Of a stretch of 64,000 nucleotides of DNA, positions 1 through 64,000 are shown in pieces. The translations under genes and the position numbers were made by a program. Under the pieces are notes generated by a model. That model was not told where the DNA came from. It searched no databases and saw only the letters and a list, made by a program, of their open reading frames with translations. Source of the stretch: Pezizomycotina sp. ARF18 (lineage: Eukaryota; Ascomycota); contig AZLU01000129.1 of assembly GCA_002224055.1 (NCBI GenBank), positions 54,186-118,185 of the forward strand, read 5' to 3'. Numbering within the stretch: the first letter of the stretch is position 1; each line of letters begins with the position of its first letter.

Positions 1-691
1 TAGCTTCTACCAAGTTTTGATCGTGCATGAGTAGCTTTGACTCGAGGGTGGATAAGCGCGTCACAAGCTCCGGGTGCCCCGATGCCCAGCCATTATCCTT
101 CAAACACAGCAGGAGTAACCGGACGAAAAGAGCAATATGACGGTCGACAAGCAATCCGACATTATCTGGTGAAACACCAGCTACGCTGCCTGACTGAACT
201 GCCGACGTCAGCTCCCTGGTAGCGTGTGCAACGAATATCAATATGAGATCCTCCGCTCTTCGGCTTTTATTCACGCTACCCCTCACTCGGTTCCATTAAT
301 TGGTTAAGGAATACGGCAAAGGTCCTCCTGATGTTCGCGTCATTGTACTCGCGGTTTGCTTCTCGGCCGGTAACAACACCTCCAGGCGTTTCTGCAGCGC
401 CGTGAGGAACTCGACTTTGGGCAGCTTGGTGGACCTGCTGGCCCCGGTGCGGGTGAACTCCTGCATAATATCGGCGGCAGAGCTGGAATAAGATTTGCGC
501 GCCGGCGCTGGTGCGGCTACCGTAGTTGTCACGCGGCGTCGGGGCTGAAGCAGGTAGCTTAGGAGACCAACCCTGAGGGCATAGCTGTAGCACTCTTCCG
601 TTCCCACCGTGAATCTGCTGCGGCGATTGCCGGACATCGTAGACATTGCGCTCTGCTTGCGAGCTATATAGTTTCGAGAAGCGGTCGACAT
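1..691 (-). CDS. UNC-13/MUN-type C2 protein, N-terminal part (runs off window)
   Basis: Reading the minus strand, three successive frames give one colinear protein. RRSRFTVGTEECYSYALR lies near 640-580, TGREANREYNDANIRRTF near 350, and LVDRHIALFVRLL near 110. The order and wording resemble the N-terminus of fungal UNC-13/Munc13-like proteins (Ync13/Git1 group), which carry C2 and MUN domains and act in vesicle tethering and septation; this is from family memory and only the N-terminal part is present. Two frame changes are needed, one near 380-395 and one near 275. The ATG at 691 opens the frame, but ATGs at 646 or 637 sit closer to the conserved block and are equally likely starts. The gene continues beyond base 1. 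Confidence 0.55.
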
Positions 692-1053
692 TTTTATTTG
701 ATTTTCTGGTTCGTGCTCCTATCCTTCTTTACTTCCTTCTTTCCTGCCTTCCTCCTTCTTGAGCCCTTAATCTTTGTGAGTGTTTACTAAGAACGAGGGG
801 CGATCAGAGACGTGAACGGGGGAGATGGCGGTGCTTAGAAAGAGAGCTACCCGGCGACAAGCGGGGGAAAATAAAAGCGATGCTAGGGGGTGCAAAAGAG
901 ATCGTCAACAGCGCCGCCTACTTCCTGTGCCTCGCAGCAATAAAAATATATTAATATTCGTATAAGTAAACGATCTATAGCTTATAGTAACAGCAATAGG
1001 ATAACGCGATGAAAAAAAAGGCAAAGTTGACGTGAACAAACGTGAACGAACGT

Positions 1054-1054
<1 letters not shown>

Positions 1055-1092
<38 letters not shown>
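1055..1092. repeat. T38 homopolymer
   Basis: Uninterrupted run of 38 T, the longest homopolymer in the window. Its true length cannot be trusted without length-accurate reads. Confidence 0.95.
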
Positions 1093-1093
<1 letters not shown>

Positions 1094-1268
1094 GTGCCGA
1101 TTTTCGAAAGCGTGATAATTTAATGGAAGAATATATCGATAACTTTTTGGACGCTACGTCCCCCACTCGTGTGTAATTCTATACCTATTTGGTATTATTA
1201 GGGGGAAGAAGCAACGACAATCCCCACAAAAAAATAAATAAATAAACCAAGTCTATAGTCCTTTGAGT

Positions 1269-1270
1269 AA

Positions 1271-1303
<33 letters not shown>
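1269..1303. repeat. TTA microsatellite
   Basis: About 11 copies of TTA/ATT. Similar trinucleotide runs lie at 1771-1802 and 3391-3416. Confidence 0.95.
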
Positions 1304-1308
<5 letters not shown>

Positions 1309-1770
1309 TTATTTATTATTTTCGTTTATCAGACTATAAAACTAAGAATAATCGATTTCCCCCCTTACAGGAGGAATAAAAATATAAAATAATATATAGA
1401 GAATACTTGCTTCGGACGCCGGAGGAGGTCATGTTTATAGTCAAGCAGTAAGTAATTATACTGAAGTATTCTTTGATGGGTAGCTCCCCAACTGTTCTCT
1501 CTAATTAAAGACAGGTCCAACGCGGAGCAGCAAGCAGCAAGCAGCACGTAGCAATGAGCAATGAGACGAGTACTGGAAGATACTTCCAACGATAGGAAAA
1601 CTTATTCGATGAGACCTACTTAGTACTCAGTACCCTTCCTTCTCTTTTTGATCTATCTGTGACCCTTCCCTTTTCTTTTCTTCCAGCTATATATACCTTT
1701 AGTATATATCAAACTAATACAAAATAATATAGGACAATATTACTTACTGACTGTTATTACTATCAACTAC

Positions 1771-1804
<34 letters not shown>

Positions 1805-3652
1805 AAGCGCCTGGATTGAAAATAACATATCAGTAAGCTGGGTAGGTAAGTAAATACTTAAGCAAGTACTTAAGCAAGTAATAAGGAAATAGAGGTGGAT
1901 ATAGTAGATACTTAAGTAAGTTTTTGAACTCTTCGCAGAAATCGTTTGTTAAACTTTTAGCATTTGGTCCCCCAAGGTGCTGGTAGCACAACCAAACAGG
2001 CTGTTCAATAGGAAAGAACCCTTGTATATAGGGAAGGGTTTAGCGGGGCTGCCAAATCCATCGAAGTAGGCCAAAAAAAAAAAAAAAAAATTCAGCTCCT
2101 CACAAATCCGGACGACATATTATATGAACGAACACCTATTAGAAGTACCATTCAAGCTCTAACCAAACTAACAATTATTATATATCAACTTGCTACGTAT
2201 ATCAACTTGCTACGACCTCGTCGAAACCCCCCCCCTTTTTTTTTTAAAAAAAAAACAAAAGGATAAGCTGGTTGATAGAGTAGTAGATAGTGCTTAGTCT
2301 CGCTGTGCTGATGCAGCTGCGGCTGAGATTATGTTACTATTAGTTAAGCGAACAACGGACCGGTTTCATATCAAATGGTTACTGGCCAGAGAGGATTTTA
2401 GAGCTGTATGAAGCCCACTCAAAACAGTGACGTCGTTAGCTATACTACTTATTAGATAGCTAGCTCTCCTCAGCAACGAGTTAATAATGATAATAGCTGC
2501 ACTTGAATGTAACATTTCCCCACCTTCCCCCCAGATCCGTTTAGGGGTCAATCAATACATGGCGACGTTGTGGCTCGTCGCCCATTAATAATAACAACAA
2601 GCTCTATATAGATTATTAAAATGGAGACAAATATCAGAACAGGGCCTTTGCTTTCAGCGCGATATTTTTTGGAAAAAAAAAAAAATTAAAGGAAAAAAAG
2701 GCGACAGATTTTAGAGCCTACACTTGCAATCGAGAGAGGGCGGAAATCGCCTGAGACTTCTCACAATCATTCGAAGCAACATTCCAATCGTCAAAATTCA
2801 AAGGGAATTCGATTCGTCGAAAAGTGCTCAAATAAGCAGAGCTTCGTACAAGAATAAAATCAACAATTTTTCACGGATCGGCGGGTAGGAAACGAAAAGC
2901 AGATGCCGTTGTGAGTATGGTTTGTTTACTCACCAGCGTCCAGTTCGGATCAACCGCCGACATCCAATTAAGAAGAAGAAGCAGCATGCAACCCCAGCAA
3001 ATTAGGATACGTAGGTGTTCTGGGAAGAGGAGAAGTAAGTAAAACCAAAAAAATCAAAAAAAGAGACAAAGCGCAGTTCTCGCTTTGCGAGTCATCCATC
3101 CATCCTTCTTGCTTTTTTTTGGTTCGATCATGACTACCTATTAGTACCGCTTTCCCCCTTACAACAAAGCTTGGATCGTCAGAATTTCAGTCAAAGATAA
3201 GATACCTCTGGATATAAGGATGAAATAGGTCCTTGTGAACGTAGCACACAATTCACCTACTTGAACTCAATATAGGGTCCTCAGCCTTAACAGCCAAAGT
3301 GGTACCCAAAAAAAAAAAAAAAATAAATAAATTTGAGCCCCGTGGCCTCTGTTCTTGGTATCTGGTCACTTAATAGTAATAATCAATAATCAATAATAAT
3401 AATAATAATAATAATAACAATATTAGTATAACTACAATAATAACATGTAGAGAGGCTTAGGCTTGATATCACGCCAGCAACCTATAGCTAGGGAAAATGA
3501 GAGCGTGCACCTGCGTTGTCCAAGCAGGTCACATGGCCCTTTAGACTTGATACTAGTTGCTTGACAGTCTCGAAGCAGATTTGAGCGTGTTTCTTACCTA
3601 CTTAGTAACGATGCTTAGCACCCCGCGGATCATCTAAGTAGTACCTTTGGAA

Positions 3653-3791
3653 TTTATTTATTTATTTATTTATTTATTTATTGATTGATTTATTGATTTA
3701 TTGATTTATTGATTTATTGATTTATTGATTTATTGATTTATTGATTTATTGATTTATTGATTTATTGATTTATTGATTTATTGATTTATTG
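3653..3791. repeat. TTTA tetramer run passing into 8-bp (TTGATTTA) tandem array
   Basis: A 4-bp TTTA run (about 3653-3682) changes through one TTGATTGA junction into about 13 nearly perfect copies of an 8-bp unit TTGATTTA, ending at about 3791. It lies in intergenic DNA. Confidence 0.93.
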
Positions 3792-5971
3792 ACCTTTTTC
3801 ACTAAGTATTAATTACCAGTGCCTCCGTTATGAGGGAAAAAAAATCCTGGCCGCTGACTTTTTAGTTTCACGGACTCGAAGCGGTAAAAGTCGGCGTGAA
3901 CCTACTTGATCGTTGTAAATTTACTCTAGGGTCGCTTGGGTAACTAAACACTTAGAAAGCACCAGAAAGCGATGCGTTTGGGCTATTATTTGATCAAACG
4001 TATATCTTATTTATCTATTCTTTTTTCGAAATTTCTTTTTTTTCTTTCCTTTTTTCTTTTTTTTTTCTTCTTTCCTTTTTTCCTTTTTTTTCCTGTGTGA
4101 GGGGGTTGGTGGTTCTGGTGGATATTTCCTTTTTTCGATTTCGTCATCATACATCATCGATATTTCGATTTCAACCAACAACCTGCGTCATAGGCGCGCA
4201 TCAAAAAAACCCCCCCCAAAAAAAAAAAAAAAAAAAAAAAAACTTATACAGAGAAAGAGTATTTGTGATTTCGCAATCCAATCCAGAGGGCTTAGGATCT
4301 CCTTTGATCCTTGCAATATCGTCTCTTCCCTTTCCTTTTTCTTTTCTATACATACTCTTTTAGTTTCGTTTTGTCTTTTATCACCCCTTCTCGCTGCTAA
4401 CGTTCTATAGTAAATATTTCCGCATCTCCGTACCCTCGTCTTCGTCGCCTTCGTCTTCTTTCAAATAAAACCCCCGCGCGTTGTGGAATTCCTATTATTT
4501 GAACAGGCATTTGCTGTAATATTGGTGAGCATTGGAAACCCAAGAAGACTGCGGCCAATTGGATTATATTCGAAGGAGGAAAATCAGGAGGAATCCCCTC
4601 CTTCCTTTTTTTTTTTTTTTTTTGAGGAATACCACGAGATCACTTTGTTCTCCCGGGGGTCAACGCTGCGGCAGGTAAAAAAAAAAATAAAAAAAAGATC
4701 AGCCTTTCTCTCCGAAAGCGCACGAACTCCGCCAATTGTTGATCCTCATGGTATATAACTTTGAGCGGGAATTTTACTCCTTCGACGATAAGTAAATAAG
4801 AATAAAAACTCTCAACTCCGTAACGGTTAAGAAAAGGAAGAGAAGTGGAGAAGACCGGAAAAAAATTTTCTTTTTGAACACTGAGTTTTTTTGAGACCAC
4901 TTTAGGAAATCGTAATTTTAAATTTTTTTTTTTCCGACAAAATATAATTAAAAGAAAATAAAGATTTGTGTTTTTATTCAGAAAGATTAAGCGATATTTA
5001 TTGATAAAGAGTGAAAGTAAAGCTACTTGAAGGCACAACCTTATATATAATAATACAAATTCTAGCGGATATATATTGTTGTGTAATAGGACTGTGCACG
5101 CTGGGTCGGAGTCTCCCCTCTTGGTTTGTATGGGGCCACCATATAAATAAGAAGGGAGTTACCATATAAGCTAATTCCTTTCACAAAACATTCTACTTCA
5201 TATATCTTTTGTGCATCATGCTGTACCATGATAATTTATATTTTTTAATAAGACTAGATAATGTTTGTTTATAAATATTAAATACTTATATTAAATAAAT
5301 GAAAACTATATTAATTATTTTTTCTGAGTAGCAAATATAAGTAACTATTTGAAAAATCCAACTACCCTAGTCACACCGTTTCCTCCCATGATGTTCAAGG
5401 CTGTCCTAGGCCAGACCCTTTTTTTTCCTCATGCAACCTTTTTTTTTTTTTCTTGATAGGTATCGAACGGCCTCTCTTACCCATTAGATGGTCTTACCTA
5501 ACTTGATCTTTGCCAGCATGCCATAGTTCTACTATATACCAGAGCAACACGGGGCCTTTGTATAGGGCGATTTAGGTAGGGCGGTGATCACAGGTGGTAA
5601 AAGTAATAAAATCCTGTAAAAAGTTACATGTTGTTTATTAACTGGTCACAAAACCGCATCCTCCAATGCTTATTTGTTTTCCTAGGGAACGCTGAGTATT
5701 AATCAACCTTTTATTATCGGATTTGATCTTCACTTTGCTCTATTGCAGCGGTTTTTATAATATATTGTAAAAATTACTTAGGTATTAATTAAAAACTGTC
5801 TAGAGGATCGATAAAAACAGGGACCTGGTTAAAAAAAAAAAAAAAAAAAAAGCAAACAAAATAATAAGGAAAACCACAGGACTTCTTTTGTGTATTACAA
5901 GGGGAGAAAAAAACCAGTTGCGAATAACTAAAAAAAGAAAAGAAGAAAAAAAAAAAAGAGTTCAAGATCTT

Positions 5972-6044
5972 TTCGCGGCGGGAGGAGTCGAACCTCCTTA
6001 TTTCTTTGCAAGTTAAAGACGCTTTACCCTTCAGCCTCGCCGCT
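5972..6044 (-). tRNA. tRNA-like sequence, isotype uncertain (possible degenerate or organelle-derived tRNA)
   Basis: On the minus strand a complete cloverleaf can be drawn. The acceptor stem is AGCGGCG/CGCCGCG (six of seven pairs). The D arm is GCT..AGC with GG in the loop. The anticodon stem TCTTT/AAAGA is perfect, followed by a 6-nt variable region, a perfect T stem GGAGG/CCTCC with loop TTCGACT, and an A discriminator. The 7-nt anticodon loop is AACTTGC, so position 33 is A rather than the near-universal T. Read literally the anticodon is CTT (Lys). Shifting the frame to place T33 gives TGC (Ala) but destroys the stem. The mispaired first acceptor pair and A33 suggest a tRNA-derived sequence or pseudogene, possibly of organellar origin. 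It starts about 11 nt downstream of the neighbouring gene's stop, on the same strand. Confidence 0.5.
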
Positions 6045-6054
6045 AATCAGACCG

Positions 6055-7111
6055 CTACTCGGTGTCATCTTCAACGGGGTGATATCCAGAAGAAGATGTT
6101 TTGGCCTGCGCTCCAAGATACTCCCTAATACTCCAAAGCGTAGCCTGTTTTTTGGCCAACGTTAGTAAAGAAAGAAGCCAAATGCGGAGAAACAGCCCTT
6201 ACTCCAGCGAGGGCAAGCAGGAGCCAACGGATATCCCTTGACCTATCCATGACAATGCCCACAGAGGTTTCGATACGTCCAAGCTCGCGTTAATCTCAGT
6301 CCTCTAAAATTCAAGTTAGTACAAAGTTAGTTTCAAGTTACAAGTTTTAAGAAAAAGAATAATAAAGAAAAAAAAAAAAAAGAAGAGAAAATAAAAGAAA
6401 TAGAAAAAATAATAATAATAAAAAGAATAGAATAGAAGAAAAAAAGAAAAGAAGACTTACCTTATCCACTTATCGTAGAGATGGCGGAGATACTGCATTT
6501 TTCCGTCCAAGAACCTTTCTAAAGTAGGATAGTAAGAAAAAGTCAGAAAAGCTCCAGACCACTAAAGGGAGTAAGAACAGTGAAAAAAATAAGTATTCGT
6601 AGGGAAAAAGAATAGTACCTCGTCTTTGTCACCACAGTCGAGCTGCTGTCTCGCCTCCGGCGGCGGCGGCAGTGTCATCCTCCATGCCACTGGAGCGCTC
6701 CGCTATTCCCATCCGTGAGATTCTTAATAAAGGCGGAGGGACCAGCCATGCGCTTGCGACGGCGGGTGGAAGAGTTGGTCGAAGAGAGTGTGGTAGACGA
6801 ATGCGGGTGGGAAGAGACGTGGTTTGGAGAGAGGAGGACGAGACGTTGCGCTGAACACCGAGGGGGCGATCAGTAAACTTGGGGAACCAAAGATGCGGAC
6901 GAGGTGGGTTTGAGGAGTGGCTGGAACGAGAGAACAAGCTGTTTTTGGCTATTAAGTGGGAAGGGGGAAGAAAGTGACGTAACACTGCATGACTGGGTCT
7001 GCGACAGCAAGACATGAGGTGTGAAACATACGAATAACGGTAGAATAGTAAGCAGTGACGGTTTTTGGCACTAGAGTAATCTATACTTCTGCCAGCAAAT
7101 AAAAGATACAA
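6055..7111 (-). CDS. Unrecognised multi-exon protein, possible mitochondrial presequence
   Basis: Three exons can be argued. Exon 1 ends at a GTACTA donor (6618). Exon 2 (6461-6518) encodes RFLDGKMQYLRHLYDKWIR between a TAG acceptor and a GTAAGT donor. Exon 3 (from 6301) continues in frame with TEINASLDVSKPLWALSWIG, then after one or more frame changes ends ..ATLWSIREYLGAQAKTSS and stops at 6055-6057. Exon 1 (ATG at 7111 or, more plausibly, 7015) is rich in Arg, Ser, Pro and His with almost no acidic residues in its first 90 codons, which resembles a mitochondrial presequence. I do not recognise the family. An in-frame TGA just before the exon 1 donor implies another indel or a different donor. 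The tRNA-like sequence follows directly. Confidence 0.45.
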
Positions 7112-10100
7112 AAAGGTACTTGATAAAAAAGTGCCAATATATACTAAAGGGGCAATTAGCCGTCCATGAAAGACTATTTCCTGAACCGTAAAAAGAGACG
7201 GCCTAAAAAAAAAAAACGGAATGGAAGGTCAAAGAAGAACACACTCAAGCCTAATCGAGAGTTGGGCAAAGGTAATCTCGAAGCCTTATTATAATGTGCA
7301 AATAACTTTCCAAAAGTTATAATAATAATGGGAATATCTACTTCAGTAGTCAGGACTAAGTAGTACATAACATGAGGGAAGGGCGAAATACAACTTATAT
7401 AACAGTGTATTTGCGCTCGAATTTGCATATACCAATCAATTTGAGTCCAATTCCCCCAAAAAGTTTGGATCTGTCGTGATGGTGGTGAGTTCCAATCAAG
7501 CCGAGCTTAAAAAAAAAAAATTTTTTTTCTAATGAAAAAGAGGAGAGATATAATGTATGATATATAGACTATCTCAACACAACCGCAACATTTTCAGGGC
7601 ACATCGTGATAAGGCAACCGAAAAACAATAATAACAATAAATAATAAATATACAAATATATCCTAAGATATTTACTTAGTATATGTTACCATTTGGTAAA
7701 CTTCTCTCATGCAAGCAGGATACCCTACCCTCCCGTAATACATGATGTTAAAAAGGGCCAAAACGGCCCACGTTCTGACGGTTTAACACATGGGAAACCA
7801 AGCAAGCAAGTTGGACCCTTTTCTTCCTCCTCTCTTCCTTCCTTTCTTTCCTTCCTTTCCATTCCTTTTCCTTTTTTTTTTTTTTTTTTTTTTTTTTGGG
7901 GGGGGGGGGGGTGATTCTCTTCATAGCATTAACAACAGAACAACAGACACAATCATAAAATACTTCCTTTTCCTCTCTTTTTAAGATCAAAGCCCTAAAA
8001 AATAATTTGGCCTGATTTTGCTACACGAAAATAAACGGGGACGTCATTTTTATATTATTATATCCAAGTACTTCTGATATAATATATTATCATGTTCATA
8101 CTCATCATCATCCACTATATCTTCCTCTTCCTTTTTCATGTTTAACCCTTGTCGGTCCTTTCAAACCACGCCCTACTGAATATCACTGTGATCTTCAGCA
8201 ATGATGATAATTTATCTTTTGTACATCAATCACCCCCGTTGTCCCAAGTGACTGATCCCTCCCTCTACTACAAATTTGTCTATCTAGCATCTCTGCTAGT
8301 GATTATAGACATTCGCATACCGGATGTACCTCAGAAATCGAAACACGTATGATGTAGGTAGCTAATCGGCGTCGATACAATCAACCGTAAAATTCGCAGT
8401 TAGCTTTTGGTTTTAGCTAAGGCATTTGGAGCCTTAGTCCTGGTAGATCCATTTAAAGAGAGGTACTTTTTTTTCCCTGTAATATTGATTCCAAAAAAAA
8501 AAAAAAAAAAAAAAAAAACGTCGCAAATTATAGCAGGAGGCCGACTTGACTCGATATAGCGCAGTCGTTGGACTTGGTAATATACCAATTTATTCTCAGC
8601 CAATCTAGTGCAAGGTTAAGTATCAATTGCAATGATATTATCATCATCGTATAATTTCAAGATTCCACCTTCCGTGTTTAAGCAGACATAACAGATATAC
8701 AATAACGATAATAATATTAAGTAATAGTAAATGAAAAAGAAAGATATCAAAAACTTTCTGATATGGCTTCTTTCTCACCCTAAAGTGTCCCACTTGCTAA
8801 GCAAAGTACAGCTGTAGCAATTCCACACCTGATATAAATCTCTCTATAGTTGGGGAGAAACAGAATGATATCGATTAGACTGACTTCCTATAATAATAAT
8901 AATTCCATTAACAATATAAATGTTATATTGACTCTTCAGTAGGCCAGTTTAGAAGATAACAGAGGGAATGCGTCTTTTTCCCTATGGCAAGCACACAAGG
9001 CTTCACAGCTAGAGGGAATGAAAAAAAAAAATGACGATCAAAAAAAAAAAGAAAAAAGTAATAATGAATCAATGGAGTATCCTTTATGTATAGATTTTGA
9101 TTTTCCCATTCACTTACTTCACTTTCACTTCCTTTCTAGCAGCAGCATCAGCATCAGCGTGGAGGCAACGGGGGCACCTTCCACCGTCGATTCAGTGATA
9201 TACTTACTTCTTCTTGTCTTCTTCCTGTTAGGAATAATTTCAAAGAGGGAAAAAAAAAAAAAGAATTGAAGAAGAACCTGTTGTTTTTTCTTTTCTTTTT
9301 TCCCCTTAGAACCCTCTCTCCCTAAACAGAAGGATCTCTTCTATTTTTCTTTTCCCACATTCATAGTTGCTATACTACTCACTACTACATAGGTAACTTT
9401 CACTTCCTTTCTTTCGCCTCTTCTCCGCCTCTCTGTACTAATTTTTTTTTTTTTATATTTATGTTCTTCCTTATTTATTCCTCGCTTTGGCACTTTCTTT
9501 TTTCCCCCCAAAATTCCCACACCGAACAGAAAATTTCACCAGACAACTCAAAAAGAAAACCTTAATAATAATATATTGTATGTGTATCCTTAATCGAACT
9601 GAATTTGTATGCAGATGTAACGCTTTAAAAAAAAAAAAAAAAAAAAACCCTTATATATTTCATACGTCCTTATTTTTCTAAATTTCTGAATCGCCCTACC
9701 TTTTTTCTTCTTCTTACTTTCTTTCTTTCCCGTCCTTCTACCCTTTTCCTTTTCATTTCTTTTCTCTCCCTGTTTCTTTCCCACTCCTCTCCAATTATAT
9801 ATATAAATCCATTATCTCCTATACGACGGAACGTCCCTTCATCTTTTTTTTCCGGAACCATTCTTCGAATATCGCCGCTGTGGAGGGAACGAGTGAAACA
9901 GTCGAGATCGTTAGCTTCACCAGGGCAGAATTTTAATATCTTTTTCTTCGACACCAATTTCCTCGAATTTTTCCTCGAATTTTTCCTCGAAATTTCCTAG
10001 TTCCCGCGACCATCATCATCGTTGCGTTGCGTTGCTGCCCTTTTCGAGCGTTTGGAGAACTCGAAATTTCGAGGTTCGGTGGATATATCTTTGGGGGTGG

Positions 10101-10225
10101 CCTTGAATATTGACAATTCCGGAAGAGGTGATAGTGTAGTGTAGACTTGGAAGGTGACGAGAAGGGTCTCGTGTGCGAAAGACCCTGTCAAAATTAATCG
10201 TTTCCAAGAGGAGGAAAAAAAAATC
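7112..10225. other. AT-rich spacer and 5' leader of SCOC gene
   Basis: No supported gene. It contains the T26-G14 compound homopolymer (7872-7911), A tracts at about 8493-8518 and 9626-9647, and pyrimidine-rich stretches. The short ORFs here are Phe/Lys-rich translations of homopolymers. Confidence 0.6.
7872..7911. repeat. T26-G14 compound homopolymer
   Basis: Twenty-six T residues run directly into fourteen G residues with no interruption. This is the longest G run in the window and stands out in DNA where the other long tracts are A or T. Confidence 0.95.
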
Positions 10226-10749
10226 ATGGCATCGAAACATTCCCAAGCGGCTCCGGTAACAACATCAATAAGTAGACGAGATTCCTTTCAAAAATCACCC
10301 GACTCTCTACCCTCTCCTCACGAAAACGACGACAACGACGTTGGGTCCTTGACCTCGACGAGGACGAAATAGACGCAAGAACGATGAGTCCAAGAAGGAA
10401 TAGCGAAGAAATGGAAAAGTATGCAATGGAAGCAAAAGAAATATTAGAACAGTAAGAGGCCTTCGCTTTCCAACTACCCAGACACGCAGACTTCTCTTTC
10501 TTTTTTATTTTATTATTTTTTTTCTTTCATACTTCTTAGGTAAATAAACTGACTACTCAACCTTGTTTCCACAGACAAGCCAAATTATTACAAGATTCAT
10601 TGCTTGCCCTCTTGGATCGCGTCGACAAAGTTCGAGAGGAACACGATAAGCTTGAAGGAGAGAATAAATTTCTCCAAGACTACATTGGTCACCTTATGCA
10701 GACTAGTAAAATAACAGGTTCTGGCGTCAAGTCAAGTTCGAAAAGATAA
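10226..10749 (+). CDS. Short coiled-coil protein (SCOC family)
   Basis: A small cytosolic coiled-coil protein of the SCOC family, whose animal members bind Arl1/Arl3 GTPases at the Golgi and influence autophagy. Exon 1 ends at 10451 before a GTAAGA donor and exon 2 runs 10575-10749. The spliced frame gives SPRRNSEEMEKYAMEAKE, then a heptad-rich helix with DRVDKVREEHDKLEGENKFL and QDYIGHLMQTSKI, the conserved SCOC core, and a basic tail. The ATG at 10226 opens an N-terminal Ser-rich leader that runs out of frame at 10372. The frame with LDLDEDEIDART joins the core, so one base is missing or extra between about 10330 and 10350. If that is real, translation would start at the ATG at 10384. Confidence 0.8.
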
Positions 10750-13700
10750 GACTTTGTTCAACCTCGCTTCCAACAACTTTTTTTTGTCCGGTATATCAGG
10801 CATGATGAAAGAGTTCAAGGAGCCGAAGGGGAGAGAAATGGGAGGAAAGTGGACTGGCTAAAGGAAATAACTTGCACTTTCGATGCCACCGTCCACTATT
10901 CCTGGCGATCTTCTGGAGTAATCTGTCAGATCCACCCTGAGTCGTTCAGTTCGCGGAGTACAACGGCTGATGATCTGGATTGTATATCTGTCACGGTTCG
11001 TTCGTTGTAGGCTGGAGTTGTCCCGGATTTCGATGCTGCTCACGCCTACGCCTCCTCGTCCTTCCATTAATCTCACCTACGTCATCTGACCCTTTTTCAT
11101 CACGACCGAACCTTACATATTTACCTATAATTATACACAGTTTCATTCCTATTTTATCCGTTTACCTTTATATACTCTTCACTAATCAGTGGTTACCTTA
11201 TGACTATTTTTCATATTACGCACACTCGCTATTTCTTCCTCAATTCTCCTCCGATAGACTATCCCTTCACTTTTTCAACGTACAGTTTGTGTCTTACCTT
11301 CTTTTATTCCCCTTTTCTTTTCCTTTTTTTATACGGGTTTCTTTCCAAGAAAGAAAAAAAAGTATACGGCGTTTTTGCCTGGGTCTTCGTTATATTTGCG
11401 AGTTTCTTAGCCTGGAGATATTCTTATTTTGTCGACGCCTATGCTTCTCCTCGATGCTTGATTCTTGGAGTGGTTTCGAAGCATCCCTTCAGCGTTTTAT
11501 TGATTCAAAGCTTAAAAGAGAAATATCCATGTGATGGAAGTTGCTACCGAACACGTCACCGTTCAGTTGCTCTTCTTTCTTTCTACTATTTTCTTTTCTT
11601 TTCTTTTTTACTCTTAATTTTGGTTATAGGCTTCCGTTTTCTGAATTCCTTTCCCCACTTATCGCGGTGTCTGGATTACATTCGATCATACAGCAGGGAA
11701 ATTTCACATTTCTTTTCACAAGGACCCAAGTATTAGCGGTAGTTTGAGAACAAACTAACTTGTTCGCCTTTCCGTCATATTTTCAAGCGGGCGGCTTTCT
11801 TTATATTTACTCATAAACGACTTCAGACCATTCAAGCATCTCGCACTCGAGGCTGTAATGTTCATAACACTTTCAGTGTCTGTTCATTCACCTCGTTTCA
11901 TACCAATCTTACGCTCTCTCATCTCTTCCTTTTCCCTTCCGCCCGCTTTAGTCTATTCCATTATCATTCTCTTTTAATTATCTATTTATCTAAACTTTGG
12001 CTATAGGCGTGTATACTAAAATCACATCGGTGTTTTTGTCAAAAAATTTTTTTTGTATTTTCCTGTTCTTCAGCGTTGGTATCTGAATGATACATGTAAA
12101 AAGAATTTTTGAGCTTGTTTATCATGAGATGGAAAAAAAAAAAAGTAGGAACCTCTTCTTTGGTGACCACTTGAGATTTGCTTGTATGCACCTCGGAATT
12201 TCTTCATGCATGTGTATAAAGGTAAAAGAAGGACCAGTGACATTTCAGGTACACTTCGTAGAGATTTATAAAAAGCTGTACGTACGAAATTTCTGGCTGT
12301 ACCGGGAAAAATTGCGTGTACTTTCGAAAGGCTTCGCAGCGGAATTTTCGTTCGATGTCCTCTTTTTACACGTTCACGCCATTAATTCGCGATGTTATCA
12401 GGTGATAGCCGCCGTTGGTGTTGTCATCTTGCGAAAAAAAAAGGTAAGATTTACGGTCAAGTGAATAAGCTGATAAACCTAACCCTTAGAAATTAAGAAT
12501 TAAGAATTAATAATAAAGAAATAGTAGAATAATTAGAGGATACTTACAATAGATACATCAAATAGTTACTAGTGATAGCACTAGCTATTAATTAGCTAAT
12601 ATTCCGAGTTTGGTATTTTGGCGTCTGTTGCTTAATTTACTTCCAAATTCTGGATTGTTTTTTTCTCCGCGAGTATTTCTAGAAAAAAAAAAAACAGGCG
12701 TAGCCGGCGGATTACAGAGTCCGCGTGAGCTTTCGAACAGCATCGCCGCTATACATGATGTTCAAAGAGGCCCTCGAAAAAAATCTATAACGTTTCGCGG
12801 AAAGACTCACGCATGCATATGCGTACGCAGTAGATATAGGATATCTAATTTTTGATAGGCTTATACTTGTTATACATACTTACATGAGGTAGTTAGAGAG
12901 CTCGAGATGGGAGAGGCGTTGTACTGCGGAAAGTCACGTAGGTGTGTGGGTTATTTGTTTCCAAATACTTCTCATAAGGGCGAGCTCGAGCTCTCGAATA
13001 GTTTGGCGGCAAATATTCTGTAGCTTACCATAAGGTATCAAGAGTAATAGCTGGTACTAAAAAAAGGGGTATTTGATACTTGTTTACTTTTTTTTCCCCC
13101 ATATAGATTATTATAAACACATCTAGTCTTATGGATATTATCTGCGGAGGTACGAATTCGCGGATATCTGTTACGTAGTACTAAGAATACGGACGGTCTT
13201 GCTCTGGCGGACTGTAGCAGGGCTAAGCAGAGCTCATAATTCAAAACATACACACGGATCTCTTGCACAGTTGCATACTTTCCCTTCAAGGAATGTTGAT
13301 TCTCGATCTCTCTATTTTTTTTATTTTTTATTTAAATTTTTTTATTACAAAAAAAAAAAAGGGAGAATACTTTATTAATTGGCGGTGAAGAGATCATTAT
13401 AATATAGGAGGCATTTGTATATAAACAACTTCTCAAACAAAAATCTGTAATACAACCGTAAAATTTAGTATATAAAAGACTACTACATATATTATGTTAA
13501 GCTTACCTTTATAGAATTTCTAACGTAATTAACTATTTTATATATATAAAAATATTACTCGGAATTGTGTCTAAGCAAATACTTAGCTTAGATGCTTATA
13601 ATATAAGAAAGAGATCGCGATCGTTGGTAATAAGTAACTATACTTATATTTGCCTTTATAAAATAATATACTTAGCATTTGCCTTACCGCTTAAAATAAT

Positions 13701-14690
13701 ATAAGAGACTATGCTTCTTCACCGCCAATAAATACGTATTGTGCGATGGGAAAGATGTTACAAGTAAAAAACGTCCGAGCTCTAGCTTTAATTCCACGAA
13801 AGGATTTGACGTAGTAACTAACCACCTAAGTAAAAGTAGTTGAGCATATAGCTAAACTATAGCTATAACAAATCAATTAAATAACTTAGAAGTTTTTGTA
13901 ACATTAGAGCTTGCGAGGAGAATATGTGCACCGTAGCGTCCCATCGCATATGGCACTATCCGTATAATTACTCTACTGGGATGTGTTGTGTTGTCTTCAG
14001 GAGGTATAGATAAGAAAGAGCTCCTGAGGAGAAAAAAAAGAAAGAAAACTCGGAACTTTCTTGTGCACTTACTAATTTGATACCCTTTCTCTAAACCCCC
14101 CACGTCGGCCGCTTATCAAAGTGAGGTGAGTGATATATTGGATCCCATGGCCATGTCAAGCGAAATGAAGACGATAATAATAATAGATAGCAAAATACCA
14201 GTAAATGGAGCTTCTAAAAAAAAGTGGCAACCTTGCATTTCACATCCTTGGCCTTGCGACGTGTATTTTAAAAAAGGATGAGAGACAGAGAAAGCCGATT
14301 AGAGAGATTGGCACCTTCAGAAATTTGCAACGTTAGGACAGATACTTGAGAATGCAAGCCGTATATTGTGATACTATAGGCTTTCCTGGATTGATTGATT
14401 TCCGAGGGACTGGTTCCCGCTGTGTCCAACCAATGCGCGTTGAGAGTTTACAATATAATGACAAGAAAAAAAATGATAGACACATCCTCCATTTCATTCG
14501 CTTTGCGAAGGTTCGGTGTTCAAAACAACTTGACCCTTTCCTTGTTTTCCATCCGTTATCCGCTTCCCCCCGTTCTTCCTCTTTATATAGGAAGATAGTT
14601 TCCTTGTTATTAACATGGAAAGTAAGTAAAAATATAAGAACAAAAAAAAAAAAAAACCCCTCCCCATAATAATAGATATAATAAGATAAA
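10750..14690. other. 3' flank of SCOC and AT-rich spacer containing a TIR element
   Basis: Apart from the TIR element (13379-13728) I see no supported gene. ORFs of 125-184 codons at 10980-11736 and 12087-12464 have pyrimidine-driven or Lys/Phe-rich translations, no splice support and no recognisable motif. Palindromic GAGCTCGAGCTC words occur at about 12980-12994. Confidence 0.55.
13379..13728. mobile_element. Candidate MITE: 350 bp with 13-bp perfect TIRs and TAA duplication
   Basis: Bases 13379-13391 read TTGGCGGTGAAGA and bases 13716-13728 are its exact reverse complement. The element is bracketed by TAA on both sides (13376-13378 and 13729-13731). The 350-bp interior is strongly AT-rich and has no coding potential. 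A 3-bp TWA target duplication with a short TIR is the signature of PIF/Harbinger-type non-autonomous elements; that assignment is inference. I found no second copy in the window. Confidence 0.55.
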
Positions 14691-16114
14691 TTACAATAAA
14701 GACAAAAACACTTTTGTTACAGTCACCCCTCCCTCTTTCTGAAGGATGTATAGGTATCGAGGCAGATAGGCTGCTTGCTCGTACTGTTGCACCATTGAGC
14801 GCGCCGATTCTTCAAACTGAACTCGATCAGCTGACGCATACGACGGCGGCCGTCTTTCCTCTGGCTCTTCCCTTATTGAAGGATGCTGCGGCGGGTAAAC
14901 TTCCGAAGGTGCTGATAATACCGACGATGTCGATAAAGTTTCTTGACTGCGACTGCTATGGACAATGTGGCGTACCATCGCCTCGTCTCACCCGCTGTAC
15001 TTGTCGCGGTCGAGGACTGCAATTCCTCCCGGCTGGCATTCCGCTGTAACTGTTGCTGGTGTTGCTCCGTGCGCCTAACCCAATAAAACTGGTTAGGGTT
15101 AACGCGAACACTCTGCCCCATAGACCATAAGCTGGTGGTGGGGCTGGTAGCTTGCGGTTTGGATCGTCATTATCGTCTAACAAAGCAGCCGTGGCTGTCC
15201 GGTACTTCCTGAATTGGTATCGGTTGCGCTGGTTGCGCATAGCCGAGGGGACCCGCATACGATATAGGCCGAGACCATGTGTGACATTGAGGACGTGGAG
15301 AGACGTTGGTTGTAGTTATAAGGCTTTGTAGCAATTACGCAGAGTCGGATTAAGGAGTGGCAGAAGAACATAGCCGATATCAAGATGATTAATATTAGGG
15401 CAACATGTAGTTCTTGAGTGGCTAAATGGCGGTTGATAGCAAGTCCAAGATCTGAATAGAAGCGTTAGAAGAGAATTCTCTTACAACAAACAAAAAAAAA
15501 AAATAATTCAAGTTTGAAATGAAAGGAAGGATATATATATCAAGCAAAAGAAAAGTCTCGGGTCGAATGAAGGAAGCCTTGCATTGATAAGAATGTATAC
15601 TTACATAATGAAACGATACCAGCAATAGAATAGTCCATACGAACAGTATGATGACCCTGGTTTTCAGTTCAGCCGTTTCCACCATTGCTGGAACTTGATT
15701 GTCCCGTGTCTTCCCGGCGTGACGAAATTTCAGTATCGGCCTCGTCCGGGAGTCCTCTCGAGCTGTAATTGCTCGCAGCAGTCTGAGGTCTGATATGAAG
15801 ACCGGGAAATTCGATGGTGCTGCTGGCGGCGGGGGCAGCTGCGGTGCCGCGGGTAGCGAGGCACCGGACCCGCTTCCTGGGGCTGGCGGGGCCTCGGAGC
15901 TTGTCCCCTCCAATCCGGTAGCCTGTCGAGAACGGAAAGCTGTAGCCTTCCAAAAATAGGTCGCTGAACGCTCTCAGTCACTTGTGCGTTTGGCGACTTC
16001 GGGCCGTCTTCTACGATAGCCTTGTAGGGGCCGGCGCAGCCCCCTGTCGGTAATAATTTTCATCCCGCGTCCTTCAAAGGACTCGCGTACTCGGGGTATT
16101 GGCGTTGACGACAT
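14691..16114 (-). CDS. Two-TM membrane protein with PPxY motifs (function unknown)
   Basis: The likely start is the ATG at 16114 (MSSTPIPRVRESFEGRGMK). A Pro/Ala/Ser-rich N-terminal region follows, then the hydrophobic segment VIILFVWTILLLVSFHY, which ends at a perfect GTAAGT donor (15599-15604). The next exon opens with a second hydrophobic segment, LHVALILIILISAMFF. The C-terminal part contains LPAPPPAYGLW (PPAY at 15127-15138), SVRVNPNQFYWVRR and RRPPSYAS (PPSY at 14838-14849). At least three frame changes are needed to follow the chain. Two TM segments plus cytosolic PPxY motifs are what one expects of an adaptor or substrate of a Rsp5/Nedd4-type ubiquitin ligase. That role is inference from the motifs, and I do not recognise a named family. 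Confidence 0.6.
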
Positions 16115-16900
16115 ATTCAACTCCTTTTCCCTTTAAAAGTTTCCCCCGACAAGAGGGAAAGATACGCATATAACAAAAGTCCAGAAACACAAAAAAAAAA
16201 AAAAAAAAAAAAGAAAGAAAGAAGAAAAGGAAGGGAAAAACCACTCGTGAAAAGGAGCACGAATAGAAAGAAAAAGGCCGATTTGAGTCGTTCTAATCGG
16301 CAAATCCTCTGGAGACGCAAGCTAAGCTGAAGAGCTTATACACAGAGCCAGCGAGACTGAGCCTAGGCGTCATATAATATATACGTTTTCCAGCCGTACA
16401 GCGAACGGAATGAAATGTCGGACCGGCCGGCGTATTGAAGGAGAACGAAATCCTCGAAAACCCGTGCTCTTATTTTTTATGGCTCAAATGAACGGATGCA
16501 AGCGGAGACATTCAGTAGGATACTGATGGATAACGTTGTTATACTATAGTATTAAATTAGGACGAAGATTGCCCTCCCTAATAGTATAACCACAACTATA
16601 AGCAGGAAGCCAAATTATTAGCCCCAATTCGTAAAGGTAAGTGTGAAAAAAAAAAAATTAGTAATGGGACTTACTGTGGTTGTCTTATAATAAGTATTGT
16701 CCTACTCTATTTCCCCGTTCATCCCACGCTGCTGGCTAGACAATTCCCTTGGTACGCAATTTTGGTAATTGCACATATCCTCTTTTAAAACACTTCCCAG
16801 AAATCGCTCCCGATCAATTGAGACGAAGATAATGGTATTGGAGAAACGCACGAAGAATCTAACGAGGAGAAGAGACGAGAAGCCGCGATTCAAGAAGATA

Positions 16901-16935
<35 letters not shown>

Positions 16936-18170
16936 AAAAAGCGAAGGCTTTGAGCAAAAGAACGCCAAAAAAAAGAAGGGACAAAAAAGGACAAAAAGCA
17001 CAGCGAGAGAATAGAGACGCAACGACAGAAGTCCTCCAACGAGTTCTTTTAGAAAGTAAAATAAAGTTTTTTTAAAATAAAAAAAGAAGAGAGAGAGAGA
17101 GAGAATGAAAGGAAGGTAAAAGAAAGGAAAGGGAGAAAGGTTAAGGAAAGGAAGGGTGAATATTGTCTGGGAAAAAAGGAGCATGAAGAGAATGTAAAAA
17201 CAAGAGTGAGAGGAGGGAGGAAAGTCTTCAGGCGCGACAAGAAGGGGAGGGGAGAAAAGAAAAAAAAAAGAAAAAAAAAAAGCACGTTATACTCCAGACA
17301 TCTTACTACTATACCTTTCACCTTTTTACCTTTTACTACAACTCCCCGCTTGATAGGGTCTACATGCACCCTAATCTTTCTATCTATCTCTTCGGCACCC
17401 CCTGGTTCTGTCTTCCTGGCGGGACTTCCCCCCTTTCGATTTTGCCAATTTCAGCTTTCGTGGTTCCTGTATCCTTCTACGGAACAGCACCCGTACGCAC
17501 ATGAGCGGTCACGGTTAAATCGGACTACCCTAAAGAATACGCAATTATTATTGTTCTTTTAACCGGCACGACTATATTGGAACGAATCAAGGGGTCAGAT
17601 GTGATAAGAAGTTGGTAGTGGCGGACTGGTAGTGGGGTATTATCTGCGCTGTAAGCAATACTCCTAATTTTCAGGAACAGCAGCAGTAGGAAAGAGGAAT
17701 AGTAGTAATTTAAGTGGTGCGGAAAAGGGGCCGTTTGAAAAACGACTTTGAAACCACACGCAGGAAGGGAGAAAAAAAAGGAAAGAAAGTAAAAGGCACC
17801 ACCGGGACACCTCCCATTGGTTCACTCCAAACGTATCGAAAACCAATGAAAACCGTCGATGTAACGATATAAGACGACGAAACTATACAGAGCATGAAAG
17901 TGCATTAAGCATCCATTCTCTGGTTAACGCTATTATCTTCCACTTGTAAGCCTATTTTATTGAATTTTTTTTTTTTTAATATATATACAAACAAGTAGAA
18001 CTTTGGTGCGTGTGCGTGTGCGTGTGCACATGCAAGGAATTCGGGAATATAAGAGAGTTGTTTATAGATACCGAATTATTACTATAAATTTAGCGAACTT
18101 CCAAGAAAGAACGATCTCGGCGACATCCATATATACACACGCACGAATTTGTAATGCTTCATAATTCTAT
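16115..18170. other. Spacer with A32 tract, no supported gene
   Basis: The Phe/Lys-rich ORFs in 16.1-17.6 kb are translations of A/T and purine tracts (for example A32 at 16902-16933 and GA-rich 17088-17280). No splice-supported coding reading was seen. Confidence 0.55.
16902..16933. repeat. A32 homopolymer
   Basis: Thirty-two consecutive A residues, followed by further A-rich sequence to about 17000. Confidence 0.95.
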
Positions 18171-18623
18171 ATGTATACGAACCTTTTTCCCAAAGCATTC
18201 AAATTGCGACTTAGGCATTTGATCATATACAATGCAATCAAAGCCTATAAGGCGCCTATCCATGGTAGTACAAAACTGGTATTGCAAAAGTCTTCTATCG
18301 CAGGTTTCAGCTCGGGTTTAGGCAGGTAAGTTTATTTTTCTTCTCTTCAAGTCTTAGACATAATTATTGGCAATTGAGCAAAAAGCACGGGCACGACAAG
18401 AAGGCTTCTAGAAAAGAAACGAAGAAGAGGGGGGGAAAAAAAAAAAATAAAAATAAAAAAGGTGAAAAGCAAGATAGAAGCTGAGAAACATGCTAGGAGT
18501 TAGGCCATCTGAGCTATTTTGGGGAATTGTCTATAAATTTTCAACAGCGCTGGCGTTGCTCAATATTCTGGCAAGGATTTTGTTACTCCATGTTTCTCGC
18601 CAGGATCAAAGAATCCAGACTGA
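18171..18623 (+). CDS. Possible small spliced protein, 76 aa, unknown
   Basis: An ATG at 18171 opens an exon (18171-18325) ending GGC AG at a strong GTAAGT donor. A CAG acceptor at 18545-18547 restores the frame into a second exon (18548-18623) ending in TGA. The product is MYTNLFPKAFKLRLRHL.. to ..GKDFVTPCFSPGSKNPD, basic at the N-terminus and Gly/Ser-rich in the middle (SSIAGFSSGLGSAG). The joint is in phase and no indel is needed, unlike most genes here. The 222-nt intron contains an A-rich run. I know no family with this sequence. It could be a small secreted-type or mitochondrial protein, or a chance pairing of splice sites. Confidence 0.35.
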
Positions 18624-19165
18624 TTTCGGCCACCATCTTGGTTAGTGTGTTTTGGACTCTTCATTTATTTAATCGACATATCTGATAATATTTTATAGAA
18701 AGTAGTATTTGCCAAGCTTGTTTCACAAGTTTTTGATCTAGATATATATATAAATATTAAATCGTTTTCGCCCTCTTGTTTGATTTCTCGGTCTAGACTT
18801 CTTTTATTGTTTTATTTCTGATTTCATTCTTACATCGCCTTCCCGTTTTTTCCACCATTTTTGCTGGAGAGAAGTGGTTTCTCACGAAATTCCTTGACAT
18901 GAGATTTCAACCCACGGAGCAATCTCCCGAGTACGTGAAGAGGCGCACACGATCCCATGTGCGACAAAACCTTCCTGGAAGCAATTCGAAAGAAAGAAAG
19001 TTTAAACATAAGGAATTCCGTTTATCAAGGACGCCGAAGTGATATCTCGCCATAACTAGCTCTAGCAGGAGGAAAATATATGTTGCTACGTACAAGCGAA
19101 CTCACATTGGATAAACGCTTGGGGAAATAAAAAAAAATAAACAAAACTATTATTAGTTTTATGAG

Positions 19166-20982
19166 CTAACTTTCCGAGCTCTCCAAGCATCAAGTTTTTA
19201 TCCGAGGACGCAGAGACAACTAACCGGGAACACAGATATAATGGTTAGTGGAATTGCAAAATGAAGTAAAAGAAAAGTATATAGAGAAGGGTATTCCGAC
19301 GTTCGCCCTCCCCCGGAGGAGGTAATTTTTAAATTTTTTTAAATTTTTTAAACTTTTTAAAAAAAATTTTTTTATTTTTTTTTATTTTTTTTTTTTTTAA
19401 AAAAAAAGTGCATACTACCCGCACTATCCAAAAAACAAACAAAGAGGAGGATTCACTATAGGTTCTGATCCTGGCATAAACCTGACATCGTTGACTGTGG
19501 CCTTTGTGACCGGGAAGCTTATAGAGTATCTTCTTGAATCTTCGTCCATACAACCACGCTCCTATCGCCGCTGCCCAGCTGCGATTTGTCGCCCTTTGGA
19601 GACCAACTCGCCCGGATAAAATTTTTGTCCAACCCGGCCGGTGCACTTCATAAACCTTCAGTAATCTGTCCGATGCGGCGAGTGGCTGGATGTCCCATGT
19701 CCGCACGGTGTTATCCATAGAATTCGAAAGTAGCTGCTGCCGTCTGGAGAGACTGCAAGAGAGGTAATAGTATCGTGGTGTCCTCGTAGAAGGCTGGAGG
19801 CGCCCGGCTTGCGCAAATCCCAAACCTATTATGAAAATAAGAAAAAGTTCTCGTCAGTTTTTCAAGATTTACATAGCGAGAAAGAAGCCCTTGCTGTTTT
19901 CGCTCTTCTTTCAGACTGGAAGGACTAGGTTAGAAATTACCGTAATATCATTTATCCCCTGTATACAGTTCATTTCCAGCCTCGCTGACCGCTAGCGCTG
20001 TAATCGGAAAGCTAGTTTCAATGTAATCGACGGCTTCCTTCGATCGAGGGTCCCAGATTCTATGCTTCCGTCGTCGCTCCACTGAATATCAATTCCGGCC
20101 CCGTCTGTTATATCGAGCACATTGACGAAATTCTCATGGCCCACATGACGCCTAACTCTCGTTCCAGTCTCCACATCCCAACTTGCGACGAGGAGGTCTG
20201 CCGAAGCAGAAGTATATATTGCGGGAATCGCGCGACCACTGTAAGTCCAAGACCGCTCCACGATGTCCGGTCATCATACCGTAGTTCTCGCATTCGCCGT
20301 GTGTATTCCATAATACTGGTAAACAGGGTAATTTGTTAAAAAACAGGCGAATAATAAAGAAAGATAGAAAAGGCGAACTTACATATTGCTTTGTCAAATG
20401 AGCCAGACGCCATGTGTTTCCCACTCGAATCGAACCGTACGGCGAACACCTCGCCCTGTGTTGAAGTATGATGTCAGCTTTGTATGTAAGGGGTAAGGCC
20501 TAAAGATAAATCTCTCGATGACTCTCGGGATGTTGTCTGAAGACTTCGAAACATACACCATGACTAAAACAAAAATTAGCGTTAACTCAAAGGCTCGACA
20601 ATTATATCACCCTCGAAAGGCGATTCTGTTAACGCCCAAGAAGCGCTAAATCTGTAAGAAAGAGTCACACGAACCTGCCAATTCCATTATAGGAGCTTTT
20701 AGCGAGCTAGTCCTGGGAACCTACGAAACGCCGACGATGTACAAAGGTTAGCAAGTTCCATCTCGACAGCATACATAGCTGGCGCGGAAAAGCCAGTGTC
20801 GGCCAGTAAACAGAGCGACAACTTACGGATTTTATTAGCGCTCCAACTGCGGAACCCTGTCCCGGAGACAGTGAGGCCGACCCGGCATCGCGAGGGACAG
20901 ATTTTTGTCTCTTGACAAGTTGATTCGAGGTTGTTAGGTAAGCAGAGTCATCGCTCGGCGCTTTCCGTTTATCCGTTGCCAT
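19166..20982 (-). CDS. SNRNP40: U5 snRNP 40 kDa WD40 protein (SNRNP40/Spf38)
   Basis: A WD40 propeller subunit of the U5 snRNP/spliceosome in the nucleus. The start is ATG 20982 (MATDKRKAPSDDS), with a basic nuclear segment LVKRQKS. Exons: 20827-20982, 20675-20720, 20383-20455, 19941-20315, 19825 to about 19462, and a last exon 19166-19219. Diagnostic pieces in family order are SSLKAPIMELAG, GEVFAVRFDSSGKHMASGSF, LLWNTHGECENYGMMTGHRG, SWDVETGTRVRRHVGHENFV, LSNSMDNTVRTWDIQP, LYKLPGHKG and, in the final exon, SASSDKNLMLGELGK. At least five single-base shifts are needed (for example after DSRNIY, after SDDGSI, in ELYTGG, in GSSYF, in PGHKG). The two residues expected before GEVFAV are missing, so a micro-exon may lie in the 219-nt second intron. 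It is divergent from BET3. Confidence 0.87.
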
Positions 20983-21175
20983 GCTGAGAAGTTATTCGAT
21001 GATATTACTTAGATTGGTTTAAGACGGGAAGAGTATATCTCGATATATTCGTGCGCTTGAGTTGAGCCGAAGAGCGGTGAAGATTATTTTATTTTATTTT
21101 ATTTCATTTTTTTCATCCTTTTGGGAACAAGGGCGATACCTCGTCTGGTTTTGTTTGCCAAGGATACCAGTAACT

Positions 21176-21212
<37 letters not shown>

Positions 21213-21430
21213 GCGACTGCACCCGCCAAGTTCTATAATCTTTTATCCAGGCTCGGAACCGGAAAAATAAAAATGCGTAACTTGCATGCTTAGTATTAGG
21301 CGTGTTTCATTCATTTTCTGGATCTGGCAAGCTCTCAACTACTTTACTTACTTTCATACGTAACTCACTATCACTCTCTTCATCGTATTAAACAACGTAT
21401 CATCGATTCATTTATCGATAAAAGCTAAGC
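20983..21430. promoter_or_regulatory. Divergent promoter between SNRNP40 and BET3
   Basis: This 448-bp gap between the two start codons must carry both promoters. It contains an A30 tract (21182-21211), a candidate poly(dA:dT) nucleosome-excluding element, a TTTTA-repeat stretch at 21088-21110, and pyrimidine-rich sequence just upstream of BET3. No specific factor site is claimed. Confidence 0.5.
21182..21211. repeat. A30 homopolymer
   Basis: Thirty consecutive A residues inside the shared SNRNP40/BET3 promoter region. Confidence 0.95.
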
Positions 21431-22445
21431 ATGTCTTCGGCAATGAGAGCTCGGATGGGAGAAGAGTAAGTCGAGCTCTGCTATAAAACGGCCTTCCATC
21501 TCCCTTCCAGTGTTCCATTGCGGGCGCAGGGATCCTTCCTTTTTTTTTACCGAGTGCTGATATTGTCCTTTCCGACGGCATCAGCGTTTGGAAGACGAGG
21601 ATTGATAAAGTGGTTCGTTGGAGGAATTTCTTCCCTGCAAACACAATGCCAAATGCTCTGCTAATACTGCGCACTTGTGCTACCCTTTATTATTCGAATC
21701 CGGCATAGAACGCGGAGCTTGTAACCCTCACATATGGCTCGATCGTTGCCCAGCTCTGTAAAGACTTCGAGGGAGACTATGTCGAAGTCACAAGCAGCTC
21801 GAAAAAATGGGGTACAATATCGGCCTTCGACTGATAGAGGACTTCTTGGCAAAAAGCAACATGCAGCAAAAGTGCGCGAGCTTTAAAGATACTGCTGAGG
21901 TTATATCAAAGGTGTGATCCTTAGTTCTATATTATAGCCCCAACGATGGCGGCTTTGAACCTCTGAATAACGAAGCCTAGCTAAACTCTTCGTTTTTTTT
22001 TTTTTTCCTCTCTTTGCTGAAACTTATAGGTGGGGTTCAAAATATTCTTAAATATTACCCCCGCGATTACAAACTGGAGCGCCGACAATAAGCAATTCTC
22101 TCTCATGTTTGAAGAGAATCCTTTGGCCGATTTTGTCGAGCTACCCGATGACGGAAAGGCCCAGACTGAGCTGTGGTACTCTAATATTCTCTGTGGCGTG
22201 CTTCGAGGCTCATTAGAGATGGTGGGTTACATTGGTTTCGCAGTTTCTTCAACTTTTTCCTTTTGCGTTGAGTCTTGATTATTGAGCGATTCTGTTCTAA
22301 CTTGAGTGTCTTGAAATGCGTTAGGTACAAATGCAAGTGGACACACACTTCACAAGCGATGTCTTGAGAGGTGAACGATACGACGGAGATGAGAGTAACA
22401 CTCATTCGGTATATTGAAGATGAATTGCCTGCGGATGATGAATGA
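21431..22445 (+). CDS. BET3: TRAPP complex subunit BET3/TRAPPC3
   Basis: A core subunit of the TRAPP tethering complexes, which activate the Rab Ypt1/Rab1 in ER-Golgi traffic. Five exons: 21431-21465, 21585-21612, 21709-21911, 22030-22221, 22325-22445. All joints are in phase with GT-AG ends. The protein reads MSSAMRARMGEDVWKTRIDK, NAELVTLTYGSIVAQLCKDF, MGYNIGLRLIEDFLAKSNM, KVGFKIFLNITPAITNW, NPLADFVELPDDGKAQTELW, SNILCGVLRGSLEMV, MRVTLIRYIEDELPADDE. This covers the whole expected length of about 190 residues. Two single-base faults are visible: one A is missing in ACAAG at about 21789 (expected VTKQLEKM), and one base is missing or extra at about 22383 before EMRVTL. Both leave the flanking protein perfect. 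Confidence 0.94.
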
Positions 22446-25400
22446 AGAGATTTATTTACGCAATTTTCACTTCTTTTCTGCTCTTGTTCTTGTTTTTATC
22501 CTTCTTTTCTTCCTAAATTAATCTCTAAATAGGGTGTAATATTTACTTCCCCCTTTCCCCCCCTTTCCTTCCCTTTATTCTTGTGGATGTTGCGAATGCG
22601 GGCGGTGTACTTGTGTTTTCAGCTTTGGAGATATAAACATTGTATTTTTCTCGTACTTACAGCGCTGGTAGTCAACAGTAGTAACGAGAAGCCCTAATAT
22701 AGAAACGTAGTACGAATTTACGAACGTCAAAAAATTATAACGTTCCTTAATCAGGTTCCTCTTAGGATAAGCAGTACCAGTTTTTTTCCGGGAGAGTCTG
22801 AGCGAGACTAAGCGGTACCCTTTCAATACCTTGTTATATATGCCCGACACAAGGAGGGATTAGAGCGACCAAAATTTGTACGGGGCTTCCAGGGTCACGT
22901 GAATAACATGTGACCTGAGTCATTATGTCGGGCATCTCATAGTGAGTCCCAGCGAACGTATCGTGTGTTATACACCGTAGCTATTGGCGTAGTCGACTGC
23001 TAAATCACGTGATAAGAATAGAACGGGACGTTGCAACTAGAAAATAAATACAATACTTTGTTTGGGTAGACAGGTATGAGAAGTACAAATATATTGTATA
23101 ATTGGACACGATATATAAGTGCAATTTCTATTTGCTCTGGTCTGGTGCCACCACTCATAACTGTTTCTAGACAATACTTAGTATTGTACCTTTTTCTTCG
23201 GGCTGGAATCCTTTTCTCCCAGTCTCTCGTGCTGTACCCGCTCGGAGACTGTATTTCGGTACGTTTACCTGGTATATACATTAATTATATACAACGAGAA
23301 GATACCTTCTTTTAGACCCTTTTCTTTTTTGGGGGTTTTGATAAAACAAATCAAAATAAAATTTATATAATAATATAATTCTCACCCACCTTTTTTTTCC
23401 TCTTACAAACTCCCCTTTTCTTTTTTTTTCTTTTTTTTTTCCTTTTCTTTTCATTTCTCTCAATTTTTCGTCCCTCTTTCTTTCCAGACTTGTCGTTGTT
23501 TACAAAAGGGGTTGTTGGGAGGCTCCATTCAATATCATTTTGTTATCTTTTTATAAATATATATATATAAACAATCTCCTTGTCATAATATATATCCACT
23601 TTTCCCCCAGTAACAATAGTCTTGTTCGGAAGTTGCTGCCCGTTTTCCTCTTCATTGCTTGAGTATATTATTTTCCTTTCCTTTTTTTTTTTTTTTTTTT
23701 TTTTTAATTTCCTTCTCTGAGTGGTGGTTTCGATCCCTTCCTGGTTTCCCTTTCTTTTGTATTGTCGGCAACAAATCCAAGGAGGATTCCGTTAACAGCC
23801 CCCAAATTCCCAATTTTATCGCCCCCCCAAAAAAAATATATTCCCACGACTGTCGCTGGGGACGATTCTTATTCCCTCCGCTTTCTCTCTCGTCACCCTC
23901 GCGGTTAATATAGTCTTATTGCTAAACACCTATACGTCATTCTAAGCGCTCGAATCCTCCGAGTGTCCTCTTCTCGCGTCGCTCTAATATTATCTAAAAG
24001 TCCTTTTAATCTGTTAGTATCACCGTTATATATCAATATTATTTGTTTTTTTTTTTTTTTTTTTTTTTTTCCATCTCCTAGCCAATATCGATCGCTACCC
24101 GCCACCCTCTCACCGCCGAACCTCCGCTTTGCTTCTTCTTCGCGCTGCTTCGGATTACAACTCATCTGCAGACCTAACTCTCTTCTAGATCCAGCTCCTG
24201 CCGATAATTTCAGAACCTCTTTCTAGAGCTTTGGTGCCATAAGAATAATCCAAGGTTAGTCTTGATTACACATTATATCTGAGTTCTTTGCACCAGCATC
24301 CTTCGTGTGAGTCTACATATCTCAAATGCCTTTTTTTTCTTGAAAAAAAAAAAAAAATTCTTACCCGGAGAAACAAAACTTCTTGCTTTACCTAGTTTTC
24401 TTTGATAACCTATATGAGCCTCTTGTGCTTAAAAGTACAGTATTGTTTCTGCACGCTTTTACCAGAATATATTACGTTTACCCTGCCTTTTATTTTTTAA
24501 TTATTTTTGCCTTTAGATATATATTTTTCACACACGATCGTTTCAAAAGTATACATCCCATTAATATTGAATCAACCTTGTTCCCTCTTTCTTGTGTTGT
24601 ACTTTTTTGTTTTGCCCCTTGCATTCGGCGACACCGCAATTGACGCTAAGTAAGGATTCAAGCCAAAAAACAAAATGAACGTAAAAAATAAATAATATAA
24701 GGAAATATTGTAAAATTTTCTGTTGCTCTTCTCCCTCTCCCTCCGTTATCTTTGCCTTTAATTTACGCGTTATATTGGTTTCGTTCCTTTTTCTTTCTCT
24801 ATTTCCTCTTCTCTTCTCTTCACTCTCCGCTGCCACAAAAAAAAAAAAAAGAGAGAGAGAGAGAGAAGAAGAAGAAGAGAAGAAGAAAGAGAAAAAGGAA
24901 GGCGTTATAAGAAAATTTTCTATACTTCTGAGAACCAAGACCATATAATATGCAGGAGAAACTATCATTCTGGTGGTTTTGACTAAGTGCGCTTGGTAGA
25001 ATCGTTAGTATTTTCTTTATTCTTTTTCCTTTTTTTTTTTTTTTTTCCCAAAAAAAAAAAAAAAAAAAAAAGAGGCGGTAGAAAAAATTTCCCTTTTGTA
25101 TATAATACTTATTAGTATAATGAATAATAACATTTTTTTTTCCCTTTTTCCCCTCCTCCTCATTTCCCTTTCGGGGGTTTCGCCAGCCCACCCCCAACCT
25201 CAATATATTAGTATAGTATATATATATATATACCAGGGGACTATTCCCTTTCCTATTTATTTATTTATATTTATTTTCCTTTTATTTCTTTTTATTTCTA
25301 TTCGTTTATCGCTTCTTTCCACAACTTTCCCACTATAATCTTCCCCCTCCGGGGATTTTATAATCTAAAGTCTGCGCAATACTACGAAGATATACGCTTT

Positions 25401-25868
25401 ATGTTATTGATATTTTATCCTCTATCTTTCCTCTCCCTTCCAGTCATCATTTCCTTCTTTCTTTTTTTTTTTTTTTTTTTTTGTTACGAGTATATCTGTG
25501 GTCTCCTTGTTATTTTATCCCATTCGTTATGATTTTTCAAAGGGATAAATCTGTTAGGCGATGCTTAGTATCGCTATTCATGGCTAACGAGAAAAGGTCT
25601 GTTGTAGGAAATACCGAGGTCGACTCATCGCGGTGGCGCAAGGACATCATAAGTCGACTTTCCCTTCTCAACAATAACCACAAATATTCCTCTCTTTGAA
25701 CTCCTTTCTTTCGCTTTTGTGTAACTCCAGATTGAGCCAAGGGGATCCAAGGGAAACGAAAAGCTTACCGCGGCAGGACTGACTCTGGCCCGTCTCTCGA
25801 ATATCGTTGCCTGCCGTTTTCCGCGCGCGATTTCAAGTAAAAGGGGAAGTGTCGCTTTGTCTACCGAA
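22446..25868. other. Spacer with nested inverted repeat; leader of SomA-like gene
   Basis: No supported gene. It contains the hairpin-like region 22840-22935, T tracts at about 23681-23705 and 24048-24070, and A/T tracts around 25028-25070. The last several hundred bases are probably the long 5' leader of the downstream regulator. Confidence 0.5.
22840..22935. repeat. Nested inverted repeats with E-box-like cores
   Basis: ATGCCCGACA (22840-22849) is mirrored by TGTCGGGCAT (22926-22935). Between them GGTCAC (22893-22898) is mirrored by GTGACC (22910-22915), forming CACGTG and CATGTG hexamers in the inner arms. The arms are short, so this could be a dyad-symmetric binding region or the remains of a small element. 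No target duplication is evident. Confidence 0.6.
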
Positions 25869-28800
25869 ATGAGCCAAGGCGAAAGAATGGCGATGAATAT
25901 GAATAACATGCAACAAATGAGCAACATGAATATGGGTGTTGGGCCGTTCCTCCCGGTGGCGCGCCGAATGGTCCGGGGGGACCGCAAATAGCCGGAAATC
26001 CTTGGAAATATGAACGCTGCTCTTCCTATGGGAAGAGGAACAGAAAAAACGCTTCTTAATACCTACATCTACGAATACTTCCTAAAACATGAGATGTTCG
26101 ACAGTGCTAGATCACTACTGAACGAAGGCGACGTTTCCACGATTGCTAACAGTTCTAGTCGTCGCCAATCACCCTCCCGACGTCAAAAGCATGACGCCGA
26201 TGGCAATCTACTCAATGCATCGACGATCTATGGATACTGATAGGAAAGAGGAGGGTGAAGGAGGGAACGCAGAGGAGATGACCTCCTGCTCCCAAAGTGC
26301 CGGTTGATTGTCCTGGCGGCTCCTTTTTTCGACTGGGTGGGCTTGTTTTGGGATATATTCGGCGCCAGGACGAGCAAGCAAGGTAGCATAGCTGCGATGA
26401 CCTATCTCAACTCTACACAGGTTTGTCAACAATCCTTCATTCACCAATCGGCTTCTCTGTCTTTTTTTATAAGGAGGAACATAAAAGGGAATATATTAAC
26501 ACCAAGTCTTAGAACGCCCAGCGAATGCAACAGGAACAGCGGCAGCGATTGATGCAGATGGGTCAGATGACGCATCTGAACCCTCAGCAACAGCAGGCAT
26601 TACTTGCTGCCAATGGGCAGATTCAAGGACAACTGATGAGTGCCCCAGGGTATCCCAATCAGATGATGCGTATACAGAATGGCGGTATGAATCCCGAAGG
26701 TGCCCCGCAGATGGATATGTCCAATCTCAGCAAGCAACAGCTTGTTAGGCAGGCGATGGTGAATAACACTAAACGAAATTCATTTCCACCTACAGCGTAC
26801 GTAACGAATTCCCGGCTTTATTTTCTTTTTACTTTCTCAAACAATATACATATCCATACTTGTGTGTCTTGGGAAGAGAGAGATTGTTTTGGCGTTCTCC
26901 GCATGTTATTGAAACTTGTAAGCTAATCTTTTCTAATGTTGCTCGGCATATCTGCGGACCAAAAAGAACCCCCAACAAATCGCTCAATTAAAAACACAGC
27001 AAATGATGCAGCAGCAAATGCAACGTGGACAGTCCGGAGAAGGCGACATGAATGGCCCCAGCGTCCGCAATCCCCGGCGACCGGTCAAACTGCCCCGTCG
27101 CCTTCTAAACGTATGCGCGTAGAGGGGAGTTTCAGCCTGGGAACGGCCGCGGCCAGCCTCAGCCAATGACAACCGCCTCTCAGGTTCAGGCATCGCAGAT
27201 GCTCCTCCAAGCCGGTATTAACCCTAACCAGCTTACTCAGCAGCAGTTTTTGCAGTTCCAGGGATCCAACCCCGAAGTTCAACAAAAGTCGATCCAGGCG
27301 TACGCTCAAAACCTAGCAAAATCACCAAAGAAGTCAACTACCGAAGGAGGGATTCCTAATGCTCAAGTCGGAGTAACTGCTGCTCACGGAGCGCGATGAT
27401 GCATCAAACCTCAGCAGATGGAGGACCGGGAGGCACCATGACTGACTTTTATGGGGCGCAACTCAACCACTGACTCGGGCAATGAGGGACAGGTGGTAAT
27501 CACGCCTTGCAGGATTATCAGATGCAGTTGATGCTTCTTGAACAGCAGAACAAGAAACGGTTGATGATGGCGCGTGCAGAGCAAGACCAGGTACAACTCC
27601 GCGGAAATGAACCCCGACCAGACGGGTCCGTCGCCTTCCAAGGCATGTCGCCAAACGCGAGCAGGCTGCCCCTTCACCCCAACCGTCGCAAGAAATGAAA
27701 GGAGAACGCCGAAGATGGGTGCGCAACCGGGACCGGGATCTCCGCTTCCTGACGGTCAGATGCCAGTGCAACGAGGTTTCACCCGCTGCGATCGCAGCGT
27801 TCAATGGACAGGTCTAGCATCATCCACCTCTCCGCTTTATATTCTTTGGGGCCACCTCACTAACTTGGCTGAATGAACAGCCTAATATGCCAAATGGGAA
27901 CATGATGCGGCCTCCCAGTTCACATCCCGGAGGGTTCAACGGACAAATAGCGCCACATCTTGGCGACAGGCCATGAATCCGGCTCTCCGGCAACAGCAAC
28001 AGCAGCAAGCTGGACGAGGACAGACGCCTCAGATGTGGCAGCACGGTGCTCAATCTGCACAAGCGCAGGCTGCCCAGCAGCAGATGCTCAGCTTCAACAG
28101 CAGCATCAGGCTCAGCAGCAGGCTCAACAACAGGCTCAGCAGCTCAACAAGCCAACAACAAGGTCAAACTCCACAAGGCCAGCAACCACAACAACCCCAG
28201 GGACAACAGCCGAATCAACAAGCCCAACAACCCCCGCAAGGTGGACCGCAACAAGGAGGACAAGCTCAACCTCAGTCTATCGGCACACAAGTCAAACGAG
28301 ACAGACTATTCCCCATCAAGCGATGCCTCCTCCTTCCGCTCCCGCAACTTCGAATAACGGACGGCCATCGTCGCCGCAGCCTAACCAGCCGCAACCACCG
28401 ACACCAACCCAATCAAACAAGCCTAATCCGAGGAAGAAAGAAACAAAGGATACAACACGCAAGGTAAGCGTAAGTTTTCCCCATCCCATCAGATGTCCTT
28501 CCAACTTTTATTTATCTTATTTTCTTTTCTTATTTCTATTCCTTTTGGAGCTTTTTCTTATTTTCTTTTTCTTTCTCTTCCATTTTGTGATCTGAAGCTG
28601 ACAAAATCTTATTCAGAGGTCGAACAAGAAAGCTCCGGCAGCTGCTGCCACAACGGCTCCGGCGCCAAATGCTGCAACCCCTTCAGAACCACCTACCCCA
28701 ACTACACCGATTACTCCGCATCCCCCCGTTAATTCGTTTAATGCGCCTAATATACAGACGAATAAGAAACCAGGCCGCAGCCGGGTTCCAGGGTAATAAC

Positions 28801-28985
28801 GCGCCGGCCGTTGGAGCTCCTCCACAGCAACCAACGCCACAGCCTCCGCCACAACAAGCTCCTCAGATGAACGATAACCCGCCATTCTCTCAATACGACA
28901 ACGACGGGTCGGGTCGGGTCTTCCCTTTGATACGAGTATGTTTTTAGGTGGTGATGGAGTAGAGGCTGGTCAAGGAGAATCTTAG
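25869..28985 (+). CDS. LisH-domain transcriptional regulator, SomA/Flo8-like
   Basis: A nuclear regulator of adhesion and development in filamentous fungi (SomA/Som1, related to yeast Flo8), which acts with the LIM-binding co-regulator PtaB in the cAMP-PKA output. The start is ATG 25869, with a Met/Asn-rich leader (MSQGERMAMNMNN). The LisH motif KTLLNTYIYEYFLKHEMFD lies at 26047-26103. FFDW..FWDIFGARTSKQGS follows at about 26325-26385, then Gln-rich coactivator-like sequence and GINPNQLTQQQFLQFQ. Pro/Gln-rich low-complexity tails run to about 28900. At least two introns are likely (near 26410-26520 and 28460-28615). Many single-base shifts are present. Two are near the start: one base lost at about 25945 and one C gained in AAATCCTTGG at about 25998. 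The 3' end at 28985 assumes an intron at 28935-28947 and is uncertain. Confidence 0.75.
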
Positions 28986-30619
28986 CTGACGATTGATAAT
29001 TTTTGAGATATCGAGAATGAGCAAAATATGGCTATATGATGTCAATTTAACAAATTTTGGGGGTTGTCTACCATGTAGGTGTAGACAAGAGGAGGAAAGG
29101 AGTCGAATTTCTTTTAGGAAAAAAAAAAATTGCGCTCCGAACATCTCCTCATTTGCTTAACGCTGGCGTTCATTGGTGTCAGAAAACTGCTGTTTTTATC
29201 CTTATATGTTTTATGAAGTTTCCATTTCTGTTCCTGCTCTTTCCTTCTTTTTGCCTTCCGCTTCGACTTCATCTTTATATGCTCCTTTCTCCCTTCCCCC
29301 TCCTTCCCCCTTTTTTAAAAATTTTTTATTTTATTTTATTTTATTTATTTATTTATTTTTTTTTTTTTTTTTTGCCTTTCCGCTCAAGCCTTTCGCTTAC
29401 CTATCCTTGACCTAGTAATTGGTATGAGCCCTCTAAGATCAAAGTTGGCTCTTCACATCTTGCACAGTTATAATGTGCCTTGCAACGCAATATCATTTTT
29501 AATTATACTATATACTATTTTTTTTCTCTCTTACAATGCTATACTACTACTGCTCCTTAATTATTTGCAAGTTGGGTTCCTCTTTCATTTTCTCCTCTAT
29601 AAATAATCCTTCGTTTAGCTCTTAATCGTACTAGCTTCTCAAATCTCGTACATTGCAAAGCACTGAAAACAGAAAAAAAGCTTATCTGATTCTCCCTTTT
29701 TCAAAAAAAAAATCAATTTAATTGTTTCTATTTCTATTTTTATTTTTTTGTAAAAAGAAAAGAAAAAACTTCTTGTTAACATAGATGCTAAAAATCTAGT
29801 GCAAAGAGCACGGTGTCCACCTTTTGTGCCTTATTATCATAATCATTCCGTTCTTGAATGACATATTTGTAGAGACAATTAAAGGATTAAATACGTTTTA
29901 TTTCTTTTTTTCAACTTTCTGGTCTATACTAAACACTCTCCTAACGAGTTCGACGGTGTTGTACAATTTCGAAGTTTGGCCTTTCTCTAATCTCATGACT
30001 ATATCCTTCGATTATTTCGCGCTACGCTTATTTCGTCTTCACTCTCCGCAAGCTGTTGTTTCCCTCTTCTCACTCACCCGACCTAGCAATTTGAGAAGGT
30101 TAAGCTATTCTCTGAATATGTCTTATAATTCTCTCTGATCTTTCTTTTCAATATTCGCCAAAATTTTTAATTTCACGTCGGCAAAATAAATTAAGAGCAG
30201 TCGTCATATTTTTATATCAACTGTTAGTTAGCTGACATCTACCTAGCACGTGCATGCCGAAAAATAAGCAATTAACGTATATACATGTGCCTCTTTTTTT
30301 TTTGTCGGGTCTATGTATTACATATTTGAATTACAATTCTATGTTTTGAATATACATATGTTACAATGGGAATGATAACCCGTGGGGTTAAGTTCGTGAA
30401 GGAGGCATCTTCACTGCTAGGGTCCTCTGATTGCGCAGCCTGAAGCCCCGATAAAAGAAACCCTATGTATTAAAGATTTCCTGTATTGACTTTCGAGCGA
30501 TTAGATTCCGTCATGATATCCCGAAGACGTAGAGGAGAGATGTAGGGTAGTTGAGGGCGTAATGTAAACAGGAAAAGGTTTTCGAGAAATAAGGAGGTAT
30601 AGATTTATATATTAAGCTG
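28986..30619. other. AT-rich spacer, no supported gene
   Basis: Pyrimidine-rich and AT-rich sequence with Phe/Leu-rich spurious ORFs. A TTTTA/TTTA run lies at about 29329-29356 next to a T17 tract. Confidence 0.6.
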
Positions 30620-31172
30620 TCACTTCAGACGTTTGATTTTCCGACGGATCCTTCCCGGTAGGAGGGAGAGGAGGTGCAAGTCGAAGCCGCTTCGGTCTTT
30701 CGTTTGCCGTATACGCTTCCTGAAGACGCCTATGACCCTACCGTCTGGCCGCTCTTTCGATACAGGTGCCGCGCTCGTCACGAACGGGTCAACTATTACC
30801 AGGAAGCGTAAAATAACCACTTGTCAGCAGATTGCCCGGTACATTTACTTATAGCAAAAGAAAAGGAAAGAAAGAAAAAAAAGAAAAAAAAAGAAAAAAG
30901 GACAAAAAAAATGTTTGCAATTGGTAATGTATATATAAATACAAGCATAGAAGCCGACAATGGGGAAAGGAAAACCGAGAATCGAACCTTGAATTTGCTT
31001 AGGTCCGAGCTACGTACGTCCGCACTTTGTTCCAGTCGATTATGAAGCCCCGTGCTTGGTGTGCGAACCCATCGAACCGACGCGGTTACCCTTGTAGTAG
31101 CCCTTCCGTGCGTGCTTGGTGTGAGCTTCAGACGCCTGAGGCGCGGAAGAGGACGGGTGTCGGGGACGGCAT
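30620..31172 (-). CDS. Mitochondrial large ribosomal subunit protein mL41 (MRPL27)
   Basis: A structural protein of the mitochondrial ribosome large subunit. The start is ATG 31172 (MPSPTPVLFRASG). After frame changes the conserved mL41 core appears: KGYYKGNRVGSMG, HTKHGA, IDWNKVRTYVAPDLSKFK. Exon 1 ends at 30988 at a GTTCGA donor and exon 2 begins at 30792 after TAG with DPFVTSAAPVSKERPDGRV. The stop used here is at 30620, although the alternative frame QEAYTANERPKRLRLAPP in the same exon may be the true C-terminus after an indel near 30730. The Arg-containing N-terminus fits mitochondrial import. There are at least three frame breaks in a small gene, so no long open frame covers it. Confidence 0.78.
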
Positions 31173-32304
31173 CTTTGAGAAAGTCCCTGTTCAGGAGGAA
31201 GGGACGACGAAGATGAGAGCTTGGGTTTATTTTTCGATTTGATTTTATTTTTCTGAGCTCTAAATTTTTTTTTTTTTTTTCCTGGCTCGTTTAATTTCTT
31301 GGCGTTGGGCGGCTAGTTTTAGGAAGAGTCACACACAGCACGCATAATTAGTATAGTTCGTGACGTTGCACGCTTTATATTGTCCTGAAGCCCAATATTA
31401 ATGGTTCAGCGAAAGATGAGAGTTTATACTACTATACTAGTATCATCTGTACCTCAGCTGGCTTATAAAGAAAGTAGTATAAACGTTACTTAATTATAAT
31501 CATTCAGATACAGGAGATTATACACTTTATCTATATCGGGTATATCTCTCTCTACTAGCGGTCAAGAGTTCTTGTTAAGGCTTGTCAGTTATAATTACGT
31601 TCTTAATATTTATCAGGATAGTCAATCGTAGTTTTTACTTTGTTTATTCTCCAACGTATTTCCGAAATTTCCTGGAATTATTGAAGTAGGCTAGCAGATT
31701 TCTTATTAACCATTCTAATGCCGTCCCCTTTCCAACAAAGTATACAGTTTTTCGTTATATCTAGTTGGTATGTTTAACTTGATTATCCTTATTCAATCAA
31801 TAAGAAATACTCGAACGGCATGGTTGTAGATAATCGCTCTTCTGATGACAACATACCTGAGCTTTCCTTTACGATGATCTATATGGTTATAATAACAATT
31901 CAGTGTAGTATCGGGGTTGGTAAAACTTGAATCTATCGGAACACTAAGAGTAAGTTCTAATTGTAGCTACATGGCAGCAAAGAATATATTTAATATAGTA
32001 TCGAATGTTAAGCACACATGGAACGGCGAAAAGGAAGAAATTAGAGAGGATTTTTAAAGAAAACCAAGAGAAGAAAGAAAATAAGAAAAGCGTACAAAAT
32101 TAAATTTGAAGTTATACGTACGCCATCTAAAAATCAGATAGAAGTAGTAGTCAGTATCCTGTCCAAGATCTTCATCTACTCTGCTACCACAAATCTACCA
32201 CAATAGATGATACTATGCTAGACCTAGATCCAGGAGAATTGGTTTATGCAAGCGGACTTTCTAAACGCAGCAATAGGAAGAAAGGGAAAAAAAAAGTGCC
32301 AAAC
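31173..32304. other. AT-rich spacer, no supported gene
   Basis: No coding signal on either strand. A T16 tract lies upstream of mL41 at about 31266. The rest is unstructured AT-rich sequence. Confidence 0.6.
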
Positions 32305-34571
32305 TCAGATGAACGAAATTATGAATTGGATTAAAAAGTCTAGTATTTTACAGGCAGAGTGAAATACAGCGGGGGAAAAAAAAGGTAGTGAAAATAGCGG
32401 ACTTTGACAACACCCTAACAGGAAAAATTCTATAGACACTAATAATCGCTCTTCTTTGGGGTAAACCCCATAAAACTCATCTTTTCGATTTATGTACACC
32501 AACTGGTGTTGAGTAGACGGCTTGTTCTCCTCCGTCAAGGATGTCCCTGTGTTCGATGCTTTTCGTAATATCAACGTACGAAGCTGAAACAGGTGTATCA
32601 GAAGGTTTTTTGACCTGGAGATCGTCACTCGGATCAGGACTAGCAGAAGGGGCAAATTCAAGTCTGGATTTTCGGCCTTGAACGGCTCTTTAGTAGGCCC
32701 CGCAGGAGCTAAAATCAGGGAGGCCGTGGTAGTGGGAATGGAACTTCTCGAATCTGTGATCCGAGTGCCATGTTTCGTTGACATCGATGGGTTCGATATA
32801 GAGTGACGCATCAATGGGATGGTGTGGGGTTGTCTATGGGAAGACGCAGACAATGAAGGACTATCGGCTTCATGCCAGCCAAGAGGACTTTTTTGTCCAG
32901 ACATTGCCGGCATATCCGGCGATGCATGATAAGCGTGGATGACCCATTGCATTGCCGTTGCAACTACCATTACGCAATGGCTGTCCGTAAACCGATGACG
33001 GCCCGGCTCCTTCGAAAAGGTTGCCTGGTGGGGGCATTTGCCCCATCTGGACGCTCGACCCAACGGCGATAGCTGATTTCGCACTGAATTCGGAGCTCAG
33101 CGTGCGTGGGATGGAAGCGTTCAAAGCTGGCAAAGTACGATCCGTCGCAATCTGAAAGTAAGTTGGTCTTCCTACACCAGCCGAGGATGGAAGCGACGAG
33201 GATAGAGAGCCCATAGTAGGGAATTGCGCATTGGCATCTATGCCAATAGTCGTCGCATTAATGCCCCTCGAACTCGCCCCAGAACAGATGTGTGTGTATG
33301 GGAACAACTCTATGCCATGGGCAGTTTGATCGAGGAATACGATAGGTGCACTGACGCCCTGATTCCTACTGTTACTTAGAATCTGTGTACCTAACTCGTT
33401 GAAATAAGGGCTAGATACAGATACTGCGGACGCATCGTGCGAAAAGCTACGAAGATGATAGGGTGCAACCATCGTATCTCCAGCACAGAAGCTGGTACTC
33501 AACGGGGAATCTCCGAGCTCCAGACTAGTCGGAACATACATAAAGGATTTCCTTTGCACGTTATTCAAGTTAGAGGATCGTATAAGCTGCTGTCGGTTGG
33601 AAGAACTCCCGAGGTGGTCTTGACTGGTGCTTCTGACTAGCACGTTTCGAGGTCTAGATTGTGCTGCGCCATGAAAACTGCTGGTTCCATCTGCACTCGT
33701 TCACCTTGGGTAACGAACGAGAAGTTCTCGGTGGATACGCAGAAATAGGGCCGAGCTCCGGGATGGGCGAGGCAGACGTATAAGCGTGGACATCCTCATG
33801 GAGAGGCTCATATACGCTGGGATGAGAGACCCCATAATTCACAACAGCTGAGCTTCTAGGGTGCTCCGGGACTAGCTCGCGCGCTTCACATTGGACCCTC
33901 AGGAAAACGCAGGTTCCTTGTTGCACGCCTGCGACTTTGCAAGCATTGCACCCGCTGCTATCTCCCGGATCGCCGCTGCACCTTATTTTACGCCTCCTAC
34001 ATCGACCGCACTATTGCATTTATAAGCAAGCGGGCAAGAAAAAGAAATAGGAAATTGACATTGCCTAGTTAGCATTTAACCAATTCAAAGACAAAAGAAA
34101 CATACGCTAAATGACTAAAGCACTTCCATCACCGGTCATGGAAGCTGTTTCTGATAAAGGCTTTTCCTTGAGGTTATTCCTTTAGAGTCTGATGCGAGAA
34201 TGAAAATGACTAACAAGGTGGCATCGGGAGAAGTTGGAAAAGAAAAACGTTATGTCTTCATCCGAAGAAGAAAGAATGAAATAGTATGAAGTGAAGTGAC
34301 GGGAACACATGGGCAGACAGAGAAGGTAAAGATGGGAGGAAAGGGAAATGAAAAAAAAAAGATATTCGGATGGTTTACTGACTGCGACATTTACTCTGCG
34401 ACGGGTAGTATTTGTACTAGCCGAACTACGGTTTTCAAGCGTAATCGGAGACGCCCGAACACCACCTATCGGGGCGGATGGTAGAAGTGTTGATTCTTGC
34501 GAGAGATGATCACGCCCATATAGATCGGTGCGAAGAAATGATGAGCTATTGCAATTTTTTGGTCTAGACAT
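32305..34571 (-). CDS. Zn(II)2Cys6 transcription factor
   Basis: A fungal-type binuclear zinc cluster regulator. Exon 1 (34383-34571, from MSRPKNCNSSSF) ends RRRVNVA. A 372-nt intron (34011-34382, GTCAGT donor, TAG acceptor) joins it in phase to CGRCRRRKIRCSGDPG and GCNACKVAGVQQGTC. That gives C-x2-C-x6-C-x9-C-x2-C-x9-C, all six zinc ligands. FLRVQCEAREL follows directly, then a long Ser-rich region without an obvious fungal middle-homology domain. Frame changes occur near 33650 and 32990. The true stop is uncertain: the long frame closes at 32305, but another frame stops at 32477. The Cys6 cluster begins exactly at the splice junction. Target genes cannot be inferred. Confidence 0.75.
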
Positions 34572-37500
34572 AAGCCCCGTCCTATAGAAGTCCTATAGAT
34601 AGAAAAAAAAAAAAGAACAAAAGAGAAGAAAGCAGGTTAGTGTATTTATAGGAAGTTCCCCTGCGACATATTTAACGAAAAAGAGAAAGATAATCATCTC
34701 GACTATGGATACCATGGCACACATATATAACCAACTCAAATAATATGAAGTCCCTGAGATATAGAGCTCACAGCTATCGTCAAATTATCTTCCAAGATCT
34801 TAAGCGGAGAACGCTGATATGCCATAAGATCACGGTCACCACCATGCGTCTGGCTACCGCTAACGAGTAACGTAAATGCGACGGAACAAATGCGTAAGCA
34901 AATACCTTGCATTGTCTTTTTTTCTTATGATTGGAACTATGTTATAAAGAAATAGCGGCGGTACCTTCAAGTAAGATGTCGTTAGGCCCTTTCAAACAGC
35001 ACTTGATACTTTTGTACCTCGGAGCCGATATAAAGAGATGCCCCCTTTCAGCTGGTCTTCAGTAGAATTATTGACCTTTGTTATGGAAAGTTGATGATGA
35101 TTATACTAGGAGCGCTTCCTCCACATTCTCCTGCAAACAGCGTTAAAGATTTTGAGACCGTGTAATATTACGAAGTAAGTTCATAATATTGAACTAATGG
35201 GAATTCAAAGATTTGCTAGGGTGATATGCTGAAGCAGAAGAGAGAAAGGAAGAAAGGGAGAAAAAGGTTCGGGACCGCGCAAAAATAAAAGAGGAAGGGA
35301 AAAACGAGAGGGAAAGGGGAGGAAGGGGAAAAGGAAAGGAAGAGGAAGAGGAAGAGGAAGAGGAAGAGGAAGAGGAAGAGGAAAAGAATTGAAGAACGTA
35401 AAGTTTTGAGAGAGAGAGAGAGTTTTTAAGGGTAAACAAAAATAATGTAAGAATACTTAAGTAGGTACGTACTTACTTACCTTAAGTACTTAGTAAGTAA
35501 GTAATAACAGTCTTTTGCTTTTTATACAGGTTTGAAATTATTTTATTTTATTTTATTTTATTTTGTATTGTCTTCTTGCGATACTACGCTGAAAAAAAAG
35601 AAAAAAAAAAAAGGAAGTTTTTTTACCATCCAGCTAAGTTCTCACTCAGCGAGCAAGCAAGCTTCGAACACCCAAGTATCTCCTATCACTCAATAATGCA
35701 ACTACCGCATGTTGACTAGTACGGTGTAGCAAGTCCTCTTCTTCTTTTTATCATTTTTCTTTCTGAGCCTGCAGCCATGGTGTTTGATTCGCCGCAAAAT
35801 AACTGGTTGCTCTAGAGCACGATGAACCAGGCTAATAAAAGAAAGCAACAGGATGCCTGACGAATCCCTGCAATTTAACACTGCTAATAAACAGCAGGTA
35901 GCAAGCTATAAGGTGGTTGTTTTGAAGACAATGAATGAATGCTGTACTTGTTCGGATACTTGCAGGAAATGACAATTATATCCTCATTCGCTCAAACACG
36001 CCGAAGGCGAGAACCCACGACGTGGAGCGGGGAGGTGGTGGATCAAGAAAAAGGAAAAGGGGAAAAAGAAAATTTAACACTGTCCGATCTCGTTCTTTGA
36101 CTCTCTCTCTCTCTCTATCACACCACTCGCCCCTGACATTGTGCACTTATCCGTATCTGCATCAAGAGGGAGAAAGATAGATCAAAACTTTGCGTCTCCA
36201 CAATCACTCTTCTTTATATATGACCAATCAATATTTGTTTTAATAAAAGACAATGACGGCGAAAGCAATAAAGATATTATTCGCACACATAGTGAAAGCA
36301 AAAGAAAAAAGGGGTGATCTAGACATTTAACTTCTCCTTGAGATTGATGACACTACAAAGTAGTAGCGGATCAAGCTGTAGACAGTTGTGAAAATCTTAC
36401 ACATGCTGTCTAGCACTGATCACGAGAATGTATGTACCTAGGGGTAAAAAAAAAAAAAAAAAAAAACGAGTACCGTCCGATTTAGTGTTACCACGCACGT
36501 CATATATGAACTTTTCAATGAGAACCCCTATAGGTATCGTATCTGCATTGCCTCTGTGACACACTTCTTTGTGCGACACAATATTTCATCGGTAGATAGT
36601 CCGCATTCGGAAAATTTGTTATTTCTATTTTCATTTTTACTCCTTCTGCAGCTTTCACGTGTAGCAAACGCTAATGCACTCCTACGGATCTGTGCTTCTG
36701 CTTGGGAGGTTTTCTCTGAGGAACGGATCAGATATCCATCTATCGAAAGGAAATAAGAAGGAGCTTGTCTGAAAGACAGAGAAAGCATGAGGAGAGAGAC
36801 ATCAAACTCATACATTTATTATTATTATTACTATTATTATTATTTGAAAACAAGTAAATTTGAGTTAATTGCACTAGTAGTAGTAGCAAGTAACTAAATG
36901 ACCAACTTGTGCATCATGATGACTGTAGTTACCATTTGTAATTAAGTACGCAAGTATCTAAGCAAACAAACCTTGGTTTCATTTGTTCGCCTAATATCCC
37001 CAACAAGCCCGTGAAGAGAAATTCTGGCGTGGGGAAGAAGGCGTTGTGGGGCCTCGTGGGGGCAAAAGAACTACCCACAAAGTTGTATATATAATAATAA
37101 TAAAAAAGAGGCGCCTTGCATTTGCGAATGAACAAAGAACAACTCCCATAAATGGACGACGTTTATGGAAGGAGATAACCCCATAGAAGGTCGCACTTGC
37201 CGCCAATTCTCCCTAGTTATATAAAAGGTTAAAAGGCGACAAAAAGAAGAAGAAGGGGAAGCAGGAATAGTGATTGTTTAAACAGCAAGCAGACAAAATC
37301 TAGCAGTCTACCTAAATTTTGTCTATATAGGTATATATAATGGAAACCGATATGTATCGAAGGAACATGCCTTACATAGTATAGATGCAATTCTTAGAAC
37401 TACCTACCAATTTTGTTATATAAAACAATATAAAGGTGTGAAAAAAAAAAAAAAATAATAGCAATAATGTTGATTGACGATGTACTTGTCCGCCTTCGTT

Positions 37501-38412
37501 TTTGTCGATGATTGTGATTGCTAATATGCTAGTGCTTTATTGGTTGGTTGATTGTTTGCGTAATAGGCGTGCATACTTATGGATTGCTTGCTTCTGCCTC
37601 GGAACTGCTTCACCGATCCAAGAGCTAAGAAATGACATGATATGAGCTGACCCGTATTCTTCTTCTTCGTCCCTTTTTTTTTTCCGGGTTCTCACGTCGA
37701 CTTATACACACATCTTACCCGTTTCTCCTTTCCTTTTCTTTCCTTTCCCTTTTCTTTCCTTTCCCTTTCTTCAAATTTATACAACTACTTTCAAAAATTT
37801 ACATCTTTTAATATTCACTTTTTGCCTCTCTTTTATATATTTTTTTTATCTGCCAGTCTCACCTCCACTTTGTTATATCACTTTTTTTTTCTTTGCTCTT
37901 TCTCTCTCCCCCTTGTTTCAAAACCGAGGTAGGCATTAAACGAAGTAAGGTTGACCTTCTGAAAGAATGGATAGATGATCGGGAAGTTCGACGGGAAGGT
38001 TTTATTTCGCGGCTAAATATACTTTGTCGCTGCAGTCTACTTACTCTATTTCTGCCTTAGCCGAGATAAGCGACGCAGGAAAAAAAAAAGGAAAAAAAAA
38101 AAAAAGCATGAGGCTAGAAAAAGAAATTACTATCTGGAGAAAAAAAAAAAAAAAAAAAAAAGAATTGTAATAACCATTAAAAGATGTAAACAGCACGTTA
38201 ACATTGCCTATATACAATACCAATTCTCGGCGCCGCTGACTGCAAACTCTCTCATGCACCACGCAAACCACCATTTATGATTCTGCAAGTTTTCTATAAC
38301 ACGGGTTCCCTCAAGAGATTTAGGGCCGCCACTAGAGGACAAAGGAAGCGAAAAAAAAAAAAAAAAAAAGAGCAAGAAACAAGTGATTCCATCACTTCGA
38401 GATTCAAATGCA
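34572..38412. other. Long spacer, no firmly supported gene
   Basis: Purine-rich DNA (35217-35440) includes a GAGGAA array, and TACTTAAG/GTAAGTA words lie at 35455-35507. Minus-strand readings at 36397-36815 (for example ECGLSTDEILCRTKK and GVLIEKFIYDVRGNTK) look somewhat protein-like, but have no motif I recognise and need frame shifts. A-rich tracts lie at 36447-36466 and 38141-38161. Confidence 0.5.
35335..35383. repeat. GAGGAA hexamer array
   Basis: About eight tandem GAGGAA units inside a longer purine-only tract. Confidence 0.93.
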
Positions 38413-40016
38413 ATGTCCGTACTCATCGAGACATCCGCGGCGACATCGTCCTTGATCTCCACGTCGACTATGCACCCAAGACCTGTGAAAACTTTTTAAA
38501 GCTCTGCAAAATCAAGTACTACAACTTCTCACCGGTATACAACGTCCAAAAGGGGTTTTCGTTTCAGACGGGAGATCCATCGGCCCTGGCCACAAGGAGA
38601 GCGACGGTGGTTCCTCGATATGGGGCGTCCTATCGGCCCTATAAAAAATATTTTCCGGCTGAATTCCACCGAAGCTCAAGCACGCCGAAAGAGGGACGGT
38701 TTCGATGGCAACGGCACCTGCCGAGGATGGTGGTGATACCAGGGTGTGCGCGTCGCAATTCATCGTAACCCTCGGCGACAACTCGAGTACCTCGACGGCA
38801 AAAGTTCCATATTTGGCCAAGTCGTCGAGGGCCTGGATACCCTCGAGAAGATCAACAACGCCTTCTGCGACGACAAAGGGTGGCCGCTGCAAGATATACG
38901 GATCAGGCACACGATTATCCTGGACGACCCGTTTGATGACCCGGAGGGTCTAGTGGAGCCGCAGAAAGCCCGCGCCGTCAAAAGCCCAGCTGAGACCGTG
39001 CGCATTGGCGAGAACGAGAACCTACACGAGGAGGAAGATGAAGAGACCGCTGAGCGGCGCCGGCGTGAGCGCGATGCGCAGGCCCAGGCACTAACTTTGG
39101 AGATGGTCGGAGATCTACCTTTCGCCGACGTCAAACCCCCGGAGAACGTCTTGTTCGTTTGCAAGCTGAATCCTATAACGCAAGGTATGGGAGAGATACT
39201 AGAAATCTTGTTGTTTTCTCTTTTTCTAAATATTCGTTTCGCTAAACAAAATTCAATGCAGATGAGGATTTGGAGCTCATCTTCTCCAGGTTCGGGAAAA
39301 TACTGTCCTGCGAAGTAATACGGGAAAAACGTACCGGCGAGAGCCTCCAGTACGCTTTTATCGAGTTTGACGAGCAGAAAGACTGCGAACAAGCTTATTT
39401 CAAGATGGATGGCGTACTGATTGACGACCACAGAATTCACGTCGATTTTTCGCAAAGTGTAGGTTCTCATGTTTCCGCCTTTTAGCAAGTGTTTAAAAAA
39501 AGAGCCGCTAATAATGAGTTCCGTTCCTCTAGGTATCTAAATTATCCGATAGCTGGAGAAAGATACGACTGCCAAGCGAAAAATGAATGCTGGGCTCAGC
39601 GGCGGTGGGTCGGCGGCTCTTCGAGGCTGGCTAAGCGCAGTCAGTACCGCCAGGATGACCGCCGGTCAGACAGGGTAAATCATCCTACGATATGGTATTC
39701 GACGTCAACCAGGAGGAGCGGAGAAGTAAGAACGGTCACGGTGGCGGCCATGATCGACGCGATAAAGCGGATGAGCACCGTCGCGGAGACCGCGAGAGGG
39801 ATCGCGATAGGGACCGTGATAGGATCGTGACAGAGATCGCCACCGCCACCACAGCAAAGATCGCGATAGGAAGAGGGATCGTAGCCGTGATAGGGACCGC
39901 GGTTCCCATAGGAGCTACGATTCCGACGGCACCGCTCGAGAAGTCGAAGTCCAAAACATAAAAGCTCCCATAACCACCGAGACCATGACCGTGATGGGTC
40001 TAGCTATCGTCGGTAA
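38413..40016 (+). CDS. cyp6: Cyclophilin-RRM peptidyl-prolyl isomerase-like protein (CYP6/PPIL4)
   Basis: A nuclear cyclophilin-like protein associated with RNA processing. The ATG at 38413 gives MSVLIET, then [40 protein letters not shown] (PPIase-like fold), [30 protein letters not shown] and [19 protein letters not shown]. An RRM follows, with [14 protein letters not shown] and, after an intron (about 39184-39261), [39 protein letters not shown] and [10 protein letters not shown] second intron (39460-39531) leads to SKLSDSWRK and an Arg/Asp/Ser-rich RD/RS tail ending DRDGSSYRR with a stop at 40016. Frame breaks: one base missing near 38437 (ETSRGDIVL expected), others near 38580-38700, 38790 and in the tail. 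Like other PPIL4 proteins it may lack isomerase activity. Confidence 0.9.
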
Positions 40017-40332
40017 CGGTGCTGTACCAATACGCTAATTCTTTGCCCAAGGCTCGAAAGGAGCATTCAAATAGATTGAAACGCTTTCATTTGTAGAGTA
40101 TCTAATGTAGAAAATGTGTATATTATAATATACTGGCGTTTTTTTTGGGGTTACATTGCATTATTGCCATATATATATACATATATATATGATTCTGCGC
40201 TAATGAATAACAGCCATAGGATATTGACATTAGCATCCATTCATGTGCGTTACTTGCTTATAGAGACGTTAGATAATGATCAGATATTAGTTGGTATATA
40301 TGTATACTAAAATAAAATAAGAACATGCTAAC

Positions 40333-40992
40333 CTATGTATATTTACAAACTATGAAAGAAGAAAAAAATAAAACAAAAAAAAAATAATAACCCATCCTCC
40401 ATGTGCTACCGCCCTTGCGAGCGTAAACGACCAGATTTTCAATAACGCTCTCAACGCCTCCTTGTCGCCCAACGCCGCCTCCGCTTGCCCAGCCAGTACG
40501 TCAGCGTCTCGCTAGCTTCCCTCGTAACCTCCTCCAACTTGCTGATATGCTGCTTCAGTTCCGCCGTAGTGAACGCTCTGAGCTTTATGTCACTCGTCGA
40601 GCACAATATCTCGCCGCGGGCACGTCCACCAGCTTGATTTCCTTTGAGTTTTTGTTTTTCGTCGACGTTGTCCTTTTGACGCCGCCGCTTCCGCCGCCGC
40701 CCGATGCGGATGACGACTCGGCGGCTTTGGCTGAATCGCTGGAGGAAGGTAGGACGAGCTTCTTCTGCTTTGTTTCTGCGGGGAGGATCTCGTCTAGGTC
40801 GACGGGCACTCCGAGGGATACTAGGAACAATCTTCTATGCGGGAGAGTTTCCAGTTCGGGGGTTGTAAAGGTGGTGGCGCGCTGAGCTGGTTCCATAGTG
40901 ATAAGCTGGAGAAAACTGGTCAGATAAACCCAAGAAAATGCCAGATATTGGGGGTATGTGAATATAGTGAATATATACAGAATATATATACG

Positions 40993-41025
<33 letters not shown>

Positions 41026-42286
41026 TACCTTCTTTCTGTCAGAAACATATTCTGTTCACACGGTGGTAGTCTTTCGGATTTCGCGGCCAGTTCTGCTAGC
41101 CATTCGGGGTGAAGCGAATGTAATATTTCAGCTGCTTTAGATTGTATGTCCTTGCTATCGAGTTCGTAAAGTCAACAACAGGCTAGTTACAAGATATCGA
41201 GAGGAGAAGAAACTCGTCAGCACATAGATTTAACAATAGACTTGGAAAACATCCACACAAACATAAGGACCGCCAGCTCTTGCACACCAAGTTTCATAAA
41301 AAAAAAAGAGTATATATAATCTTTGCTTCTATATATTTTCTATCCCATTCTCTCAACATATTTTTTGGCCCTAAAATAACTCATTTTTCTTGTCGGTTTT
41401 TCGCTTCACGTACCGTCGCATTAACATCCGGCCCCGGTTGCGCATTTGCGTTCGAACCGCCTGCCGGCGCGGCCGGCGCCTGGAAATCGTTGAACCCGCC
41501 AAGTCGTCAAACTCCTCGCCTTCCTGGACCTCACCGAACTCGTCAAAGTCCCGAACCCATCTCCATCGCTCGCATTACCGTCGTCCTTGTCCGATTTGTG
41601 CTCGGCGGCGTCTAGGGGAGGCGTATGTGCGTCATGGCAGGTGCCGGATCGTCTACGATTTTGGCGAGCCGGGGGAGACGGGATCGGCTTTTCGGGGCTG
41701 GGGACGACCTCGTCCGGATCGGCATCGCGAGCCTCTTGGGATTTGTTGCACCTTCCTCCTCGCCTCCTATCTTTTCCAGGACCAGCATGGGGACGGGTAG
41801 GTCGGAAGGAGGACCGTCGGGCTTCGACAGCGTGGCCGCTCGGGACCTTGCGGGGCTCGACGCGGGTAGGTCCATGTCGCGGACGTGTATTTCGTCCGGA
41901 ACGGCGTCGGCCATGCGCGCTTCGTACGGTTTGGTTCCGGGCACCGAGCCGTACGGTTGGAAGTCGTCCGGCGTCTTCTCCAGTATTAGCTTGGGCACCT
42001 GGTTAGGGTCATTGTCGCCTTCCGTTGGGCTTGCGAAGCCTTCGCGGGTTGTTGCTCCTGTCCTTCCTCGGCGGCGTCGGCAAACGATTCGTCTGAAGAG
42101 TCGTTCCTAAAGATAAGTGAAATTATATGCTTTAGTTTGACAGGAAGTCGGAAGAAAAGAGGGGGGGGAGGGGTTGTTTCTCATAGAGCGTAACTGGGAA
42201 CTGGGGTCGGAAACGTACCGCTCTCCCTCCTGCCCTGGATAGTTGGGTTCAATCAGGAGAGAGTGGGAGCTCCCCGGTGTGCTCAT
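40333..42286 (-). CDS. Laa2-like AP-1/clathrin accessory protein (DUF5102 type)
   Basis: Related to yeast Laa2 (Ybl010c), an accessory protein for AP-1 recruitment at the trans-Golgi/endosome. The start is ATG 42286 (MSTPGSSHSLLIEPNYPG), with exon 1 at 42219-42286 and a GTACGT donor. Exon 2 begins at 42106 with NDSSDESFADAAEEGQEQQ, then QVPKLILEKTPDDFQPYG. An acidic FG/DF-type patch follows, with EFGEVQEGEEFDDLAGFNDF, typical of clathrin/ear-binding proteins. Later exons give LDSKDIQSKAAEILHSLHPE and then the signature RLFLVSLGVPVDLDEILPA with KQKKLVLPS. The C-terminal helices are DIKLRAFTTAELKQHISKLE and WLGKREAALGDKEA. Several frame breaks are present. A (TG)12 microsatellite lies in an intron. 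The stop at 40333 is one of several possibilities. Confidence 0.75.
41001..41025. repeat. (TG)12 microsatellite in intron
   Basis: Dinucleotide run just downstream (on the minus strand) of the Laa2-like exon end at 41029, hence intronic. Confidence 0.93.
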
Positions 42287-42735
42287 ATCGATACAGCCGC
42301 CGCCACAGCTGTCGTTTGCTATGGCGAGAACGATGGTAGAGAACGATGGTAGAGCTCTAGATATGAAAAGAGAACAAGGTAGGAGGAGAAGCTTTGGATA
42401 TGGTGGTATCTTTTTCTACACTTTTGAAACTCAAACCTCTTATCAGAGAAAAGGAAAAAGAAGAAAAAAGCAAAATAATATCTTGGAGAGAAAAATGAGG
42501 AGAGGGTTCAGGGAAGAGAAGAAGCTACCAAAAAAGCTAAATAGGCGAATGTTTAACAGGTAACTAGCACTTTAAATGGGGAGGAAAATTTTATACTTTA
42601 AAAAAAAAAAAAAAAAAAAAAAAATGAGTTCGCCAAGCAGAATCTACCTTACTTGAATGTAATATTCAACCGAAAAAACAAGCCGGTCCACCCTTTCTTC
42701 CTTTCGTATATATTCTACTACATACAGCGACGGCG
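42287..42735. promoter_or_regulatory. Divergent promoter between Laa2-like gene and RRP7
   Basis: This 449-bp gap between two divergent start codons contains an A25 tract (about 42600-42624). Its size and a central poly(dA:dT) tract parallel the SNRNP40/BET3 divergent region. Specific factor sites are not claimed. Confidence 0.45.
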
Positions 42736-43848
42736 ATGCCGGCTACGACAACAACAGCGACAATAACAGCGGGAAAGGAGGATTAGGAGGACTACCTTCC
42801 AAGGTCTCGGACTTCTACGTCCTGCCCGTTGAAGTACCTGCGGCGATCGAATCTTGGGCTCCGTGCTACCACCACCTGTACCTGCGCCGTCACAGGGCGC
42901 AATACACCTACCAGATTGGCGCGGACACAGCATCAACGGACGATCACTGTACGCGGTCAATGTGCCGGTAGATTCCACCCTCAGTCACTTTCGTGCCATA
43001 TTCTCTCGTCTGAGCGGTGCCCGCGTCGAGACCGTCATCTTCGAAGACGAACCCGTGCCGAAGGGGCTGCGGGCTGCGGCAAAAAAGGACGATCAAGAAG
43101 GACAGAAGCGGTTAGGATTCCAGGGTCCCTCCAAGAAGCGGAAGCGGCAAGCTGAGGCGGCTTCGGTAGACTACTTGGAGGCCTCAGGCTTGCCGAGGGT
43201 GTGGGACCGTGCCGTCCACCGGTGCGGATCCTCGCGGTCATCGTCTTTGTGGACACCGCCGGGTGGAGGCGACCTTGAAGGTGCTGAAGAACCGCCCGCA
43301 GTCTCTGGAAGCGTGCACCAACAAAAAAATTTTGTGGGGGATGGCGTGGGTGAAGGGAATCAGGTGCCAAATTTGGGCTCAGCGCGTAAGAAAAAGATCA
43401 CTTTCACGCTTACTTGATTTAAAAAGCTTTTTCTATATTATTTGAAACTTTTACTAATGAATTTTATATCACGGTCGCACAGGCTACGAGAACCATCGGC
43501 GGCTAATATATCCAGACATGGACGAGCTGCTTGTCAATATTGACAAGGTGCTGGCATCCTACGACATCGAACAGGCTGCTATAGAGGAAATTCAAAATAG
43601 GGCTGCCAACGAACCGACGAAGACGGCTTCGTGACCGTCGTCCGCGGCCGAAAGCGCGAGTGGAGCCAACTACACCCGAAACCACCAATAGCAAGAAGAA
43701 AGCAGCGTCCGTTGGGAAGGGCATGTATTCGGATTTCTACAGGTTCCAGCTACGAGACATGAGGAAGCAGCAAATGAAGAATATCCTGACGAAGTTTGAA
43801 GACGATAAGCGGAAAATCAAGGATCTAAAAAACAAGAGGAAGTTTTGA
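42736..43848 (+). CDS. RRP7: Ribosomal RNA-processing protein 7 (Rrp7)
   Basis: A nucleolar factor for 18S rRNA maturation in the small-subunit processome (UTP-C/CURI complex). The start is ATG 42736 (MPATTTTATITAGK). The order is DFYVLPVEVPAAIESWAPCY, a short RRM-like segment SLYAVNVPVDSTLSHFRAIF with SRLSGARVETVIFE, then VEATLKVLKNRPQSLEACTN, an intron (about 43386-43482) and RRLIYPDMDELLVNIDKVLA. The family signature C-terminus is MYSDFYRFQLRDMRKQQMKN with DDKRKIKDLKNKRKF, stop at 43848. Single-base breaks: near 42778 (AAAGG), 42935, 43225 and 43617. The C-terminal Rrp7 domain is complete, so function is likely intact in the organism. Confidence 0.88.
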
Positions 43849-44053
43849 TTTCGGCCTATATCTCTTTGCGGTGCCCCGGAGAAGTTGAGCTCCTGGTGGT
43901 TGTAATACTAACTCTGAGCGGAAGTATCTCGCCTAACGGCTCACTGTAAAACTTGTAAAGATTGACAGAAGTAAGCGTATAAATAGATCTGAGCAACTGT
44001 AATATCCTTGTCAGCTACATTCCGCGACGAAGAGCTAACGCCACTGCTTTACC

Positions 44054-45821
44054 ATTTGGCAAAGTTTGTGGCCAAGAATGCACCGGAGTCTGTCCAAGTA
44101 GGTTCTGTAAGCATGTGATTATTGTTCCCAAAAAAAGGCGAAGGGGCAAATTGTACCTTCAATAGTTGAGATACAACGACGAAGGCTTTGAATACGGCCA
44201 TGAAGCCGTAAGGTATTCGGAAGCTAAGTTGCGCCTATGAATCGACCACGATATCGCGACATCCAGACTATATTTTCACTTTAAACTCATTTCTTGCTAT
44301 TCCTCTCCAGACAGTATTACCCCTAGCTCTTCAAGATCCATCGTGGCTACAGACACCTTCTCATAATTATATGGAACGAAGGTCTGAATATATTCAGAGA
44401 GCATACATTCACCGCACACATGGCTCTGGCTCTGCCTTCGGAATTTCGCAGGGTCGTAAACGTCGTTAAGCTTGGCTTTACGGGTGGATGTGATTTTGAG
44501 CGAAAGCCGATTGGGTTTCTGAGGTCGAGCGAGTACGTGATTATGAAAAGGTCCACTTTCAAGCTGTCGGGAAAAACGTGAGAATACCTCAGCAGCCCGT
44601 GTACTGGGAGTGCCGTTCTGGAGTCGTGGATGTTGGCACGGGAGGAGAGTGGAATATTATGTCGCCTTGTATGTCGCCGGGAATCTCCACGTCGCCGTCA
44701 ACGTCAGTGAAAAAGGATGTGACGGCCTTTCTTGAACACTTGTCTACGTCGATATAGTATAGGTTCGGCGAGATGCTGGTCTTTCGAGTGCAATAGAAAG
44801 GTAGCCTTGCCTTTTTTTTTTTTTTTCCCGCACATTTTAGCTTTAGTTCTTAAATAACAATAATATAAACAACAGAGATTATATAGGAAACTAACCTGAC
44901 GATCGGGCACAGCAAAGGGAAAATAGCAATATATCCCATGAAAAGTCCCCACGCGTATTGATCTCTCCTGCGGATCCATACATGCAGTGCCACACAAACA
45001 CGAGACAGGTTCTTCGGAACCATCCTCTTCGAATTGAACTTGCAACGATCCATAGCCCATCCTAACGAGAGTTCGAACGTCAGAAGAAGGGGCCTGTCCG
45101 TGTAAAGTCACGGTTTGTACGAGGCAGTCTCCTGACACATCCAAGCAGCATTGACGGCCATGACCGAGCAATTGGAAAGATCATGGGAAGGTTGGATAGC
45201 GGGCCGTGAAGCCGGAGACACAGCCAGGTTCGACGCGTCGAGCTTCCAGTATGCGACGCTACCAGTAGGTAATGACGGCAGATGGGCAGAATCAGACCCA
45301 CGGTATATTGTTAAGATACCGTATGGCCATGTTTTTCTGCAGCCGATGATCTGGTGAGAAAAAAATAGCAAGGTTGCGCACTCGTATTAGCTTTGCATCG
45401 CGGAATACAGTCCCCAGCCCTCCGTACTCTTCCTCCATGTTGTTTTTCTTCGAAAATTAAGATAACATACAATATAATGCCTCCAATCCCCAACAAACTC
45501 ATTGCCAATCTGAATGATATTCTCCAACGAGATTTTTTGCAGTTCGCGGGCCGGCGGCCGTGGACACTTGATAATTCCGTCAATTGATCTTTTGAGGAGC
45601 TGCACGCTCAGTGAAGGGTAAAAATCGTAGAGAGATAGATGGAAAATTGGAATTATGTCCGCAAGGGCATCCTCATCGTCGTCGATGAATCCATCCCGCA
45701 GGACCGTCAATCCGTCGTCTTCTACATCCATGAAAGAAGATATTGCCCGCACGGGCTTGGAGGCAGAATTCCTCTTTCTCTTCGCAACGGAGAGACCTGG
45801 ACGTACTAAACGCGAGGGCAT
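44054..45821 (-). CDS. Unrecognised multi-exon protein
   Basis: Minus-strand frames form a plausible chain. From ATG 45821 it reads MPSRLVRPGLSVAKRKRN, MDVEDDGLTVLRDGFIDDDE, IPIFHLSLYDFYPSLSV. A middle part includes GSVAYWKLDASNLAVSP, SNCSVMAVNAAWMC, GYGSLQVQFEEDGSEEPVSC and GTACMDPQERSIRVGTF. A later exon has YYIDVDKCSRKAVTSFFTDV, DGDVEIPGDIQGDI, VYDPAKFRRQSQSHVCGECM and EKVSVATMDLEELG. Introns near 45470-45380 and 44880-44780 are likely. The middle part has a WD-like flavour (VAYWKLD), but I cannot place the family. Several plus-strand readings of the same DNA also look protein-like, so strand is favoured, not proven. The 3' limit is approximate. Confidence 0.4.
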
Positions 45822-45830
45822 CGAGGAAGA

Positions 45831-45863
<33 letters not shown>

Positions 45864-46216
45864 CTATCTTTTTGAAATAAACTAGAATAGATTGAGGCTG
45901 GTGTTCGGGATAAACTTGGAGGAAAGGTGCAAAAAATAATAATACTCGGAGGATTGTTTATTTGATAGGAGCGTGCTGATTACTTTTGGTGATAAACTTC
46001 TGTGGGATTTTCTGATGCATCCGACCATGATACGTAACGCCTGCATGAAAAGAAACAAAACAAAATTTCACTACTAAAGATTCGTAACTTTCTTTTTACA
46101 TTATTTATTAGCCTTTAAGCATGGAGCAATGAGTTCTCCCGAAGACCAAGGCGCATTTTCTTTCGATGTTTCTACGTCTATAAACATCCACCATCTGGCT
46201 TGTTCTTAGAGCCTGT

Positions 46217-48356
46217 TTATACGCCAGGAATTTTCAACTTCGTAATATCCAGCCCATCCTCGATTTCCTTCTTAGGAGGCATTTTGCCAGCACGAATCAG
46301 TTCGCGAGCATATGCCATTACAGGGTCCGTCTGCATCGTCGCACGGCAATGACAGTTTGACCTTTCGTAAAGTAACTATTATCTTCGAGCGTTAGAATAT
46401 CTAATTATTAAAAAAAAAAAAAAAAAAAAAAAGGGTTGGGCTAACAAATACAAAAGAGAGGGTAACGTACGCTGAGAACTTATTCTCGTCTAGACTGCCT
46501 TGATAACAATATCGTCGTAGTCTCCTCCATAGCCACAATAACGTAACTGAACTCCTAGCGCAGACCAGAATACAGGAACAAATTCCCTTGGCGTCTTTCC
46601 AGTGGCGATGTATTCGCCAACGATCGACCCGAATTTTGAGCAACGGCAAAATGCTCAATTCTACGTTTTGGTTGTTGTATGGATACGTGGCGATGTCGCC
46701 GACGGCGAAGACATCCTCTTTCCCTTTAACTTGGAAGTTCTCGTCTACGAGGAGTGAACGGTCCTTCTGTAGCAGCGAAGAGTCCAGGTATGAAGTTTCA
46801 GGAGCCACGCCAACACCCAAGATGACAAGGTCAGCGTCCAATTTCTTCCCACCTTTGAGTATGACTGAGCCAACTTTGGAGCTGTCGGATCCTAAATTTA
46901 AGAAAGATGCCGTCAGTATCAAAGACTGCAGGGTCGTAACGAGGAAGATGGATATCTAACCTGACGGCTCGGCGCTTTCAACCGTGGTTTCCATTTCGAA
47001 GGAGACCTTCTTCTTCTCCAGTAGCTTCTGGAAGGTCGCGCCGATCTCCTTGCCGACAACACGTTGCCTGTGAAACGGGGACTTAGCAGGGTTACGGGAC
47101 TAGAAATGGGATTTTTTGGTAATGACATTTAAACTCACATTGGAACTTCTTCCATACCGACAACAACGACATCGTGCTTCTTTCCCTCCAGCGCATTTGC
47201 AACTTCCATTCCGATGAAAGAAGAACCGACTACGACGATCTTCTTCCCGCCTTTATCACCGGCTGCCTGCATGATCTCCTGCACATCGTCTATCGTCCTC
47301 AAGACGAAGATGTTTGATAAGGTTTTGAAGCCTTCAATAGGGAGTTTCCTGGGAGTACCTGTATTTAGACCATGTGTTAGCTTCCTGCGATTCTCCGGAA
47401 TGTTTCTTATGGGGTAAAAATACCTCCTGTGGCGAGAATAAGCTTCTTGTAAGTATAAGTATCGCCTTTCTCGGTCGTCACCTGGTGCTTATCAAAATCG
47501 ACGCTCTTCACGACAGTAGCGTTGTGCACCTTCACGCCCAAATTCTTGTAGAAATCCGCGTCACGGAGGAGGATTTTGTCGGCATCAGTAATCAGTGCCT
47601 TGCTGAGCTTGGTCCTGTCAATTGGAAGATAACTCTCTTTTGACAGAACCGTGATAGTACCCTTGAAACCAAACTGGCGCAACCCTTCAACAGCACCGAC
47701 ACCACCGCTCCCACTAAACTAAGCCATCAGCAATGGAATTCCTTAGAGCGTTAGGTTTTATGAACCCGAAAATTAATGGGAGCTTTTTTCTCTCTCTTAC
47801 CCTCCGACAACCACAACATCCGCACTGGAATCATCCGTGGTAGCGGCTTGGACCATGTCTGGTGCACGTCGGCCAGCTTTAATCTTGGATTCTTCGGCCT
47901 TGATGATCACATCATTGTTATGAAACCTGACTGGGAATGAGTGAAGCGCATCCAATCCTGGACCATCTTCAATCTCTCCGGTGCTAACTCTGAAGCAGGA
48001 TCCGTGACTATCATTTGGTTGGAAAAAAAAAGAAAGGTTAGTCTTGTCGAATAAGTCTCTTCCTTATGCAAAAGAAAACCAAAAAAAAAGAAGAGAAAGA
48101 AAAGAAAGACGGGGAGGAACGAAACGAAATAGATTCTACTTACAACGGACAAGTCAGTCTCCCGTCGAGCGTCAGTACACCTTCACGAGGGGGAGGTTGT
48201 AGTGCGTGCACAGGTGCGAAGTCGCGCGAACCTCGTTGTTGTACTGCACCAGAAGAACTTTAGAGTCCTTAATGCCTTCGACCTCGCATTCCCTCATGAA
48301 CCCGGGTGGAGTTCGGAAGCGGAGACGTTCAAAAGCTTGAAATCCGAGGCGGGCAT
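46217..48356 (-). CDS. Rieske-type AIF/AIFM3-like FAD oxidoreductase
   Basis: An apoptosis-inducing-factor-like flavoprotein with an N-terminal Rieske [2Fe-2S] domain. The start is ATG 48356 (MPASDFKLLNVSASELHPG). The Rieske motif is SHLCTHYNLPLVKG (C-T-H), then TCP, an intron with a GTAAGT donor, and HGSCFRVSTGEIED, giving C-P-F-H across the splice. VVVVGG is the FAD-binding loop. The body includes RQFGFKGTITVLSKESYLPI, DRTKLSKALITDADKILLRD and KKLILATGG. The NAD-binding region reads KKIVVVGSSFIGMEVANALE, with DADLVILGVGVAPETSYL and DVFAVGDIATYPY (second FAD motif). The C-terminus is SYFTKGQTVIAV, DPVMAYARELIRAGKMPPKK, LDITKLKIPGV, stop 46217. At least five introns and several single-base breaks (for example at about 48310 and 46345) are present. 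Confidence 0.88.
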
Positions 48357-48918
48357 CTTTGATGAAGTACAGCTAGAAAACGACCTTGGGTGTGACGGCG
48401 CAAATTGTTTCAAAGTAGCTTTGGAAGTTGAATTGAAGCTTATAAATGGGCTTGCAAGCGGTCGTAAATCCTGTTTACAGGTGCAAAATCGGATGGCTCC
48501 AAAGGACGGCAGTACCTAACGGTGTTATAATTTCTAGCACCGAGAATATAAATGCGCGGGAGCAGTTTCCAATTGACGGAATACGTATTAAAAGTCGTAG
48601 TATTTAGCATTCAAAAGCTGCTGCCCGTGCATCTGTGAGATTTAATACTTAATTATATACCGATTCGATGGAGAGTATTAGACTGAAAAAAACAAATTAC
48701 TTTATATGTACCTAAGTAAGTATGCAATTATATGAGCTTATGGTGATTAATACTAATTGACTAACTTGTTTTTCTCTCTTCGTCCTCTTCCTTTTTCTTT
48801 GAATAAGTAAGGATTTCGGAGATAAGGGGAAAAAAAGAAAGGACCAATTTCAAAAATACTTAAGACGAAGCTGTCGAATAATAATAATAATAGTGCGAAG
48901 GTTAAATGTTATCAAGTA

Positions 48919-48952
<34 letters not shown>

Positions 48953-48954
48953 TA
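48919..48954. repeat. TTA microsatellite
   Basis: About 11 tandem TTA units in spacer DNA. Confidence 0.95.
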
Positions 48955-49050
48955 TTGTTAAAGTATTAAGTACACGGACGGAGGGAGATATTAGAAATAT
49001 ATATATAAGGGCGCCATTGACTTATAAGATACTTTTTAAACTGGCAGACC

Positions 49051-49158
49051 TACTAAATACTAGATACTAAATACTAAATACTAAATACTAAATACTAAAT
49101 ACTAAATACTAAATACTAAATACTAAATACTAAATACTAAATACTAAATACTAAATAC
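49051..49158. repeat. 7-bp tandem array (TACTAAA), about 15 copies
   Basis: After one TACTAAA and one variant TACTAGA, the unit repeats about 13.4 times without a mismatch to 49158. It is intergenic. The unit is not a known fungal telomere repeat (TTAGGG-type). Confidence 0.93.
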
Positions 49159-49880
49159 CCACAAAGAGAGACAAGGAGGAGATAGTATTGCCATTAGCTT
49201 CAACTTCATTGGATCGGTTCATCTGGTTCCGAGCAAGAAATCCGAGGGAGGAGAGGCTGATGATAATCTGATGATGATCTGATGATCTGATGATCTGATT
49301 AGATTCGATTAGGTGATCTAAGGCCTTTGAGCGTAGAAGAAATCTGGAGATATTCGAGATAAAAGGCGTACTCTAGTAGAGGGAGGGTACGTATACCAGA
49401 TATCCTAGCCAGGACCGGAAGTGAGATATAAATATAGAGCTAGAATACGTATACGAAAGAGCTTACTTAGAAAGACGAAATAGAAAAAAAAAAAAAAAAA
49501 AAGCTGTATTTTCTCTTATTTTATTTTATCTTATTAAATTTACTCTTACGCTGGAAAAGTGCTGCGTCAATGGCGGCGGGGGTGGGCAGTGCTACTATAC
49601 ATAAAATGGAAAATAAAGGACAAAAAAGGACAAAAAAGGCTGAGATTATTTTGTAGGATTTTGATAAATTCTTCAATTTCGACGGATACCGCCAATTACT
49701 CCCTTTCCCCTTCCTTTGTAATACATTCCCGATAGAAGCAGCATTCTCTCCATTTACGAGATCCTTTTCTAGTTCGCTTTTGCCCTAGAACCCCTACCCT
49801 TAGCTTAGTCGCGCCAGCGCGAGCAACTACTCTAGTAGTAGCAGCAGCAAACAGCTCCCGAGCCGCTTGCACCTTAAATC

Positions 49881-51678
49881 ATGGCAACGGTTAGGCTAGT
49901 CCTCAATCACCCAACAACACACGTCTACACCAACCTAGACAACTTGAGCGGCAAAGTCGTGCTCAATTTGGAGACGCAGGACACAATCTCGGAGATCGTT
50001 GTCAAACTGGAAGGAGTTTTTAACTACGAAATTGACGGTTCCAACGGAGAATAATCAAAAGGAGCGCAAGGAAGTCGATGAGCACAAGGTGCGTAGATGA
50101 AAAGGAAGATGACAGAGAGCTAATAATATAATAAAGCGAGGGAAAAAGAAAGAGGAAAGTTTGGAATGTATTCTAACATAGTCGATAACAGGTCCTGTAT
50201 CAAACCTCGACAGTCTTCCCTCGGAAGCAGTAAGGCGACAACAAAAATCATCTCATGTCCCATCTTACACCTCAATGCCGGCATCTACGAATATCCGTTC
50301 GGCTTTAAAATCCCCATTAACAACAGCTGCCTCCCTATGACCGGATGGCTCTCGAAACTCAACATGAGCCAACGAGCTCAGCAAGTGCAACCGCGCAAGC
50401 AGCATCTAAAATCCACACTGCCGCCTTCCTTAACCGTCGTGAGTGGGAATGAACAAGCTAGGTTAGATACTATGTAAAAGTGACGGTCAAAAGGTTGAGC
50501 TTCCCGATCCCTCCTGCTTTAAACCTCCTAAAGTTGAAGCTTATGGACTAATATATCCTTTCTCTCTCTCTCTTTTTTTTTTTTTTGGACAAAATAACCG
50601 CGCAGACCATCGTTCCTCAAGATCAACCCTAGAGAGGAGAGCACGTTTGTGTTTTGCCCGATCGAACCACCGCGGCCGCCAGCTACGGGGCAGGAAATAT
50701 TTGCGAAGCGAGAACACCAATTCGTCAAGCACCGAAGAAGAAAAAGCAGGGTCTTTTCGCTTCTCTGCGCGGTCCGAGTAATGACGGCCCCATCACCAAA
50801 TCTCGTTTCTCAATCGAGGCCAGGTTACCGGCCCCTGCAATTATCTCTCACAGTAAGCCGCTGCCGTTGAGGATAATTGTGAAAAAACTCGAAGAATTCG
50901 ACCATCCAATATTTTTCCGCGGCATTCAGCTACGGCTGCTCTCGAAAACACACATCGAATGCTACGACATTCAAAGAGACGTATATGGAGCGCTGGAATT
51001 TTTAAGCAATTATAGCCTCAAGATCCCGGTGGGCTACGAAGAGTCGACGGTAAATAAAGAGATCGAGGTCGACTCCTCTCCATGGAACAGTTGCCATGTC
51101 CCTACTACTGTCGCGCCGACCTTTGCCTCGTGCAATATCTCACGCGTGTACCTGCTTGAGATTGTGATAGGTGTGAGCGTGGGCGATATGGAGTTTTACG
51201 ATGTGAGTTTGTTTTCATAGCCGTTGCTTTTCGCCTTCTTTTTTTTAGCACTATATGAACCTATAATCGTGAACAGACTATCCCTCTACAAATCCCCGTA
51301 AGCGTATACTCTGGGATCGAACCTCCAAAGGAGCTTCTCAAGCTAGCGGATGGTGCTCAACCCCCTGCGAGCACATCAGCACCGACTCCCTCGAAATCCA
51401 AAATGGATACCGAAAAGGCAACTCTCGCCGCGAACGGCTCCAGCGCTTCGACATCACAATCAGCCTCTGCGGCCGCGCCTGAGGCATCCGGTTCCGCGCA
51501 GGGAATTCCGCACCCATCGGATCCAGCTCCAGCGTTTGATCAATTAGGCGATGCCGCTCCTCCTCCGACGTACGATGAAGCTACAATACCGGCTGATATC
51601 TCAGACCTGCCACCTGTTAGCGGACCCCGTCGGGAGTATCCGCAGAATCCGGATTATTTCCGCCAAGAAAAGAGCTAG
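49881..51678 (+). CDS. Alpha-arrestin (ART-type) with PPxY motif
   Basis: A fungal arrestin-domain adaptor of the kind that links plasma-membrane cargo to the Rsp5 ubiquitin ligase for endocytosis. The ATG at 49881 opens MATVRLVLNHPTTHVYTNLD, SGKVVLNLETQDTISEIVVK. After an intron near 50090-50191 come LNAGIYEYPFGFKIPINNS, PSLT, YYVKVTVKR, then FCPIEPPRPPATGQEIF. The C-terminal arrestin domain reads SRFSIEARLPAPAIISHSKP, PLPLRIIVKKLEEFDHPIFF, IQLRLLSKTHIECYDIQRDV and IPVSVYSGIEPPKELLKLAD. An Ala/Ser-rich tail carries PPTYDEAT (PPTY at 51562-51573), the canonical Rsp5 WW-binding site, and ends at 51678. Frame breaks occur near 50048, 50280, 50440 and 50720. An intron lies at about 51202-51276. 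Confidence 0.88.
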
Positions 51679-52535
51679 ATCTATATCTTCTCGTATATCT
51701 GTTTGTTCTCCTTGCAGTTTAATTTGCTATAGCTTTGTTTCTTCCGTCGGCGCAATGGTAGATCGGTTTAATGTTTAATATTCGCATACTTATTAGCTTC
51801 ATAGCGGTTTTTTTTTTTTTTTTTTTTTTTTTCATTCTTTTCTGTACTTTTTTTAATGATCTCGTTCAGTCTTTGAAACATCTAAATATTCCTCAGTGTT
51901 ATAGAATAGCAATATCAAAATCCCTCTTGTTAGCTGGGACCCTGTTGGTTCATTTGATCACCATAGATATATTTTGAACTATTTCTAGATAAAATGTCAG
52001 CCACTGCTTCAGTAAGTAAAGATCAATAAGGAAAGCAGGTTGTTGTTCTTTTTGAAGAGAAAAGTAGATATATATGTCCGGATGAAGGAAAATTCCGCTC
52101 CGAAGTTGTCGGAAATCCCCCCTTGGCTTTTTTCTCTTGTTTTCTTTTTTCTTTTTTTCTGGTTGTTGTCCCTGTCTCCCGCTTGTTGTTGTTATGGTTA
52201 TTTTGCCGAAACCTCCAAAATAAAACAACCACGAACCCGCGTTCATAATAAATAACTACCACCACTTCACCCTATTTCCTTCCTGTCATGATTGCTTCGT
52301 GAACGACCGAAGTTTTTTTCTCTCTATTTTTAATTCCTCCTCCGATCGCTGAGATACCGTAGATATAAATAATCTTCACATAGTCTATTGAGTCCATACT
52401 AGAGTTATTTCCCTGTCTGCACTCAGCTTATTTTGGTTGAAGCCTTGCAGGAACTTGTGTTGAGATAGGAAAGGAGAATCATCAACAAACACCAGGAGAA
52501 GGGAGGCTACAAAACCCCTTGCGATCATCGCAATC
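51679..52535. other. Spacer between arrestin and Msd1/ADIP genes
   Basis: No gene seen. T23 tract at about 51809-51831; pyrimidine-rich sequence at 52100-52170. Probably 3' flank plus the leader of the next gene. Confidence 0.6.
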
Positions 52536-54292
52536 ATGAACAGCGACCTAAATTCTGCCTCAAAATACGTCAATAATCTTCTTGCGTCCCGAGGACTCTT
52601 GAAGGATGGGATACCGATCCCCTTTGCGAACCCTGGCGAAAGCGACGATGCCGCAATGAGAATACTGAACCTCGTCCACGACCTCATCAACAAGAGAGAC
52701 GTAAGTAGATGCTTTAGGAGATGTCATGCGAACAAAAGTTTTCAAAGGGGAATAAAGGCGCTGACTTGGGATTTCAATCACATACACAGCGAGATGCGGA
52801 GCACAGAGAAAGCCTCGCAATGACGGTGCGGACACTGAAGGCGGCGGAGGAAAGCACTATGCGAAAATTGTAAACAATTTATTTAACTTTTAGCCTGGAC
52901 TGCATTGTTCCTTTTCTTTTCTTTTTCTCCTTCCTTCCTTTCTATCTTTTTTTCTCTCTCACCTAGGTCATCCCATTAATAACTTCTCCCTGTAGGACCG
53001 GCTCAAAATCAGCTGCGACGAAATGAACCGCCGGTGCGCAATCCTCCAAGGCCAAGAAAGGATCCTCAACTCAACGGCACGGACGGCGGAAGCCCGCGCG
53101 AAATCGCTCAAGGACGAATCTGCCCGCCTGAAAATCCTGACCCAGCAGGTGCGCACGCAGTGCGCGAACGACATACGGAAGCGCGACGTGCAGATCTCGC
53201 GCATGAAAGAGAAGCTGCTGGATGCGTCGAGGGAGGGAGGGTAGCGGCAGCAGGTCGTCGGCTGCTATTATTCCGGGCGTTACGCTGTCAACTTCCGCAT
53301 CGGCGTCCATGTCTGCATCGGCGATAGGCAGCAGGCAGCAACACCAGCTGGACTACGACGCCAGGACGGATCCTTCGCTAACCAGTGAAACCACAGCGTT
53401 TTAACGCAGCTGTCGCAATCGCTCTCGGACGAAAACGAAACGCTGGCGTCGATGATACGCAACGCCGTCTCGACCATCAAAGCCATCTCCGGTATGGACT
53501 CGTCTGATGACGGCCGTGAAAATAACGCCGACGGCAGCGACGACGGTGGAGAGGTGGCAACTATGAAGATGAACGACTCGTTACAGCTAGGGACTCTTCG
53601 CACGCGACGCTAGCGCGCGAGATGGACCATGTACTGTACGAGCTCAAGGAGCTCCTGAACCAGCCCAACTACGTACCCATCGAAGACTTGCTCTACCGCG
53701 ACAGGGAGATCGATAGGCTGAAGACGCAGGTTAAGGGTCTGCATCTGGAGTGGAGGAAAGCGATAGAGCTCGTCGAGATCGTGAATAGGCGGTCCGCGAT
53801 GCTTACAGCGAAGGAGTCTTCTGTGCTGGATAACGTGATCGAGAAGGGGAAGAGGACGGTTCTGGAAGAGCTTCATTTGAATTATGAACCGCCGCAGTTA
53901 GCAGCGGGGCAATGGAAAAGACAATCCTAGAAGAGGAGGAGGACAACGACGAAGCCGACCACACGGTGCGCGGGGAAGAACTCGACTTTGAAGCAGAAAT
54001 ATCGCACCACCTCGCTGATCAATCCTATATCACCTAACGTCTTGGAGGATAAGAGCTATATGGAGCAGTTCTCCCCGATCCGTAAAAACACTGGGCCAAA
54101 TGTGAGTAGCTTACACCCTTTGTGAAGAGGGAGAAGCCGGAATTAGTACACTAACATAACTCTTTCCTCTAGGATTCTAATATTCAGACCCCATCAATCT
54201 TGAAGCCCACGTCTTCGGCAATCAGGAAACCACAATCTATCAAGACTAACAAACGACTTACCAAAGTGAATGCACCTCTGTTAAGACGATAG
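52536..54292 (+). CDS. Afadin/alpha-actinin-binding (ADIP/Msd1/SSX2IP) coiled-coil protein
   Basis: The ADIP-domain family includes fission yeast Msd1, which anchors microtubule minus ends at spindle poles. The ATG at 52536 gives MNSDLNSASKYVNNLLASRG, LLKDGIPIPFANPGESDDAA and RILNLVHDLINKRD, the conserved N-terminal block. An intron (52699-52789) leads to a short exon with DREHRESLAMTVRTLK-type coiled coil, and a second intron (about 52871-52995) follows. The central coiled coil is NRRCAILQGQERILNSTART, TQQVRTQCANDIRKRDVQIS and MKEKLLDASREGG. The C-terminal half has LNQPNYVPIEDLLYRDREID and ELVEIVNRRSAMLTAKE, with the tail exon ending TKVNAPLLRR at 54292. Four or more single-base breaks lie at 53235-53620 and 53910-54040. 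Confidence 0.85.
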
Positions 54293-54802
54293 AGAACAAG
54301 GTTCATGTCATATCGAAAACATGCCTTCATTTTTTTTATTTATCATCAACTGTTTTGAGTAATACTTCGAGGAGCAAGTACTGCATCTGTGGGTTGATAC
54401 CTATTCACCAAAAGAAACAACAGACCTTTGTTTATTGCAAACCTGTTCCTCATTATTATTATTAATTCTCATGATACCATTTTGAAGCATTAATACTTCT
54501 TATACCCTTACATGTAAATAGACTTACAGCCTTTTATTTCTTCTCTGCATACTGTTTGGAGTTTCTTAGCAAGATCGTTTCTCTTTCCCTTTCCTTTTTT
54601 CCGCTTCAAATTTAAGATTTCACCAAAAAACTTCAAGATCAAAAATTTTCTACAAAAGTGAAACTTCGTGAAATAGCTGTGCATTTCACGCTACGAGCTT
54701 ACGATATGATCATTTTAAAATGCCGCACTAGAAAAAGAAAAGGAGAAATGTTTAATAATATTTTTGACATAAGTGTATCGCCGCCGAAACAGAGGTGTTA
54801 TC

Positions 54803-57272
54803 TCAATCGGCTTTGATTGCACTGTATTGCACAGAAAAAAAAATGAAGGCATTAGCGGTCGGCAAAACAGTATAAGAGTAACCTCAAAGAGAAGGGGGGA
54901 GTAGGAGGGGAGAAGAAAGGGGGGGGGGGGGGGCTGGTTGTGACAAAGAAACCAACAGCACTTACATATATATCTGTCGCACGAACGCGTACGACGCTAG
55001 GAAGCCAATGGTGCCACCCAGGATCCCAAAGATCGCGCAACCCAGGAAGCTGTACCCGAAAAAGAGCAGCCCGCTCACGAAACCCTGGATGTGCAACCTG
55101 GTGAAGTAGTACCAAACACTATACAAGAAGATCCAAACCGCGCTACCGCCACCGACGAGGAAAGAGCGCCACCACCAGTGGTGGTTCTAATCGCACGCAG
55201 TAATTAGCAATCCAACTTCGCTGTCCCAGAGAAGCAAGAAGAAAACGAAGGGGGTGGTGGGTTGATTAATGATGATGACCTACCTCGGCGCACAATTGGA
55301 AGTACGTAATGACGATGGTAATCTCGACAATGGTAACGAGAAGGATCAGCACGATAAGCGCTAGAAATCCGTACATGTAGTAATACCCGCTCTTATCCTG
55401 CCAAATGCTCTTGAACACAAACAGGAGCTCGATGAATATGACCGCGAAGGGTATAAGGCCACCGAGGAGCACGCTGGGAGTGTCCTGAGGTAGAAAGGCT
55501 GCGTGGGGATCTGCCGCGGTATCTGAGTGGCTCTAGTCGGATGCTCGTACGGGTTTGCTTGAAGCCATACCAAGTTCGAGTATGACCAGCGGCAAGGAGA
55601 TAAGCAGCCACATGCACAAAAGGCCAGCAAGGTTGAGAAAGGTAAAGCGCTGGAAGACGCTTGAGCCCACACGAATAGGTTGAGAACGAAGACGATCGTG
55701 AAAGCCGTGCCAGGTATAAGCAGAGCCGTCTACATAAAAAATCGATAGGTTAGTATAGTACCGCTTACATTGGTATGCGATTATTTAAGGACGAGAAAAG
55801 GTCACTTACGAGGAGAGCGTTCTTGAACCAATTTTCGCCGCCGAACGTTTGGTAAACCCTTCCTGAAAAATATCCGCAGAAGGCTCCCGCGAAGACGAAC
55901 AGGAACAGAGCGAAGCTAATAAATCCTCCTCTGTAGCTCGGGTTCAAAACGCCAACGGCGGCCAATATCAGCAACGCCGTAAACGTAGCGAGAAGCTGCG
56001 CACCGCTCCCGATGATTGGGGCGAGCAAGCCTCCGAACCGTGGCGGGCGGAACACGTCGCCATGGACCAGTTTCCAGCCGGTGACGTCGTCGATCAGCTC
56101 TTCGTCCTCCTCCTCGCCGCCTTCACCATCTTCTCCCGCACGCTCGCCGATCGGCGCAAGTCGCTTCATCGGTCGTGGGACGTCTCCCTCGACACCCTTC
56201 TCGTTGTAAGTCTGAATATCTCGGCTCAGGGTCCGCACCAATACCACACCAGTCATGGCCGTAAGCATGAACGCGATCACGACGGAGTTTATTATAGCCA
56301 GCCAGTGGATCTTGGACGATTCCTCGTTGTTCACAAAGTAGAGGTCCACCGGTTCGACCATTCGATCGAGTTGTCCTCCTCCCAATAGACGGAATAAGTA
56401 TAAGGGATCCCAAGCTTCGCATCGTCTCCACCTTCAGCTGATAGCGCAAGCGGAGGGGCGGCTGCTCCTTTAACGATTCCGGGCAAGCACCTTCGGGGCC
56501 GGCAATGGATTTCGTGTAAACTTCGAATGCCACAATGACCTTTTTATCCCGATCTTTCGCACTATTCCGGTATCGAATGAGTAAAGTTACGTGATTATTT
56601 ATGTAAGCGACATCGTTGTTGAAGTATCCGAGCTTGAATCCTGCTGCGTAGTATTTCCGGGTCTTGTCGACAGTCGTAAACGGCGTTGCTCCGGGGAGGT
56701 TGTCAACTATCCTGTTTTATGATTAGAATCTACAACCAAGATACAGCCTTTGATTTCTTTTCCTCATTTCTGCGGAGAGAAATGGCTAAAAGGACGGAAA
56801 GAAGAGCTTCGCGCGATCGTTCTAGCTTAAAGGTAAAAAGCTTCCGTGGTAAAGAAGAGCAGCACCAATTGCAACCTACCATTCAACGACGTAATTATTC
56901 GCTATCAATTCCTTCGCCCGGTCTACCTCAGCTTTACCAACGACCGGTCGCAAAGGTGTTTGCACACCTCGTTCTGTCCCATGTGTAGCTCATAGTCACT
57001 GCTGACAATCCTGTCCCCACGTAATACTTCGCCAAGATTCAAGCCGTGATGTTTTCCGCCTTTGATCTTACACACGAACGGTAGCTCGTAGTATGAGTAT
57101 GGTAATTGGGTGTTGTCGGATGTCGCCTTGTTCACGAAGAGTGGGACCTTTTCGTCTTTCGCGTACGTTCTTTCGGAGAAGCCTTTTTTGTGATAGTTGT
57201 CCCGTAGAATGGGATTAGATCGAGTGGTTAGCCGCAACGAGAATGGAGGAGCACATTGACAAAAGAAAGGAA

Positions 57273-57305
<33 letters not shown>

Positions 57306-57423
57306 GAAAAAAAAAATCAAAAATCAAAACAAGAGGAAAGTGAAATACCTGGTATGTAGAGGCATCGGATAGGCGACAGAACGTTACCAGAGTGACTAGG
57401 AAATAACTTCGTAGTAGCCCCAT
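54803..57423 (-). CDS. EMP70/TM9SF (nonaspanin) multispanning protein
   Basis: A nine-TM Golgi/endosome membrane protein of the TM9 superfamily, linked to membrane-protein sorting and adhesion. The start is ATG 57423 (MGLLRSYFLVTLVTF, signal peptide); the upstream in-frame ATG at 57486 is less likely. An intron (about 57223-57346) precedes VPLFVNKATSDNTQLPYSYY, GLNLGEVLRGDRIVSSDYEL and HMGQNEVCKHLC. The membrane half contains MVEPVDLYFVNNEESSKIHW, LAIINSVVIAFMLTAMTGVV, DVTGWKLVHGDVFRPPRFGG, NPSYRGGFISFALFLFVFAG and ENWFKNALL. An intron, further TM exons and SGLLFFGYSFLGCAIFGILG follow. A 19-nt last exon (54803-54821) after a CAG acceptor completes QIYIAIKAD, the usual lysine-containing cytosolic end. 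Several single-base breaks; a G tract (about 54920-54932) lies in the last intron. Confidence 0.92.
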
Positions 57424-58465
57424 CCTTGACGGAGGGTTGAAAAGGAATAGGGCATAGATGAGGATGTGATTGCTAACTGTCCTCACCAGCAGCCGAAAAA
57501 AGGTTTGTAGAAACCAAAAGCGTAGAGGTGATAATATCGACCAAAACGATACGATACAAAATACAGACGAAGGTGCAATTTGCTCAGTTAGTTAGCTTGA
57601 CGATGAGAAAAATAATGGTGATGGTGAATGATATATATATACGCTCGCGTCTCTATATAAATTCGGGTCCTTGTCACGTTTGAGCTCTGTATATAATAAA
57701 TATAATTAATTTTAAAGTTACCAGGTATCCCGTTTTATAAAGTTAAAATTAGCGGGTAATTGATCGCAAGGGAAAACCCTTTTTAAAGTAGCACTTACTC
57801 ACTTTTTTCTTTCCTTTTTCTTTTTTTTTTCGTTCAGATATTGCGTGTTGTTCCAGACCAAATACAGGTATCTAAATTAAGCCTCGGACGTAATTGAATG
57901 ATTTAGAATGAAGATTCTTGTATACTCTAAGTTTATATATATATATATATAACTTGAGTATAGGATAACTCATTCACGGAAGATGAAGGCGCAATTGGAT
58001 AATTAACAACCACAGTTAATCTGCTGAGTGATGACGAGATTCAACAAGCAACTGCTTGGCTGGGTCCTGGTTTGAAATTTTTTTGGTTTTCTTCAGATAA
58101 TTAATTTGACATGCTTCCTTCCAATGTCTGAAATGAGAGCTCGAGAACTACAATGCTGCTGATGGTAGATAGAAATGGGATTCCATGAATACGCAAGATG
58201 ACAATTGATCGAGAAGAAATATAGCAGGAAGCGCAAATTATTATAAAACGATGGTTACCAGTTTTGTATACACTTGAGAGAAGCGGGAGAAAAAAAAAAA
58301 AAAAAAAAATAAAAAATAAAGAGAAAAGAAATTAACAGATGAAGGGGATTTGAAGGTTACAATGGCGGATCAAACAATGGGGCAGTAAAAAATCAATGAA
58401 TACAGCATCTTAAAAAAAATAAAAATAAAATAAAATAAAATATTTAATATTTCTAATTCTCTTTA
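57424..58465. other. AT-rich spacer, no gene seen
   Basis: The upstream region of the TM9 gene and 3' flank of the Nup2-like gene. (AT) run at 57932-57950; A20 tract at about 58290-58309; TAAAA repeats at 58411-58445. Confidence 0.6.
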
Positions 58466-61454
58466 TCATTTACTCTCGTCCATCTTTTGCCTTAACGTCG
58501 TTGCATCCTCCGCTTTGCCAACTTCATTACCCATACTTTCGGGCCTGTTTGCCTTGAACAACTTCGAGGATCTTAACGACCTTATCGGCATCTCCTGGTC
58601 CAGACTTGTATGACACCTCTTTCCTGAGGCAACGTTCATGATAAGCTTCCCGCTCTCCGTTTTGCAACAACACGTCCTTTACCGTTGAGCCTATTATGGA
58701 GAACTCGCAGTCTACCGACACCGACCTTGGTGTACGTCTTATTTTCGAGAGTGTAAATCGATGATCGAATATCGAGGTTGTGTCCTCGTCTTCTTCTCCG
58801 GCTCCCGCCCCCGAAAGGTCCACCGAATTACTATTTGGCCCCTGGCCAGCCTCGTCGGACGGCTCGTTCGAATCTTCATTTCCGCCTTCGTTACCCGACG
58901 CATTTTCTCCGAACTTTCTCCGGGTGTGCTCAAGCCTGAAGGAGCGGGCGAATTGACGGAACCGAAAATAGACGAGCCTTTAGAGAGCCCGGCACCAAAC
59001 AGCGGCTTAGCATCGACGGCTTTGAAGCGGCAGCGCCGAAATTAAATATGCTTCCAGATGCGGGAGGCTTGCTACCGCCGAGATTTCCAAATATGCTAGG
59101 AGCGGACCGCTAGACGCGGCGGAGGTGGTGCAGTGTAGACCCGAATAAGGACGGCGAGCTGGTCGTGTTCTGCGGAGCACCGAATTTGGCAGCTGCGGCG
59201 CCTCCGAAAAGTCCGGTAAAGTTGCCGGCCGTACCAGCGGGAGCATTGTCAGCCTTGGCAAGAGGAGTAGAGCTAGTTTGGCCGAACGAGATTGGCTTGT
59301 CCGGCGTCCACCTGAAATCCTTTGCCGGCGGTGTGTCCTTGGTGGTCGAGCTGAAAAGGCCGGCGTTGCTCGGCTTCATCGGAGTGGTTGTGCTCTGATT
59401 ATCCTTCTTCGCGCTACTTTCATCCTTGAAGCCGGCTCCAGCTTGGCTCCGTAGGTCCTGGCCGATATCTGTCTGTGCAACAGGTTCACTGTTTCCATTT
59501 TCTCCCTGGTCCTCGTCCTCGTCCTCGTCATTTTCGGATTTGTCGCTCGTGTCGTCAACGAACATGGGGTTGGTCAACTTCGCAAACGGATTCACCCACC
59601 CGCCATCGTTTCCAGACGTCATTCCTGCAGTACCGCCGTCCAGAACGCTGCCACCAGGGGAGGCTGCGCCTGAAGGGTTGCGGAGCTCGCATTACTATTG
59701 AAGTTGAAAATAGATGCCGATGCCGCGGGTTTAAGGAGCGAGGGTTTTGCGAAGATCCAAAACGCTACCTTCCTGCTTTTTAGGTGCTGCTGAGAACAAA
59801 CTCGGGGCGGAGGGTTGAGGCTTAGCCTCGAAGGATTCGAGGGCGCGTTGCTTTCGGTCTGCAGGTTTAGCTAGTTAGTCGGTGCGCCTTATTTGCATTA
59901 TTTGAGAGTCGCCTAGTAACAATTAATATCCATTGAGTGTCGCGTATCACAAACCTTGTTCTCTTTCTGCTGGGTATTGGACCCAAAAGCCGGCGTGCTA
60001 CCACCGAAGTTGACCGAAGAAGTCGACGACAAGCCAAAGGCGAATATCGGTGCGTTGGATGCTTAGCCGTTTCTGCTTCCTTAGGCTCCGGAAGTTTGGG
60101 GTATGGCGACGCAAAAGTTTGAGGTTGCGCGGAGAACGTTTCGCTTGGTGTTTTAGATGCGGGAACATTATCTTCTAGCAGATCAATACGGTTAGGCCCC
60201 ATAAACTCGAGTACATGCAAGGAGAGCGGAAGACGTACTGTTGATGTTCATACCTCGTCTGACTTGTTCTTTCTGTTGCGAAAGAGTTGCGTCGTATTCT
60301 GACATTTTGTTTTTGTATAACTCCACCAGCTGACTGAGATCGCTTGTAGAGTCACTTTCCAGCAAGTCGTTAACTTTCTGCACAAACGCCCTATTCAGGC
60401 TCTTAACCTGAAACAGGAAATTGAACTCTGGCATTTGCGACTTTGCGATACTCGTTTTCGAAGGCGGGTCCAAAGATTTGGGATCGTGAATGTTGCGGTG
60501 GTCACGTCGAGCGACATGCTTGGTGTAGGTTTAGTAAGCGCCAGCGACGCGCCGCCGAAGGCCTGTGACGGTTTTTGGAAAGGGTTCGTGGCGGCTCCAT
60601 GCTGGACGCTAAAGGTCCAGAGACAGTAGGTGTGGATTTAAACCCCCAAAGGATGTATTTGAAGTTTCGAACAGGCTCTTCTGGGGCGTCAAGCTGGACT
60701 GAAGATTCGACGGGCTTTTGCCGCTTGGTGCTGGGCTCGTTCGAATCTGTTTCGCGTCATCACTCATGAACGTCGGTATAGAGGAAAATACTGGTTGCTT
60801 GGCTGGGCTCCGAACAGATTTCCCGGCGTGGTTTGGAATCCAGTCTTGGGAGTTGCTGAAGTCGTAGAACGGAAAGAGAAACCTTCGGACTGCGACGCAG
60901 ACGCTGCAGAGCCGAAGGATGAAGATATTATGGTGGAAGCAGGCTTTGCGAGACTACCGAAGGGGTTCGATGACGGGTGGAGGAGAATTGTGCTGATGAC
61001 GGATTGCGCCAAGGGGTTAGTCTTAGGTGTGCTATCGTCAACTTTACTAAATGCGCTGCCGAATAACCCGTCTGCGGCGGCGGGCTGTGGTGTCGCCTGG
61101 AATGGTTTGGCTGCGGGTGAATCCGCGGAGAGTTTAACGATCCTGGTTTAAGGCCGACTCGAGATCTTGGTTTCGCGATCCTAATGGGAAAAAAAAGAAA
61201 AAAGAAAAAAGCATACCAGTCAGCTCCGAAAAAAAAAAATCATCAATGAATTCCTGTAAAAGATGTGCGATATAGGAATTGTTGAAAGCGCGATTTTTGG
61301 TCGTTCAACGTTATTTGATTGCATTTGGTCTTACTTCTTCCGCCATGACTTCCTTCGTTGCCATTACTGAAGGGTCTGGCGGCCCGTGGCGGTCGTAATC
61401 ATCCTCGTCGTACGTCTCCTTGGTGATTTGGTTCTCAGCATTGCGTTTCGCCAT
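58466..61454 (-). CDS. Nup2/Nup50-type FG nucleoporin with Ran-binding domain
   Basis: A mobile nuclear-basket nucleoporin involved in importin recycling. The ATG at 61454 gives MAKRNAENQITKETYDEDDY, matching the Nup50/Nup2 N-terminal importin-binding motif, then VMATKEVMAEE before an intron. FG-rich blocks follow: SSNPFGSLAKP, SSSFGSAASASQSEGFSF, NLFGAQPS. A helical segment SLNRAFVQKVNDLLES with LSQLVELYKNKMSEYDATL lies near 60390-60300. The acidic stretch DKSENDEDEDEDQGENGN precedes more FG repeats (TGLFGGAAAAKFGAP). The C-terminal RanBP1-like domain reads FTLYENKTYTKVGVGRLRVL, GRVVAKRRAGSL, and ends GKAEDATTLRQKMDESK at 58466. About ten single-base breaks; the largest frame is 170 codons. 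Introns near 61190-61330 and 60220-59880. Confidence 0.85.
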
Positions 61455-61628
61455 TTCGTTCCGCAATGAGGAGTATATTCCTCAAAAGAAAAAAAGAAGT
61501 ATCGAGAAACAAGACAGAGGTGGATGTTAGTAAAGGGTAGACGATGGAGGGAATATTGGTATAGGTGGGTTGATGGGTCTTAAAGACTCGTGGGTGCGGC
61601 AAGTATATGTTGAGTCCTTTGTTTGTTT

Positions 61629-61663
<35 letters not shown>

Positions 61664-62697
61664 CCTCTCGAATTGAAAAAGGGAAAAAGAAAATAGAAGT
61701 AATAATAATTAATTTTATTACTTATTATTTATTTTTGGATTTGTGTTCTGTATTTTGAGTAGAGAAATAACTATAAATACACAAAGGGAATTAATTTTAT
61801 TTATTTTTTTTATTTTTTTTTCCCCCTTTGGTGTGGAGCCAAGACTTAAACATCGTCTCAAGTTCCCAAGAGCCAAAGAATTAACTCGGTAAAGGGGAAG
61901 CAATTATCTCACCAGAAGCAACAATACTACGATAGTAGTATAAGTAATTAGGATATTAAATATATATATATTCGGCGAATAACGGATAACAATAATAATT
62001 CAAGGATTGAAAGTATAACGAGAAGGAGTTAATGTTGGATCCAGAACAGAATAGTGCGGGAGAGAATAGAAGATCGAATATATCCCGTTGGTACTAGACG
62101 ATACGATCTACTTTGTTCTAGAATACCTCGAAGAGTTTTCCCACGTATAACGTGATTATTATACCTATATCCATTCAGGTGCCAACGGCCTTTTAGTCTC
62201 GGTAAAGTAGGTGAGTATATCATTTGCCCTACAGATAGAGTAATTGTTTTTTCTCCACTTCGTCACTTGAATGTAGTACCTACTCCGTCGTACAGATTGG
62301 CTTGTATACAAAGAGCGATACAATTAGGTCACGCAGGCGAAAACAGAACTGTATAACCAACCAACTCCAGAGGGAACATGTATATATAAATAATAAATAT
62401 AAGCCAATGTTAGAGAAATATATATATATATGTGTGTGTGTGTGTCTATATGTATATATCTCTCTTACACATGCTATTAGTGTACAGTACACAGGATGCA
62501 GGCATCCAAAGATCAAGAGAAAACGTTGTTTCTATCTAGCCCGCCTTTCGGACAAGGGTATATTGGCGAGCCCCAAAAATACAACGACAGGTCGGAGAGC
62601 GATCCCAAAAACCTGGCGTTCTTTCTCTTCCCTTCTCTCTCCTCTACCGAAACTACTCCTCCTCCTACCGCCTTCCCGACTACCTATCCTTGGTCAT
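61455..62697. other. AT-rich spacer, no gene seen
   Basis: It holds a T34 tract (61630-61663), T-rich sequence at 61795-61825 and (AT)/(TG) runs at 62420-62446. A plus-strand open frame entering from 62302 continues antisense through the SCP2 gene and is not considered real. Confidence 0.6.
61630..61663. repeat. T34 homopolymer
   Basis: Thirty-four consecutive T residues upstream of the Nup2-like gene. Confidence 0.95.
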
Positions 62698-63328
62698 TTA
62701 CAGCTTGGCCTTGTTCTGAGCCTTCTTGAGGACAACCTCGGCCTTGGTCGCCTTCATGATGTCACCCTTGACCTTCAAACCGCCGGACATGAAGAGCCGC
62801 TGGGCCTTCTCCTGGCCCTGGACGAGTTTCCAAAATTCTCCTCGGAAAGCGAGAGGATGACTAAGGGAGAAAAAGAAAAATTGCCAGTCAGCACCATATT
62901 GGCTTTTTTTATTTCCCATCTTCTTTGTACATGTAAATTCCAAGCGGAGGAAAGGTTAATGATAACACTTACTGTCCGGCTTGGCACCCTCAGGAGCCTG
63001 TCCCTTGCCAACGGTACCGGTCTGCTGAGATCGATGAACCAGCTCTCCTCCTTGCCGTTCTTCTTCAGCGTGAAGCAGAAGATAGCGTTTCCCTTCTTGA
63101 TAGCGTCCTTCTTCTCGGCCTCGTCCTGCAGGGCAGCGGAGATGAAATCGAAGGCGCGGAGGAAGGGAATTCGTCTGCAGCATGATGTCAGTATAATTTC
63201 GGCGTGCAATAGATTCATTTATACTACTGTTTGACGCGTCTCAAGCGGCTAATCGCATGCAGTACAGCATTACTGAAGAATGCACACACTGAAGTTGGAT
63301 AGGATAACGAACCGTTCTTGAGAGACAT
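62698..63328 (-). CDS. SCP2 sterol-carrier domain protein, peroxisomal (POX18-like)
   Basis: A small peroxisomal lipid-binding protein with one SCP2 domain, like the oleate-induced POX18 of yeasts. The start is ATG 63328: exon 1 reads MSLKN and ends at a GTTCGT donor (63316). Exon 2 begins after CTGCAG at 63175 with EFPSSA, then FDFISAALQDEAEKKDAIKK, GNAIFCFTLKKNGKEESWFI, GTVGKGQAPEGAKPD. After an intron (about 62860-62970) come LSLSEENFG, KLVQGQEKAQRLFMSGGLKV and KGDIMKATKAEVVLKKAQ, ending NKAKL at 62698. The C-terminal tripeptide AKL fits the PTS1 peroxisomal import signal. Single-base breaks occur near 63155, 63040 and 62845. The length of about 130 residues is normal for the family. Confidence 0.9.
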
Positions 63329-63969
63329 GTTGATTATAGTTTTAACTGGTACGAAAGAGAAGAAAAAGGAGAGTGGCTATCTAGTCTAGGTATAGTGGAA
63401 TGGAAGATAGTTTTTTTTATGGAGGCGATGAAAAATGAATAAAATAGAAAGAAGTGGGAAGTTCTGGATACTTATATATATACGATGGTGAGAATAGTGA
63501 ACTCTCTTTTTTTTTTTTTTTCTTCTTGTGGGGAAAATCGTCGCCCTTTTGACCTTCCTTCGGTAAAGCCGGAGTCAGAAAGCAAAAGCACGACGTCAAA
63601 AATAATGAGCTGCTGGGCAGTTTCTTTTTTGGCATGTGAAAATTCAAAAAGAAATCAGGCTCAAACCCCCTAGCAAAAAATAAAATAAAAATAAAAAAAT
63701 AATTCAACGGTCAACCCACGACGTTAGTTAAAACAACAACAAAATTGCAAAAGGAAGCGCACATGGCATCGTAGCGGAGTCTCTTCCTGCCCGCTCTTAC
63801 TCCGTGGTCAGTCTACACAGTGCATACAGGAGCAAAAAAAAAAAAAAAACCCCAGAAATAAAGGGATCCTAGGTAAGCTGATATAACTTGGGGAAAAGAG
63901 AACATGGTAATTTGCTACTTCTTTCCAATTCGAAAATCCTGCAAACGCAGAATTAAAAGCGCATACCGA

Positions 63970-64000
<31 letters not shown>
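63329..64000. other. Upstream flank of SCP2 gene, ends in T29 tract
   Basis: No gene seen. It contains T14 at about 63507-63520, A18 at about 63834-63849, and the window ends in an unbroken run of 29 T (63972-64000). Confidence 0.6.
63972..64000. repeat. T tract at window edge, at least 29 nt
   Basis: The last 29 bases are all T. The tract may continue outside the window. Confidence 0.95.

What the first reader, a model, noticed from the sequence alone, without database searches (positions are those of the whole stretch)
1..63328. Nearly every conserved gene is broken by single-base frame changes
SNRNP40, BET3, SomA-like, CYP6, Laa2-like, RRP7, AIF-like, arrestin, ADIP, TM9, Nup2 and SCP2 all need 2-10 one-base shifts, while their splice sites, motif order and flanking residues stay normal. 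Both losses (BET3 at about 21789, CYP6 at about 38437) and gains (SomA-like at about 25998) occur. Pseudogenisation would not hit a dozen essential genes evenly without substitutions or stops in frame. Uncorrected indel error in a draft assembly is the best explanation. Genome-wide programmed frameshifting is a remote alternative. Any automated annotation of this contig will be badly fragmented.
Basis: partly seen in the sequence, partly recalled or inferred. Interest (0 to 1): 0.7.

Follow-up and report, generated by a model that had tools for sequence, protein, structure and literature searches.

The report
Broken frames from assembly base-deletion errors
The genes in this piece of a fungal-looking draft genome appear broken because the assembly has dropped or added single letters, roughly once per 150 bases of conserved gene, and RNA genes and mitochondrial DNA show the same; this is a data-quality problem, not biology.

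Summary
The window lies at the end of a contig of a 46.4 Mb, 408-contig draft that looks fungal. BET3 (about 21784 and 22376) and the cyclophilin/RRM gene (38437 and four more) need frame changes at the stated places. The defect is genome-wide: 10 of 10 conserved genes counted on other contigs (four HSP70, actin, two actin-like, two histone H3, polyubiquitin) carry 82 frame changes in 3,970 codons and no in-frame stops, against 0 changes in intact E. coli dnaK. It also affects DNA that no ribosome reads. Six near-identical nuclear 5S rRNA comparisons show 9 one-base losses, all in base runs. Two places of the mitochondrial contig holding the same sequence about 215 kb apart (probably overlapping ends of a circle) differ by 26 gaps and 0 mismatches over 3,075 columns, and by 56 gaps and 7 mismatches over 1,804. 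This is residual long-read indel error, mostly one-base losses. Programmed frameshifting and pseudogenes do not fit. Against: base runs left beside losses in genes are no longer than elsewhere, and in two diverged 5S copies only 3 of 7 losses lie in runs. Interest is low.

The parts
21706..22442 (+). BET3/TRAPPC3 gene in three exons: frame loss at about 21784, introns 21912-22029 and 22222-22324, frame change at 22376
   Evidence: Pfam TRAPP in two frames; PDB chains matched in two frames; frameshift-aware alignment (the change at 22376 only)
38413..39461 (+). Cyclophilin + RRM gene (PPIL4/CYP6 type): frame changes at about 38437, 38580, 38633, 38962 and 38993, 38633-38776 unresolved; intron 39185-39261
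   Evidence: Pfam Pro_isomerase in two frames, RRM_1 in one; PPIL4 chain 7qtt_V in two frames; alignment
55401..56349 (-). EMP70/TM9 gene piece, matches in three frames (cut by my query at 55401); introns and shifts not separated
   Evidence: E 1.5e-62, 1.3e-28 and 4.7e-18 in the three frames
46680..48267 (-). AIF-like oxidoreductase: Rieske piece (below its cut-off) and Pyr_redox_2 spread over three frames; introns and shifts not separated
52557..53220 (+). ADIP-domain gene in two frames with a gap between the pieces; introns and shifts not separated
19686..20470 (-).
   Evidence: weak matches; only PF00400 reaches its cut-off
43678..43845 (+). RRP7 C-terminal domain; an N-terminal match below its cut-off lies at 42935-43036 in another frame
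62725..62838 (-). SCP2 domain piece
25998..26129 (+). SomA-like (LisH) N-terminus: a second frame takes over near 25998; LisH at 26052-26129 below Pfam's cut-off

Best explanation
The frame changes are residual single-base insertion/deletion errors, mostly deletions, left in a long-read draft assembly that was not (or not enough) polished. In the organism the genes are most likely intact. Where two near-identical versions of a sequence can be compared, the errors fall mostly in runs of equal bases; genes, rRNA genes and mitochondrial DNA are all affected. Shown: frame changes in 10 of 10 conserved genes counted outside the window, no in-frame stops in them, the same kind of loss in 5S rRNA copies, and disagreement between two stored stretches of the same mtDNA. 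Inferred: the sequencing method, the missing polishing step, and that the two mtDNA places are overlapping ends of one circle.
For: Ten of ten conserved genes counted outside the window carry 3 to 20 frame changes each: 82 in 3,970 codons (60 one-base losses, 12 scored as two-base losses, 6 one-base gains, 4 two-base gains), with 0 in-frame stops and up to 97% identity to the reference (alignments). Intact E. coli dnaK, 52% identical to the same reference, gives 0 shifts and 0 introns with the same program. Nuclear 5S rRNA: six near-identical comparisons show 9 one-base losses, 9 of 9 in runs of two or more (41% of bases lie in such runs), 1 gain and 4 substitutions, of which 2 are at the last base; two of the nine losses are at the same place in two copies. 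Mitochondrial contig: the same sequence occurs twice about 215 kb apart. L042/L043 differ by 26 gaps and 0 mismatches over 3,075 columns, 23 of 24 one-base gaps in runs of two or more (57% expected, p 3e-5). L024/L049 differ by 56 gaps and 7 mismatches over 1,804 columns, 46 of 52 one-base gaps in runs (56% expected, p 5e-7). Shift places in four HSP70 copies do not coincide beyond chance (6 against 3.7 expected, P 0.15). Published long-read-only assemblies show the same (passages of PMC7500977 and of PMC12007338).
Against: In six of the ten genes, base runs beside 45 one-base losses are not longer than at 2,590 control codons (run of two or more 0.78 against 0.79; three or more 0.24 against 0.18). 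The test is weak, because a run that lost a base is shorter, but it gives no support. In the two diverged 5S copies (L075, L080) only 3 of 7 losses lie in runs; those copies may be decayed genes. Two polyubiquitin repeats share a shift at codon 35-36 and two at codon 3, so places are not wholly random; both lie at base runs, which homopolymer error also predicts. Raw reads, transcripts and assembly metadata were not available. L049 lies at the contig's end, where coverage may be low.
Confidence: 0.97

Rival explanations
1. Genome-wide programmed ribosomal frameshifting, as described for the ciliate Euplotes: the indels are real and ribosomes shift frame at them.
For: The frame changes are real in the stored sequence and the proteins on both sides are conserved.
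Against: Contexts are diverse with no shared stop codon or motif by eye. Up to 20 shifts occur in one HSP70. Places do not coincide between four HSP70 copies beyond chance. The same losses occur in 5S rRNA and between two stretches of the same mtDNA, which no ribosome explains. Euplotes shifts sit at stop codons and are mostly +1 (recalled); here most are one-base losses.
Confidence: 0.005
2. Insertional RNA editing of transcripts, as in Physarum mitochondria (recalled): the genome lacks single bases that are put back in RNA.
For: Most frame changes are one-base losses (60 of 82 events), and rRNA is also affected.
Against: Two stored stretches of the same mtDNA differ from each other, which editing cannot cause; 5S copies with and without the losses coexist; some gains also occur.
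Confidence: 0.005
3. Genuine pseudogenes, or a degenerating or hybrid genome with real indels.
For: Frame changes in every gene counted.
Against: 10 of 10 counted genes hit, including actin, histone H3 and ubiquitin; 0 in-frame stops in all ten; 92% (actin), 91% (H3 of C66) and 97% (ubiquitin) identity; 10 of 15 listed introns keep a CTAAC branch site within 35 bases of the acceptor. A DNA search with one 8 kb stretch of the window found no second long copy.
Confidence: 0.01
4. Mostly an alignment artefact: introns or divergence mistaken for shifts.
For: For divergent genes (actin-like, HSP70 of C208) some calls near gaps may be wrong. The aligner allows GT..AG introns only.
Against: 0 shifts in the dnaK control. 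In the five genes at 77% identity or more there are still 33 events in 1,532 codons, with conserved flanking residues.
Confidence: 0.01

Closest known systems
Frame-breaking homopolymer indels in long-read-only assemblies, e.g. the nanopore-only Drechmeria coniospora drafts (PMC7500977, passages seen)
   Same: Fungus; conserved genes broken into neighbouring open frames by small indels; errors mostly in homopolymers according to that paper
   Different: Method and strain of this assembly are unknown; here losses dominate, whereas that paper reports more insertions than deletions after polishing
Gene-fragmenting deletion errors profiled in MinION bacterial drafts (Kastor paper, PMC12007338, passages seen)
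   Same: Deletions tied to base runs of two to eight; over a thousand frameshifted genes in one draft
   Different: Bacteria; error sites there were found against reference genomes, with read data as a second step
Programmed +1 frameshifting in Euplotes (recalled; one search gave a listing only)
   Same: Many genes need frame changes
   Different: Here losses prevail, contexts are diverse, and non-coding and mitochondrial DNA are affected

Membership tests
Uncorrected long-read assembly error | Indels far outnumber substitutions between two versions of the same DNA | tested here: met
   26 gaps and 0 mismatches over 3,075 columns; 56 gaps and 7 mismatches over 1,804 columns
Uncorrected long-read assembly error | Indels fall in homopolymers beyond chance | tested here: met
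   mtDNA 69 of 76 one-base gaps; 5S 9 of 9 losses in six near-identical comparisons, but 3 of 7 in two diverged copies
Uncorrected long-read assembly error | Remaining runs beside coding frame losses longer than at control codons | tested here: inconclusive
   0.78 against 0.79 for runs of two or more at 45 losses in six genes; weak test
Uncorrected long-read assembly error | Non-coding sequence affected too | tested here: met
   5S rRNA copies
Uncorrected long-read assembly error | Raw or accurate reads disagree with the consensus | not testable with these tools
   no reads held
Programmed ribosomal frameshifting | Shift sites conserved in place between gene copies | tested here: not met
   four HSP70 copies: 6 coincidences against 3.7 expected, P 0.15; polyubiquitin repeats share two places, each in two of four repeats
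Programmed ribosomal frameshifting | A shared slippery motif or stop codon at the site | tested here: inconclusive
   diverse contexts by eye; no formal motif search was made
Pseudogenes | In-frame stops and loss of protein conservation | tested here: not met
   0 stops in ten genes; identities 34 to 97%, the low ones probably paralogues of the reference

The most novel reading that the evidence does not exclude
A small part of the recurrent sites (for example the two codon places hit twice in polyubiquitin) could be real bases missing from the genome and supplied in translation or RNA, hidden under a background of sequencing errors.
Probability: 0.005. Interest if true: 0.9.

Novelty: not a real feature. 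Interest (0 to 1): 0.06.

Why it matters
It matters as a warning. Gene calls, pseudogene counts, BUSCO scores or claims of odd translation based on this assembly would be misleading, and other findings from this window that rest on reading frames or exact base counts should be discounted.

Tried and rejected
Programmed frameshifting, insertional RNA editing and pseudogenes were considered and rejected (see rivals). A search for a second copy of window 50001-58000 in the genome found, besides itself, only short matches in two places of the query, so no haplotype comparison of the window was possible; the rest of the window was not searched this way. Family PF02121 gave nothing in the genome or in the controls, so that answer is uninformative. 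Rfam at gathering scores found nothing in the window, ARAGORN no tRNA. SSU rRNA (RF01960) was asked four times and never answered, so the organism is not identified. tblastn of a recalled yeast Cox1 against the 30 loci of the tRNA search (L024-L053) printed no match. The tRNA search scored only 63 of 1,606 candidates, so I drew no rate from tRNAs; the 5S search likewise scored 47 of 1,990, so its 15 copies are a lower bound. A PDB search with one TM9 frame found nothing.

Rows dropped before the count of ten genes: two further histone loci (L021, a weak H2A-like match with one loss; L022, no clear histone) were aligned but not counted. Of seven contigs with HSP70 matches four were aligned, of six with actin matches three, of the ubiquitin loci only the polyubiquitin one. 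Of 15 5S copies, two (L067, L068) had no gap against L066, six gave the counted losses, two (L075, L080) were diverged (7 and 15 substitutions; 7 losses, 3 of them in runs), three (L077-L079) were not compared, and two served as references (L066, L070).

Full report
What was claimed.

Setting. The window is bases 54186-118185 of contig 129 (118,185 bases, so it ends at the contig end) of a draft of 46,361,250 bases in 408 contigs. GC in the window is 38 to 49% per 4 kb. Fifteen introns in conserved genes of other contigs are 67-264 bases long; 10 of 15 hold CTAAC in their last 35 bases. The aligner allows GT..AG introns only, so the splice dinucleotides themselves are no test. The best HSP70 is 81% identical to recalled yeast Ssa1. 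I infer a fungus; the species is not identified, because the SSU rRNA search did not complete.

The window. BET3 was tested against PDB chains found by sequence. One frame reads the start of the conserved region up to about 21784-21795 and the next frame takes over at once. After two introns a further change lies at 22376; it is seen only when 15 recalled TRAPPC3 residues bridge the two PDB pieces, while without them the program chose a longer intron. The cyclophilin/RRM gene matches PPIL4 chain 7qtt_V in two frames and needs changes at about 38580, 38633, 38962 and 38993 and, with a recalled N-terminus, at 38437. A stretch from 38633 to about 38776 had few or no reference residues and reads one stop, so it is unresolved. 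EMP70, the AIF-like gene, ADIP and a WD40 gene fall in two or three frames, though there I did not separate introns from shifts base by base. Arrestin, Nup2 and SomA-like are not confirmed by Pfam, and Laa2-like was not tested.

The genome. I wrote a frameshift- and intron-aware protein-to-DNA aligner and used recalled reference proteins. In ten conserved genes on ten other contigs it finds 16, 20, 7 and 5 frame changes in four HSP70 genes, 4 in actin, 6 and 11 in two actin-like genes, 5 and 3 in two H3 genes and 5 in polyubiquitin: 82 in 3,970 codons, about one per 145 bases (alignments). In-frame stops: none in any of the ten. In the five genes at 77% identity or more the count is 33 in 1,532 codons. 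Intact E. coli dnaK gives no shift.

Outside coding sequence. The genome search lists 15 5S rRNA copies, a lower bound. Six near-identical comparisons show 9 one-base losses, all in runs of two or more equal bases (7 of 9 in runs of three or more, where 21% of bases lie), one gain, and four substitutions, of which two are at the last base; two of the nine losses share a place in two copies. The mitochondrial contig (22-29% GC in its loci, tRNA-rich) holds the same sequence twice, about 215 kb apart: tRNA-Arg at 5177 and 220581, tRNA-Lys at 15443 and 230805 (places, names). I take these as overlapping ends of a circle. The two pairs of loci differ by 26 gaps and 0 mismatches over 3,075 columns, and by 56 gaps and 7 mismatches over 1,804; 69 of 76 one-base gaps lie in runs of two or more. 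Real divergence would bring more substitutions.

Against the reading. In six of the ten genes the base runs left beside 45 losses are not longer than at 2,590 control codons. A lost base shortens its own run, so this test is weak, but it does not support the homopolymer claim for genes directly. In two diverged 5S copies only 3 of 7 losses lie in runs. Two polyubiquitin repeats are hit at codon 35-36 and two at codon 3, both at base runs.

Literature. Passages of PMC7500977 describe nanopore-only fungal drafts whose conserved genes were broken by homopolymer indels, and passages of PMC12007338 describe deletion errors tied to base runs. Other papers were seen as listings only.

Verdict. Ordinary residual indel error of a draft assembly. 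The platform is not settled: 38 runs of 15 or more equal bases stand in the window, which I would not expect of older nanopore consensus (recalled), but PMC7500977 reports that polishing can itself introduce long A/T runs.

Noticed in passing
G000:C50 (loci L024, L042, L043, L049): An A/T-rich, tRNA-rich contig of about 231 kb (length inferred from L049) that holds the same sequence twice about 215 kb apart: apparently an uncircularised, large mitochondrial genome.
   Followed up: partly
window, 38 places (e.g. 1055 T38, 16902 A32, 61630 T34, 54919 G15): Many homopolymers of 15-38 bases, all but one A or T; either real or partly a polishing artefact.
   Followed up: no
window 3652-3792 and 49051-49158: Two clean tandem arrays, 8-base unit ATTGATTT (17.6 copies) and 7-base unit TACTAAA (15.4 copies), without indels.
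   Followed up: no
window 46680-48267 -: Oxidoreductase with a possible Rieske piece (below its cut-off) before the Pyr_redox_2 domain, an arrangement I recall from AIFM3-type proteins.
   Followed up: no
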